DNA from: Capitulum mitella
Taxonomy: Eukaryota > Arthropoda > Thecostraca > Pollicipedomorpha > Pollicipedidae
Reading direction: 5' to 3'
DNA length: 64,000 nt
NCBI GenBank assembly: GCA_030062745.1
Contig: CP099849.1
Span: 23,300,144 to 23,364,143, forward strand
Shown one piece after another: positions 1 through 64,000 of the stretch (positions within the stretch are counted from its first letter, which is position 1; each line of letters starts with the position of its first letter). Below the pieces are notes generated by a model that saw only the letters and a list, made by a program, of their open reading frames with translations, was not told the DNA's origin and ran no database searches. The position numbers and the translations under genes are program-made.

Positions 1-460
1 GCGTCCGTCCGCACTGTGAGTCTGTCAGAGCCTGCGGGCACACACATGCGTCAGCGGCGCCCGGCCCGGCGTCCCGGCGGCCGAGACAACGCGACACCGC
101 ACCGCGCCGCCCACCGGCCTAAAGGTCAGCCGGAGTCGGCGGCCGGTCGTCACCACGTTCGCCGAGTGCGAGGTCTGCATCTGACAAAGCGGTCAGCACC
201 GGTCCGGCGAACACTCGAGCAAGACGACGTTGGTCGAGAAATGACGAGTGCCCCGTTTCACGTGAGCGTTGTTCAGCGTCGGGCACAATCGTGGGGTCAG
301 GGTCAGTTCTCTGGTCGGTAAAGAGTCGCGGCCGGCCCCTGGTCTCCGCCCATCAGAGCTCACTCTCTGAGCAGGGTCGGGCGGGAACGGCAACAGTGAA
401 GCAGCTACATACCGGCGCAGGGCGCCCACTCACCTGTACCGCGTTTGATTCCCTCGCATC
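1..460. other. Sequence downstream of RBM45; no gene seen
   Basis: This GC-rich stretch follows the RBM45 stop codon on the minus strand and probably holds part of its 3' UTR. I see no convincing exon. The small reading frames here have no recognisable motif, and no AATAAA signal is present on the minus strand. Confidence 0.4.
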
Positions 461-3400
461 TCAAAACTGTTGATCGTCGATCTTGATCCGCTTCCGGCCC
501 GTGTCGACCTTATCCTGGGGCTCGGCCGGCATCACCTTGAGCCGGGCACCGCACAGCTCCTGGCCGTGCAGGGTCTGGGACCGAGAGACACCGTGAGGGC
601 CCACCACAGAAGACAAAAAAAGACACCGTGAGGGTCGGCCACAGGGGGGGGGGCAAACACGGATACCATGAGGGCCCGCCACAAGGGGACAAAGAGACAC
701 CGTGAGGGCAAGACCAAACGGTGACAAAAACAGATACCGTGAGGTCCCGCTACAGGGGAAAAGCAGACACCGTGAGGGCTCGAACACAGCGGCACAGACA
801 CCGCGATACCCCGAAAGCAGACAAACAAACACAACCACCGTAACAATGGCGTCAGTGCACCGCTTTTCGAATACACCGACCACCAAACCCCGGCCCTCGG
901 TTTATGCGCCACGCCGCCTGGAAACAGACACTCTTCCTTGAATTCCCTATCAACGCCACTTCAATATCGTACATAAGCCACTACTTTTTGCAATAGAAAT
1001 CACAGCCACGATAACCCCGTTCTTTTGTATCCATAATCCTAAAAAAACTGTAATCTTAGTGTCGCTGATCTTTAATCCGTCTTTTCGTAAAGTCGTGCAT
1101 TTCCTAACGCAGATTTTTGTTGTTGTAAGAATGAATAACTTGCCAGCTTTATTCGTGGGGCAAATTTACAGCCAAATGAACGAATTGACGAGCGCACGAC
1201 TTCGAGAATGGGATCCGCTTAGTAAAATGGATATATTTATATTTCCACGAGTTTTTGGTTTAAGTAAGCCGTCACGGCAACCATGGACCACCGTCACTTA
1301 AAATAAATATGGTTTCAAACGAAACAGACCGGCAGGCCGTATCGCAGTATGCATAAGCAAAACCAAGCGACAAGTGCCATGAGCAGATGGCCAAAACAGC
1401 AAAATAATAGGTTTGAATGTTTTTTATTTCCGCACCATATACAGCGGGGAGGTCGTCCATAAAGAAATTTAAATGCAATCTTATGGGGCATAACTTATAC
1501 AACTCCACATGTAACCGATCACGCACCGGACCTTAGGGGAAAAACAAACTGTTTTTGCTTTAAGCTTTAGTTTTTACTCGAAATCGGTATCGATGAAAAA
1601 CCAAAGAGGTTAGAGGCTGAGGTAAGAGGCAGGTTCAGACACCTCGCCTAATGAAGTAAGCGGCGATCCCACGCAATAACTAATTCAATGTGTTCAAATT
1701 TTAAATGCATAAGAAGTGTCTTCGCACAAAATTACACTCATTACACCCATAATCATGGCTGGTTTTTGGCAACTGGCATGTCTTTATTTAATTGGGCGTT
1801 CAAGCAAAACTCCAAACACCAGATGGCTCTGCGTACTACGGCCTCAAAATACTCTGAATATACAAGAAGACGTCTTGCATATCTACCTTGTTTTTACCAT
1901 GACGTTTAATTTTTAATTTCTTATCTCGCATTTAATATGCCTACCTATATATATGCAAAATACACCGCTTTATACGTACGTTTGAGGCAAATGCAATGCG
2001 GATGCTACGCAACGCGACCAGTTGCTGGGACAATCACTTGCAAATTCTTCTAAAATTAACAGGTTCAAAACACTATGGACAGCAGCTATTTCTAACACAC
2101 GAGCAACAACAGATAGATTTAAGCTTTTTTAATGATGTCTATTCTGAGGCATTTCTGGACTAATTTTGTCCACCTCGTGGTGTTCAACTGACAGCAAACT
2201 ACAGACATCGCACGCTGAGCATTTTGAAAAATCGCGACAAAACCAACGGCAATGTAATATTCTCGATGGATACCAGCCGTATTGTAGTAACACATGTATC
2301 CGTAAGGCATGTCATGCGCACATTTGCCAACATCTTTGTTAAGTGCGCTTCATATGAAATGTCTGTGCAATAAGTTTTCTCCTCTGACGCCAAGCACCAT
2401 CTAGCTTTTCATCGCATTATTTTCATGTTACAACACATTTTCAGGGTTACCAGTGAGCAGAATCTGACCTATATATTACCCGCACATTGCTTCACAGTTG
2501 TGCCCTACTGTTTCCTGTTCTTACGCATGCTGCTATATTTTGTTGCCAGGCTGGGAGCAATATGCAAATGCAGTGAGTCAGACACAGTACGTTTTGTTTC
2601 TTGAAGCAACTTAACTTATTAAATTCAGGATGAAATGTTTAAGGTGTGTCATCACTTTGACGTTTTCAGCACGAAAAAACCAATGATTCTAGCAAAGTAT
2701 GACTGAACAGGTCATTTGATTCCGTAACAACTCTGCAGAGCATGTAAATGCGATAGGCAAATTAATTTCGATTGTGGTAATTATTCACATAATTATGATT
2801 TTTACATAACATTCGGTTAAATTTCATGTCAAAAGTAGAAGGCTGCTTTATGTACTGGCAAGATCTGACGTAGTTAAAAAAATAACTTTTGCTTCTTTCT
2901 GCCAGCTTTAACCGGTTTTAACTGGCGACAGCAAACCATTCCGCCTGATGCAATGCCAACCCTGGGCACAAGCATGACCAGGACACAAACTCAGAAGAGG
3001 AAAACACCGACGCCGTCACGGTTCCAACGGAGCAGACATACAAAAATCGGACACCGTTAAGAATCCACCCAAGGGCGGTCCCACAAAGATAACAGGGCCA
3101 TAATGACGCGGAGCCCCACCAGATGGCGGACGCCGCCAGGGTTCTGAATGCGGGATAGGCCCGCAATAGCGTGACCCGGAAAACGTCACAGGTCTGAAGG
3201 GAGGAGGGCGGGCGGATTATAACGTCGACACTCGATTCAGGCCACATTCAGGCGTCTATACAGTCCTCCACTACACTGGAATCAGAGAAACTCAACAGTC
3301 GCTGTCAGGGCTGGGAGATGTGTTTTTGGTGTTGAGCACAAAAAAAGGTTACAAAAATATTTTCTACGCTAAAAATGCGATAATGTCCCTCCATCATAAA

Positions 3401-6400
3401 GCTTCATTATAACCATGCTGATAGAATTATAACTCTGCAAGCATATGGTTCTGTCTCTATTCAATAAGAAGCAAGTATGATGTTACAACTGACTCAGACC
3501 AAGAATGTCCATTTAAACCGGCATTTCTCTTTGCAAAATTGCGCACTCCAAAACAAAAATTACACCCAGACACCAGCACCAAATCGAAATTTCCAAACCC
3601 GGTTACTGCTTACTTTCTTCGGGACGCACATACACTACGGATATGCGTCCCTGGTAACATCACAAGAACGATGCAGCAGCAATGTGCCTTTGACCACACA
3701 GAACGTACAGCAACAGCCTTTAAGCTGTCACCAGAGCAGCGCCAACATACGCTGTGACGGGCCGATTACGGGTCACACAGGGACTGACAGCCACTAACGT
3801 CCGGAAAAAGGTGTAAAAACAGCCAACAGCACCGAGTGCATATGACGAGGCAGCAGTCACCAATCACTGCTCCGTCTACACACGCAAGCGGGAACGGAGC
3901 GGGGGCGAACGAAGGACAAATCCCCGCTAAAATATCCACACAGTCGGACAGAGATGTTCGCCGCCTTGTCACCGGTTACTCAGGCAGCCGTAGTGGGAGG
4001 CCGAGCCTGCCATATCCCACCCGCTGCCGGCCGTCGCCGCTCACCTGGATCGCTTTGTCGGCAGACTCCTTGCAGGCGTACTTGGCGTAGCCGCACGTCT
4101 TGCCGTTCAGGATGTAGATGTCGATGAGGTTGCCGAAGCGGGCGAACACGTCCTTGAGGGCGTACGGCGGCGGCGGCGCCGGGTAACACACTATGAATAG
4201 CCTGAGGAGTGGCGGCGGGTTGGGCGGTCAGACGGACACGACGACTGACGACGCCACTGACCGACAGGCACGACGAACGGCGCCACCACTGCTGCGCGGC
4301 CATGGAATGCACAAAACGCTGCGTCCACGTCCAGAATTGTTTAGAGCTCACGCATTAAACGACGTCACGCCCAGCAGTGGCTGTAAATCAAGTACTGGGA
4401 AGTCAGGTACTTCAAAAGCAAAACGTACATTCCGCTCTTTTACGTCCACAGGCTGTCGGTCCTAAAACCGCAGCGGTCCGATGACGGCGTCGTGAACAGC
4501 ATAAAAATGACCGACACGGAGTCTAAACCCAACGTGACTAGCAGCGATTCCATCACCTAACTGACTGCCAAATGCCGTCGGTCACGTTTCATCGATTCAT
4601 TCACGGAGATCAACATCTGATAACCGTAGCGAAACGGGCCGGCTGGCCGACCCGAAAACGCATACGCCGCCGTCCAATCGGACAGACACCCGTCCCCGGA
4701 GCGCCATGCGTCCTCCGTCAGCGCGGGCCTGCTCCGGAGCCGGCGCACACGGAGGAGCTGCCCGCCGCGCCGGCCTCACCGTTCGGCCACGGTGGAGTCG
4801 AGCGCGGCCAGCGGCTGCGCGGCCGGCAGCTTGGCCGAACAGTAGGTCGGGTCGTAGTGTTCGGGCATCACCATGCTGGCGGGGGGCGGTGCCGTCGCCT
4901 GGCCCGCCATGGACGAGCTGGCACCCTCTGTGCTGGTGGCTGGAACAGAGGCCGGTGGATAACGACGCGTGGGGAGGGGAGCGGCGACCAGCAGTCAGAT
5001 CGTCGTCCTCACTTTGAGACACGACTCTGACCAGGATATCTTTGATCAAATCATTGCATCGCAACATGACAGTCTGGCTGGAACATCCTAATCATATGAT
5101 CCACACTTCACGGAAAATTTTACAAAGACGTATGCCCAAGTTCCACAACCAAAATAAATAAACAAATCAATAAAATTAAAAAATGACACAAAATAACAAA
5201 ATGGCATCTGGAGGTTTACATCACTATCAAATATCACGTGCTTTGCAGTCAACCACAAAAACAGATTACGAATTATACGCTTCACGCAAAATAAAGTATC
5301 GAACGCCACGCACGTGTGATGAAGATGGGGCAGGCCACAAATGAGCTTCAGGTGCTGCACGCTGGAGACAAATACACCCTGACGCCCAAAGCAATGCAAC
5401 ACAACACTACACACAAATGCAACAGCAATCCGTTTCGTTTCCGGAGGCGTCCCCACGCCCGTCTCCTGGACCAGCCACATACCCTCCTCACGTGACACGC
5501 ATGGTGAGGCGGCCCACCCACAGCCCACGGCGGAGTCGACGGCGCCGCAGCCGCCGCCAGGACCCGCGGCCAGGGCCGCCACTGACCGTGCGGGTTGATG
5601 CCCGCCGCCTGGATGAGCGAGGTGGCCTGCGCGATGGTCTCAGCCAGGTGGGCCAGGTCCGTCTGCAGGTTGCCCGACGGCCGCGGCGCCGCGCCCGGCG
5701 ACATGCCCGCCGCGCCGTTGCCGACGCTGCTGGGCGGCGGCGGCGGCGGCAGCATCGGCATCCGCGGCATCATCGACGGCGGCGGCATCATCGTGTGCTG
5801 GTTCATCCTGCCGGGGGCACGGCGTCAGAGCTGGCCGCTGCTTCATTGCGCGGCGACCGCAGACGTCACACGGTACCAGAGCGGCATATCTGTACACCAG
5901 CTGCTGACCAGCACCGTCAGTGCTGTCTTCCCCTCTCCCCGTCCCCCGGGGAGAGGAAAGCCACACAGCGCAGGCAGCGCGTCAAACGTGGCCAGTTCGG
6001 CGGCAGCTCACATCATGTCGTGGCCCGGATCAAACTTGACGATCAGCCGCTGGCCGGGCGGGTACTCGAAGCCGTGCAGCTTCTCCTTGGCGTACGCCGC
6101 CGACTGGATGTTGCTGTACTGTACCGATGCCACTCCCTGCAGGACCGACGGACGGCGTCAAAGTCAACATCTCCTCTCCGCATGTTGGTCATTTCGTATC
6201 GCGAGACTGTCCTAGATCAGTCTCCAATCGAAACAGGGACAAGCGACACCAGGACATTGAAACAAACACGGAAGCCTATTCTGCGTCATCGGCTGTTCTG
6301 TGATGTAGTGACACCAAATCTGTGAATGCTAGTACTGGTTCTATGGCTATTTGTTATGAAGCCATGAACATCCCCCTGCTGAGATCAAACAAATTTACAT

Positions 6401-9400
6401 TTTAATTTCCCATGAGAAAATGAGTACCCCACGACGCGTTAAGTGGACATTACAACCAGCACAATTAGATCAAAATACCGTCTTAGGGCACACAATCTTG
6501 ATGAATATCATACCAATGTCATGTGCAAACGTGGCTTGAAAAATGAGTCATCCGAGTACCACAGACTCTGCACGTACCCGCAATCACCGTGCCAAACTTT
6601 GTAACTACATCTTGACTTCATCTGGAGTACGACACGTTCAGTACCGTTACGTGCACATTTGGTTATGGACATGGCTGAGCGGGCGGGCAACATAAGCGCA
6701 GTGCGAATGACCGCCGAGCCCGGCCAGCGCGGCGGCCGTACCTGTCCGGACTTCCTGTCCCGCCGCAGGTCGATGAAGTCCAGGCCGGGCACCAGATCGA
6801 ACAGTTTCCACAGCTGGTCCTGGTTCAGTACCGGCGAGGCCACCACGCTGAGCCGTGTGCACGCCTCGCCGGGCGGCGACGGGTCCATCGGCGGCATCGG
6901 CCCCATCTTGCCGGACGGCGGCGCTGCGGGTCGATGGAGGTTACTGGATGGCTCTGGGTTATCTGGGGACATCAGTGACACCAACTGCAAGCATCACCTT
7001 ACACAGGACAACGCTATATGGTTTTGGCAGTAGGTGTCATGCATCTCGGCGCGTGCCGGAATTTCGCAAAAAACAAGGCCAGACAGCGAAGGGAATGCTG
7101 TTCAAATGCATGACAGAACAAAGCTTATCCAACGTCACATGGCTGTGCACTGCAAGATTTCTCATATCTAGAACGAATCACATCGCAGATAAGGACGACA
7201 GCACTGAAGAACGTCTTCCACGTGCCTTCATCCAAATACAAATACATGAGCACCACGAAGTGGGATTTAATTGTATTGGCTACCGGCACCACGTCGCACC
7301 GACAACATGGCATGCGGACTACATGCCGGCGACGTAACAAAAAATCAGCTCAGAGGGACCGCTGAGCCGTGTCGCATGACAAATGACCTCGTCTTAGTTG
7401 GCAGTGCTGCCGGGCTGGCACTCACTGTAGGCCATCATCTCGAAGCCGGAGGAGGAGACGGAGCTGCCCGGACCCGACGCCATCATGCCGTCGTTCCGCA
7501 TGTCCTTCTGCGGCTTCGGGTCGGCGAACATGGGCTTGAACGAGCGGTCGCAGTTCTCATACGCCTTGGCCGCGTGGGACATTCTGCAGAAGCATGGAAT
7601 GGTTTCTGTCAGACCGCGGAAGTACAGGCAGTAGGCAAGGTAAGAGATCTCACATCGGCAGACTATGACGGCTTTAGCAACACGAGAGAGGAGTAATGTG
7701 CTTTCCGTAAAGTTTAACACAATTATCAGGCAAAAAAATCAAGGGATGCGATACATTAATTTGCCTCCTGGATTACGGTTCACAATCGTGGCGTCGAAGT
7801 ACATGTTAAAGTCGACGGTTATGAAAATGACCGCATGGATTGCTTTTTGAAATTATGAATGCAGAACTGTCCTTCATTAAGCAAGGTACTGCTGTTCACC
7901 CGGACTTCACCAGAATAAACATACAAATGAACCGACTTGGTGGAAAGCCGACGAAGTCCGTTCTGTACCTTGCGCTGCCGGGCAAATCAGCTTCACAGAC
8001 ACAAATGCTAGAATGGAAAACAGCGGTGTTACCCTCACTGATACTTCATCTTTGGCAGCGCACCTGTGATATTTGACGTATCCGAACCCCTTGCTCTCCT
8101 TTGTGGTGCGGTCCTTGACGATCGACACGTAGTCGATATCGCCGAACGTCTGGAAGTGTTCCCGCAGCTCGGCCTCCGTCATGGCGCGCGGCACCACCAC
8201 GAACAGCCGCAGCAGCCGCTCCTCTTCGTTCTGTTCACGGCGGGAGCCCTGTTCGCGGCTGGAAGTACGGCGGCACATCAGGAGGGCGACCCAGTGGCTC
8301 GGACCCTTGTCAAAACGTTACAGATGACAACACGGTCAGCATGAGTGGGCAGAAGCTGGGGCCCTCCTCAGAAGTAGGAACACAGCGACACGTCCAGCAT
8401 GGAATGGCAGTGGCTACAATCCCTCGTGGGACCGGAAACACGGTGAGCACGGAGCGACATACGCTGCAGCTCTCCGGAAAACCCGAAACTCAGTGTCAGA
8501 GTCAGAACGATAGCCCATTCAAGACTGGACACACGGTCGAACAGCCGGCACGGAGGAACAAAGGCGCGAATCCCCGCCACCAAAATACCATCGTCGCCTC
8601 CAGTGGCCAGTGGTCGGCTCATACGACAAAGTGATGCCAATTGTTTGTCTTTGCCATGTAAAAAAGGCTGAGTGTGTGGAACATACCCTGGTATACCCCT
8701 CTATGACGAATCGACGTCGAAGTATCACACTTTCCCCGCAAAACGCACCTGTGGGCGATAAGAACTTTAAGAGGCCGTGGGTGGTTTCCGATGCATCTGC
8801 CATTCATTTCCTCCATGGCCAAGGCAGCCTCTGAAGTTTTGCTGAACTTGATGTATGTGACACCTGGAAAGGAACAAATACACATACATCAACAGGCAGA
8901 CAAAAACGGCCGCCAGGGTCATGTCGATCAGCACTACAAGTGCCAAACAAGGTTGAAGTTTTACCTTGGCAACCTGAGGTTCATGAGAGCAAAAGGAAAA
9001 AAATGGGAACAAATCCAAAGTAATGGTGACTGGGACTGTGAACCAAGAAATCAGTTTCCTTGTATGGAGTAATAACCTGACTGCCGCGATCTCATGTGCA
9101 GCACGTTGACCAAAACCACAAATGTATTACATCCTCAATTTGCTATATTTGTTTTACCATGCAGGCTACAGAAGAGCACAGTCAGTTTTGGACAAAAATT
9201 TAGAGGCTGGCTTTTCTGGGCCCAATGCTTTTTTTGTTGTGAATGTTCCATTCACTGCATAGTGTGATAGTTTTTGTTGTGAATGTTCCATTCACTGCAT
9301 AGTGTGATGAAGTCGAAACTATCTAAAACGCTACCAAGTTTACTAAGACTGCCCCTGTTCTGCTTGAGCCTAAGTTCGTTATTTTTCATTCAAGTGATGA

Positions 9401-12400
9401 CAAAGGGTAAAGCTTTATTCAGAACTGATCAAACTCAAGTAAAAGGGCACATTCCACCTCAACACGTACGTGTAACTGGGATGGTCAAGTTCTAGCCTGA
9501 GGTCTTCCAAACCAATCAGTACTCTATCAAAACTACGCTTCCTCCAGAATTGTCCCAATGTTTCCACGGACGCTCCACTCGGCCGTGTCCTATTTACAGC
9601 TGTCGAGTGTCGTCATCAGCGGGCGCATTGACTGGTCTTTTGATCACTGACTGCTCAACCCGCGACCGCCTGGAGGGGGTGGGGGTGGAGGTAAAGTAGC
9701 TCCTCTCCAGCTGTATTTTGCCAGCTGCGTTCGAACCGTACACGACGAGACCACCAAATTTTCATGATCTGTCAGATGATTAATTTCACACACCCCAACA
9801 TAATTGCTCTGATATTGGTTACAATTTACGCAGTTAGATGCAAAACACCAAGACATGCGGGCGATTTTCGGCCATACGCATTGGATAGCGTGCGGTAAGC
9901 TTTAACTTGGTAATGTAGCCACGTCTCCACGAAAAACGTGGAAAAATGCACATCATCTTGAAAGGAACCGAACACATAATCGAATGGTGCGAGCAGTTTG
10001 TCACTTGTGTTCAGATTCAGCAATAAAACACTAAGAAGTTCATGGCCCAAACATGCTTAAGCGCTTCGAAAGCTATCTCACAACTGACATCCAATGGAGC
10101 CACAGATCAACTGCTTTCCGAACAAAGCACCAATACTTAATTCTACATCTCACCATACCAAAGTCATACCAATCCAATGAAAACTGCAATGTCTACGACA
10201 TGATACACATTAGACGGACCAAACCGCAGGAACACCTCGGCCGGGTGGGATGCCGCCGGGCGCTGGGAGCACCATTTCAGGTGTCACTCGGTACACTCGT
10301 TAGAGTTTACCAAAAGAACCGCACGTTTTTCAGCCACAAATTCCAACATCCTTGCGACCTGTGACGTCACAGTTCAACACCACATATCAAGTTTCACAGC
10401 CTGAGATGAGAAAGACACGTACCATCGATTGCTGTTGAAATCATGTAAGACTGAACTCAAATGTGTGAGATTTGGCACAGTATGGCAAAAAAGTATGGCA
10501 AAATAGTTTCACAGAGAAAATAAGCATGGCATAGAAAACTGAATTGTGCATCCCACGAGTAGCAACAATAGTTCCTGCACAAACTGACCAGTATGCGAAC
10601 TATGACAATCTTGACAGACCTTGTGTGCAATGATATAAAAAAATGCAACAATCTGTGCAGATATAAACAGCTCTGGTGCGTGCGCCACCGTCGCGGACAA
10701 AAGGTCGTGGCAGGGCCTGTGCATCTGTGCCTCCTGGGAGAGCTGTGGTAGTCCTCATTTCCCAGAATACTATGCCTTTATCTTACAAGACAAAGCCCAG
10801 AGCTATCACTGGGATGCCTGCCAGTACCATATTCCCTCTTTGTGGCACAATAGTCCCACAAAGAAGAGAGCTACCAATAGAGCTGCCTCTCGGACCCCAC
10901 ACAGCATGCAGCTAGCATGTTTGTTGCAGACTTGAAATCAGATTCCTGGGGGACCCAACAAAATGAATTTCTTTGCAAATGGGTGTGTAGTGCAGTATCA
11001 GAGCATGTAAAGTCTTGTTAATATTTGTCATGGCAAATTTGACTTTGAGATTTCATACCAGTGGCACTTACTTGGTACAGCCCACAGAAAACACCCATGT
11101 GAGGGGGTAGAAAGCACAGTAAAAAGGACAACAACATAAAAAGTCTGCCTTGATGACATGCTGACCAAAAAACCTTAGCCTACAGTCTGTCTGATTTCCT
11201 TTCTACAAAATTCACGTAATCACTACGCTTCCTGTTTATCTACAATACCGAGGTAGATGCAGCAGGTAGGTGCCTCTACAAGCCCATTTTCAAAGCAATG
11301 ACCATCACAGGTACTCAGGATGTGCATGCTTTGTGCTGTAAACCTGGCAACTATGAATGTCACTGAACTTTCTGGAGGAATAGGCTGCAATGTCATGGTC
11401 GACAAGTCGTAAATATGTTTCTGTTGCTGCATCTTTAGCTGAGGCCATATTTACTATTCACTTAGTGCCTTGACCTGTCTATACTAGCATTTTGCTAATG
11501 TTCTGAGTATGCTCTAATACGGAAGTGTTCAGTGTGATGATCCACCCAATGTACCAATGCACAATCCATCAGATCAGTGTGACACTTTTCTTTGCTTTGG
11601 TTATTCAACAGATGCATGAGCTCAGGAATGTGAGCAGTGCAGGGTGGGGGGAGGGAATATCTTGCAGGCACCCTCCACATCAATAACATACCCAGCAGGA
11701 GTCACGTATGCACACCAGTCCACACCAAATTCCAATATGAGGAAAACTTGTGTGCATGATCTCCTATCATGGGGCATAACCAGGAATTTGCAGAGCCAAA
11801 TTATTCAACATCCTGCAAAGTAAATGTCACAGTGATAATAGTACTTTTAGCAGCAAAAAATCTGCACCACAGATGTCTTACATATTCCACTCACTCACTG
11901 TCACCTTCTTTTGTAAGACTGAAATAGTGTTTGTTAGGTGCAAAGCATGGCACAGGCCCCTCATTCTGAAAAACCACAAGACCAGAACTGCACTGTGCAA
12001 GTGTTAATGACATGCTTTGAAAATTTCCCAAATGAGGAATACAACTGTGATGACCAATACTAGGCAAGCAGAATAGTAAGAATTTAGAAATGCAACCACA
12101 TCTGGTTCCCACATTGTCATATCCAGCTAGTGTTTATCTGGCAAAGTGCCAGATAAACACTACACCCTAACTGTAGGTGCACCCAGGAAGACAGCATGTA
12201 AATCTTACACATCTCAGCTTCCCACCTGGTTTAGATTTCTGAGTCCCCACATTTGGGGCAGTATAGTCCACACCACAGCCTTGAGTCTGCACATGGTCCA
12301 CACTTTATTGTGATGCCTGCATTAGCCCCCACTCTATTCATACTGGAACCATTTATACCTGCACCATTTGTTCTATCTTTTAGATGTTGGATATAGCAAG

Positions 12401-13663
12401 ATATTGCTAGGAATGCCAGTCTTTGCAGAATGGGGAATACTTCACTGCCCTTGGTAATACAGAATTATTGCATCTCTGCTACCATATTTGTACAATTTAC
12501 CAATGTAACAGACACCACACCACAACACATTTTGGACAGTGGTTTTTAATGGCTTTAAAGCACCAATCAGATAATTACAATTCAATTGTTTCGGTCACAC
12601 AGTGTGGCCAAATTCATTTTGCACTGGCTGTCATGAGGTAGCCGCGAATGAAAAAACATAAATATCTTGACGGCCATGACAAAAATTAAGGTTGCGAGCA
12701 GCCACAATGTTTGGAGACTTATTGCTGATTAGGCATGCAGATACAAATAAAAATGCTAAAAGATGTTGAAATCCTGGAGGGAAGGATTCATCAAGACTGA
12801 ATCCTGCACTGTGAGGATGCAACATCGGGATATGGGCATATGCAATTTGCTGCCAACCAGTGTTCAGATGTAATATTTCAACAGTTTGGATGCATCCATT
12901 TTTGTGGCTAGGTGCCACTTTCTACCTAAAATAGTGAACCAGGCTGCACTGCAGCCATATATTATTGTGCCTCTGCTATCATATTTGTATATATGCCAAT
13001 GTACCAGACACCACCTCATGACACACTTTAAATGTATGGTTTGAAATGATTTTAAAGGACTCATCAGAAAATTATAATTCAATTGTTTTGGCCACATACA
13101 TAGGCACACAAAAAAACACATGCCATGACTGAAACTTCTGCAGTTCTCGCTGACACGGATGTTGTCAGACAACCCGTTAACAGCCTCCGCCACACATTTG
13201 TCATTGCAACATTTTCAAGGCTCCTTAAGGACTAGTTTTTCCTCCTTCATTCTACCATATCTCCATGACATTCTTAAATGCAGCCATGCAAAGCTGTGAA
13301 AACAACAATCATTTTTGACACTTACATGCCCTTGGCTAACACAGCCAAAATGCGAATATATGTACTATGCAATGCAGAAACCATAAGACACATACCTTTC
13401 GGCTCTCCTGTCGTTCTGTCTTTAACAACCCGTACTTCTGACACGGTCCCATACTTTGAAAAACACTCCCTGAAGTCATCTTCTGTGATGGACTTTCCAC
13501 ACACAATAAAAAGTCTAGAATTGGGTGGGTCACCATATTTTCCTTCCTTGTTGAACCTGCCACCATCTGATCCCATAAAATCCCTCATGTCGCCGTTTGT
13601 TCGCTTTGAGCTTCCACTTCTGTAACTGCTAGTACTACCAGCATCGCCCCTAGAATCAGCCAT
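461..13663 (-). CDS. RBM45: RNA-binding protein 45 homologue, four RRM domains
   Basis: RBM45 is a nuclear RNA-binding protein. I join exons 13663-13396, 8863-8749, 8258-8064, 7583-7426, 6923-6742, 6136-6012, 5807-5587, 4927-4780, 4201-4045 and 574-461. They give 560 aa with every phase consistent. RRM1 (about 51-127) starts LFIVCG with RNP1-like GVTYIKFS. RRM2 (about 146-213) has LFVVVP and KGFGYVKY. RRM3 lies at about 269-345. A Met/Pro-rich segment follows (348-421). RRM4 (about 472-550) starts LFIVCYPAP. The C-terminus is a basic GRKRIKIDD tail like that of vertebrate RBM45. The linker CSAKLPAAQPLA before RRM4 also resembles the vertebrate protein. Human RBM45 is about 476 aa, so this one is longer in its linkers. 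The start is the first in-frame ATG of a Ser/Gly-rich leader. Intron 1 is 4.5 kb and intron 9 is 3.5 kb. Exact exon ends are inferred from splice consensus. Confidence 0.93.
587..805. repeat. Minisatellite, unit about 41-45 bp, in the last RBM45 intron
   Basis: Five to six imperfect copies share a core near GACACCGTGAGGGCCCGCC followed by a purine-rich stretch. Read on the RBM45 sense strand each unit is a pyrimidine tract. The array begins about 12 bp from the 3' splice site of the last exon (acceptor next to 574). Confidence 0.85.
9231..9310. repeat. Two-copy 40-bp tandem duplication
   Basis: Positions 9231-9270 and 9271-9310 are near-identical copies (about 38 of 40 bases). They lie in intron 1 of RBM45 and look recent. 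Confidence 0.9.
12128..12162. repeat. Perfect hairpin, 16-bp arms and 3-nt loop
   Basis: The arm TAGTGTTTATCTGGCA at 12128-12143 is exactly complementary to 12147-12162. It lies in RBM45 intron 1. It could be a transposon relic or an RNA hairpin. The short loop argues against a canonical microRNA precursor. Confidence 0.8.
12455..13110. repeat. Pair of diverged direct repeats, about 140 bp each
   Basis: About 12470-12610 and 12960-13100 share a run of matching blocks, including ACCATATTTGTA/ATCATATTTGTA, CAGACACCAC and AATTCAATTGTTT. They read in the same direction about 490 bp apart. They are two old copies of one interspersed repeat in RBM45 intron 1. Confidence 0.65.
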
Positions 13664-15616
13664 CTTGAACGCTAGTGCCTAAGGAGTTCGAGGTCGGCAA
13701 ATGTGCGCTAGAAATGTGACTATTCGAAAGCCATTTGTCAAAATATGTTTTTACGCGTAACCGAGAGAGAAGAAATCTTGATATCACATATACGGAAAAA
13801 TGAGCCAATGCGCAGTTGCTGATTACAGAGCAAAAAATAGCTATCAATATTGCGAGTTAAGTTCTTGACACCGTAAATATTTTCCTTCGTCTTTGAGTTT
13901 CATCAGTCTTTCACTTTCACTGAGGCTGAGTATGAGGAAAGTGAGTGTATTTGGATCATCTCTAAAAGAAAGTTGTCACGCAATCCAGCGCAGCGCTACA
14001 TATACGGCTTGTTACCAACTGTGTTGAAGCCTACTACAGGCGGGCACATCGAATGATATTCACCGGCGTACGTGCTAGTGTTTTTTTGCCGAGATCAAAA
14101 GAAAGATGGTGTTTGAGGTCGCGCGTCGAAATGGAGGAAGCTACATTTGAAGTGTGTTTTTTTACATGAATATTTGTGTAGTGTAAAACAATCTTACACT
14201 CTAACACAATCTTATAAGGTTCTGATTTGCCCTTGGTTTATTTCCTACTTGCCAGACTGCTGTCTGGAATATCATGGCTCCAGAATAAGGGTTTGACCTG
14301 GCTCTGAGTGTTAGAGAATATCTGGTTATTCAGCATGGCAGAACCTAAAAAGGTTATGTGAGCAGGAACAAATTTTAACATTTACATTCCATCTCAAAAT
14401 ATATGTTTCATTGACATCATTAGCAGATGTCAAGGTCTGTGCAGGCTAGACATCACCCAGGATTTAGTCCATTGGGTTGAAGAAAGCAGTGAACCAGTGT
14501 GACTGACTTCATATACATCAAATTGCTCATGCTTGCTCTTGAAAATTTTTGAATGGCTGTCAGTTTGTTTCACTATGTAAGTTTGCACTATATTGTAAAA
14601 TTGCCATTATAAACTAGGGCCTTTGATAATCATCTGTGAGGTCATTGGCAGTCTTCATTGATCTTTCATGACATTGTACACATTACTGGCTACTGCATGC
14701 TATTTGGAATCTTGCACAATCATGGTATTGATTAGCATTGAGCAAAATTAAGAAAGTGGAGAATCTCCCAACATTATCTGTTTGGTGCAATTTTGTCATG
14801 ATTTTGAGCAACAAGAAAACAACTTTTGGCTGAAATGTGCAGAAATAATACACTGTTTGCAGAATTCCTTAGACAAAATATGGCATATTTTAGGCCAAAT
14901 TGAAAAAAGACTAAAACAAGCATTTTTTGGTCACAGTTAAATGATTCAAAGCTATGTGCACATGAAGTTATAAGTCTGCAAGATGCAATACAACTACTGA
15001 GAGTTGTACAGACCTCACAGTGTTTTCTGCATGTTTGATTTAGGTCATGGGGTTATTTTTAAAGTTGTTAGGTGCCAAACCATTTTTTATTTGTTTACAT
15101 GCAACAGCATTGGTCTTATGGTTAAAGTAACCTAATTTGGTTAAAGTAAAGTAATTATGGTTAAAGTAACCTAAAGATTCATGGGGCACCTCCCACCTGC
15201 TCTGTTATTGTCTACATCAATGACTGAGACTTAGTCAGCTTGTGACTTAGCTCCTAATAAATTGTGCATATAGGCAAACATATATCAAACATACTTAACA
15301 GAATGGTGAACTGATATTGTTTTGTGTTGGTGATCTCACTTGTTCTTCCAGAAACAAATGCTTTAAAGCTTCTGTTAGCTCTCTTTGCTCTTCATGGGAC
15401 TTGAGTCTGCTGATCAGACAACATAAAGTCAAATATTGAGGTTCTCACAAAACAGAACTGGAAGCCATGGTCATCTGACATGTTTGTGCTAGTGTTGACT
15501 GTTGATTGATCAAAAGTCACTGCAGGTGCTATATGGTGCCTTCATGATGCATACTACCAACAGGATGACACCGCAATTGACGTATAAGCACATACATCAC
15601 AGTGTTGGCCCCAGAA
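13664..15616. promoter_or_regulatory. Divergent intergenic region between RBM45 and the zinc-finger gene
   Basis: The two genes start in opposite directions, 1.95 kb apart between start codons. The first 450 bases or so (13664-14130) keep many CpGs, as expected of an unmethylated promoter. From about 14140 to 15568 I find no CpG at all, which suggests transcribed 5' sequence of the zinc-finger gene. The promoter is inferred from layout and composition. I saw no reliable core promoter motif. Confidence 0.4.
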
Positions 15617-18600
15617 ATGGAAGAGAGCATTTTGCCTCTCAAGACTAAGAACAGCTCAGAAATGCTGTTGTTGAAACGATCAGGGAAAAATGATAATGTG
15701 AATAATTTAGGCACTGAAGGCTGCAGTTTACAAGTAAGTAATCAAAGGATAGCTCCATGTTTATGTCATGGTTCCTGGCTAATAGTCTGTTTCAAAGGTT
15801 TCCAATTTTTAATTGCTTGTCACTGATTTATTATTACTGATTTAACTACATAGGCTGTGGTAATACATAATTATATGATGCACATAATGTACTTGTCTGT
15901 TCAGTTCAGTTTATTTGCAAATCTTTCCATTGCATGGATTACTGTTTGATTCTAGTCATTACAGTACAGCACATGTGCTTTTGTCATACAGATAAAACTA
16001 GAAACGGACGTGGGCTGGTCTGAATGCGAATGGAGTATATGTTAGCCATATTGGTGTGGTGGCAGGTCCAGATTTGGAGGGAGGAACCCTGGCCACCAGC
16101 AGGCCATGCTTTGCCCTTGCTGGAGCCGTCCAGCCGACGTGACGCTGCAGGCGGTAGCCAGGCCGGCGGGGACGATCAAGCCGGCCTGTCGCCGGCGGAC
16201 GGCTCTGTGCTCAGGCTGGTCGTGGACGTGGGCCGGCCGGACGTCACACTGCACCACGGCAAGAAACACCAGTACAGGGTCAGTGGACCCGCCAGGGATC
16301 ACGCTGGCGTGGGGCGACAGGAGCCAGTGTTTCTCTTTAGGGTAGTGTTGACTAGGGGAAAGCACAGCTTTAGTTTAGTGGACCAGGTAAAGCAAGCAGG
16401 GGCGAGAGCACTATGCCGTCGCGGTTTGGTGGCTTTCCCGTGCGCCATATGTCTGCCGCTGTATGTGGACCGTTTTCGGTGCATTTGCCTGCCATTTGCA
16501 TACATGTCATTGTCTCCATTGGTCGTACGCTCTGTTACTTGTTAACATTGATCGCCAACTTGGTGCCCCGGTTGCTGTCGATCAGGTGTTGGAGAAGCAG
16601 ACGAATCCTCCGGCTCCGGAGTTTGCCCCTGATGCGAGGAACGTCCTTGTGCCAGAGGACGACTGCAGGCGCCACTACATCCTCTTCACCAACAGCGGTG
16701 GCACAGTCAAGAAAACTTGGATGTGCAGTGTGTGTAAGTTCATGTAGATGAATGACGTTATGGATTGGCATAGATAAGGTGTAAGTTATTTCATACTTGC
16801 GTTAGTGGGGAAAGTTCTTAGCATCCTTTGCTTTTGCTACAGCTAAGAAAAGTGGTTTATGTTGCGCTTACGTACATTTCGAGAGCTGTCACCTCATCTG
16901 TTTGGTATCACATTTGAAATTGTCTTAAATGTGCAGCAGGAGCCAACTGTTCACAGTCTTGGAACCAAACCGACGAAACGCTTCGTTTTCACTATAAGGC
17001 GTCCATAGCTGACCGAAACATAACATATAGCATTAAATGATTAAACTTGCATTATTTCATTATGTTGCAGTGACTGAAGGAGTTACACAACATTTGCGTT
17101 TTGACGTTTTGCGATTGACATAAGTCAATGCAGAAGCGATAACCAAAGTGTTATAGCGGCAGTGCAGGTGTCTTTATGCCCTTTTATGATTTTCTTCTTG
17201 GGCGGGGGGATTGACAATCATGTGAAGTGAACAGCTTTTAGATCAGGGTTTATACTGTGCAGAGCCAGTATAAATACTGTGTAGCCATTATATATGCTGT
17301 GCAGATTGGACAGACCCAGATCCTGCCACCCAAGTAGGCCCAAATACGGTTTAATTTTTCCCCAGACACCGATGCCGCTGAGGGAGCTTTTGTTTTGCCA
17401 CATGTGAAGCATGTTACCGCAAAGCGATTGGGAGCATTTCATTTGCACTGAAGTTATGGTAATGATTTCTAACGCAGGCATAACTGCCTCAGCGCGCGTA
17501 TTGTATTATAGCGGGTTTTTTTTTTTTCGTAGTTATTGCTACTCAAGATAATTTAAATTGAAAGAAACTGAATGAAAAGTGCTTTGCGCTGAAATCGGTT
17601 TCAGTTCGTGATATTCCACGCAATGCCCAGTTTCACTGGCTTGACGTCGTCGACTTTTCCCGGGGGCCGTTGCGGAAACGAGAATCATGATGTGCGAGTC
17701 CCATTCTGGACAGCTCTTCAAATTTGCATCGTGATCGCTAACGAACTGCAACGCATGTCGTTATTATTGGTGTCACTTTTCAGCCAATTCTGACAATTTA
17801 GAGACGATTGCAGGTCTCTGTCAGTAGTACAGTGTAGTGGTCGTTCATCATTGTGGATATCGGATTTTGAAACTGAATCCTTGGTTGATACAGATGCTTG
17901 GATGCAGAAGGTATTTTTTTATGTATCTTACCACATTGTTTTGACTTTCCGCTGTAATACTTCTACTTCAGTAGTCACACGTATGTGGTCTTGGGCTGTT
18001 CCACGGACGTTTTGAGACGTTGTTCGTCCTACTCTTTGTGTCGTTACCAGGTGGCAAAGAGTTTCCTAAGCAGTACTTCCTGATGCGGCATCTGAAGGCT
18101 TGGCATCTGAGCATCAGAAAATTCAAGTGCGACAAGTGTGATAAGGCGTTCAAAACGGTAAGGTTGCATGCATGTTTTGTGTTTTCCATGGTGATGGTTG
18201 CATTTACGTCAGGAAAAAATAGCACAAAATATATCCAAGGAAAAGTGCAAATGGTGTGTCTTTTCAGTCTTACGCGATGCCTCTTCCTGATTAGAATGTG
18301 CTTGTATGGATTAATTTGAGAGATAATTGCACTGGTGTACTGTGATTAAGAAGACGGAATTATTTTGCTGTCGTGTCGGCTGCTGTTCCATGGCAATGGT
18401 CGGTGTAAGGACGGTCGTGCCCTGACGCGGCCGGGGGCGGAATTATTTTGCTGTCGTGTCGGCTGCTGTTCCATGGCAATGGTCGGTGTAAGGACGGTCG
18501 TGCCCTGACCGCGGCCGGGGGCGCTGCCGACAGAGGAACGGGCTGGTACAGCACAGCGTCCGCCACTCGTCGCTCCGCCCGTACGTCTGCCCTGTCTGCC

Positions 18601-21600
18601 AGAAGGCGTTCGGCCGCGTGTCGGTGCTGCTCGAGCACCAGCGGCTGCATTCTGACCACAAGCGGTTCAGCTGCCACTGCGGCAAGAGCTTCCACCAGAA
18701 GGGTGAGCGGCGCGCGGTCGGCGGCGCGGCCCAGAGGCAGGCCGTGGCGCGGCGTGGCGCGGACTCGGTCTGTTGTCGCCTGGACTAGTTTCCATTCAGG
18801 AGAGTTTTTCGGCGTTGAAAACTCGAGCGGCGACTACAGACGTCATATTCCTCAGTTTCTTGTTTTTTGTTCCGTTTTTTTTTTTGCCTCTCCCGAATCG
18901 CAGTGTTGCATTGTCGTGTGTTGACCAGCTGACCATGTCTCAAAGGCTCTAGTCCCAGCCTACAGCTGATGTCCTCGCAAATCTCTCGAGATCGACGTGT
19001 TTTAAGCGATCCCTTCTGCCTGATTCTTTCTCAGAAAAATGAGTTGCCAGCCTTAGAGACGCCATTTCCTACCATATCGTCCCGATGTGCAGATGTAGTT
19101 TCCTGCCCCAGGAGACTTTCGTTTTCGTTACGAAACGATATGTGACACCGTTTCAGCTCAATGACGAGAAGGCGAGGCTTGAAATCTGCTACAGTTTGGG
19201 TTTTGTACGGTACCTATCTTCGTTGGCAGTAAATCTGATTGCGCACCAACGCGTCCACCTGCCGACAAAGGGCGTCAGGAATCGGCCGACCCCCAGCCAG
19301 GCCCGGCCCCAGCAGAGCAGCGGGCCGAAGCTCAGCTACAGGTGTCTGGCCTGCGGCGAGGAGCAGGCCTCGCTGCAGCCCTTCCTCGACCACAAACAGT
19401 GGGTGGGTGCGGGACGCTGCCGGCCAGCACGGACCAGACGGAGAGATCGTTTTACCTCGTCCGACCGCGACTGACCGTCGTTGGCCCTGTGTTGGTCAAC
19501 TCTTTAGTAGTGGCACCATCTTATATGCATGACATTGTGCCAGTTAAACGTACTAATATGTTTTTTTTACGTCGTATTGGGGAGTTGGTGGATGGAGAGC
19601 AAAAAGCTTTGTTGGTTAAGAGGACAGGAAAAGGTTGATATAAAGCGTCCTAATGGATAGGTACTTACGTTAGCCCACCACTTGCACATTCATAGTTTTA
19701 TGATCTCTGACAGTTTTGTTGTTTGCTGTGTGCAGTGTTGTTGTCACTCTGGCGGTCTTGTTTCAGTGTAAGCCGACGCTGTCGTCTCTGGGCCAGAAGA
19801 GCAGCTCTGCTCTGGATCCTCAACAGCAACAGGACATCGCACAAACGCGAAATATGTAAGTCGGGTTGCATCAGTGTAGACTGTCAGACCGCTTATATTT
19901 TACGAGTCATACGCCTCAGACTCTCAACAGTTTAGAGTGTAAATGGCGCTTATACGATTCAGGCAGCTCAGACTCCCAGGCTGCCGGACAGTTCAAACTC
20001 TGAGATAGCCCAAACTCTTGACAACTCAGATTCTCGCGGTGCTCCCGCAGGGATGATAAACTGCTGAAGAAGATCCAGAGCATCGTCCAGAACCAGGAGC
20101 TGCTGCAGACGTCGGGACCGTCGGGTCGGCCGACCGGCGGCGAGCCCGGCGCAGCTCCCGCCGCTGGCCCGGCGGCAGGACAGCGGGCGGAGCAGCGGGC
20201 GCAGCAGATGGCAGGGGACCGGACGGAGCCGGGACCGCCGTGGCACCGGCCGTGCCTGCTCCAGCAGGGCCGGCCGCAGGGCCGCCTGGAGCAGGAGCGG
20301 CTGCGGAGTCGGCGGCAGCAGCGGCCGCAGGAGCAGCCGGAGAGCCGGCCGCAGGGGCGGCTGGAGAGCCCAGCGCCGTGTGGTCAGCAGGACACGGACG
20401 CCATTCCGGCCACAGTGCAGCAGGACTTGTCCCGATTCAGACAGGTTCGTCTGATGGGGTGTCTGGTACAGCGACTGTTTGCACGCAAAAGTTGGCGGCA
20501 TTTTTGGTGGCACTGGATTGTTTTCATTGTTTTTTTTTCCGGCGTGCAACGATTTCATCCGTGATGTTCGATATGTAGATTAATACAATTGGGTTAATAG
20601 TACACGTCATTATTCTTTACTACCATTGTTTTAGGGTGTCCCAACTCCAGATGACCTTCCCACTTTAACACTGGTGTTATTAAATTTGTATGTATGCTGC
20701 CCGTCACAGCTGACTACCTCTCGGAGTGCTGACTGTTGCCGTATCCTTCAGGTGTCGAGAGTGCTGACACCTGCAGTGCCTCCCAGCTCTTGGGGTTGCT
20801 AACAGTTTCAGTGTCATCTGTCGGGGGTGCTGACACCTGCAGTGTCTCCCAGCACCCAGCTGTCCGGGGTGCTGACACGTGCGTTGTCCCCATCTGTCGG
20901 GATTGCCTGACGCTGTGATATCCTGCAGCTGTCCGGGGTGCTGACGGTGGGTCCGATCCGGACGCGCTCGATGCAGCTGGCCCGGGACAAGGGCCTGCAG
21001 CCGTTCGTGCTGCTGCAGAGCGGTGGCGAGGAGCCGACGCTGGCCAAGGCGCTGCGCATCTCCGACGGCCGGGAGGTGAGAGATGAGAGCCTGCCGCCTG
21101 TCAAGTGGTGTCTGCCGGCGTCCCCTGGTGCTTTGTGCTCCGTTGTACCGCCGTCCTCTGGTGTTGTGGTCCCGTGTACCGCCGTCCTCTGGTGCTGTGA
21201 TCCTATGTACCGTCGTCATTTGGTGCTGTGATCATGTACCGCTGTCCTCTGGTACCGTGATCTTGCGTACTGCCGTCCTCTGATGCTGTTATCTTGTGTG
21301 CCGCTGTCCTTGTGCTGTTGTCTTGTGTACTGCTGTCCTCTGGTGTTATGATCCTGTGTACTGTTGTTGTCCGCTGGTACTGTAGTCCTGTGTACGACTG
21401 CCCTCTGGTGCAGTGGCTATCCTCTGATGTTGTGGACCTGTGTACCAACGTCCTCTGGTGCTGTGGCTGCCCTCTGATGTTGTGGTCCTGTGTACTGCTG
21501 TCCTCTGGTGTCCTCTGGTCCTATATGTATACCGTCCTCTGGTGCTGTGGCTGCCCTCTTATGTTGTGGTCCTGTGTACTGCTGTCCTCTGGTGTCCTCT

Positions 21601-24600
21601 GGTCCTATATGTATACCGTGCTCTAGTGCTGTGGTCCTGTGTAGCACCGTCGATACCACAACAGAAAACGGCCTGTTGGTGTCTGCCGTCCTCGTCACGA
21701 CCGACAGTGACCTGTGTGTGTGCCCCTTGGGTCAGCTGCTGATTCCGGCCACCACCGAGGATCTGCGCCTGCTGCGCCGGCGACAGGCCAACATCACCAA
21801 AGTGGACGTGAGTGGCGGCTGGTCAGACTGTTGCCGGGTCAGTGTAATGTATCATGGTGGTTCATAGCGCCCTGATGGGGCGGTATGGAAGTCGGATGAC
21901 AAATAACAGGCTTCATCTGATGTTGTCCAGCCGCTGCCGGCCGATATGCAGGGTGGACATAAATATTTTCAGTCTTTATGGTTGACTGAGCTGCTGATGA
22001 TTGATTGACCAGAGGGCAAAAATATGTTCGTTCTGCGTATAACGAGTACGTGACGGTTTCGCCCGGCTCGTGGACTTTTCTGCTGTCGCCTAGTGTGAGT
22101 AATGTTGGACCCTACACGTTTCCGTTGTTCTGCTACCTGGCAAGATATTCAGTATTTTGCCCTTAGATGTTCTTACGTGCCCGTATCATTTGGAGTTGAC
22201 GCGGATTTCCTTGGCCAGCTGCCGGTGGTTGCCATAGTGACGCAGTACAAAGACGCGGACGGCACGCACCTGCGCGTGCAGCCGCCCAGCTGGGAGGGAC
22301 CAAACTGCACCGCTGTCTCCACGTCTCAGATCGACATGCCTCTCACCGACGGTAGGTCCTCAGAGCGTGTTGTGTCGAGCCTTAGTGGTCCGTCCGGTCC
22401 CTGGGGCTCTGGTTACCGGGAGACCAGCCACCGCTGGTCTCGGCTACCCGTCCCTCCGGAGAGGTGACGGTCGGCGGTCCGTGCCGGTCCAGGAAGCAAC
22501 TGTCCACTGCAGTGTAGAAGTTATTCCTCTCCGGAGGAGGCGGGTGACCGTCTGCACGCGCTTTCAGTCATTATCGACAGAGAGGTCGCACGATGGGTGG
22601 GCAGCGATTGACCGTTCAGTGCGAGCACGCCGAAAGGTCGGTCCGTATGAAATTGCCGTATGGAACACCCTCCGTGACCAAGCGTGCGAGATCCGTGAGG
22701 ACACCTGCGAAGCCTGGAAGGGGCACCTGCCGAGCTCTGGAGGGGCACCTGCCGTTTCGGAGAGGGGCATCTGCTGTGTGGGGAGGGGCACCTGCCGAGC
22801 TCCGGAGGGGCACCTGCCGTTCCGGAGAGGGGCATCTGCTGTGTGGGGAGGGGCACCTGCCGAGCGATGGAAAGGCGCCAGCCGTGCCCGAATGGGAGCC
22901 GCCTTGCCCGACAGGAATCAGGTTGAGCTCACCGTTCTGTACGAGTACATCTCCGACCGTCCTGCGTCGTCAGTACAGGCATCCTGGAATGCGGCGCAGG
23001 TCGTCCTGTTCCGCTCCTCCCCAGGCGGCTGATGGGGGTGGTTTAGGGGGAGGGGCTCGAGTTTGACGTCAGCCGTGCCCCTCGCACATGGCCCAGTCGC
23101 GGCGCTCGTGTTTATGTTATCGCGGACCGGTTCGCGGCCGGACAAGTTGGCCGGATGTCATGCTCTGTTTTGAGGGTGAGCTGCCTGGTCCGCTCTTTTT
23201 CTGACCCGGTCAGGACCACGTGGTCACCAGCTTTTACAGTTTACGGCTGTTACGATTTTTACAGTGCCAGTAGTACGTTCTAGCCGGGTGCCATTTTCAC
23301 TGTCGTAAAGGACATGTTATAATGATAGCAATGATGACAATTTGGACTCTGAAGACAGCGATGTTTATGTCAAAGGATGTCGGAGACTACGCAGTGGTTG
23401 GTGCGTTGATGCCTAAGGTATCGAAACGGACAACATTGTACTGAAGAGACGGATGATGGAATGTGCGTGAGATGTTGAAAGGGGAAGAGTGGTTGGTGGG
23501 TTGGTCACTGGGTTATTGAACGGCACTCCTGGTTGGTGGGTTGGTTACGTGGTTATTTAACGGCCACGATCATTTCGCGTCGCAGCCTCTCACGCCAGCT
23601 TCCGGGGAACTGCGAACTGTCTCTGTCACCCGAACTCGAACCGTGACTCTGTTGGCCACAGAGCGAGCATGGTAGCCACTAACGACGCCTGCCCTGGAGG
23701 GGACATTTTTTATATACCCTGAACCGAATAGTTTGACAGGGTGATGTTAGGGATCGGAGCCCACGCTAAGCAGAGCTTGCGTGGGCTAAGATTCCGACCC
23801 CTACACCCGATGACTCAGTTCTAGGTAATGGATGATTATGCGACGGAATTTTTACGTGTCGGCAAGGGTGCGACACGACCGTGTGGTTGTCAACTTGACT
23901 CTACGTTGGCCAACTGCCAGCAGATCCGCGGGCCAAATGTCGAGCGCCGGGCGACTCGAACCGGTCGTGCCAGGACGGTGAGATCAGAGCATATTAACGG
24001 AGCCACCGATCACGGTAGCTCGGCTTTTAGGGAACGACGAAAATTGCATAAGGGAGAGCGAAATGTCAAGTTAACCGCATACCCATATATTTCCCCAAAT
24101 GGTACAATTTGGGTGGTGAACATTAGTGTCCGCACTGCTCGCAGTCGGTCTGGTTAGAAAATCCAAGCCATTGATACGATACCGATACACATTCCGCAGG
24201 ATTTTGTGCGACTCGCTGGCAGAATAGTTGTTTGAATGTGTTGCTGTCAGCGCTACCGCTTTTTTCGAGCCCAGAACAGAGATGTCGGCAGTGGTGGCGA
24301 CAATGGCCATTGCGGAAAAGCCCATCATCTGGTAGCGTGTTGGCGTGACTGCCCTCATGCCATTACATGTTTCCGATGAGCGTTAATACGTTGCGGTTGG
24401 GAAGCGCAGTCAGCAGCTTGAATTTATCCGGGTGCAGTGTGAACACCGCACCCTGTAAACAGTACCACTCCCGGAAATGCCCTGCGGCGCCGGCCGCCGC
24501 GCAGTACCATGTGCAGACCGGGAGTCGGCCACGCCCGTCCAGGGTCTATCGCCACCCGAGGAGGCGGTCCGGGGTCACGACATGAGGCCGCGCCGGCTGG

Positions 24601-27255
24601 GCGGATGGACGCGTTTGCGTGGGCGGCGGACGGCGCTGTGCTGGCGAAATGGCCCGCGCCCCGCCACTGGGCCAATGAGCCGGACCGAGAGGTACCAAGT
24701 GGTGCCTTCCGGCCGACGCTTCAGTCTGGGTGATGCGTGTGGACGGCCAAGGCAGGAGTCGTGATGATCCATTGCTGAGGGTCTGTTGCGCTAATTGCTG
24801 CTCTGTAATTCCCTGCTGGAAGTTAGCAGTGTGGAGCAAACGAACGGAAGAGCTAGGACAGTTAGATTATTGTGTTCCTCGTCAGTCAATTCGGGCTTAA
24901 AACTGGCTGGACGGTTAGCGCTACGTTCTTTTTCCTTTTTGAATCAAGTCATGCAAGGTTCCTTGTGGGGAGTGACACCTGAAGGCAGCTTATCTAAGGG
25001 TGGCATTGAAAGAAGCGATGCTGGAAAGAGTACTGCTTATTTTTGGTCGTAGTTCTCATGAAACTGCGTAAATATTTCCGCGCTGAAAAAAAAACTGATG
25101 GGCGTTCAAGCTGCAGTGTTGTTCGGCTGTACTCTTTTACCGAAGTTCGACATCAGCACAGTGGCGGTGCGGCGCTGTTGCAGACGAACAGGGCCCGGCG
25201 TCGGACGGCCTGGAGCAGTACCTGTCAATGCCCTCTGGCGCCGACCTGCTGTCGTCCGGGCCGGACCTGCTGGCGACCTCAGCCGACCTGCTGCCGACCT
25301 CGGCCGACCTGCTGACGGCTGCGGCTGACCTGCCGCCCCTACCCGGCCCGCCGCCGGCCGCGGACCTGCTGCCGGCCAGGACGGACCTGCTGCCGGCCGC
25401 CGCCGACCTGCTGCCGGCAGGTCAGTGGACCTGGCCGCAGGTGTTTCCCGGCGCGGGCAGGTGTTGTATGCGGGGGTAGTGAGGGGCAGGCAGGTGGCGG
25501 GGAAGCGATGTTTTTGTGGTGGCAGGGTCGAACCCTCGTTCTCTGAGATGGGTACTCTTGTGCTGAGAGACCTTTGTGCGCGGACCTCTGTCGCTGACGT
25601 TTGTGGCTTTGTTCGTGGTCTAACCTGACCGCTGCTGCGGGCGGCGATACCGTGCTGCAGTTTGTCCTCTGGCGGTGCGCGCGGTCTGACCGGCCCCTGC
25701 TGCAGGCGGCGATACCATGGTGCAGTTTGTGCGCGAAACGCCTGCCGGCGGCTTCGAGATGGTGTCGGTGGAGGAGGCGGCGCTACTTTTCAGCCAACCA
25801 GGCAGCTCCTATCAGGTACGGTTAGTCCTGTGCACACAGGCATGGCGGGTATCTCCTGACAGCCATGCTATCCTCTGTTCAGTATTTGCATACGTTTTTT
25901 CTTCATTTTCCGTTTTTGGTTTTCGTGTTGTTCGGACACGTTTGTCACCCTCGCTTGGTTTTCGGGCGCTCCAAAACGAATCGCAGCGCAACGCTCTTGG
26001 CGAAACGTTCATGACAGTGGTCTTTGTTCTCGAGGTTGAAGGGTGCATCGACAACCAGGTCATAGGGCGTCGGGGAAGTAGGGGGAGTGCTGTTGAAATC
26101 TTGTCGTCTGGTGATTCCATGATCACGAAATCCCGTAGTGGTTTGCTTGTCGAACAGTTCGTGCAAAACTGGCGACCACTCCCAGCTTTGCAACACGGCA
26201 TGCAACCCGGAAGTATGATAACAGCGAGCAGAGCCCATGGTATTTGCGGTCTTTCCCCAAATGCCGTCCTAGCTATGTGTATCTGGCGTGCCGCTGTTGT
26301 AGTCGACTGCGTTCGGACGGCTTTGTGGGACACGTGTCAGTATTTGTAATGTCACGCCTGAAGATACGGAACAGATTGCTTGAATTGCCTGTCACTGAGC
26401 CTTCAAAGCTCGGAGATTTTGTGTTGGGAGCGCGGACGTGTTTTAAATGGGCGGCCATAATGTAAACAAACAGCTGTAGTTGTGCCGGCCTGGCTCCTCT
26501 TACGGGGTCAGTATTCGTGCGGTCGTTCTTGCTTCGCTGTTGCATGACCCATATCTGTAGGTCGAGGAAGGTGTATCAGCGCCTTTTTGTCGTGGATGAT
26601 GGCTACGTTGTACTGAATGTCCGATTGATTCATGACGCTCCGTGTTAAAGTTATCGGCTGTGTTCCATTCGGCCCTGTATTAACCGATTTTACAGTAGCT
26701 TTGTTTGAATTAGGTTCTGTTTGTCACAGCTTTGGTTTTGTGAGCGTGGAGACCAGGTCGTGTAAACCGGCCATAAATCGAACGTGTACAGAATGCCACT
26801 ACCACTGATGCCCATTGTAAATCGTAATGTATGTAACCGGGCCGGATGCTTTCGGGTGAAAGGGACGTGTAGAATCATATTGGGATTCCATGATCACAGT
26901 CTGTTAAAAACGTTTTGAAGTGAAAAAATATCCCAAAAATCACCACGAAAGTGGGCTGCTGGACGATGTGACCCACATACGCACATTTTACAGCCGGATG
27001 TTCTGTGCTCTCACGGTGGCACCGTCCAGACGCAGCCGGTGAACTGGCCATGCGGGGAGGGTTTCTCCGCCCGGGGCGTCGTGACGTCACCGCGGCCGTG
27101 CGGCCGGTCCCTCTCTCCATGGACCGGCCGGAAAGGCCCGCGCCTCCCCGCGGCGGCGCTGACGGCGCACCGGGCTGTTGCAGGTCCTCTGCGGGGAGGA
27201 GCAGGCGGCGACGGGGCTGGACCGGGCGCCGGCGACGGTCCACGGAGCCGGCTGA
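15617..27255 (+). CDS. C2H2 zinc-finger protein with five fingers and an acidic repeat tail
   Basis: Exons are 15617-15733, 16066-16278, 16586-16733, 18051-18157, 18534-18702, 19230-19402, 19767-19855, 20051-20444, 20929-21075, 21736-21807, 22219-22351, 25184-25420, 25706-25815 and 27184-27255. They give 726 aa in phase. Fingers: ZF1 C157/C160/H173/H178; ZF2 C186/C189/H202/H206, split by an intron; ZF3 C214/C217/H230/H234; ZF4 C242/C244/H257/H261, with only one residue between its cysteines, split by an intron; ZF5 C290/C293/H306/C310, a C2HC finger split by an intron. Fingers completed across introns strongly support these joins. A basic Gln/Arg/Pro-rich region (about 360-470) and a DLL-repeat segment (about 590-665) follow. 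Probably a nuclear DNA-binding regulator. I do not recognise the orthologue. The first and last exons and the join over the 2.8-kb intron 22352-25183 are the least certain. Confidence 0.8.
18357..18520 (+). repeat. 80-bp tandem duplication just before a zinc-finger exon
   Basis: Two almost identical copies, each holding TGCTGTCGTGTCGGCTGCTG and ending in a GCGGCCGGGGGC stretch, lie head to tail. The second ends about 15 bp before the 3' splice site of the exon at 18534. Confidence 0.9.
20715..20950 (+). repeat. Intronic tandem repeat that includes the next exon's splice acceptor
   Basis: Degenerate copies of a roughly 40-50-bp unit contain CTGTCGGGGGTGCTGACAC. The unit at about 20857 reads AGCTGTCCGGGGTGCTGAC. 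This is identical to the acceptor AG plus the first bases of the exon at 20929. The exon start is thus part of the repeat family. Confidence 0.8.
21130..21660 (+). repeat. Minisatellite, unit about 27-32 bp
   Basis: More than a dozen copies of a unit like GTGTACTGCTGTCCTCTGGT fill most of the intron 21076-21735 of the zinc-finger gene. A higher-order duplication of about 98 bp is visible at 21465-21620. Confidence 0.9.
22710..22870 (+). repeat. Minisatellite, 22-bp unit in a 66-bp higher-order repeat
   Basis: Copies of GGAGGGGCACCTGCCG and GGGGCATCTGCTGTGTGGGG alternate. Three 22-bp subunits form a 66-bp block that occurs twice. It lies in the intron 22352-25183. Confidence 0.88.
23741..23813. 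repeat. Imperfect foldback sequence, arms about 25 bp
   Basis: The arm AGCCCACGC at about 23758 pairs with GCGTGGGCT about 12 bases further on. Outer sequence TAGGGATCGG also pairs with CCGACCCCTA. It may be a transposon remnant or a structured RNA. It does not fold as a tRNA. Confidence 0.6.
25630..25735 (+). repeat. Partial duplication of the next exon's start
   Basis: Sequence at about 25632-25665 copies the acceptor region and first bases of the exon at 25706 (GGCGGCGATACC, then TGCAGTTTGT). In the upstream copy the acceptor AG has become GG, so it is probably a dead splice site. Confidence 0.75.
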
Positions 27256-27781
27256 GCGCGGCCGCCGGCCGCCGCCAGTGACAGCGGCGGCCTGCTGCGG
27301 TCTGGACGTGCTCGGCTCGCTCGCCCGCCGGCTGCCTCGGACCAAAGTAAGCGGCGACAGTGGGACGGGCAGGGCGGCGCCGTCCGGCCCGTATGGCGCT
27401 CCCCGCCCGGTGTAGGCCTGTCACAGGGTGACGCCTTCCGTCCAGTGCGGACGTGACAGAGGGCAGCGGCCCGATGGAGAGTTAAGAGAGGGCGGCGTTT
27501 GTCCAATGTCAAAAGACAGACTGCCTTGCTTGGCGCCCCATGTTGAGCAGATGTGATGCTGGTTGTGTTATTCATGCATCGCACCAAGCGCGAGCATAAG
27601 CGTGTTGCGACTGTATGGCGTGGTTTGTAAAAAAATAATTGTCCATCTCGCCGATCTCGTACCCGATGTCATTGTGTTCTCTGTTGTGTGGTGTTATCCG
27701 GAAGAGGGCATGCTTGTGTTGTGACAATTATTTTGCTGTAAACGGTGATATAGCCTTGGCCAGTGATCTCACAGTCTTCCC

Positions 27782-27787
27782 AATAAA
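27782..27787 (+). terminator. Candidate poly(A) signal AATAAA for the zinc-finger gene
   Basis: AATAAA lies 527 bp downstream of the stop codon at 27255, on the same strand, and would give a 3' UTR of normal length. It is supported only by motif and position. Confidence 0.4.
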
Positions 27788-28767
27788 TGTGGGTTAATCT
27801 GCCTAAACTCAGGAGCAATGCGTTTTTGTAATAGAAGCGATGAAGGCTGTTGTGACTTGGATTTTTTTTAATAGATTCAAATGAGCCATGCACAGACTGT
27901 TGCAGAGCCATGATGTTCAGTTCCACGGAATAATTCACTATCGGATACGTCACGCTCTCAAGTCAAAGCAGCCCAAGTTGCGGTGGACATAGCTGAAGCT
28001 ATGACCCCATAGGAAACCATCCTGATGTTCGACATTTGGTGTGCCTGAGCATTGTTGAATGTTGTGAAAAGCATCTCGAATGTAGCCGAAAAACGCGTCG
28101 CATTTTCAAATACTTATGAGATTGGAAAGCAGCACAGTCAAATACCAGGCCCAGGAGTGATTATGGGATTCAGTCTTGACATTTGTGCTCAGCTGTTAGT
28201 TTTTCTCCAGAGTTTTTAATGTATACTGGGCTTGTTATTTTGTAGCCGTATTGCTGATGAAATCGTAGTGGGGTCGTGAGACGCTGCTCTAGAATTTAAA
28301 AAAGGGAACTCTTTGGTAATAAGGCTTTTGACCTATCTGTTAGATGATCATGAGGGTTGACTTCATTTGTAGAGGAAGGAAATGTCTGGACTGTACTGAA
28401 AACAGTACTGACACCACCGTGCTGAGATTTCATTCTTTTAACGGCATTTGATTTTAGGTAAATACTTTTAATTTGTCCAAAAACATAACAAAGTACACTT
28501 TGCCTTGCATGGCCATGAGAGGGTTCTTGGTCCCACTTAGAGTTTAGGTCCAATCCAGGTATTTCTGTACTACACCAGACCTGTCATTCCTATTTTCTTT
28601 TCATATGGCAGCTTATTGGCAGCCTCGCCGCGCGACGTGAGCCACGGGGCGGACCGAGTACAGGCGAGTTAACGTTACGAAAAAACCGAGGAGGCGATTT
28701 GGTGATCATTTGCGATGTTCTGGTGGTGGGGTAGTAAGTGTACGTAGGCTAACACCAATTTACGGGT
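27788..28767. other. Intergenic stretch with no gene seen
   Basis: This AT-leaning spacer lies between the zinc-finger gene and the MULE-derived gene. I see no exon with recognisable similarity. The last 150 bases (28620-28767) regain CpGs and may hold the promoter and 5' UTR of the next gene. Confidence 0.4.
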
Positions 28768-31700
28768 ATGGCTTCGGGGGGCCACGGCGGCCAGCAGCTG
28801 ATCGTGGTGGTGACATCTTCTGACGGACGGGAGCAGGGGACCGATGAACACTCGGATTCACCAGATGGCAAAGTTGACATACCGCCCAGTAAACGCGATC
28901 GGAAAAGGGGCAAGGGGCAGCCCTGGGAGGAGGTGTGTACGGTTTTATCGAAGGAGGCTTTGCGCGATTGGCTGAAGGAAAGTGGTGAGTACCTACTGTT
29001 GTATGCTTTCAAGTCATAATTGGCAGCATTTGCCAGAGTATTTGCAAATGCAAGAGCAGGGGAGAAGAGTTTTCAAGATGTGTTGAGTGTTTCCCCTTTC
29101 ATTTGTTTGAGGAGAAACTATCAAAAAGGGACTGTAAACCCTCCACATTCATCATCAAGTGTTAGGATATGTAGTGTTGCATTCATAAAGGTGTGTGATC
29201 ATTTCAGTCATCCCATGAATAAACACATGGGCATTTTGTGTATGAATTGGGAAAGACATGGAATATAGGTCAGCATGATCTGTGAGGATATGATACATTG
29301 TACATGGAGTACAGCAAATTCATTGGCAAGTTCAAATCAGCTATCAAAATGGAAATTACTCAGCATTTTCATCATGCATGCTGTGAAGTGGCATTTCATC
29401 GGCAATCCTTTAGAAGCGCACGCCATAAACCAAGCACACTGGATGACACATATACAGCGCGTGTGGCAAAAGGAGACGTCAGCTGTTGCAAGAAACAACA
29501 ACATTATGCACTGGAGCTCCAGGGTCGTAGATCACCTACTATTCGCTCTTGTTTTACACAGTAGGCATATACTAGCTTATCTTTTGGCTACTGCATTCTG
29601 GAACGCCTTCCCTTTTCAAAACGTTATGTTAGGTTAGGTTAGGTTAGGTTAGGTTAGCGAATAGTAGGTGATCCACGACCCTGGAGCTCCAGTGCATAAT
29701 GTTGTTGTTTCTTGTGACAGCTGACATCTCCTTTTGCCACGCACGCCGTATATGTGTCATCCAGTGTGCTTGGTTTATGGTGTGCGCTTCTAAAGGATTA
29801 CCCATTTCATCATTGTGATCTGTGTATGATGACGTGAATGCAATGCTAATCTTTACTAAGTGTGCCACCATGGCCAGAATTCAAGGTTTGTAAAAAGATT
29901 CTACGGCCCTAAGGCAATTGCTCGTGACGTCACAGAAGTCCAAGTATAAGTCCTGTGGGACAACTGAAATAACTCTCCTCAGTGTAGTGATGCAAATGTC
30001 CGTAACATGGCAGTAGATTGTATAACAAAAGATTGCAAGCCAAAGATTGCAAAACAAAAGATCATGTGAGATAACAGTTAAAGGACAAATGTTGCATGGT
30101 AAATGTAACCCGGCACCAGGTATGGGATAATAGAGTCAGCAAGCCATTAAGAGGGTGCCAGTCGGTCTTGGCTCCCTCCAACAAAGAGATTAGGTCCGCC
30201 AAGCGCGGTGTTAGGTTATATCGAAATAGGGCCTGTTTAGATACAGCCTAATTAAGTGAGTTGTAACCTGATAACTTAATTAGTGTACCCTGTTACCTAA
30301 TGAGCCTGACAATCATTAGGTTGTATACTTGTGATGTAATTACCAGGATACATTTAAAAATGGTCCAGTTAAATATAATGTAATACCGCCCTCAGGGGCA
30401 CAGCCAGGATTTTTTTATGGGGGTGGGAGCTCTGCATGAACTAAAATCATACGAAAACGCGTGCTGGGAAGACAGTGTGCAATGGATTCCACAAAACTGC
30501 AGGCCTAGGGGGGGGGAGTACGGGCCCCCGCGGGCCCCCTTGGCTGCGCCTGTGACAGCGCTTAACGCAGCCTCACTTTGCTTGACAGAGCCAAGTCCGA
30601 TTGCGCCCTTTTGTCGGCCTGCGGCCTGTAGTATCCCGCACCGCGCCTCCGGCGCAGGGTTTCGCCTTTGGCGCACCATGTCCTTTGATATTTTTCTCAA
30701 ACGATCTTTTGCCGTACGATCTGTGGGTTGCGATCTTTTGTCATACGATGGTGAATAGGGACTTTTTAGACATAACAATACCGCGCTTCGTCCGCAGTGG
30801 CATAGCCAAGGGGGGCCATGCCCCCCCCCCCCCAAGAGGACTGCCCTGCGGCCGAGCGGCCCCCCTGGGGCCGAAAGCCACAATTTGGATGATGTTAGAC
30901 GACCGCAGGGCATCTTAAGTTGTCTGACGCAGAAAATTAAAACAAAATAGGAATATTGAAGTATTAAAAAAGGGCTACGATGCTAAAAAACGTATCCCGA
31001 ATATAAAAGAGGGCTTTGTATGTTATCAAGTAGTCTGAATGAGTGTTGAAGGTCTCTGCTTGCTTGTAGGGGAATTCACTGCTTGTCTGCGGAGAGCCTC
31101 CTGTCGGTGCATATGGGGTCCCTGTCGACCTCTGGAGGGACCTCCCTTCGGTGTGCAAGACGGCCGCTGACCCTGCCTCCAGAGGCCGACAGGGGCCCTT
31201 TATAAGCGTACAGGGGCCCTGTACAGATAGGCAGTGCTCTCTCCTTTTCCCTACAGGCTAGCAGGGACCCCTAAAAATTCATTCAGGGGCCCCTGCTTGC
31301 CTGTAAAGATGCCTCTGCTGACCTGTAAGGGCACCTTCCAGGTCGGCGGGAACGTTTTAACAGGCAAGCAGAGACTCCTTTACACTCCAGTGAGGCCCCT
31401 TTACAAGCCGACAGTGATTTTGACCACATGGGAATCCCAATGATTACGAGGTTCAGGCACGGATCCAAGGGGGAGAGATGGGGACGATCGTCCTCCTCCC
31501 CGGATGTCGGGGAAGGAGGATCTTCTCAGACTCAAAAAGGGGCCCGAAGGGGTCCGTATGAGCTTCACGGGTCTATGCATGTACCTGACGGGCTCTTGAT
31601 GCAGCCTGGGGGGTCTCCAGGAGGGTTAGATAACCCTTGAGACGCATGGAGGGCCCTTGAGAGATACAAGTTGAGAACTGAGTCTCTAGGACAGAAGAGG

Positions 31701-34700
31701 GGCCTTCAGGAATGCCATAGGGGCCCGGAATGGATTTCATGGGCCTGTGTGAAAAGCTGACGGTTCCTGCTGTAGTCAGAGGGCCTCCGGGAGAGTTAAT
31801 GGGGCCCTGAGACGGCAAGATGGTCCTAAAATGGATAGAAAGGCCCATGAAACTCTCCAGTGGTTCCTGGGACTGCAAGAGGGGCCCCAACACGGCAAAG
31901 GGTCCATGAGACCGCTAAAAGTGCCACAGAGGCCCCTGAGAAGGCAAGAACTCCAGAGAGTGCCTAGCACGGCACAAAAAGACCCGGCCAGCCAGACAGA
32001 CCCCTGAACGGGGATTCATGGGCGACCTCAACCTCGAGAGGGACCCCAAATGAGCCACACTGGTCTTTAGAAAACCTGAGGGGCTCTTGATGCAGTAAGG
32101 GGGCCCCAGGAAATTCTGGTAGATCTTGAGGTGGCCAGATGACCCCTGAGACCGCCAACAATGTCAGAAGGCCCGTGCGAGACAAGAGGGTCTCTAAGAT
32201 GGTATGGGGGATCTTGGACGGCCAGAAGGCCCCCAAGAATGTTCGGCGGGCTTCTGACACGGGAAAAGTCTTCCTGAGACTGCCAGTGAGGCTCCTGAGG
32301 CGCCATCAAAGGCCCCTGTTACGGCTAGAGGGGCCCTAAGACTGCCAGATACACACCATGTAATAGAGGAAGGTCCCTGATACAGCCACGGAGACCATCG
32401 CACACGTTCAGAGCGCCCATTACATTGCACAGAGACCCTGGCCCCAGAGACGACAAGAAGGGCATCTAGGAAAACATGGGCCTCCCTGAAACTACTAAAC
32501 CCTGAGACGCACAGATGCTCCTGAAACGGCCAAAGGAACTAGAAGATTGCCAGAGGACTTTGTCACGAGAGAGACTTATAGAGGGGCCCTTGTTATAGCC
32601 TAAGGGCCCCTTAGATGGCAAAAATGCCTCATGGATGACAGTAGAGGACCCGAGATGGCTTAAGCGTCCCTGAAACTTCCAGATGAGTCCCTGAAACTGT
32701 CCAGGATGTCCCTAAAACTGCCAGAGAAACGCCTGAGACGTCCCGAGGGACATGTGAAACTGTAAAAGGAACCTGAGACGACTACAGGGCCCTGACACGC
32801 TGACGGCCCGAGTCCACCAAAAGTGCCCCTGTAACAGCAAGAGAGAACCTAACCTAAGCTGGCAAAAGTCTTCAGAAACTACGGAGGCGGGGGGGGGGGG
32901 GTTGGTAGATGGGCTCCTGGACCAGATATAGATCAGACATTTCAGATGGAGAGAAAGACGGTCATATTTCGGCTACTCTGTACGAAAATGAAACACAAGA
33001 TTTTCTCAAGAAAAGTGGATCTTCAATTTTTCCGGCAACTTTTTATGGTAGAAAACGCAACATTGCATCGAATATTTCCCTTGGACTCTCGCGGGTCAAT
33101 TTTTTCATGTCTGAAAAGCGAAATAATGGGGGGACCGGCCGGAAAGGGGTCCGCGCCGACCATTCCCTCCCCCGGGCTTCGCGACATCCTGGGTCCGCCC
33201 CTAACGAGGGCGCCCATTGGTCACAAGGACCCCTTGATCCGACTTGCCCCCCCCCCCCTTCCGGGCGAAATCCTGACTTCGCCCCTGTTCGCGCGACCTA
33301 ACCTCTTTGCTGGACGGAGCCAAGTCCGACTGCACCCTTTATCGGCCTACGACCTGGAGTAACCCATGTCGCGCCTTCGGCACAGCTTCTGTGCCCTTTA
33401 TTTCGATGTTTATCTCATACGATCTGCCTTACGACCTTTTGCTTACGGTCTTTTATCATGCGATCTTTTGCCAAGTTATCCAACGATGGTGTCCTTAAAC
33501 TTGTAGACAACAATAACTTCAATGGACCCACGGAACCTGATCTTCGACTTCCGTGACGCCACAAGTATTTGCGTTTGCGCGTAGAATCTTTCTAGAAACC
33601 TTGAATTTTGGCCGTAGTGGTACACTTGGGAAAGATTAACAATGCAGTTTAGGACAGTTAAACTTATCTTGGTACCACCACTAATTATAAAGTATACATC
33701 TTTTCGGTCAACGTTGGTCAACAGTAAGATTTTGACCGAGCGCGTACTTCGAGGGAAAATAATTGTAGTAGTGGTTGCATGGCGCTTCAAATGCAATACT
33801 GATAAGTACTATTTACGATTTCAGCCAGAAAAACCTGAAGCACACATTATTTCCCTCGAAATAGATTGCGTCGTCACTGGTATGCTAACCGCCAGACCCT
33901 CGCGGAGGGATTTTTGACGTTTCTGCGTTAAATAGTTTGTTTACGTGAGATCTCGACGCTGATTGGTCGTCGGTCGGATTCAAAGTCCAATCAAGAGTAA
34001 TAAAAAAGGTTGGGGAAATAACTAATGCGATATAAATTATCTTAAAAATAAAAAAGTTAGTCATTGTACAAAAATAATAATAGTAATAATAATTATAATA
34101 ATAACAGTAACAATAACTAAAATAATAATAATAATGATAATAATGAAATAGTAATAATGATAATAACAAACAATAATAATAAAAAGTAAAAATATTACAA
34201 AGATGGAAAAGTGAAGTTGCAATTTCAAAAATACGAAATAAATATAAAAAGCAGTGAAATAAAATATCTGAAAAGAAATCACGGAACAAAACTGGAAAAT
34301 ATTAGGAAGTGGAATAAAACAATAAATAAAAATTTACCCTAACCTAACATAGTAACCTAACCTAACCTAACCTAACCTAACCTAACCGAACCGAACCGAA
34401 CCTAACCTAACCTAACCTAACCTAACCTAACCTAACCTAACCTAACCTAACCTAACCTAACCTAACCTAACCTAGCTCAGCACAACCCAACCTAGCAACC
34501 TAATGTAATGTAGCGAGTATTTAACGTCATAATGTAATAATACTGATATCAAATATCCCAACAATTATCTAATACAATAATATAACGGCGTAATAATTCA
34601 GCGGTTCCTCCAAGTTCAGTTTGTGGCAACAGAATAGAATTTTCATGTATATGACGTCATTAATCGCTTGAAGATGCATGCAGGGTCTGCACATCCTTGA

Positions 34701-36894
34701 TGTCAATAACCTTAATCTCAGCGGCACTACATTTTCCGCCGCGGAATAATGTTCTCCGCCAGTCGACTTTTGTTAGAAAATCAAGTAGTGGAAAGTATGG
34801 TTAGAAGCAGGATGATACATTCTTTACATTGGTGGCAATTATACAAAGGATTGCTTGCGAGTTCGTCGGGCAGAAACTTACCTTTAGCCATTGGATAGGA
34901 TTGGATAGCTAGAGATTGGCTGGTTTCCAGGTAACTGGAATTTCTTAACTATTGAACATCATGCAGTCAACAGGCTTTGAAGGCCATACTATCACAATGT
35001 GCAGGTGCTGCACCGAGGTCCAAGAGTGAAGGGGACAGAGATAGGGGCCTCCTAAGGTGGTATTGGGCCTGGAGCACTGTGGGGCCTCCTGTATTGGTGT
35101 GTTTGCCTTATGGCACAATAAGAGGCCTTCTGGTACTAAACAAGGCTCTGACAAGGCTTCAGACCAATGAGAAGTCTTCCCTAACAAAGCGTGGAACAGG
35201 GGCCTCAGTGCCAAAAGTGGCAGGAATATGTCTGGCCCAGTCCTATAGTGAGAATTTCATGTGTCCCATCCAGTGTTGGAAACCTGGTTTTTCTTGGTGC
35301 TGTTGGAGTGCAGATTCTGGTGAAGGATAAAATGTCATGCTTTTATGTGAGAAACATGGACCAACCTGAATGATCGGTGCAAACCCCGTGAACTGAAATA
35401 CTGTATAAATACGAAATTTGTCAAGGAAAGCAATTGAAAGAACAATAATATAAAGGCACATGGTTGTGTTGATTGCAGAATTGGGTTTTTAAACAATATA
35501 AGGTAACTTTATACCTTATAGATGAAATCCCCCTCAAATGTGGTGCCAGTTATGCAGTAGTTCATGCAGTTCAACATAGTATTTTATGCACTCGAACAGG
35601 AACAGTTTACTTGTTTTGATTTTGTGGCCATGGCATATTTGAAGATAAACAGGCCCCACACTACCTGAAAACTGCATCTATGATTCAGCCAATGACATCA
35701 TATATGATGGCCCAGTCAACTTGATATTTGGGGTTCCTAGTTTTCTTGTTCAGAAGTTATGCGGGAAAAAAAACAGGAGTTGGGTAGTCCCTTAACTTGC
35801 AGGATAAGTGATGTGTCATTTTTGTTTGTAAGTCACTTTTGCATCACAGAGGCTTCTGGCAGCAAATGGGCAAAGAAAAGGAATACCAGCACGAGCAGGG
35901 GGCAGAAGCAGTACTTCAAGTGTTCACGCACCGGATGTTTGACACAACTTGAGATCCTGTTTGACAACACCTCGGAGAGTATTGTAATATCATCGAATGG
36001 CATTGACCATCATCATGAGAAACAACCCCATTCTGGCTGGGGCTTGCCAGAGGACACCAAGAAGGTGAGCTATGAGGAAGCTATTGCGGACAGGCGTGTC
36101 CACGCGATTAGTTCAGTAAATGGGTAATGAGGTTCCTATATGTCAGTGTTTTCACGAGTTTTTCTTTTTACCCGCATCAGACGTACGGATTTTCGCCTGC
36201 GCGGCCCAGAAAGGGAGGGGGGCTAACAGCCAAAGTGCCAAGAAGAGTGCTTCTAGGAAGAAAGGGGTAGTGACCTGCACGGTGTATATCGGGTTTAAAC
36301 TGTTTTGTTGGTAAAACATGTATTGATATTGACAGCGGTAATTAATGTTACACAATTGCATGGGTGTAGCCACGTCTGGAAATTGGAAAGGAGGGGCAAA
36401 TCATTGCCTGGGGGACAGTCTGACCCAAAATCTTATTGTACATTTTACAACGGGACATTGCGAAAAGCGTTCACTTTCTGGCCAAAATTGGGGATGGGGG
36501 GACAAAAGCGGAGGACAAAAGCCCATTTTGCCGAAATTGAAGGGGACATGTTCACCCAGTGGTTACACCCACGCGCAGTAGCCCGGAACTTCTTCATACA
36601 GTTTTGCGGCAAGAAGTTGTTTACCCGGAGCTTTGTCTGTCATCAGCAGATGACTTGGCCGCGTAGTCGGCCAGTTAATGGTTAATGGCGGGGTCGCAGG
36701 AGGTGATTCGGCTATTCCGCTCCGGCGTCAGCGTGGTGACGCGGGTGGAGGCCCAGCTGAAGAAGAAGGGCATCACCGGGCACAGTCTCAAACAGCTGAA
36801 CGCCTTCTTGGTCCGACTGCGGCGCCAGTCGCGCGAGAAGTCCGCCTTGGAGGCCTACTCGGAGTTCAGCATCTGGAGCAGAGGCGGCCGGTAA
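28768..36894 (+). CDS. MULE transposase-derived protein, FLYWCH/WRKY-GCM1-type zinc domain
   Basis: Exons 28768-28984, 35850-36064 and 36700-36894 join in phase to 208 aa. Exon 1 encodes an acidic-basic leader and a WEEVCTVLSKEALRDWLKES segment. Exon 2 encodes a zinc domain with QKQYFKCSRTGC (C-x4-C) and DHHH as ligands. Exon 3 starts EVIRLFRSGVSVVTRVEAQL. This order (W-rich leader, FLYWCH/WRKY-GCM1 zinc domain, helical RSGV linker) is that of the N-terminal part of many animal MULE-related proteins. The DDE catalytic domain and SWIM finger are absent, so it is a domesticated or truncated derivative that may bind DNA. Intron 1 is 6.9 kb and holds most repeats of the window. The TAA at 36892 also fits a splice donor (CG|GTAACG), so the protein may continue into the cytidine deaminase exons. 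Family membership is inferred from pattern, not from alignment. Confidence 0.65.
29401..29802. mobile_element. 402-bp foldback transposon with 147-bp inverted repeats
   Basis: Arms 29401-29547 and 29656-29802 are inverted copies of equal length with few mismatches, ending in GGCAATCC and GGATTACC. The 9-bp sequence CATTTCATC flanks both sides (29392-29400 and 29803-29811) as a target-site duplication. A 9-bp duplication and long arms fit a non-autonomous Mutator-like element. No transposase is encoded. Confidence 0.9.
29629..29657 (+). repeat. Short (TTAGG)n array inside the foldback element
   Basis: Five full TTAGG units and a partial one lie in the loop between the two arms, touching the right arm. 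Confidence 0.95.
30393..30553. mobile_element. Short MITE-like element with CAGGGGC-type ends
   Basis: The left end CAGGGGCACAGCCAGG and right end CCTTGGCTGCGCCTG are imperfect inverted repeats. The interior is short and G/C-tract rich. A similar end in the other orientation (ATCCTGACTTCGCCCCTG) occurs near 33270-33286. The ends resemble hAT-type termini, but I could not see a clear target-site duplication. Confidence 0.5.
30576..30757 (+). repeat. Interspersed repeat, copy 1
   Basis: This stretch, beginning CTTTGCTTGACAGAGCCAAG and ending CATACGATGGTG, is matched by 33304-33491 in the same direction. Shared blocks include GAGCCAAGTCCGA, TCGGCCT and several ACGATCTTTTGCC-like motifs. Confidence 0.75.
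31060..31430. repeat. Degenerate tandem repeats, unit about 21-23 bp
   Basis: Copies of units like GACAGGGGCCCTTTATAAGC and CTGTAAAGATGCCTCTGCTG follow each other. They are related in length and GGGCCC core to the array to the right, but form another subfamily. Confidence 0.6.
31640..32850. repeat. Degenerate minisatellite over 1 kb, unit about 20-21 bp
   Basis: The sequence divides into units near GGNCCCTGAGACGGCCAGA, for example GCGTCCCTGAAACTTCCAGA followed by TGAGTCCCTGAAACTGTCCAG at 32665-32705. Divergence between units is high, so the array is old. It lies in intron 1 of the MULE-derived gene. Confidence 0.8.
33304..33491 (+). repeat. Interspersed repeat, copy 2
   Basis: This is the diverged second copy of the repeat at 30576-30757. 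Both copies lie some 20 bp to the right of a CCCCTG/GCGCCTG-type element end. The pair may belong to one larger repeat family. Confidence 0.75.
34060..34200. repeat. AT-rich simple sequence, (AATAAT)n-like
   Basis: About 140 bp consist almost only of A and T with repeated AAT triplets and rare C or G. It lies just left of the telomere-type array. Confidence 0.9.
34356..34475 (+). repeat. Interstitial telomere-type array, (CCTAA)24
   Basis: Twenty-four 5-bp units in a row read CCTAA, with three neighbouring CCGAA variants near 34386-34400. The complement is the arthropod telomere motif TTAGG. The flanks hold degenerate units on both sides. The array sits in an intron, so it is interstitial and not a chromosome end. 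Confidence 0.97.
35271..35360 (+). mobile_element. Left-end fragment of a hAT-type MITE
   Basis: It begins CAGTGTTGGAAACCTGG and matches the first 90 bases of the complete element at 50812-51223, including TGTGAGAAACATGGA. No right end TTTCCAACACTG is seen nearby, so it is truncated. Confidence 0.75.
36358..36580. mobile_element. Possible MITE with GGGTGTAGCCA ends
   Basis: A left end GGGTGTAGCCA near 36361 and a right end TGGTTACACCC near 36560 are inverted repeats around a G-rich interior. A related start (GGTGTAACCA) occurs near 57799. The limits are approximate and no target duplication was confirmed. Confidence 0.45.
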
Positions 36895-37550
36895 CGCAGG
36901 AGCGCCGACGACAGGACCGCCGACGCGGCCGTCTTCTGCCCGCTGTTCGTGCGTGTCGTGGCGCCGCCGTGTTGTAGGCGCGCTCGGGGCATGCTGGACT
37001 GAATCTGGCGTTTGCTACCGTGTCCACTTATGTGTGCCCGCCTGTTGCTGAAAATGGGTGACGTTGTTCTGGGGGTATGTCTGCAAAACGAGAAGAGAAG
37101 ATTGGAGACCGCCAAGGACAACCAGTACTGTTTCAATTGTGTCCTGTTATGCGTGGTCTCATCACGATGTTACATGCTGTCCTATGTACAGAGCCGCGCG
37201 CTGTCTGCAATTGTTTCTTGCAGTAACGTACCGTGCTTATGTCGTTTTACTGTCGTAATCCTCCCAAGCCTCTGTCCTGATTTTCGGGGGACTTGCTGGC
37301 GAGTGTGCACGTAATTTTACGGCTAAGATCGTCATGGGGAGCACGCCTCTCGCTGTTCATCTCGTCTCCACGGCTTGGTCGAGGATGTTTTCGGGCCAGT
37401 GGCTGGGAAGAGAGGTTCTTTGGACCGGTGCCGGGTGACCTCTTGCCCCGCTGTCTGGAGAGCAGGAGGCCGTCGTCGCGGTTGACGACCGACCGTAGCG
37501 TGTGACCTGCGGCCGCCCGGCCGCGCCATTGACCTGACGTTTGCCCTCAG
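36895..37550 (+). other. Spacer or intron between the MULE-derived gene and cytidine deaminase
   Basis: No further coding exon is clear. It ends in a good 3' splice site (pyrimidine tract then CAG at 37548-37550). If the two genes are fused this is an intron of about 660 bp. If not, it holds the cytidine deaminase promoter and a 5' UTR exon. Confidence 0.4.
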
Positions 37551-37632
37551 GGTGTCGCCCAAAGCCGAGTCGCCGACCAGAGCAGATTCGCCGCTGGGGT
37601 CCACCGCGTCAGTCGACAGCAGCCACGCAGGA

Positions 37633-38791
37633 ATGGACGGTGAGGCGCTGCGGCCGCAGAACCAACGAACCGTTTCCCCTCATTTTGCGGATTTCAAGTA
37701 CTGAATTGCTTTGCAGATACGGTAGCGTCTGACTTGCGCGTTCTAAGGTCCGCGCAGTAGTTCTTCGCCTTTTGTCCGACGGAAGGCTGCTAGCCATGCG
37801 TGGCGTCATGCACTGACTCGTGTAGATAGCGCCTCGAGCCTGGGGTTAGCGACATCACGATGGTAGGTGTTGATGGCGGCGGTTTGTTGGATGGTGACGA
37901 AAATCAATGTTCTGACTGATATCTTGGATACATGCTGTCCACGTTCGCGGAGAGATGGCTGTGTCCTGTTGGTCAGTCCTGTCGCCACGCAACAAACACC
38001 TACCTGTATCTTTTGTCTAGAGGTCTCAAGACGAGAACCGGGTTATGTCCCTCTCCCCCACCCTTCAGTCACAAATCATGGTTTCAGGCTGGTAAGCAAG
38101 CTCAGATTCCATCCGGCAGATGGCGCTGCTGTTCCAGTAACAGCGAACTTCAGTTTGTACGGTCAAATCACGTGGTAGGATGGATACCGCCGCTGTGACG
38201 CGTCCCCTCGTGCGCCGCCAGAGTCGGTGGTGCGCCGGCTGGTGGAGAGCAGCGCGGAGGCTCGCCGCTTCTCCTACAGTCCGTACAGCAAGTTCGCCGT
38301 AGGCGCCGCGCTGCTCTGCGCCGACGGCAGCGTCGTCACGGGCTGCAACGTCGAGAACGCCTCGTACGGGCTGACCAACTGCGCCGAGCGCACGGCCGTC
38401 TTCAAGGCCGTCTCGGAGGGCCGCTCCCAGTTTACGGCCGTGGCGGTCATGGCTGACATGGGCGAGAAGTTCGTCGGCCCGTGTGGCGCCTGCAGACAGG
38501 TGAGCGCCGGACAGAGAACTGTGGGCTGGGCAACAGCACTCCGGGGGTGGAGGACGGTCGGTGCGGCGCGTGTGGCGTGGAGAGTGACGTTGCTGATCTG
38601 GCGAGCAGGCTGAGGTGGACAGCTCGTCACGGCTGTGGATGATGCATGAACCTCTTTCGCAGGTGCTGGCTGAATTCAACGCTGAAATGCCTGTGATAAT
38701 GGCGAAGCCGAACGGCGAGACCAAGATGTCGAGCATGTCGGAGCTGCTGCCCGATGCGTTCATGCCTTCCCACGTTCCATTTAAAAAGTAG
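37633..38791 (+). CDS. CDA: Cytidine deaminase
   Basis: It converts cytidine and deoxycytidine to the uridine forms in pyrimidine salvage in the cytosol. Exons 37633-37639, 38222-38499 and 38663-38791 give 137 aa; human CDA is 146 aa. The zinc site is complete: CAER gives C56 and catalytic E58, and PCGAC gives C90 and C93. The family segments YSPYSKFAVGAALL and CNVENASYG are present. The chosen ATG lies 7 nt before the first donor, and its exon (37551-37639) is open in frame upstream with a 3' splice site before it. An upstream exon therefore exists, either 5' UTR or coding. Its phase also fits the end of the MULE-derived gene, raising the possibility of a 372-aa fusion. The catalytic domain is certain; the N-terminus is not. 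Confidence 0.93.
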
Positions 38792-39066
38792 TATCCATCA
38801 GTTCGGGCTGAAGACAAGGTCGTTTAACTGGGGTGTTGCCGCATGATGCCATCGTCCGTCGCGGACCGCGCTGCTCTCAGGCAGTCATTAGACCTACGTG
38901 GCCACCGGATGACGAGCCAGAGTTTAAGCTGTAGTCCGAACGCACCCACCGGCTCCGCGACTTCTGGTCCCCAGCCTGGCATCGGCATCGCCTGATCCAG
39001 CCTTTCGGAAGCTCCATCGTTTTCGTTTTTGCGTTGCAATGGCGCCGGCCACTGCCCGCGCTCGGA

Positions 39067-39072
39067 AATAAA
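39067..39072 (+). terminator. Candidate poly(A) signal AATAAA for cytidine deaminase
   Basis: AATAAA occurs 276 bp after the stop codon on the same strand. It is supported by motif and position only. Confidence 0.45.
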
Positions 39073-40594
39073 CGTCGGCTCAGCTCCAGTCGTGTATTCT
39101 TCGGTCACTCTCGCTCGCTCGCACGGACGCGTCCAATTTGCTTGAGCTGAGTGCGCTGAGTACAAAAGAGGCGGCCTGCCGGGCGGACCTAGGCCTCCTG
39201 ACCAGCCGTCCCCGCCGGGGAGCGGGCGGGGGCGGCTGGTCTGTATACTAAATGCCGCCACGGTAGGGGAGGGGCGCGGGCGTGCTCGGCGCGCGGCGGC
39301 GCCCGACGCCCCGTGCGGCCCGCCCACAGACTTCGTCAAAAAATAATACAAATGGCGCGGCCGGTTCCGACCCGGAGACAGCCGCCGACACGAGCTGGAC
39401 CCAGGGCGCTGCGGGCACCACCCGCCACGCGACAACAGAAACAATTTCCAGCCGGGTCACAACGTACCCGCTTTGGTCTAATTTCCCGATAACCTTGTCC
39501 TTCAAGATTTAACACGGTTGGCGCACTTCAACGGATGCGCCGCGATGACTGGAAACACTCGCACTACGCAGCCGAACATAAATAATGCACAGATACCGGG
39601 GCCGCCTGTGGTCTATTGGCTGGGCGATGCCGATGACGAATTCCTCTCGTTGTTGAACTTCTCGACCTGCCGGCAGAGCGGCGAGGAAGCGTTACAGCCA
39701 TCTCACGACCTGAAGGCTTACGAGAAATTGCGAACAAAGAATGGCGAAGCAGACAACCTTTGTCGCGGGAGGGAATCGCGCGGGGTGGTCGTGACTAGAC
39801 ATCAAGACCAAACAGCCTCTGTACTGTACAGTTCCACATACGACTGAAGACCACTCGGGTAGACGGCGCGCAAGTAGTAAGGAACAAGCCATTTTTACTT
39901 ACAAATAGATCTCCTTCATACACAGCATGACGGCTTCACGGGAATTAGGCCAGATTTACGAGAACTTCTATCCTGAGGATGACATGCATGTAGGGTCCCG
40001 GGAAATGCTACTGGCTTTGCATAACGGGGCAGCGTTAACTGAAAGGCTTTCTGAATCCAGCAAGCCATTTTTGCATGGACTCCACAATCCCTGGAGCATC
40101 GCGCGGAGGCGCAGACATGGGCCGAACCGAGTCTCCCACCAGCTGGAGATTTTTCTAGATTTCACAAGAAACCGTCAACCTCTGCAACAATTGGGTAGTC
40201 TGAATCTGATACTCAATTTTTCCTCACATGGTTTATGCTGGACTGTGGGCTTTTACAGTAACACATGATCCCTGGACCTCACAGACTAGAACATCAACCC
40301 CTTAACCAGAAGCAGTATGCACTCTGATCCTGCTTCCATATTGGCAACATAAAAATATCCAACAGTGAAATGGACAAGGCTTGAAAAGGTCACAAAAAGA
40401 TAAAAATGACTCATCAATACATGTAGGATCTTGCTTACGGGTATCACAAAACAGAAATTGCTTTGAAATGCACGCACCTAACAGGCAACGAAGTACTTCA
40501 ATGGCACTTACATGACAAACAGTCATGGACCTAAGTGTAGTACGATCATTATCGAAATCTCCCAAATGTTGTCTCTCTTCATCAGGGTTTGTAT
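39073..40594. other. Region between cytidine deaminase and LSM12; content unresolved
   Basis: Two moderate plus-strand open frames (39518-39847 and 39927-40268) have no motif I recognise and no clear splice partners. The missing last exon and 3' UTR of LSM12 should lie here, but I could not identify them. No minus-strand AATAAA is evident. Confidence 0.35.
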
Positions 40595-43500
40595 CTACAT
40601 AACCACTTTTCCAAAGGTCATAACTGCGCTGAACCCGCCAAATCTTACAATTTTGGAGACGTATTGGTAGGCCTGACTGTCTGTCTGACCAGCCATGTTG
40701 GCCGTCTGATATGGTGCCTTTATCGTGACTTGGTTCATCACCACGATGTCCGTGCCGTTCCACTGGATCTCTTCCAAGCTATCCGCACAAATGTCATGAG
40801 ATCAGCAGAGCAACGAAACAGTTGATGAGGCACACAGGCACGTCGGCCAAATGCGAGGGGCAGAAACACCAGAAAAGAATCGCCGAAGAGTCCAGTTCAG
40901 CCGTGACAGCTGCAACTCAGATAGCCAATAAGCTTTCGACCTGGTAGCTCTGATATATACACAACTGCAAGAATTCATGATTGGCTGGCAAAGCAGACGT
41001 CTGGCACGAACGTTTTGGCGATGTGTGCGAAGAGGTCGCGGCCCTCGTCTGACACGTTGGCTTTGATGGCGGCCACCAGACGTCGCTTCTTCTCCAGCTC
41101 GGCCTCTGTCCGTGCTGACAGCTGGAAACAATGCCATTTGAACCAACCTGTTCATAACAGACTACATGCCAATGAGGGGCATCAATGCCTCACGACTACT
41201 CTCAGTTCAGACTCTCTGCAAACAAAGTCCCTGATGGGATAGCATAAGTAGCAGTTTAAGGTTTTGAGGGACATGACAAATCCCCAGGCTATATATTGGT
41301 TCAGATGAAAATGATGTGTTACTTCAAATCAAGAGCAACATGCTGACACATTCACAGAATTCAACACATGAAAAATAGTACATGCAATGTATGCTGTAAA
41401 GTAAAGCAAAACATACAAGAGATGACTGCAACCATTTGATCAGCTCAGTGTGATGCTAGCAGCAATGTTCCAGCAAAATCTATGTGGCCCCTATGAAGGA
41501 TGAAGGCTGGCAAGTGGTCACAATGTTCACCATGGGATATATCTCATTGCAAGAGCAGGACAGTATGAGACATCACAGTCACTGTTTACTTACACAGTCT
41601 TACAGTCACAGTCAGTGTTTACTACACAGTCAAAGTTTACTTACAGAACACATCAAAGGTCTTCCTTCCCACAGAACAACATCTGAATTATTAAACAAGG
41701 TATGTGAGCAGGTAGACAAATGTTCAATGTACCTGCAGCAAACATTTGAAAACTTAGCAACCCAAGGAAGCTTCAACTGTAATTTTTACAACAGAGCATG
41801 CATGACAGATCCTGGGTAGTACAATCAAGGTCAAGCAGAACATTAGCTACAAAGAGATGCATTCTTACCAAGTTCATATCAAGCTTCTGCAGTGTAACCT
41901 CTGTAGGGCTGTTAACCTCCTTTGTAACTTGAAAGTCCTTCACAGTGTTCAAATTCAGGAACAGGACATCACACAGTGTAGACCTCCCATTGGATGGTGG
42001 TTGCTCTAGATATCCTGTCAAGGCCTTAACAATGATACAGTCAACACAGCACTACATCAATAGCTCATGGTACTCCCAACTCAGTAACTAAATTTCTCAG
42101 TCATTCCAGAATGCTTAAAATTACAAGATGCCCTGGACTTTAGATAAGTACCTATTTTAGATATGTTTAGACTTTAGACTTTAGATAGTACCTATTTTAG
42201 ATACCTTTAGATAAGTACCTACCAGCTAGTTATTCATCAAATTGAATTGTCAACATCTGAGTGCTGTGTAGGAAATCCAGTAATCATGCTGTGCAAAGGA
42301 AGCAAGAAGTGGCAGCTCATACTCATAGATGCCTGACCAATGAGCTTGCAAACTGGGGATGAACAAATCTTAACATCATGAAATTAGCTCTAGTTGAGGC
42401 CCAGCATAATAAATAGGGGCTGCTGCCTACATACACAGTAAAGAATCTACTGAATTATTTGTAATGAATATGAGCAAAATGCAAAACATGGGTTTATGTA
42501 ACTTCGAGCAGGTCAGTCTGCAAGCCCAGCTACAGGCATCAACTTGGGCAGCCTCATTTCTTTCCCTAAGAGCCCAACCTACTTCAAAATATGGTTTCTA
42601 ATCAAATTAACCCCTTTTGCCTTGGAACCTGCAAACAGTCTCAAATTTATCTACAGCAGATTTTATCTCTAAAAAATATAATAATGATTCTGACACACAA
42701 GTAATGCAGTGGCACTATTTCTGTTTCTTAAATGATATCTCTAACACAATTATCATAGTGATGCACCTTGATACAACCAGCCATAACATAACGAGCTGCC
42801 CCAAGATGGACTGTGATGTACCAATTAAGATGGTTCTGCCTGCAACCTCATCCTATACTCTAATTTTATACTGAAGAGACTCTGCCAAAACCTACAGTTT
42901 ATCTAAACTGCCAGCCTGCAAAACATGGCAGGACCTACATGCCATTCACATCATGATATATGGAATTACTGTTAAGTGACATGACACATGCCTGTGCATA
43001 TGTATTACCTTCTGTGTAAAAGCTAAGTACATTTACTGACCAATGGCCCTACAACATTAAAATGCTACATTAAAAACAAAATGTCCTTATTATAGGCAAT
43101 GTGGAATGGGAAACAGAAATGCCTGACAGTGAACAATGGGCCATAATGATACAAATTTGATCACCAAACTGAGAAGGCCCTAGGGTACTTGGCATATGAC
43201 ACAAATACAAATTACATAATGACTCTGTTACCATGACTCAACTTCACACAACAAAAACCATGCAATGGCTCATCAGTCTGTGACATCTGAGTGAAAAAGC
43301 ATCTGATCAGAATGAGGTCAGAACACAAGAAAGTTACACTACACTGTCAGGCTTTAAAACCACAGTATGGTGTTAGAACTTGGGGGAAAGACTAGACTGA
43401 AGACTGAGCACAGTAGGATTAGGCTGGGATAACAAATACAACTTGAGCGTACAAATTACCCATCTGGTCTAGATACTCTGGAGCAGGAAATTACTGTCAT

Positions 43501-43768
43501 ATTCCTTAAGCAGACAATATCCCACATTAAAACTTGGAAATCACTTCAAGCTACAATGGGCAAACAAATGAACCAATTTTCACGTGCAGCCGGCGGACGC
43601 GACATAATCGACGCAAGACACCAGGCTCCACAATAGAAAAAGGATACTCAGCACCAGAAACTTTGTTTGCCTCTCAAATGCAATGACCTCTCCAGTTATT
43701 TCTTCATCAAAGCAATTCTTGCAATAAACGGTACTTCCAATACCGATAATATCTCCATCATCAGCCAT
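40595..43768 (-). CDS. LSM12: LSM12 homologue, C-terminal exon not found
   Basis: LSM12 proteins pair an N-terminal LSm fold with an anticodon-binding-type AD domain and are linked to mRNA regulation. Exons 43768-43648, 42014-41869, 41121-40999 and 40768-40649 join in phase to 170 aa. The LSm part (MADDGDIIGIG, GSTVYCKNC, EVIAFERQTKFLVL, DVLFLNLNTV) spans exons 1-2. The AD part (ARTEAELEKK, GRDLFAHIAKTF, NGTDIVVMNQV, APYQ, YVSKI) spans exons 3-4. The order and spacing match the vertebrate protein of about 195 aa. After exon 4 there is a good donor (ATT|GTAAGA). The expected tail was not located. Reading on without splicing adds an unrelated 17-residue tail and a stop at 40595. A second in-frame ATG lies 15 nt upstream of the chosen start. 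Confidence 0.85.
42131..42235. repeat. Short tandem repeats of ACTTTAGATA/GTACCTATTTTAGAT type
   Basis: Blocks of TTTAGATAAGTACCTA and its variants repeat three to four times in an LSM12 intron. Confidence 0.75.
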
Positions 43769-45434
43769 CTTACACCACCCCACTTTAGGCTTTCAGTGAT
43801 AGAGCAGGGTAAACACTTGCCCTGCGTTAATCCCTAAATATTTGAACGTCAATACTTGTTGACCGGAAAACTTGCATTGTAACCTAATGGAGCAGTTTGT
43901 TGTCCAATTTACTTTCCAGTATTATTCAGTACCCACAGTTTTTGAAAACTTGATTATTTAAGGTTGTTTCTTTTAAAAAATATGTAGTTTTTCGCACGTG
44001 TATTACTGGGATGGCCGCCGAGAGTACTTTGTCATTAATGACGCGCATGGCTCGGAGCTGGTGCGGACGTAGGCCTCATCGACTCTTGAGGGCCGATCGT
44101 TGGGCGGAAAATAGACTGGATTCTCATGAGTGCTGGAAATCAGGGACTGTAACTGGATGTCCAAGAACAAGAATTCCTAAAACAAAAATACACGCATTGA
44201 CATACTCTCACATAAGCGTCTAGCCGAAATCCCCACAGAATGCGTGGTGGGGGAGGGTTCGTCGGGCGAATTCGAGTAAAGGACTCATTGAACTTTAACG
44301 TCCCATTTACATGATTGCATAATATAGTTATCGTCTAGCCTAGACAAAGCACGCCAGTGTAAGCAGATACACGAATCAGCACTGAATTACTCTCGAATAT
44401 GCCGACAGTAACAAACTTCTCTGTGAACATAAAACAGGAACCCATGCAGACTTCACATTCACACCAGTTCTCCAAGCGCTGTCTCTCAGGCATAATAATG
44501 CTTTCAGGAAGCATTTTCTTTAGTGAAATACCCCACGGCGCTCGGTAGAAGCATTATGTTTGTAAATCGACACGGTTATAACCGTGTCGATATACCAACA
44601 TAATATCGAGGTATACCGAATTTCCATAGTTAAATGGCCAAATTGATGGCTATTCCGAGAAGGCGGAGGCTTCTGACAATTAAGGGGAAACTATGGAGCT
44701 TCATATAGCTCTTCCCGCCGACACTAAATGCTCAATGCTTATACCCTCACAATCATGGGGGGCAGTGTGATGTAAAGGACAAATGCTACTGTGGTCCACG
44801 CTTTTAACCGAGCTAGTTCTGGGCAGCGATTTCTGCATGTCTTAAGCCTATATAACGATTTAAGAGTGTAGAAATTTCCATTCCTTTGCAGCGCTTTTTA
44901 GACGAATGTGCCAACACACGTTCTCTCTCACAATGCAAAACATCGGTAACGAGAATGGACGAAATATAACGAGAAAAAGTGCATTAGAATTTCGCATCTT
45001 CGAGCTAATGCGTCCCACGTCGACATACTGCGCCATATACGCCAAAAACGTCAGAACTGTGGAATTTGGGCGGAGTGGTACGTGCTGGTGCGCGCCTGGG
45101 CAGAATTATATATCGTTCGGAATGGTATAATGTGGACTTTCTATTGTTTATGAGTGCGCACAAGCAGATTGCGAAACCGTGAAGGCCAACTGATCTTGAG
45201 TAATGCTCGTGAACGTGGAAATAATTGTCTTGTTCGTCTAAAGGCCTTATGTTACAGCTGCGGTGGTGCCCATCAATGACGCCCGTTCTTTCAGTCTAAA
45301 TTCATTAAAATCTAATATGCCAACATCGTTCACAAATGATCACTCTCAGCATGCTGGTAGTGGCCGCTACCATGGTTAAAATGTTTAACCATCATTGAAC
45401 TTCCTCCAGGTTAGGGAAATCCAGACCAAGCAGA
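43769..45434. promoter_or_regulatory. Divergent intergenic region between LSM12 and COPE
   Basis: LSM12 starts leftwards and COPE rightwards from this 1.7-kb region, which keeps CpGs while both flanks lose them. A 3' splice site just before the COPE start (CTTCCTCCAG near 45412) suggests a COPE 5' UTR intron. No core promoter motif is certain. Confidence 0.4.
44557..44600. repeat. 44-bp near-perfect palindrome
   Basis: The central 26 bp (44566-44591) are a perfect palindrome around ATCGACACGGTTA. The outer arms match except for two positions. It lies in the LSM12-COPE intergenic region and may be a tiny foldback element or a dimer binding site. Confidence 0.85.
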
Positions 45435-46346
45435 ATGGGAAGCCAGGCAAATGATATTGATGAGCTGTTTGAGGTAAAGAATTCCTTCTATCTAGGGAAC
45501 TACCAGCAATGTATAACCGAAGCTCAGAAGCTTAGGGTGAACACCCAGGAACAGCGCTTGACGAGAGACATCTTCTTGTATCGTTCATACATTGCCCTGA
45601 AGAAGTTCAGCATTGTGAAGGATGAGATTCATGGTGCATCCCCACCAGAGCTGCAGGCTTTGAAACTTCTGGCAGAATACCTGTCAGGCTCGCAGTCACA
45701 GCGTGACAGAGTAATAGCAGAGGTAGACAAGAAGTTTTCTGGTGACATTGATCCAAACAATGTGCCTCTGTTTCTTGCTGGTGCAACCATTTATGCCAAT
45801 GAAAACAATCATGAAGCTGCTCTGAGGGTCCTCCACCAAGCTACAGACCTGGAATGCTCAGCTCTCACACTTCAGATGTATCTGGCAATGGACAGAGTTG
45901 ATCTTGCTCAGAAAGAACTGAAGGCAATGCAGGAGAAGGATGATGATTCAACAGTAACCCAACTTGCACATGCCTGGTTCAACATCTGTGTTGGTGGTGA
46001 AAAACTTCAAGATGCCTTCTACATCTACCAGGAACTCATTGACAAATCTGTTCCAACACCATTACTGCTGAATGGCCAGGCATCATGCTTCTTGGGAATG
46101 TGCAAGTATGAAGAGGCTGAGCCAGTGCTGCAGAGTGCTCTGGAGAAGGACAATGATAATCCTGAAACCCTTATCAACCTGATTGTGCTGTCTCAACACA
46201 CTGGAAAGCCTGCTGAGGTGGCTGCAAGATACCTGAGCCAGCTGAAAGATTCCCATAGCAACCACCCATTCATGAGGGACTACCAGGCAAAGGAAAATGA
46301 GTTTGACAGGCTGGCTCAGCACTATTCCATGATGGTGAAGTCCTAG
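45435..46346 (+). CDS. COPE: Coatomer subunit epsilon, intronless
   Basis: Epsilon-COP is a subunit of the COPI coat that drives retrograde Golgi-to-ER transport; it binds and stabilises alpha-COP. The frame is a single uninterrupted 303 aa, close to the usual 300-310. It begins with DELFEVKNSFYLGNYQQCI and is helical throughout with TPR-like repeats. Family segments include LFLAGATIYANE, AWFNICVGGEKLQDAFYIYQ, CFLGMCKYEEAEPVLQSAL and NPETLINLIVLSQHTGK. The end YQAKENEFDRLAQHY is also typical. Every other long gene in the window is cut into many exons, so the lack of introns in this CDS stands out. A retrocopy origin is possible, but a 5' UTR intron seems likely. The last two thirds of the gene contain no CpG. 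Confidence 0.97.
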   Translation: MGSQANDIDELFEVKNSFYLGNYQQCITEAQKLRVNTQEQRLTRDIFLYRSYIALKKFSIVKDEIHGASPPELQALKLLAEYLSGSQSQRDRVIAEVDKKFSGDIDPNNVPLFLAGATIYANENNHEAALRVLHQATDLECSALTLQMYLAMDRVDLAQKELKAMQEKDDDSTVTQLAHAWFNICVGGEKLQDAFYIYQELIDKSVPTPLLLNGQASCFLGMCKYEEAEPVLQSALEKDNDNPETLINLIVLSQHTGKPAEVAARYLSQLKDSHSNHPFMRDYQAKENEFDRLAQHYSMMVKS

Positions 46347-46523
46347 GCACATCTTGTTTGCCTTGATGTCTGCAACCATTGGATTTGTACATTTGGTGAA
46401 TGGACTGAACAGGCTCATATGAGCTATACTTGAGGTGGTATGTCATTGTGGTATGCATCATTCCAGGGTGATGCTGACTGAGTTATAAAAGATTACCATA
46501 GTAGGATTTTCTGTCATGCTGTC

Positions 46524-46529
46524 AATAAA
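46524..46529 (+). terminator. Poly(A) signal AATAAA of COPE
   Basis: AATAAA lies 178 bp after the COPE stop codon on the same strand, in an AT-rich context. No genomic poly(A) tract follows. Confidence 0.6.
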
Positions 46530-46949
46530 ATGTTGGATTGCTGTCATTGCACTCTGCCATTTATTTTTTGTTGATTTTGGATTTTGAAGAGATCCAAAAT
46601 GAGGTGCTTTGACAATTAGTGGTTGTCCTATTATTGGCTATGGGATAGCAAGAAACAACATGGTGGCACAGGGAATCTTCCAGATATTGTGTGAAGGCAA
46701 GCAGTTTTCATGGATCTTGACATAGAACATTGTTGGTTATCATGAGAGAAACTTGAGGTACTTTGCATCTGCATCATATCAGTCACCATACAGTTTTGTA
46801 GCTAGCTTATATAGATGCTCCATGGGGTCTATCCCTCACCTCTTCCCAGCATGCCAATGTCTTGCCAAACCTGGAGCTTCCTCTTCTCTCTGCATCCATC
46901 CCACTGCCCCTCCGTCAGTCTCCGCTCTGCCTTGATCGCCAAACGCCCG

Positions 46950-48252
46950 TACCGCGCTTTGTTACAAATGTATTAAAATAGGGCGGCAGACGCCGGCCAG
47001 CGGCCAGCGCAGCCGGCGGCGCTCCCTGGCACGTCTGCACCGGACAGGGCCCCGGTCGCGCGGCCGGGCCGCCGGCTCGCCTCGTTAGCATTACATGCGA
47101 TAAGCGACCAGGTTACTGTTACTGAACACAGAGATGAGGAGTAATACTACGCGGGGCGGAAGAGGCGGCTATGCGGGCGTCAGCTACAGCGGGGACTACG
47201 AGCGGAGGGAAAAGGTTGACGGGACACCTCACACTGACCTCAGTTTCGCCATTCAACAGTGACCTGCTTCGGCTCCGTAACAATCAATAAATAATCTAAT
47301 TTGGCTACGGCTGAATGCGGTGCGCGCGACGCGACTGGACCGAGCCCCGAGCGGTAAGGTTCCAATGCCGGCTCACAAAACATATGGCAGCGCTGAGGGG
47401 GGGGGGGGGCAGGGAGCATTGGGCCGACTCGACCGTCAGATCGGCACTTCCAGCTGGTCGGGCGGCGGCGGGACCGCCGCGGCCGCTCGGACGTCGGCCG
47501 GCGCCAGGCAGACGGGACACGGCGGAGGGCGCTAGCGGCTGGGCGACACCTCGGACATGAGATCACGGGCGGCCCGGGGCGGCCAAGGCGCGCGCCGCCG
47601 CCACAGACGCCGTCGGCGGACGCGCAGGCCGCCGCGCCTACACTACACTCACCCACGGAGACGGCGAACAATGCCACGGCGCGACAGGCCAACTACTATG
47701 GTTAGCCACATGCGGATGGGCCCTAGCGAATTATGGCAAACGTAGATAACGAGCTCGCTCCAACAAACACAACAATCATCAACGCACAAAAGCGGGGCAG
47801 ACATCAAAGTTTGTATCAAAACCGTCCGGTATCCAAAGCTAAGTATCGTCCAGTCATTGAGTATTAGAAAATAACTACGCGTTGTCAACTACGTAAACAT
47901 AAGTAAGAGGTATCCTTCCGTACAGGAGCTTAAAAGGAAACGGGACGCTTCCGGTCGGCGGCGGGCGGAGCACCGCACTCACCAATCTCCGCGGTCCGCG
48001 CCGCCACCGCCGGCAGACAACACCGCCCTCCGGCGCGCGCTTACCACTCTAATAAATGCAAAACAAACGTGTGCTGCCTGGGGCGGCGCTGGGCGCGGCC
48101 CCAGACCAGTCGGCTCCACGTGAGGCGGGCGGCGCGGGCGGGCGCGCGCGCGGTCGCCGCCGGTCGGCAGAGTATTTGTTATCATTGAGCGGACGGCCGG
48201 CTCCGGCCGGCCGGACGGCTGACTAGGTGGCCGGCGGGCGGCGGCGGCGCGA
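46950..48252. other. GC-rich region downstream of RASA3; no gene supported
   Basis: The sequence changes sharply at about 46920 from CpG-free to GC- and CpG-rich, with a poly(G) run near 47397-47410. Long open frames occur on both strands, as expected in GC-rich DNA, but none shows a family motif. It probably includes the RASA3 3' UTR. Confidence 0.4.
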
Positions 48253-51200
48253 CTAGCCGGGGCTGCCGCTGACCCGGTACCGGCGCAGGTGCGGCGCCGA
48301 CTCGGAGGCGGCCGCCGCCCGCAGCTGCAGGTAGTTGTCGTCCCCGATCGGCGCCATCCTGCCGGCCACGGATTGTATGAGCGGTCGCACGGTCGGCACT
48401 GCGCCACACGTCCAGACCGTGTACCGATGTAGCGCTAGACATGCCACGTACCCATAATTTCATTAACTGACACCTTCCGAAGGTGTGCGGTCTTTCCGCA
48501 ACGTCAGGGACTCGGCCTGCAGCAACGCTTTAAATATCGCACGGAAATCGACAAAGACCACAACAAAAGATTACAATTCCTTCCTAAAAACGTCACCCGC
48601 AAGAACCTTCTGCCTCGAGGCCGCCACCAGTCGGCGGACCGCCTGCGACACTCCCAGCGGGGCTAAGACGACCGAACGATCCCTGGTACACCCTCCACTC
48701 GGCCACTCCCCAGCTCAGTCTCCCGGTGACGGCCGGCGGGACCCAGCCGACCGACTCGGCCCGGGCCGCGCTACCAACCTCGAGCCGTAGCGAATGCCGC
48801 GCGCCAGAGTGCGCTTGTGATCTCGGTGCTCCTGCTCCAACGAGATCACCGCCGACACGATGTTGTTGATGGTCTTGAAGCCGACCTCGGTGTCCTGGAT
48901 CTTGTAGTTGGGGTCGCCCGAGTAGACCGCCTGGTAGCCGTACTCCTCTGTCGGGCGGTGGCCTCGGGTTAGCGGGGGACCAGGACAAACGGCAGTGGCC
49001 GGCCTTCGCAAGCCACAGCGAAGCCTGCCGCTGTCTCCTGCGTCCAGCGGCAGCACCGGCGAGAGGACGACCGGCTACCACGCCCCAGCCACATCACATG
49101 GGTCAGAAAAACGCCTCAAGCTTTGGACGAGGTCTTGAATCAGCCACCAGCAGTGGGTATTTACTTCCTGACGTGATCGGTCACTATGGTTTGTGCGCGT
49201 CGACTGCGTGGCCACACGTCATCCGCGCCCGCGGCTGACCCGAAACAAAACAGCGAGCGCATCCGGGAGCTGACCGCGCGGCCGGGCAACGACACTGACC
49301 CTTCAGCTTGCCCAGCTGGTCGAGGTGCGCGAAGAACAGGGCGTACAGCCGCTCCATCTCGCGGTCGCTGTCCGTGGCCAGCTTGATGTCGGCGTGCAGC
49401 TTGTCGGCCGTGACCGGGGCGCAGCCGATGGCGTTCTTGGTCGGCGTCCGGCAGCTGTCGGGCCGGCACGGTCTCAGTCGGGCGGCGACCGACACAGCGG
49501 TGTCGGGGTCTGGCCCTCGGCTTGCCCCGTGTTGGCGAGGCAGACGCTAACGTTTCGATTCGTCCGTTAGGCGGCCTATCGCCTCCCCCGTCCCTCCCTT
49601 CTTTAACCTATCAGTTATCGCGGACAATCGCAGTCGCAACCTATAGTCCAACAAAGACGATGATGCATCCCGCGGGCTGTACGCGCGTACACGACCTGGC
49701 CCGATTGACAGCTAGTCCGGCCGGCAGACTGGCGGGCGCGCGCTCACTGACCAGGTCCAGCTGTTGTCGCGGAACTGGCCAGGGTGGTACTGGTCCGTCT
49801 TGTCCTGGTTGTGGGCGCACACCTTTGACAGGATATCCATCCACGCCTTTTGGTCCACGCAGTTGCTCGCCTGTGTGTACCGACCACGGTCGATCATGGA
49901 CATCAAACAACAATGACAAAATCATGGACCATCAGGGACACCCCTTCGCTTTAATGTGAAGGGTGCCCTGATGTTACATGGCGTTATGATATATAAGATG
50001 TTCAATGGTAGATGAACTATTTATTAGTTCCCACCCAAATACTGTTCGCTGCCATTAATGAGTTATTAAAAACACCGTAAAAAACGGGTGTAAAACCAAA
50101 AATATCATTCCACGAATAGTTCTGCAGGCAAAAAGGCATTCTTCTAGTAAAAAATTAACAAGTCGGTGCCCGCTGGTAGCAATGCCATAAGTATCACAAA
50201 GAAATGTAAAAGCCAGGGCCGGGCCGGCCATCCTGTGTAACTTTTTTTCTGGTTGTTGAAGACTCATTCCCTTTATGATTTCACTCGTAATCAACCGCAC
50301 CTACATGATCAATGCTGCGTCTCAAATGACGTACCGTAACGCAGCTATAAACTCTAAGGAGCGTAACATGACAACTTCTATATTATAAAGAAAACGGCTG
50401 AAAGCAGCCTGCCTGTGTGAATAACGTTATAACACGAAGCCATTTTCTGTGAAAATTGTTATCACTTCCATCACCGCACGGATTGACCAGAACAGGCTGC
50501 GACGGTGCAGTTCTGTATCAGCACGCACCTGCATGTAGAGATCCCTGTCGGGCTGGCACAGCTTGAACATGTTCTTCTTCTTGAACTCCGCCTCGTCCAC
50601 CACCTCCACGGCCCTGATGTTGTCCACCGGGATCTCGTAGATCGGCCGTCGCCCTGCAGCAAGGGTTCCGAGTAAGGGGCCAAGGCTCGAGCGGGGGCCG
50701 ACCGCCAGAAGTTCGCGGCCCGTCCTCGCGAACCGGAACATGGTCCACGGCAGCCGGCCGACAACGACACAACAGCGCATCCCACTGCCCTCGTTAGGAG
50801 AGCGCGCCTGGCAGTGTTGGAAACCTGGTTTTTCTTCCTGGTGTCGGAGTACAAATCTCTTTTGGAGTATAAAATGTCATGCGTTTATGTGAGAAACATG
50901 GACTAACTAGGTGCTTTGCAAGCATGTGACCAGGAGGGGCGGATCCAGGGGCTCCGTTTTGGGGGCAAACCAGTTTCCTGGGCCTACATGGTAGGTCAGA
51001 AGAGTCGTTGACCAGGGGGGGAATGCAGAGTGCACTTCAGCAGCTGAGTATGGATGGTAAACCATCAACCGGAGGGGGAACGCTATGCAACTACAAACTC
51101 TGTTGAGTAGGAATACCCATGTCTTTTGGGAGGAGCAAAGCATTTTGGAGTACAACATTTTTCTTGGAGGATAATTTTTTTGGTGTTCCTTGACACCAGA

Positions 51201-54200
51201 AAACGACAGATTTTCCAACACTGGCGCCTGGTGTTGGGCAGCACGTGCGGGACGGTCCGACAGAGCACCGACTGACAGAACGGGAAACGTACTAGACATT
51301 GAGCAATCCGTTCCTGGTGCAGAGGTAAACAAAAGAACACCGCAATTTCACGGTATCGTCATTCCACTTCAGGGCCTTGCTTTTGCGCGTCAGCACCGTT
51401 CTGGATAAATGCCACGCATGACCATGCAGGCATAGTTAAAGGGCACAGCCCTCAAAATCCGGTAGGCGGGAGGGCCTCACCTTTCTGCGTCGAGTAGGTC
51501 AGGCTCCGGGTGGTGAGACAGAAGTAGCGCTGTCGGAAGTTCTTGAGCCCCGGCAGCCGCCTGCCCAGTGCCCGCTTCACCAGCGGCCTGACGAAGACCA
51601 GCGATCGGCTCAGAGACCGCAGCATGGGCCCGCTTTCGATCACCGTGACGCGATAGATGGAGCACTCAACCGGGCAGAGCGCTGCCGCGTCACGCGCTGA
51701 TTCCACTGTCGCACCCGATGCTGGCTATAACTCACCACCGAACGCAACACGGGGATGCAACCAACCGGGACGAGTACTGCCAATGCAAGGGATGATTCTC
51801 CTGTCACATCCGATGCTGGCACTAACTCACTATTGCCTGGTCGGGAACAGAGAACGTTCCCATCTCCAAGAAAGCTTTCTTTTTCCCCAACTAGGTTTAT
51901 TCATCGAGCAGAGCTGACTGATGGCAGCAACACTATGCTGATGTAGATCAGAAAGTCAGACAGCCATGTGTGCTGCAGCCTCACCAGTTTCCAAGCCCAG
52001 CAGCTATGCAAAGAGAGTCACGTTAGGCATCTGTGGGTCTTTTGTGGGTAGCATGTTAGTATTAGTAGACCAACCAGCCTCCACCCCCATTCATCACCCT
52101 CATCACCCATCACGTTGACAATGACGTGCCACTTGACAGAAACCGTCACAAACACGAACACTCCAGCAAAGCCGACATTAAGTCGCGCTCGCTGAACAGA
52201 GTACACCACACAGAGGTGAAGGACGCACGCCCCTTGAGTCTCTTACCCTTCTTTGAGAATGATGGGCGCATCCAGTGCCTGGTGAGGAGCAGACTCCGTC
52301 GATATTACGTCCAGAAACTGCAAAAACGAGTGCAGGAAATCAGCGGCGCACACAGGTCCAGACTACAAATGTCCCTGGCCAAAACAAGGCGGCGAACATC
52401 ACACCTGGCCACGTCAACCCCGAGTCAACGACTACAACTGATCCGCAGCAGCTATCACTTCCCAACGGCAGCAGACATTCGGATCACTCTGCGCTCTAAA
52501 ATACTCTCCCCTGGCCATAGTCTGGTCGGAACCGAACGCCGCAAGATACCCGCAGAGTGCCACCCACTCTGCCCGCGCTCCTCGCACGTACCACCCGCAG
52601 CTTCTGCAGGTAGCTCTCCGTGAAAAAGTCCTGGTGCACGGGCGTCATGTACTCCTCCTTGAAGGTGACGGCGCACCGCGAGCCCACGCAGCTGCCCAGG
52701 CTGTTGATGGTCTTGGAGATGAGCTTCAGCGTTCGGCTCGTCTGAGTGTCCTGTGGGTCAGTACGGCCAGGCTTAACAAGATGCCCCAGACCGGGAACAG
52801 AGCAGCCTCCGCTGACCGACACTGCGAACTCCAGCGCATGAGGCTTGATGCACAATCCATGTCCACTACGAGCTGACAGGACCAGGCTCTCGCGATGCCC
52901 ATGTGGCGTCATTTATGCCCACGAAGCGACGGCGAAGGCAGGCCAAGAAACCTTGTTCACGAAAACATCTGTAACCACCGCAAAATATGTTGTAGGGTTG
53001 CCTCATACAAGAGACATCCTGGACTAGCTATTCTCTTTAAGGATGGCAAATGCATAACATATAAGTTGCCGAGTTAACGCCACAATGTCCGATACAGCAA
53101 TGTCCTGCAGGACAGACGTTAACCACTCACCAGCTGTTCCTGAGTGAGATCGAACAGCTTCGGGTTGAGCAGCGCTGGCGCAAAGAACCTCAGGAACACG
53201 AACCCGGAGAGCACGCAGTACTGTACCTCCTGGTTATCTGCAATGGACAAAGATCCGACCTTCGACATCCAAGACTCCACAGTAGTGCAGAGGCAACCCA
53301 TTTGTGTCTCGGTGAGCTGGGCGGTCTGGTTATCTAGCGCAGCTCCCAACACCGCCGGTCATTTGCCCGTTATCGAGCATCGCGCTAAGGCCAGCTTGGA
53401 TGCACGTTGTCTTGTAACCGTCTGATTCTGCTACAGTGCATTTACCGAAAACATGCACACACTGCTGAGATTTGAGATGCTTACAGTAAGTGACCTGCGT
53501 TGCGCGGGACATCCACATTACGTGACGACAACATACCAGTGCACAGACGTTTGTTGTAACTCACCACCGTGAGAAGAGCGGCTACGAGCGGGAACGACGG
53601 AAAGCGGCAGGTTTGCGCCGCGCAACCAGCGATGGCTTAACACGAGACATTCCCACTGCCAGCCGTCCGTGGCGCGGCCGACTGCGGGCGGCTGTCCGCC
53701 ACGGGCCAGCACAGCCTCCGGACAGAGGCCGGCCGACGGCCGCAGCTCACCTGGGAAGAACAGCTTGGCCTGCCGCTTCAGCGCGAAGAACACCCGGCAC
53801 ATTATGGACGGACACTGGTAGGCCGACTTGATGATGGCGTCGAACGTCTGGCGGATGTAGTCCTTCAGGTTGGCCAGGTTCGTCTCGAGCCGCTCGCCGT
53901 CGCCGATCTTGCCCTTGTCCACCTGGCGGCGGTCGCCGGTGTTACGACAGACAATCGTGTCGCACGACGGTAACCGAACGAAGCTGGTGGTAGAGGGACC
54001 ATGGGGACAAATGCCGGCTGATGCCCGCCACTCAAATTAAATGACTAGTATCCAACATGCTGGCAGAACTTTTGTACACAATGGACACTGGTCCTTATCA
54101 TGCTTCCATATCTGTTTCAAAATAAGTTTTCTGGCAAACTGGTTCTCATCAAGTTTCCATATTTTGTCAAAATAAGTTTTCTGGCAAACTGGTTCTTATC

Positions 54201-57200
54201 ACGCTCCCATATTCCTTTCAAAGTCAGTGTTCTGGCAAGAGAAACAGTTGAATCCAGGCTGATGGTTTTAATACCTAAAACGGGAGTTTATACACCCCAA
54301 GACTCAAAAAATAATCACACCAATCAATTAATCACTCCTCTGCACTTCCACTTCACGAACGGCATACCTCGCAAGGCTTCTTCTCTTGCGTGATGCGTTC
54401 CACGACCGGTTTTAGAACCGTGTGCAGGTAGTGCTGCCCGGCCAGCTTCATCAGCTCGTCCATGCACTTGGAGACGAGCGTGTTGCCCCGGAAGATGGTG
54501 TTCGGATCGCTGGCGAAGGTCGGAGCGGTCAGTCGGAGCGGACGCGGCCTGGACGAACCGGCCGGAACCGGACGGACCGGCCGACAGGGTCTGTGCCGGG
54601 GCGCCGGGGCGTCAGGATTGGTAACTAGTGGGGTTTTAGGGCGCACTGGCAACTAGGCGATTTCGCGTCCATGTCGCGGGCTCAGTGACACGCACAACAA
54701 AAGATGAACCAGTCCCACACACACCAGGGGACCACAGGGCACGAGTGACCGCCAAATGAAGTGATCATGACCAAAATGATCAAAAGCCACTGCAGTGACC
54801 CGCCCCGAGCCGCAGAAGGTCGCCAGACAGAGCCGTTACTGACGTTTCTCGGGCGATCTCGTACGCTGCGAGCGACTCGATAAACGGTGCGATCTTGCCG
54901 TGGTGCAGGAACACCCGCACCAGCGGCTCGGCCGCCTCCTGTTTGTTGGCAGCCACCTCTCCCAGGATGTAGGCGGCGCTGCAGGTCACCGGCTGCCGAT
55001 GGCGGGGACAGGGTCACCACTCCGCACACTAAACACACACAGTGGCCACCACCCTGTTGGTCGCTCGGGATATCACCGGCTGAAGTTTGCGACTCACGAA
55101 ACATTCAGCAGGCCCGCAGGCCACAGTGAGACTGTCAGAGACAGAACATATACTGGCCAGTGAACTATTTAAGTTGCACCGGGATAGCATGGGTTTCCTT
55201 TTTTCAATCTTCTAGAAGCCACCTATTAATAGGTGGCCTGGGTTAACATGGAACATCCTGGGATGGGCAATTTTTCCTTCAATCGGGTTCACCTAAAATC
55301 ACGCCATGGCGCTACACCATAATCTGCCGCTGGACGACAAATGTGAACAACTGACTGCTGGGACATAAACCAGCTTCTCAATTCCGTCTGTGCCACCGGC
55401 CTTTCCTGAACAACCCTCGCGTCTCCCAGTCGATGCCTCTGATGACTGAGCACACGATCCCGGCCTCCCGAGCCGGCGTGGACCCAGTGGGCAGCCGGAG
55501 CGCGCTCACCTTGACGCCGGGACTCTGCAGGATCAGGTTCAGCAGCTGGTCGTAGTGCTTGGAGCTGATCACCTCGTCCGAGGTGTACTGCAGCTTGACC
55601 CGCAGCGAGCCCAGGTCGTGCGCGATCACGCGGTTGTTCTCGCGCGGCTGCAGAAAGTACCTGGCGGAGGCGAGACGTCGCCACTCAGCAGAGCTGCTGA
55701 GCTGATGCCTGCACACGTCAGGCTCAGACGTCACACTGCTGCTGCGTCGGGACCTGTTGCCGTTCAGCCCGGAACTGGCTTACTGGCACTGACGAAATGG
55801 ACCGGCCGTTGCCATTGCAGCCATTAGCAGAACGCAACAACACAGCACGTACTGCCAAAGAACCAAATCACGCCCAAGAAAGAGAGTGTTACCTGAAAGA
55901 TACTTCAAAGCATAATGGACCTAAAAAACGCAAACGTAAGACAAATGACAAAATGACAAAATGATTCATGCATACACCAAACAAACAGGAAACAACGAGC
56001 CAAAGCCTGGAAATCACGAGCGGCAGAGCTCCCTCGCCCAATACCCGTGACCGGCGGCTCACCACGTATCGTAGCCCTGGTTGAGCTTGAAGCCGGCCTC
56101 TCCATTGAGCGTGATCCGGACCTCGCCGAGGAAAAGATTGCCAAAGATGCCAGTCGATTCGTGCCAGACGGTGACGCGCAGCTGCATGGCGGCCAGTGAG
56201 TCGGCCGTGATCTCGCTCGGCCGCTGCGACATCTGCCGGCCAGAGACCGTCCGGTGCGTCACATGCCGGGTCTGATCACAGGCGCGTGACACGCCGTCAC
56301 AAGCCAGGTCTAGACACCAGGCTTGTCACAAACAAGGTCTGGTCACCAGGCGCGTCACACGCCGGGTCTGGTCATCAAGTGCGTCACAAGCCGCATTTGT
56401 TTATCAGGCGCGTCCCGTGCGGAGTATCGGCATCAGGGTCATTGCGCGTGTGGTCCGACACACCGCGACGATCAACGGACACCCATCAGGTCCGATCCAA
56501 CAGCAGTCACACCTCACGATGGCTATTCAAGATATTTCATGCAAATGTTCAGCTGAAGGAGTGATGTCTGGGCCCGAGGTCGTGCTAAACATAGCTTTTG
56601 CATGGGCTCTGAAACACATCCTCGATCGATAATTCTAGGTTAACGGCTCATAACGGCTCAATGGGCCATCTAGCTCACATATGATCACGAGATTCCTGGT
56701 CTTCGGCAGACTGCATCCAATTTCAACATGGGCGTGCCTACAGGTGGCCAATCTGCTAACGCAGATGTGCTCATCGACACCACCTCACACATACAGAACA
56801 TCCTTCAAAATCCCCACACTCATGAACATGAGCCAACATTTGGCAACAACCACAAAACACAAGGTAAATCACACAGGTCATTCATATGGCTATTTGAAGG
56901 TAAGAATAAATGCATAATCAAAATGATTCCTACTGGTCTAAAATAAGACGAATGTTGAATGTTTTCATAAATGGACGCGGCTGATCTGAAAATGCCATTC
57001 ATAACATTTTTGTGCCTCTTTTTCAGAAAAAAGAACAGCTGCAAATAGCACACGATTGAAAAAAAAAAAAAAACGAAAAAACAACGGGAAATCGCTTTGA
57101 ACCTCTGTAAGTCCAGACTTTAGAACCCGTATTATATTAGCCGGTACATTACAGATCGGCTTCTAAGACTACAGGCTACAACTTTGATCTCCATCCAAAC

Positions 57201-58994
57201 GTGTAAAGGTGGACCATTCCCTATGAATGCCACAAAACATTAAAACATCATACCTCAAAGTGGAACGTTTCATCGAAGTTCGGGCAGATTGTTTTGTTCT
57301 TCTTTTTGGTGCGTTTTGACTCCAGCTTCTCGTTTTCGCACCAGAGCGAGACGTTGACGTGCGGGTCGCACGAGCCGTTGTTCTTAGTGAGACCACTGCA
57401 CTCGATCACCCTGAGAACGGCAGGCACATCAAGTAAATATCGCGACTAGGGATGCATCGGATCGCGGTCTCTGTGATCCGGCCGGATACCGGATATGCCG
57501 GATCGGAGTGCAGGATATCCGGCCGGATACCGGATATTATGTTTACCTGCTTCTGTTTATTTTTTTACAGAAAACAATGCGACAAAAAGGACTAAACTAA
57601 AAAAGGAAAAATCTGGAAAACCTGCAAAAATATTAAATAAAATGTTAACACTGTGAATTATTCACCATGGTGCCTACACTTACTGTGAGGTTTTCATAGG
57701 TTTCCTTGCAAAAAATAAGTAGGTAAATAAAGAACACAACAATCATAGCAGAGGGTAAACTAAGAACAACAACCACCACTCACTGCATGCAAAAGCATAG
57801 GTGTAACCACAGTTCAGAAACTGGGGGGGGGGGGACAAGCTGGCTACAATCCACCAAGAATAGGTGGAGGTGGGGGGTAACATCACTTTTTTCGGTCGTT
57901 GCATAACGTCCGGTTGAAATTCCTTCTGTTGAGTTTCAAAGCTCAAGAAATTATGCCAACCACAGGAAGTACCTATTTGATACTTAAAAATTCAAGGGAT
58001 AATCACCACTTCTGGAAAACAAAGTGGAACATGCCCCCCCAGCCCACACAGGGATTTCACCCATAAGCGACTCCAGAATATGGAAAATGGCACTGCAGTG
58101 CCTTAGTGGAACTAGAACACCTGGCTTGACAAGTATTCTATATGAATACTAAGGTATGCATCTTGAAGTATACTGCCCCTTAATGCATTTGCATCAGAAG
58201 ACCTGAGAAAGGTAAATGTTTGAAAAATGGAAAGATAATACATCACAAAATGGGTTGCTGGGCATATGCTAGCTACTGTCTCACAGCTTTGAGTTGGGGT
58301 CCCAGTCTTCCCAAATATGTCTCAACTTTCCCAAACTACGAAGAAAAAGTGGCGTTCCAGACAGACCATGGAAATCATAGTTACAATGACAATCTAAGAT
58401 AACAACGCACATTTTTCCTGAAATGGTTTTGTAGGCAGACATTAGATCGTACACCAGGAGGTTACATTCCCGGCAATATCCAGAAATATCCGGCCGGATA
58501 CTGGGTAATTTCTAGAATCCGGCCGGAGATCCGGCCGGACCAGATATCTGGAGCATCCCTAATCACAACCAACGTCCATACTGTATATGCCATATACAAC
58601 ATCATACCATACTACCATCTGGGTGCAATCCACCCTAGAACCAGCTGGGATAAACTACAATAAGCCACCAAAGCGGGATGACCAGTGTTTCCGTCATGAT
58701 CCAAGCCTACCAGCTTGGGAATACAGACTTATTCCAGCACTGATTTTGACATAAGTATGTAATCTTCTGGCTTTAACAGATGAGCCATGTGATCCGGAGT
58801 ATCAACTGCAATGTGGACTTGCACATGCACAACTAGGTATTCAAATGATTATGAGAAGGCACTTCTTACCAGGCAAATACTAATACAATCAGCAATTAAC
58901 ACCATATGTTGATAAAAACATGAACATTATTGTTATTACAAGTGCCACAGATAATCAAACATTACAATGTGACAAGTGCTGGACAATGAACATG

Positions 58995-59049
<55 letters not shown>

Positions 59050-61957
59050 CACATACACAACACATGTGTATATACACACATACATTAATGTATATAACAA
59101 AACAATAACACTCAACTCTTGTCACAAATAGTAAAATCATAGCATTTATTACACTAGCCTTAACACCTCCAAAGTATTGCATACCTCCACTCCCCCCTGT
59201 CGACTCAATTTTAACAGAGCACTTAATCATTCTGAACAAGCAAATTAAAATCTTTAGCTCAGTGGACCCAAAACATAAGAAATACCCAAACCAGTCAACA
59301 AACCCAATCAATAATGAGACTGTTGTGACCTAAACATCAATAATAAGACTGTTCTGACCTACACATTGTTCTCAAGGAAATCCAAATAATGTTTTAATTC
59401 CAGATAGATCACTTTAAATTTCCATTTTTTCTGCTACAATAAATTTCTTTCAAATTTAATTTTCACCATGGACATTTTGCATGGTAACCAGATTACTCAG
59501 CACTCAACAGACACAGCATACTCTTATGTGCATCATATTACTGCTACTTCTGTTCCTATTCAATGCATACCTGTACAGCACCAACTGTTCTTCGGTACAC
59601 AAAACAATCTTACAGGTGTACTCATTAATGTCCTATGCTGTTTGTCCACTTGGCACCTCAGCTGCATGCATTGGCCAGTGCAAGTTCATATCAGGTTTTC
59701 ATCAATGAAACTACGCATCTGGTTGGTAGATCACCACAAGCAATTCCATTGCCCACCCAATAAGGAATCAAATGGTGTATACAGGGAAGGGGTGTATGAA
59801 ATAGCTTCATGAATAGGCCACATGTAATGTGAATGCTAAACCTCTCCATGGTTGTCCAAAGTTCTTACACCTCTATGCCACATTTTAACTCAGGCCGCAA
59901 TCATTATCATCTCTTAAAAAATACGAATCCAGTTAATGCCTCATGGCATCAAAATCAAAGGAAACAAGACAAAACTGGTTTTCTGTGTGCAATACCCTGC
60001 TCACAGTGCCCACCAGCCATGGTGGGAGCTGGTGTCAGCAATCTTTTTGTGAGGGTAAATCATGGCAAAGGTGAACCCAGAAAACACAAACGTTATTCAA
60101 GACAATGCCTTCAAATTTACAGCCTTATCAGTTACTAGGATAGAATGTGCATACTGTTTAACTCCACTCCCATCATGGGAACATATGACTTCAATCAAAA
60201 ACTTTTCAGTATTAGTAACATCTGTACCACCTCCTCTCATCTCATGAAGAGGTAGATATTCATGTACACCTGCCTATTCATAAACTGGCCTTATAAATAA
60301 AAAGAAATAATGACACTAGGACTGCTACTACACAAAAATGCAGTCAACCTGATCACATCTTAACTGAAGCACCCACATTTATTCAAAGGTGCTTGTTAAA
60401 ACATGGGACTGCACTTACTTGACACTCAACCTGGTTTGTGTTGGAGCATCTTCTGACTTCTGAATGGATTCCAGCCTGATTTCAAGGTGTACTTCACCCT
60501 GAACCTCTGAGTCACAATCAACTGGTAGGATTTCAAACCAGTGATCCTTGCCATAATACTTGTGAAGGTCTTCCTTCTTCACAGACACTTTTCCCAAAAC
60601 CTAGAAAAGGTTGCTTTGTATTCATTTCTTCTCACATTTCTGCTCTTGTTTCAAACAAACAGAATCAGGACCCAGATCAGAAGGTATGAACTGAAAAAAT
60701 CAGGGCAATGACAGTAAATCTGGGTAACATGACAATGAGAAAAATCCTAATGTTTTTATCTTATGGTCAATAGTAAATTTTACCTTGTCCTGTTTTCCAC
60801 TTCTTTCTCTGTCATATATGTAGAACGACAGCCACCGGAACTTTCTTGGAATGTCAAAGTTGTATTCATCTCCAAAGAATGGGCTGTCAATAAATTCAAG
60901 ATTACAAAGGGCACATAGCTGTAATTTACATACCTGCCATAAATTAACCAAATGTATCATGTTTATCACTGTAACTGCAATACTTGTTTAACATACATAC
61001 ATTCTTGTATATTCTTACACTGCATGCCTGCTCAACATGTACTTTTGAGCTTAACAGAACACCTTCTGCTGCACTTTTGGCCCAAAGAATATGAAGCACC
61101 TAATACATGCAATTCCAACATACTTCAAAGCCATCTCAGAAAACTAAAATGCATAGCTGGAGTCACAACAATCATGAGAATTTCTTGAACAAACTCTCAG
61201 ATGTACTTAGTAGAAAGGTACTGCACCAATGAATCTCACTTACATTTAGGCACCTACTGCATGAACAAACTGAAAAGAAATGCCATGCATGCAAAAAAGA
61301 TTGCCCTTACTTTAAGGTTTTTTCTACAGTGTTAGTCCGATGGATTTCTTCCTGGTCCAAGTTCACTGTGCAGAAGACATCCCTGCTGCCCACAGAACCA
61401 TGACTGCGGGATGGCAGATTTTTTGCTTCACCTGCTCAAACAAAAAAAAAATAGTAGCATGGCATATGACATCAATGGACACATTGCATTTATTTGAGAA
61501 CAAATAACATCAGAAAATGGGGAAATGAATCACATCAAGCATTATAAACAACACTTCTCATTCACAAAATATGAATGAATGGTCATTGTGGGTGAATGAA
61601 TGGGACAAAGTACATAAAACGTCCAGCAAGATACAATCCCAGTTTTTTACAACTACTATTCGATGGGCTTTATGATGGTCAATCAAAATTCCCAAGCAAG
61701 ACAACAATGTGCATGTATCACAACAGGTTGCGACATCCACTCATTCATTCATAAATTCGTCCACCCACAAAATGCGGCAAAACACGGCGCACACGATTGA
61801 GCCCCCCAATGCCATATCCAAAGCAGAGAAACGTAGGTAATAAAACTGGCAGCACCCCGTCCCATATATCACTCGATTTAAATGCCCGTGTGTCAATTCC
61901 CTCACCGATATTTATCTTGATGCGCTCCTCAACGCGAGCTCTTGCACCTGACGCCAT
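48253..61957 (-). CDS. RASA3: Ras GTPase-activating protein of the GAP1 (RASA2/RASA3) family
   Basis: GAP1 proteins switch Ras off by raising its GTPase rate at the membrane. Nineteen exons join in phase to 836 aa; human RASA3 has about 834. Starts are 61957, 61431, 60883, 60600, 57410, 56232, 55660, 54992, 54509, 53922, 53237, 52750, 52317, 51587, 50653, 49870, 49454, 48947 and 48358. Matching ends are 61906, 61311, 60784, 60419, 57254, 56063, 55510, 54844, 54368, 53751, 53131, 52595, 52247, 51481, 50529, 49752, 49300, 48779 and 48253. Domains: C2A (1-150) with [13 protein letters not shown]2B (about 150-290) with [10 protein letters not shown]; RasGAP (about 312-553) with arginine-finger segment NTIFRGN and the [17 protein letters not shown] core; PH (about 577-690); Btk zinc motif H683, C694, C695, C705. 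The end, [11 protein letters not shown], matches the RASA3 tail. RASA2 orthology is not excluded; arthropods usually have one Gap1. Confidence 0.95.
50812..51223. mobile_element. hAT-type MITE with 8-bp target duplication
   Basis: The ends CAGTGTTGGAAA and TTTCCAACACTG are inverted repeats. The 8 bp GCGCCTGG flank it exactly on both sides (50804-50811 and 51224-51231), the duplication length of hAT elements. It has no coding capacity and lies in the RASA3 intron between the two PH exons. A truncated relative is at 35271. Confidence 0.92.
54092..54245. repeat. Three-copy tandem repeat, unit about 52 bp
   Basis: Units share TTCCATAT and AATAAGTTTTCTGGCAAACT. The third copy is more diverged. 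It lies in a RASA3 intron. Confidence 0.85.
56250..56415. repeat. Minisatellite, unit about 29-30 bp, beside a RASA3 exon
   Basis: Five copies of a unit like GCGTCACACGCCGGGTCTGG start within about 20-30 bp of the 3' splice site of the exon at 56232, on its intronic side. Confidence 0.85.
57447..58561. mobile_element. 1.1-kb hAT-type element with TAGGGATGC ends
   Basis: The ends TAGGGATGC and GCATCCCTA are inverted repeats, and both subterminal regions hold multiple CCGGCCGGAT motifs. Flanks ATCGCGAC (57439-57446) and ATCACAAC (58562-58569) match at 6 of 8 bases. Both differences are G to A in a CpG. No transposase frame is seen. It lies in a RASA3 intron, 37 bp from an exon. Confidence 0.85.
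58997..59080. repeat. (AT)n microsatellite followed by CA-rich repeats
   Basis: About 46 bp of pure AT dinucleotide lead into ACACATACAC-type repeats in a RASA3 intron. Confidence 0.97.
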
Positions 61958-63538
61958 GTTTGGCCATCGCTGCACTACTGTCATCTGGCGGCACAACTCG
62001 CATCTGATTTACACATGAAATACTACGTACGGGAGAGCAGATGGTTTATTTTACTTCCGGAAATCTTGAGCCGCTTACTTGCGCAAAAAACCTACAAAAG
62101 ATGCCTACAAAAGAACAACGATGTTCAACAACATGAAATGACACGGAGTGAGACTTATACTCCTTTTGTTTAATCACGTCAATGATGAAAAATGATCGCT
62201 AGCTCTACGGTCAACGTCATGGCCCACTTTCGTTTCTGTACGATACCCTTACCCATGTTTCAAGGGTACGTAGAGGCGGAGTGAAACTGAGGATTTCATC
62301 CAGTTTGTTTCATTTGTACATAATATTATCCCTGATTATTTCTTTGTACATACAATGCGGTGGACATGGGCCATGGGTGGGGCATTTGTTGGGCTGTGCT
62401 GCACGCAATGACGTTTTCGAGACTGATAAGAAAATACCGGACATTGCCAGTCGTGTTGAAGAAAAGAGGCGCTTGATGTACAAAATTAACTTCGTAGGGC
62501 GAACCAGAAAAAAGCTCGTGATAAGTTAGAGGACGTTTCACCCAATCCCAGCCTATGTTGATTAGCTTTCTTACGCTTCAGATGGGCTCTAAACTTTCCA
62601 AAACTGGCGCGCCGGTGAACTTCCCAGGTTTTGAATAGGCAGGACATGTAGGCCCTGCCTGACGCACCATCACCCGACACACGGAATAAAAGGTTTTGGA
62701 GGTCCCATCCCTGGCATATGTACAATCGAATAAGCATCCTTCCCTTCAGTCTCCTCGGGCAAGCCAGGTCGAGCTTACGAACTTTTCGTAGTGACAGTTG
62801 GTGAGGGCTATGGTATACAAAGACAGCAGACTCGTCATGGTTGTGATCCTGACCTCTTATCATCGATGGATGGTGTGAAGAAGCGTCATGCAGCGATAGT
62901 GAACCAATGACGACAGTATGGTACCATTCACATTTCTTGACCGATCAACGGGATAAGACAATTCGACATCGATTCCAAACGCGCATCACTCTGTCATCGA
63001 TCTTTTGTTTGATCTGGTTTATTGGAGGGAATCGGCATCGGCATTCGTTACATCGTTTTCGATTCGCTAAAATGCCCCAAAGGGAAGAACAGTGATTATG
63101 AAAGTACGTAACATATTTTGATCTTGTAAAATCCATTCATCGATAACTTAACAGAAGGCACCCAAAAGAAATCACGGCACTTAATTTGCTAGCTAGAGCT
63201 ACCTGAAAATTCCGCAGACTTCCGACGCTGAATAAATGTCAGCAAACTCCACGTGGCAGGCGCAGAGATGCGCAGCTGGCAGTGAAATGTTTCAGTGGTC
63301 TCGTTCATGAGCATGATATCGACGTTCCAGCATGCGGTAAGCACGACGCCATTTTGTAACAAATGATCCGCACATACCGTAGGTATCACGAACTTAAGGA
63401 CTTGGACATGACTAGACTGCGTTCGTAGACGGCATATGAACTCGCGTAACAAATAAGATTCGCACCGCGCTTCCTCGTTCCTTTCGGAGCATTCGTCCTC
63501 AGACGCCGATCATGGCGCTTCCGCCTCGTTCCCGGTCG
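61958..63538. promoter_or_regulatory. Region upstream of RASA3; probable promoter, no gene supported
   Basis: The sequence next to the RASA3 start keeps CpGs, unlike the first introns, which fits an unmethylated promoter. A small plus-strand frame ending near 62529 has no recognised motif, and I do not call it a gene. Confidence 0.3.
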
Positions 63539-64000
63539 TCACCGCAGGCGGCGCGGCATCGGCTCCGGCTTGCCGAGCTGCGGCAGGAAGCGGCGGCCCT
63601 GCAGGCCGACCAGCTCGGTGAGCCGGGCCGGCTCGGGCCGCGGGCTGGAGCTGGCGCCGGCCGGCGGCCGCCGCCCGTTCGGCCGGCGTGGACTGAACCG
63701 GGCCGAGCCGGTGCGCGGCGGCTCGGCCGCCCCGTCGCGCGGGGAGCCGGCCGGCCGCCGCACGGCGATGTCCACGATGGTGGGCGAGACCCGCGGCCGC
63801 GGCGACGGCGGCGCCGGCCACCCGGCGCCGCGCGGCGACAGCTCGGCGCGCGGCGAGAGCGTTGCGCCGCCCTGCGGCCGGCTCCGGCCCAGGAAATCGC
63901 GCGTCTCCTCGATGGCGCGATCGATCAGCGTCTTCAGCTCGGAGATGCGCGAGTTGAACGCCTGCTGCTGCTGGGCGCGCGGCGAGCGCTGCGCTCGGCC
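63539..64000 (-). CDS. Edge of an unidentified Pro/Arg-rich gene (partial)
   Basis: A reading frame runs without a stop from the window edge to 63539. It encodes a Gln run, then a helical segment FNSRISELKTLIDRAIEETR that could form a coiled coil, then a long low-complexity Pro/Arg/Ser stretch. The terminal TGA overlaps a possible splice donor (G|GTGACG), so the frame may not be the protein end. Such open frames also arise by chance in GC-rich DNA. The helical segment is the main reason to call it. I do not recognise the family. Confidence 0.35.
   Translation of the reverse strand, partial: GRAQRSPRAQQQQAFNSRISELKTLIDRAIEETRDFLGRSRPQGGATLSPRAELSPRGAGWPAPPSPRPRVSPTIVDIAVRRPAGSPRDGAAEPPRTGSARFSPRRPNGRRPPAGASSSPRPEPARLTELVGLQGRRFLPQLGKPEPMPRRLR

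What the first reader, a model, noticed from the sequence alone, without database searches (positions are those of the whole stretch)
14140..61740. Kilobase blocks nearly free of CpG at the 5' side of genes, with sharp borders
By reading line by line I find no CpG in 14140-15568 and none in about 45705-46910. I find about three in 41220-43440, and very few in 10740-13100 and 58740-61740. These blocks cover the 5' introns and exons of the zinc-finger gene, COPE, LSM12, RBM45 and RASA3. Intergenic starts (13664-14130, 43769-45340, 61750-63500) and the 3' parts of the same genes are CpG-rich. Mosaic gene-body methylation of active genes in arthropods, followed by deamination, would give this pattern.
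Basis: partly seen in the sequence, partly recalled or inferred. Interest (0 to 1): 0.75.

Follow-up and report, generated by a model that had tools for sequence, protein, structure and literature searches.

The report
CpG-free 5' blocks in gene bodies
In this probable crustacean genome a stretch just inside the start of many of the everyday genes examined has lost nearly all CpG pairs, the scar expected from long-lasting DNA methylation there, while promoters and later exons keep theirs.

Summary
Five blocks of 1.3-3.2 kb (11.5 kb in all) hold 3.7 CpG per kb, against 51 in adjoining promoters. Lost CpG reappear almost one for one as TpG/CpA: CG+TG+CA is 190 per kb in blocks, 192 in promoters; mirror dinucleotides barely change. 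That is the signature of methyl-CpG deamination, not of low GC. By the main model, blocks start 26-271 bp after the start codon in the six genes where I placed one (COPE's border is uncertain and may precede it). They are mostly non-coding, and later LSM12 and RASA-family exons have normal CpG. Of 14 proteasome genes, 10 have a block on the 5' side of, or over, the domain match, none only on the 3' side, and 4 none. Fifteen fixed-position stretches have 2.6% low-CpG DNA. DNMT1 and DNMT2 are present; DNMT3 was not found, but that search was incomplete. Best reading: 5'-restricted mosaic gene-body methylation, a known kind, here including introns and nearly saturated. Methylation was not measured. 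A young transposon inside the DNMT2 block kept its CpG, a lead towards maintenance-only inheritance.

The parts
10708..13392 (-). CpG-depleted block in the 5' part of RBM45 (from about the end of the first coding exon onward)
   Evidence: HMM: 19 CpG in 2685 bp, o/e 0.16
13325..13663 (-). RBM45 open frame with the first coding exon; start codon at 13663
   Evidence: PDB RNA-binding protein 45, E 1.1e-17; RRM_1 E 3.9e-8; 8 CpG, o/e 0.62 in 13385-13663
13400..14128 (.). CpG-normal stretch, probably a divergent promoter between RBM45 and the gene to its right
   Evidence: o/e 1.00
14132..15990 (+). CpG-depleted block, no CpG from about 14129 to 15571; possible start codon at 14131
   Evidence: 3 CpG in 1859 bp, o/e 0.05; start codon read by eye
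28768..28968 (+). Probable first exon of an unidentified gene, CpG-normal
   Evidence: open frame from ATG 28768; no Pfam match over cut-off
28969..29398 (+). Short CpG-free block 201 bp after that start codon; its right edge meets a palindromic repeat
   Evidence: 0 CpG in 430 bp; repeat 29398-29805
34871..35891 (.). CpG-depleted block, gene not identified
   Evidence: 7 CpG in 1021 bp, o/e 0.15
40598..41151 (-). LSM12 exons 3 and 4 (AD domain), CpG-normal
   Evidence: PF09793 E 8e-7 and 5.1e-11; o/e 1.12 and 0.73
41113..43582 (-). CpG-depleted block in LSM12, including a probable exon 2 (about 41935-42009, 0 CpG)
   Evidence: 4 CpG in 2470 bp, o/e 0.04; exon 2 by LSM12_LSM E 0.0029, under the cut-off
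43646..43768 (-). LSM12 first exon
   Evidence: PF21166 E 2.1e-13; 2 CpG of 3.7 expected
43583..45583 (.). CpG-normal divergent promoter stretch of LSM12 and COPE
   Evidence: o/e 0.97
45435..46343 (+). COPE coding region, one exon
   Evidence: PDB coatomer subunit epsilon, E 1.6e-114; PF04733 E 2.1e-108
45586..46906 (+). CpG-depleted block over COPE; 5' border uncertain (95% interval 45292-45800)
   Evidence: 2 CpG in 1321 bp, o/e 0.03
49406..57415 (-). Downstream exons of a C2-RasGAP-PH-BTK gene (RASA2/3-like), CpG-normal
   Evidence: C2 E 6.3e-10; RasGAP E 7.9e-8, 2e-9 and 3e-4, weak C2, PH and BTK; 7 segments o/e 0.80-1.31
58577..61730 (-). CpG-depleted block at the 5' part of the RASA-family gene (57583-58333 lies beyond a repeat end)
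   Evidence: 15 CpG in 3154 bp, o/e 0.14
57445..58564 (+). Diverged relative of a transposon; its ends stay CpG-rich beside the block
   Evidence: matches 57445-57640 and 58178-58564 to L008
61731..63997 (.). CpG-normal region upstream of the RASA-family gene
   Evidence: o/e 1.26

Best explanation
The blocks are the mutational footprint of long-lasting germline CpG methylation confined to the 5' part of the transcribed region of constitutively active genes: 1.3-3.5 kb in the large cases, 0.4-1.1 kb in several others. Shown: near-total CpG loss with matching TpG/CpA gain, position at the 5' side of genes, CpG-normal later exons in LSM12 and the RASA-family gene, mostly non-coding content, CpG-normal background and sampled transposon copies, and genes for DNMT1 and DNMT2. 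Inferred: a transcription-linked chromatin mark at the 5' end of active genes marks the domain, DNMT1 keeps it methylated through the germ line, and 5-methylcytosine deaminates to T until almost no CpG remains; the promoter is kept free. H3K79 methylation is my preferred mark over H3K36me3, by analogy with PMC13345969 and PMC12576374.
For: Stoichiometric CG to TG/CA accounting: 47.6 CG per kb lost, 45.9 TG+CA gained, GT+AC 118.4 against 116.2. Within-gene contrast: COPE after codon 50 has 2 CpG of 42.0 expected; LSM12 exon 2 has 0 of 4.3 while exons 3 and 4 have 14 of 12.4 and 6 of 8.2; 7 RASA-family segments 4.3-12.3 kb from the 5' border have o/e 0.80-1.31. The block lies on the 5' side of the match in 9 of 14 proteasome genes and over the match in one (grouping of 25 matches into 14 genes is mine, by position). 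At DNMT2 a block starts 93 bp after the probable start codon and another lies across the promoter. In 15 stretches of 5 kb, one per contig except C11, low-CpG DNA is 2.6% and no block reaches 700 bp. DNMT1 by PDB match E 1.4e-33; DNMT2 E 1.9e-20. Published precedent: in Nasonia methylation lies almost only on the 5'-most 1 kb of coding exons (PMC3794928, passages).
Against: No methylation data. 4 of 14 proteasome genes show no block within 1.5 kb of any match, and the 30 kb around DNMT1 shows none. DNMT3 was not found, so how such domains are set up is open. COPE's 5' border has a 95% interval of 45292-45800 that spans the start codon, and one parameter set puts it at 45331, before the start codon. 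The first C2 segment of the RASA-family gene, inside the block, still has 2 CpG of 4.2 expected. At the 3' border GC also rises at sites that are not CG, TG or CA (0.28-0.41 in the five blocks, 0.37-0.54 downstream, 0.33 in promoters), which CpG decay does not explain. A transposon inside the DNMT2 block shows no clear CpG hypermutability. The beetle paper also reports a distinct H3K36me3 peak at the start of methylated, expressed genes, which weakens my preference for H3K79. No control set of tissue-specific genes could be fetched.
Confidence: 0.85

Rival explanations
1. The blocks are merely AT-rich compartments or simple composition drift, without methylation.
For: Pooled block GC is 0.396 against 0.499 for the window, and GC rises downstream even at sites outside CG/TG/CA.
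Against: DNA of similar GC in the window has CpG o/e near 1 (1001-2500: GC 0.39-0.41, o/e 0.87-1.29); adding the lost CpG back brings block GC from 0.396 to 0.444, the promoter value being 0.447 (arithmetic); TpG/CpA gain matches the loss; the HMM makes no 700-bp calls in random sequence at 34-50% GC.
Confidence: 0.04
2. CpG is removed by selection (codon usage, RNA-level avoidance or transcription-linked repair) in 5' transcribed regions rather than by methylation.
For: Depletion is confined to 5' gene regions, and third-position GC differs strongly between coding segments inside (0.50, 0.54) and outside blocks (0.69-0.99).
Against: The RBM45, LSM12 and RASA-family blocks are mostly non-coding as far as homology shows, yet have o/e 0.04-0.16; both TG and CA are raised on the coding strand, TG 1.44-1.69 and CA 1.56-1.65, as expected for decay on both strands; later exons of LSM12 and the RASA-family gene are CpG-normal.
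Confidence: 0.04
3. The methylation is ancestral and has since been lost; the blocks are fossils of a past methylome.
For: Near-saturation needs long exposure and does not show that it continues; the young transposon in the DNMT2 block has 3 of 94 private CpG transitions against 9 of 386 at other C/G; DNMT3 not found.
Against: A DNMT1 gene is present whose two best catalytic-domain matches have no stop inside (the whole gene was not assembled); new CpG would arise by mutation if methylation had ended long ago, yet three stretches over 1.2 kb have none.
Confidence: 0.07

Closest known systems
5'-biased gene-body methylation of Nasonia vitripennis (PMC3794928, passages)
   Same: Low before the start codon and high after it, mostly in the first kilobase, on genes with more uniform expression, with most transposons unmethylated.
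   Different: In Nasonia methylation is mainly on exons and drops in introns; here the blocks are mostly non-coding and reach 3.5 kb. Here only the mutational footprint is seen.
Copepod Eurytemora carolleeae CpG depletion (PMC11706791, passages)
   Same: Crustacean with DNMT1 and DNMT2, no DNMT3 annotated, and CpG depletion in genes.
   Different: There the per-gene distribution is unimodal (mean CpG o/e 0.5), low CpG falls on ion-transport genes, and RNA-processing genes are among the CpG-rich; here depletion is a confined 5' block near o/e 0-0.2 with CpG-normal 3' parts, seen in proteasome and RNA-binding genes.
Colorado potato beetle methylome without DNMT3 (PMC12576374, passages)
   Same: CpG methylation on gene bodies kept in a species lacking DNMT3, in step with H3K36me3.
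   Different: Exons most enriched; H3K36me3 there rises towards the 3' end, with a further peak at the start of methylated, expressed genes.
Crustaceans Parhyale and Armadillidium in the arthropod survey (PMC7343188, passages)
   Different: Parhyale exons are less methylated than the background and Armadillidium exons only slightly above it; here the footprint is strongly confined to 5' gene parts.

Membership tests
Mosaic gene-body CpG methylation | CpG depletion confined to gene bodies, CpG-normal background | tested here: met
   (footprint only; several smaller blocks have no identified gene)
Mosaic gene-body CpG methylation | TpG/CpA excess equal to the CpG loss | tested here: met
Mosaic gene-body CpG methylation | Target genes are housekeeping or constitutively expressed | tested here: inconclusive
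   10 of 14 proteasome genes have a block; no tissue-specific gene set and no expression data
Mosaic gene-body CpG methylation | Maintenance methyltransferase DNMT1 present | tested here: met
   DNMT1; DNMT2 also present
Mosaic gene-body CpG methylation | De novo enzyme DNMT3 | tested here: inconclusive
   The 4 PF00145 matches from 6 candidates fall in two genes, DNMT1 and DNMT2; the PF17980 search did not complete
Mosaic gene-body CpG methylation | 5mCpG measured in the blocks | not testable with these tools
   no methylation data held
Nasonia-type exon-specific 5' methylation | Exons marked, introns spared | tested here: not met
   by footprint: blocks of o/e 0.04-0.16 are mostly non-coding in RBM45, LSM12 and the RASA-family gene

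The most novel reading that the evidence does not exclude
The 5' blocks are inherited by DNMT1 maintenance alone, without de novo methylation: DNA that lands in a block after the loss of DNMT3 is never methylated, so transposon insertions remain as CpG-rich islands inside CpG-free blocks and date the loss. The DNMT2 locus, where a 2.7-kb transposon with an 8-bp target-site duplication splits a CpG-free block and shows no clear CpG hypermutability (private CpG transitions 3 of 94, other C/G 9 of 386), is the first case to test.
Probability: 0.12. Interest if true: 0.8.

Novelty: new variant of a known kind. Interest (0 to 1): 0.42.

Why it matters
If methylation data agree, the sequence alone gives a map, in the best cases to about 50-200 bp, of where the germ line has been methylated over evolutionary time, in what is probably a barnacle, a group for which I found no methylome in the papers searched (the last listed 10 of 71). 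The 5' domain, including non-coding DNA, separates two ideas on what guides invertebrate gene-body methylation (H3K36me3, mostly rising to the 3' end, or 5' marks such as H3K79 methylation). Transposons inside blocks offer a test of whether methylation can be inherited without a de novo enzyme.

Tried and rejected
Low GC as the cause: rejected by neighbours of similar GC, accounting and simulation. Codon selection: rejected because mostly non-coding blocks are depleted and later exons are not. The repeat element in the RASA-family intron: 40 scored places of 770 candidates; the 9 other copies cut out (the best-scoring ones) are CpG-rich (o/e 1.54-1.69), so the family as such is not depleted. 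Strand bias of decay: TG and CA are both raised, no clear asymmetry. RBM45 3' exons: the open frames 6508-6993 and 5348-5824, which I thought might be RBM45, got no Pfam match, and the first only weak unrelated PDB matches (E 0.043 or worse), so the 3' extent of RBM45 is not known. The PDB gave nothing for the first RASA C2 exon and LSM12 exon 1. The pooled codon counts include one segment in a wrong frame (3 stops); I use only that call's per-segment rows for the others. The UQ_con search was answered with 50 places but without loci, so those genes were not examined.
Full report
What is there. The window lies at C11:23300144-23364143 of a 477-Mb genome in 16 contigs. Contig lengths are 18.3-45.5 Mb. 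A published stalked barnacle assembly, Capitulum mitella, has 463 Mb in 16 chromosomes, the longest 45.43 Mb and the shortest 19.66 Mb (PMC8416341, passages), so a barnacle is likely; this is inference and no species was identified.

Observation. A two-state model on CG against TG/CA events gives ten low blocks, 22.6% of the window (sum of the list), five of them over 1.2 kb. Seven blocks of 700 bp or more are called again under five other parameter sets, with borders shifted by up to about 340 bp; none of that size is called in 200 kb of random sequence at each of five GC levels from 34 to 50%, and 6 at 30% GC. A permutation within GC strata never reached the observed longest run (1000 permutations, maximum 137 against 264). 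Borders are sharp (95% interval under 200 bp) for 6 of 10 and diffuse (226-557 bp) for 4 of 10.

Signature. Pooling the five large blocks (11,489 bp) and three adjoining promoter stretches (4,500 bp), CG falls from 51.3 to 3.7 per kb, TG+CA rises from 140.4 to 186.3, the sum stays at 190-192, and GT+AC stay at 116-118. Adding the lost CpG back would lift block GC from 0.396 to 0.444, the promoter value being 0.447. This is what CpG-specific C-to-T decay predicts and what low GC or codon selection does not.

Anatomy. COPE (PDB E 1.6e-114), RBM45 (E 1.1e-17), LSM12 (Pfam E 2.1e-13) and a C2-RasGAP gene with weak PH and BTK matches, of the RASA2/3 kind (the name is recalled from the domain order), are confirmed. 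The zinc-finger gene is only a C2H2 exon near 18.5 kb. LSM12 and COPE share a divergent CpG-normal promoter with a block on either side; RBM45 and a block to its right are arranged alike. By the main model the block starts 271 bp (RBM45), 186 bp (LSM12), 151 bp (COPE), 201 bp (gene at 28768), 93 bp (DNMT2) and 26 bp (a proteasome alpha gene, L016) downstream of the start codon I placed: 6 of 6. Two cautions: the COPE border has a 95% interval of 45292-45800, spanning the start codon at 45435, and one other parameter set puts it at 45331; the start codons of DNMT2 and of the gene at 28768 rest on open frames and recalled motifs. In LSM12 the probable exon 2 has 0 CpG of 4.3 expected, exons 3 and 4 have 14 of 12.4 and 6 of 8.2. 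In the RASA-family gene 7 segments from 4.3 to 12.3 kb have o/e 0.80-1.31; the first C2 segment, inside the block, has 2 of 4.2. COPE, without introns, is depleted from codon 51 (2 CpG of 42.0) to 560 bp past the coding region.

Elsewhere in the genome. The 25 proteasome matches fall, by position, into 14 genes. Within 1.5 kb of the matches 9 have a block on the 5' side, one has the block over the match and beyond it, 4 have none, and none has a block on the 3' side only (strand checked by translation for 8 loci). Blocks that end within the fetched pieces are shorter here (360-1112 bp among those listed). In 15 stretches of 5 kb at one fixed position on each contig but C11, 2.6% of 74.5 kb is low and the longest block is 633 bp. 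The 30 kb around DNMT1 has no block; the 30 kb around DNMT2 has five. Coding sequence follows the blocks: COPE and the L016 gene inside have 2 and 9 CpG of 41.9 expected each and third-position GC of 0.50 and 0.54; four proteasome segments and one RASA segment outside have o/e 1.06-1.38 and third-position GC of 0.69-0.99.

Machinery. PF00145 finds two genes: DNMT1 on C2 (PDB E 1.4e-33) and DNMT2 on C4 (E 1.9e-20). No DNMT3 appeared, but exons can be missed and the ADD-domain search did not complete. [quoted passage not shown]

Mechanism. Most likely: long-lasting germline methylation of the 5' part of active genes, kept by DNMT1, eroded by deamination. 5' restriction with low methylation before the start codon is known from Nasonia. 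That non-coding DNA shares it fully is not the Nasonia pattern; in two crustaceans exons and introns differ little (PMC7343188). H3K36me3 rises to the 3' end in the Colorado potato beetle, though methylated, expressed genes there also have a peak at the start (PMC12576374); in Nematostella remethylation is fastest at the 5' end, with H3K79me2/3 (PMC13345969). H3K79 methylation is therefore my preferred guide, as inference.

A test case. In the DNMT2 block a CpG-rich stretch (28755862-28758578) coincides with a repeat that has inverted ends and the 8 bp CTCTTAAC on either side, so probably a transposon. It is 92-95% identical to 7 of the 9 other copies fetched, over about 1.6 kb (one of them in two pieces). 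Its private changes show CpG transitions at 3 of 94 and other C/G transitions at 9 of 386 sites; the seven other copies together have 10 of 646 and 42 of 2,693 (sums). So CpG is not hypermutable in this family at large, which fits unmethylated transposons, nor clearly in the copy inside the block. Either the insertion is very recent, or transposons are excluded, or nothing methylates new DNA there. The more diverged repeat in the RASA-family intron likewise keeps most CpG (21 of 24 CpG positions, 116 of 146 others), but it lies at the edge of the block.

What does not fit. GC also steps up at the 3' border at sites outside CG, TG and CA: 0.28-0.41 in the five blocks, 0.37-0.54 downstream, 0.33 in promoters. 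CpG decay alone does not explain this. In honeybee, germline-methylated genes recombine less and GC-biased conversion is strong (PMC4406589, passages), which might be a cause here; untested.

In print. No barnacle methylome turned up in three full-text searches of open-licence papers (and 10 papers, all listed, 10 of 71 listed). The kind of phenomenon is known; this is a clear, nearly saturated variant that takes in non-coding DNA.

Noticed in passing
L008 (C4, about 28755844-28758590): A probable transposon with inverted ends and an 8-bp target duplication splits the CpG-free block of the DNMT2 gene and keeps its CpG; many related copies elsewhere (770 candidates for one end).
   Followed up: partly
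window 8208-18500, 38613-49400, 54900-63500: GC content outside CG/TG/CA sites is higher downstream of the blocks than in them for all five genes compared, beyond what CpG decay explains.
   Followed up: partly
window 29398-29805; L027 3062-3168: A palindromic repeat lies exactly at or close to a block border in two loci, so some sharp borders may be insertion edges.
   Followed up: partly
window 12464-12599 and 12961-13096: Two copies (77% alike) of an unidentified repeat, both inside the RBM45 block.
   Followed up: no
window 31001-33000: CpG o/e 0.39-0.52 with little TpG/CpA excess (mean o/e 1.02-1.14): low CpG of a different kind, probably the composition of a repeat.
   Followed up: no
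C2:33040001-33070000: The DNMT1 region itself has no CpG-depleted block in 30 kb; the 5' end of the gene was not located.
   Followed up: partly
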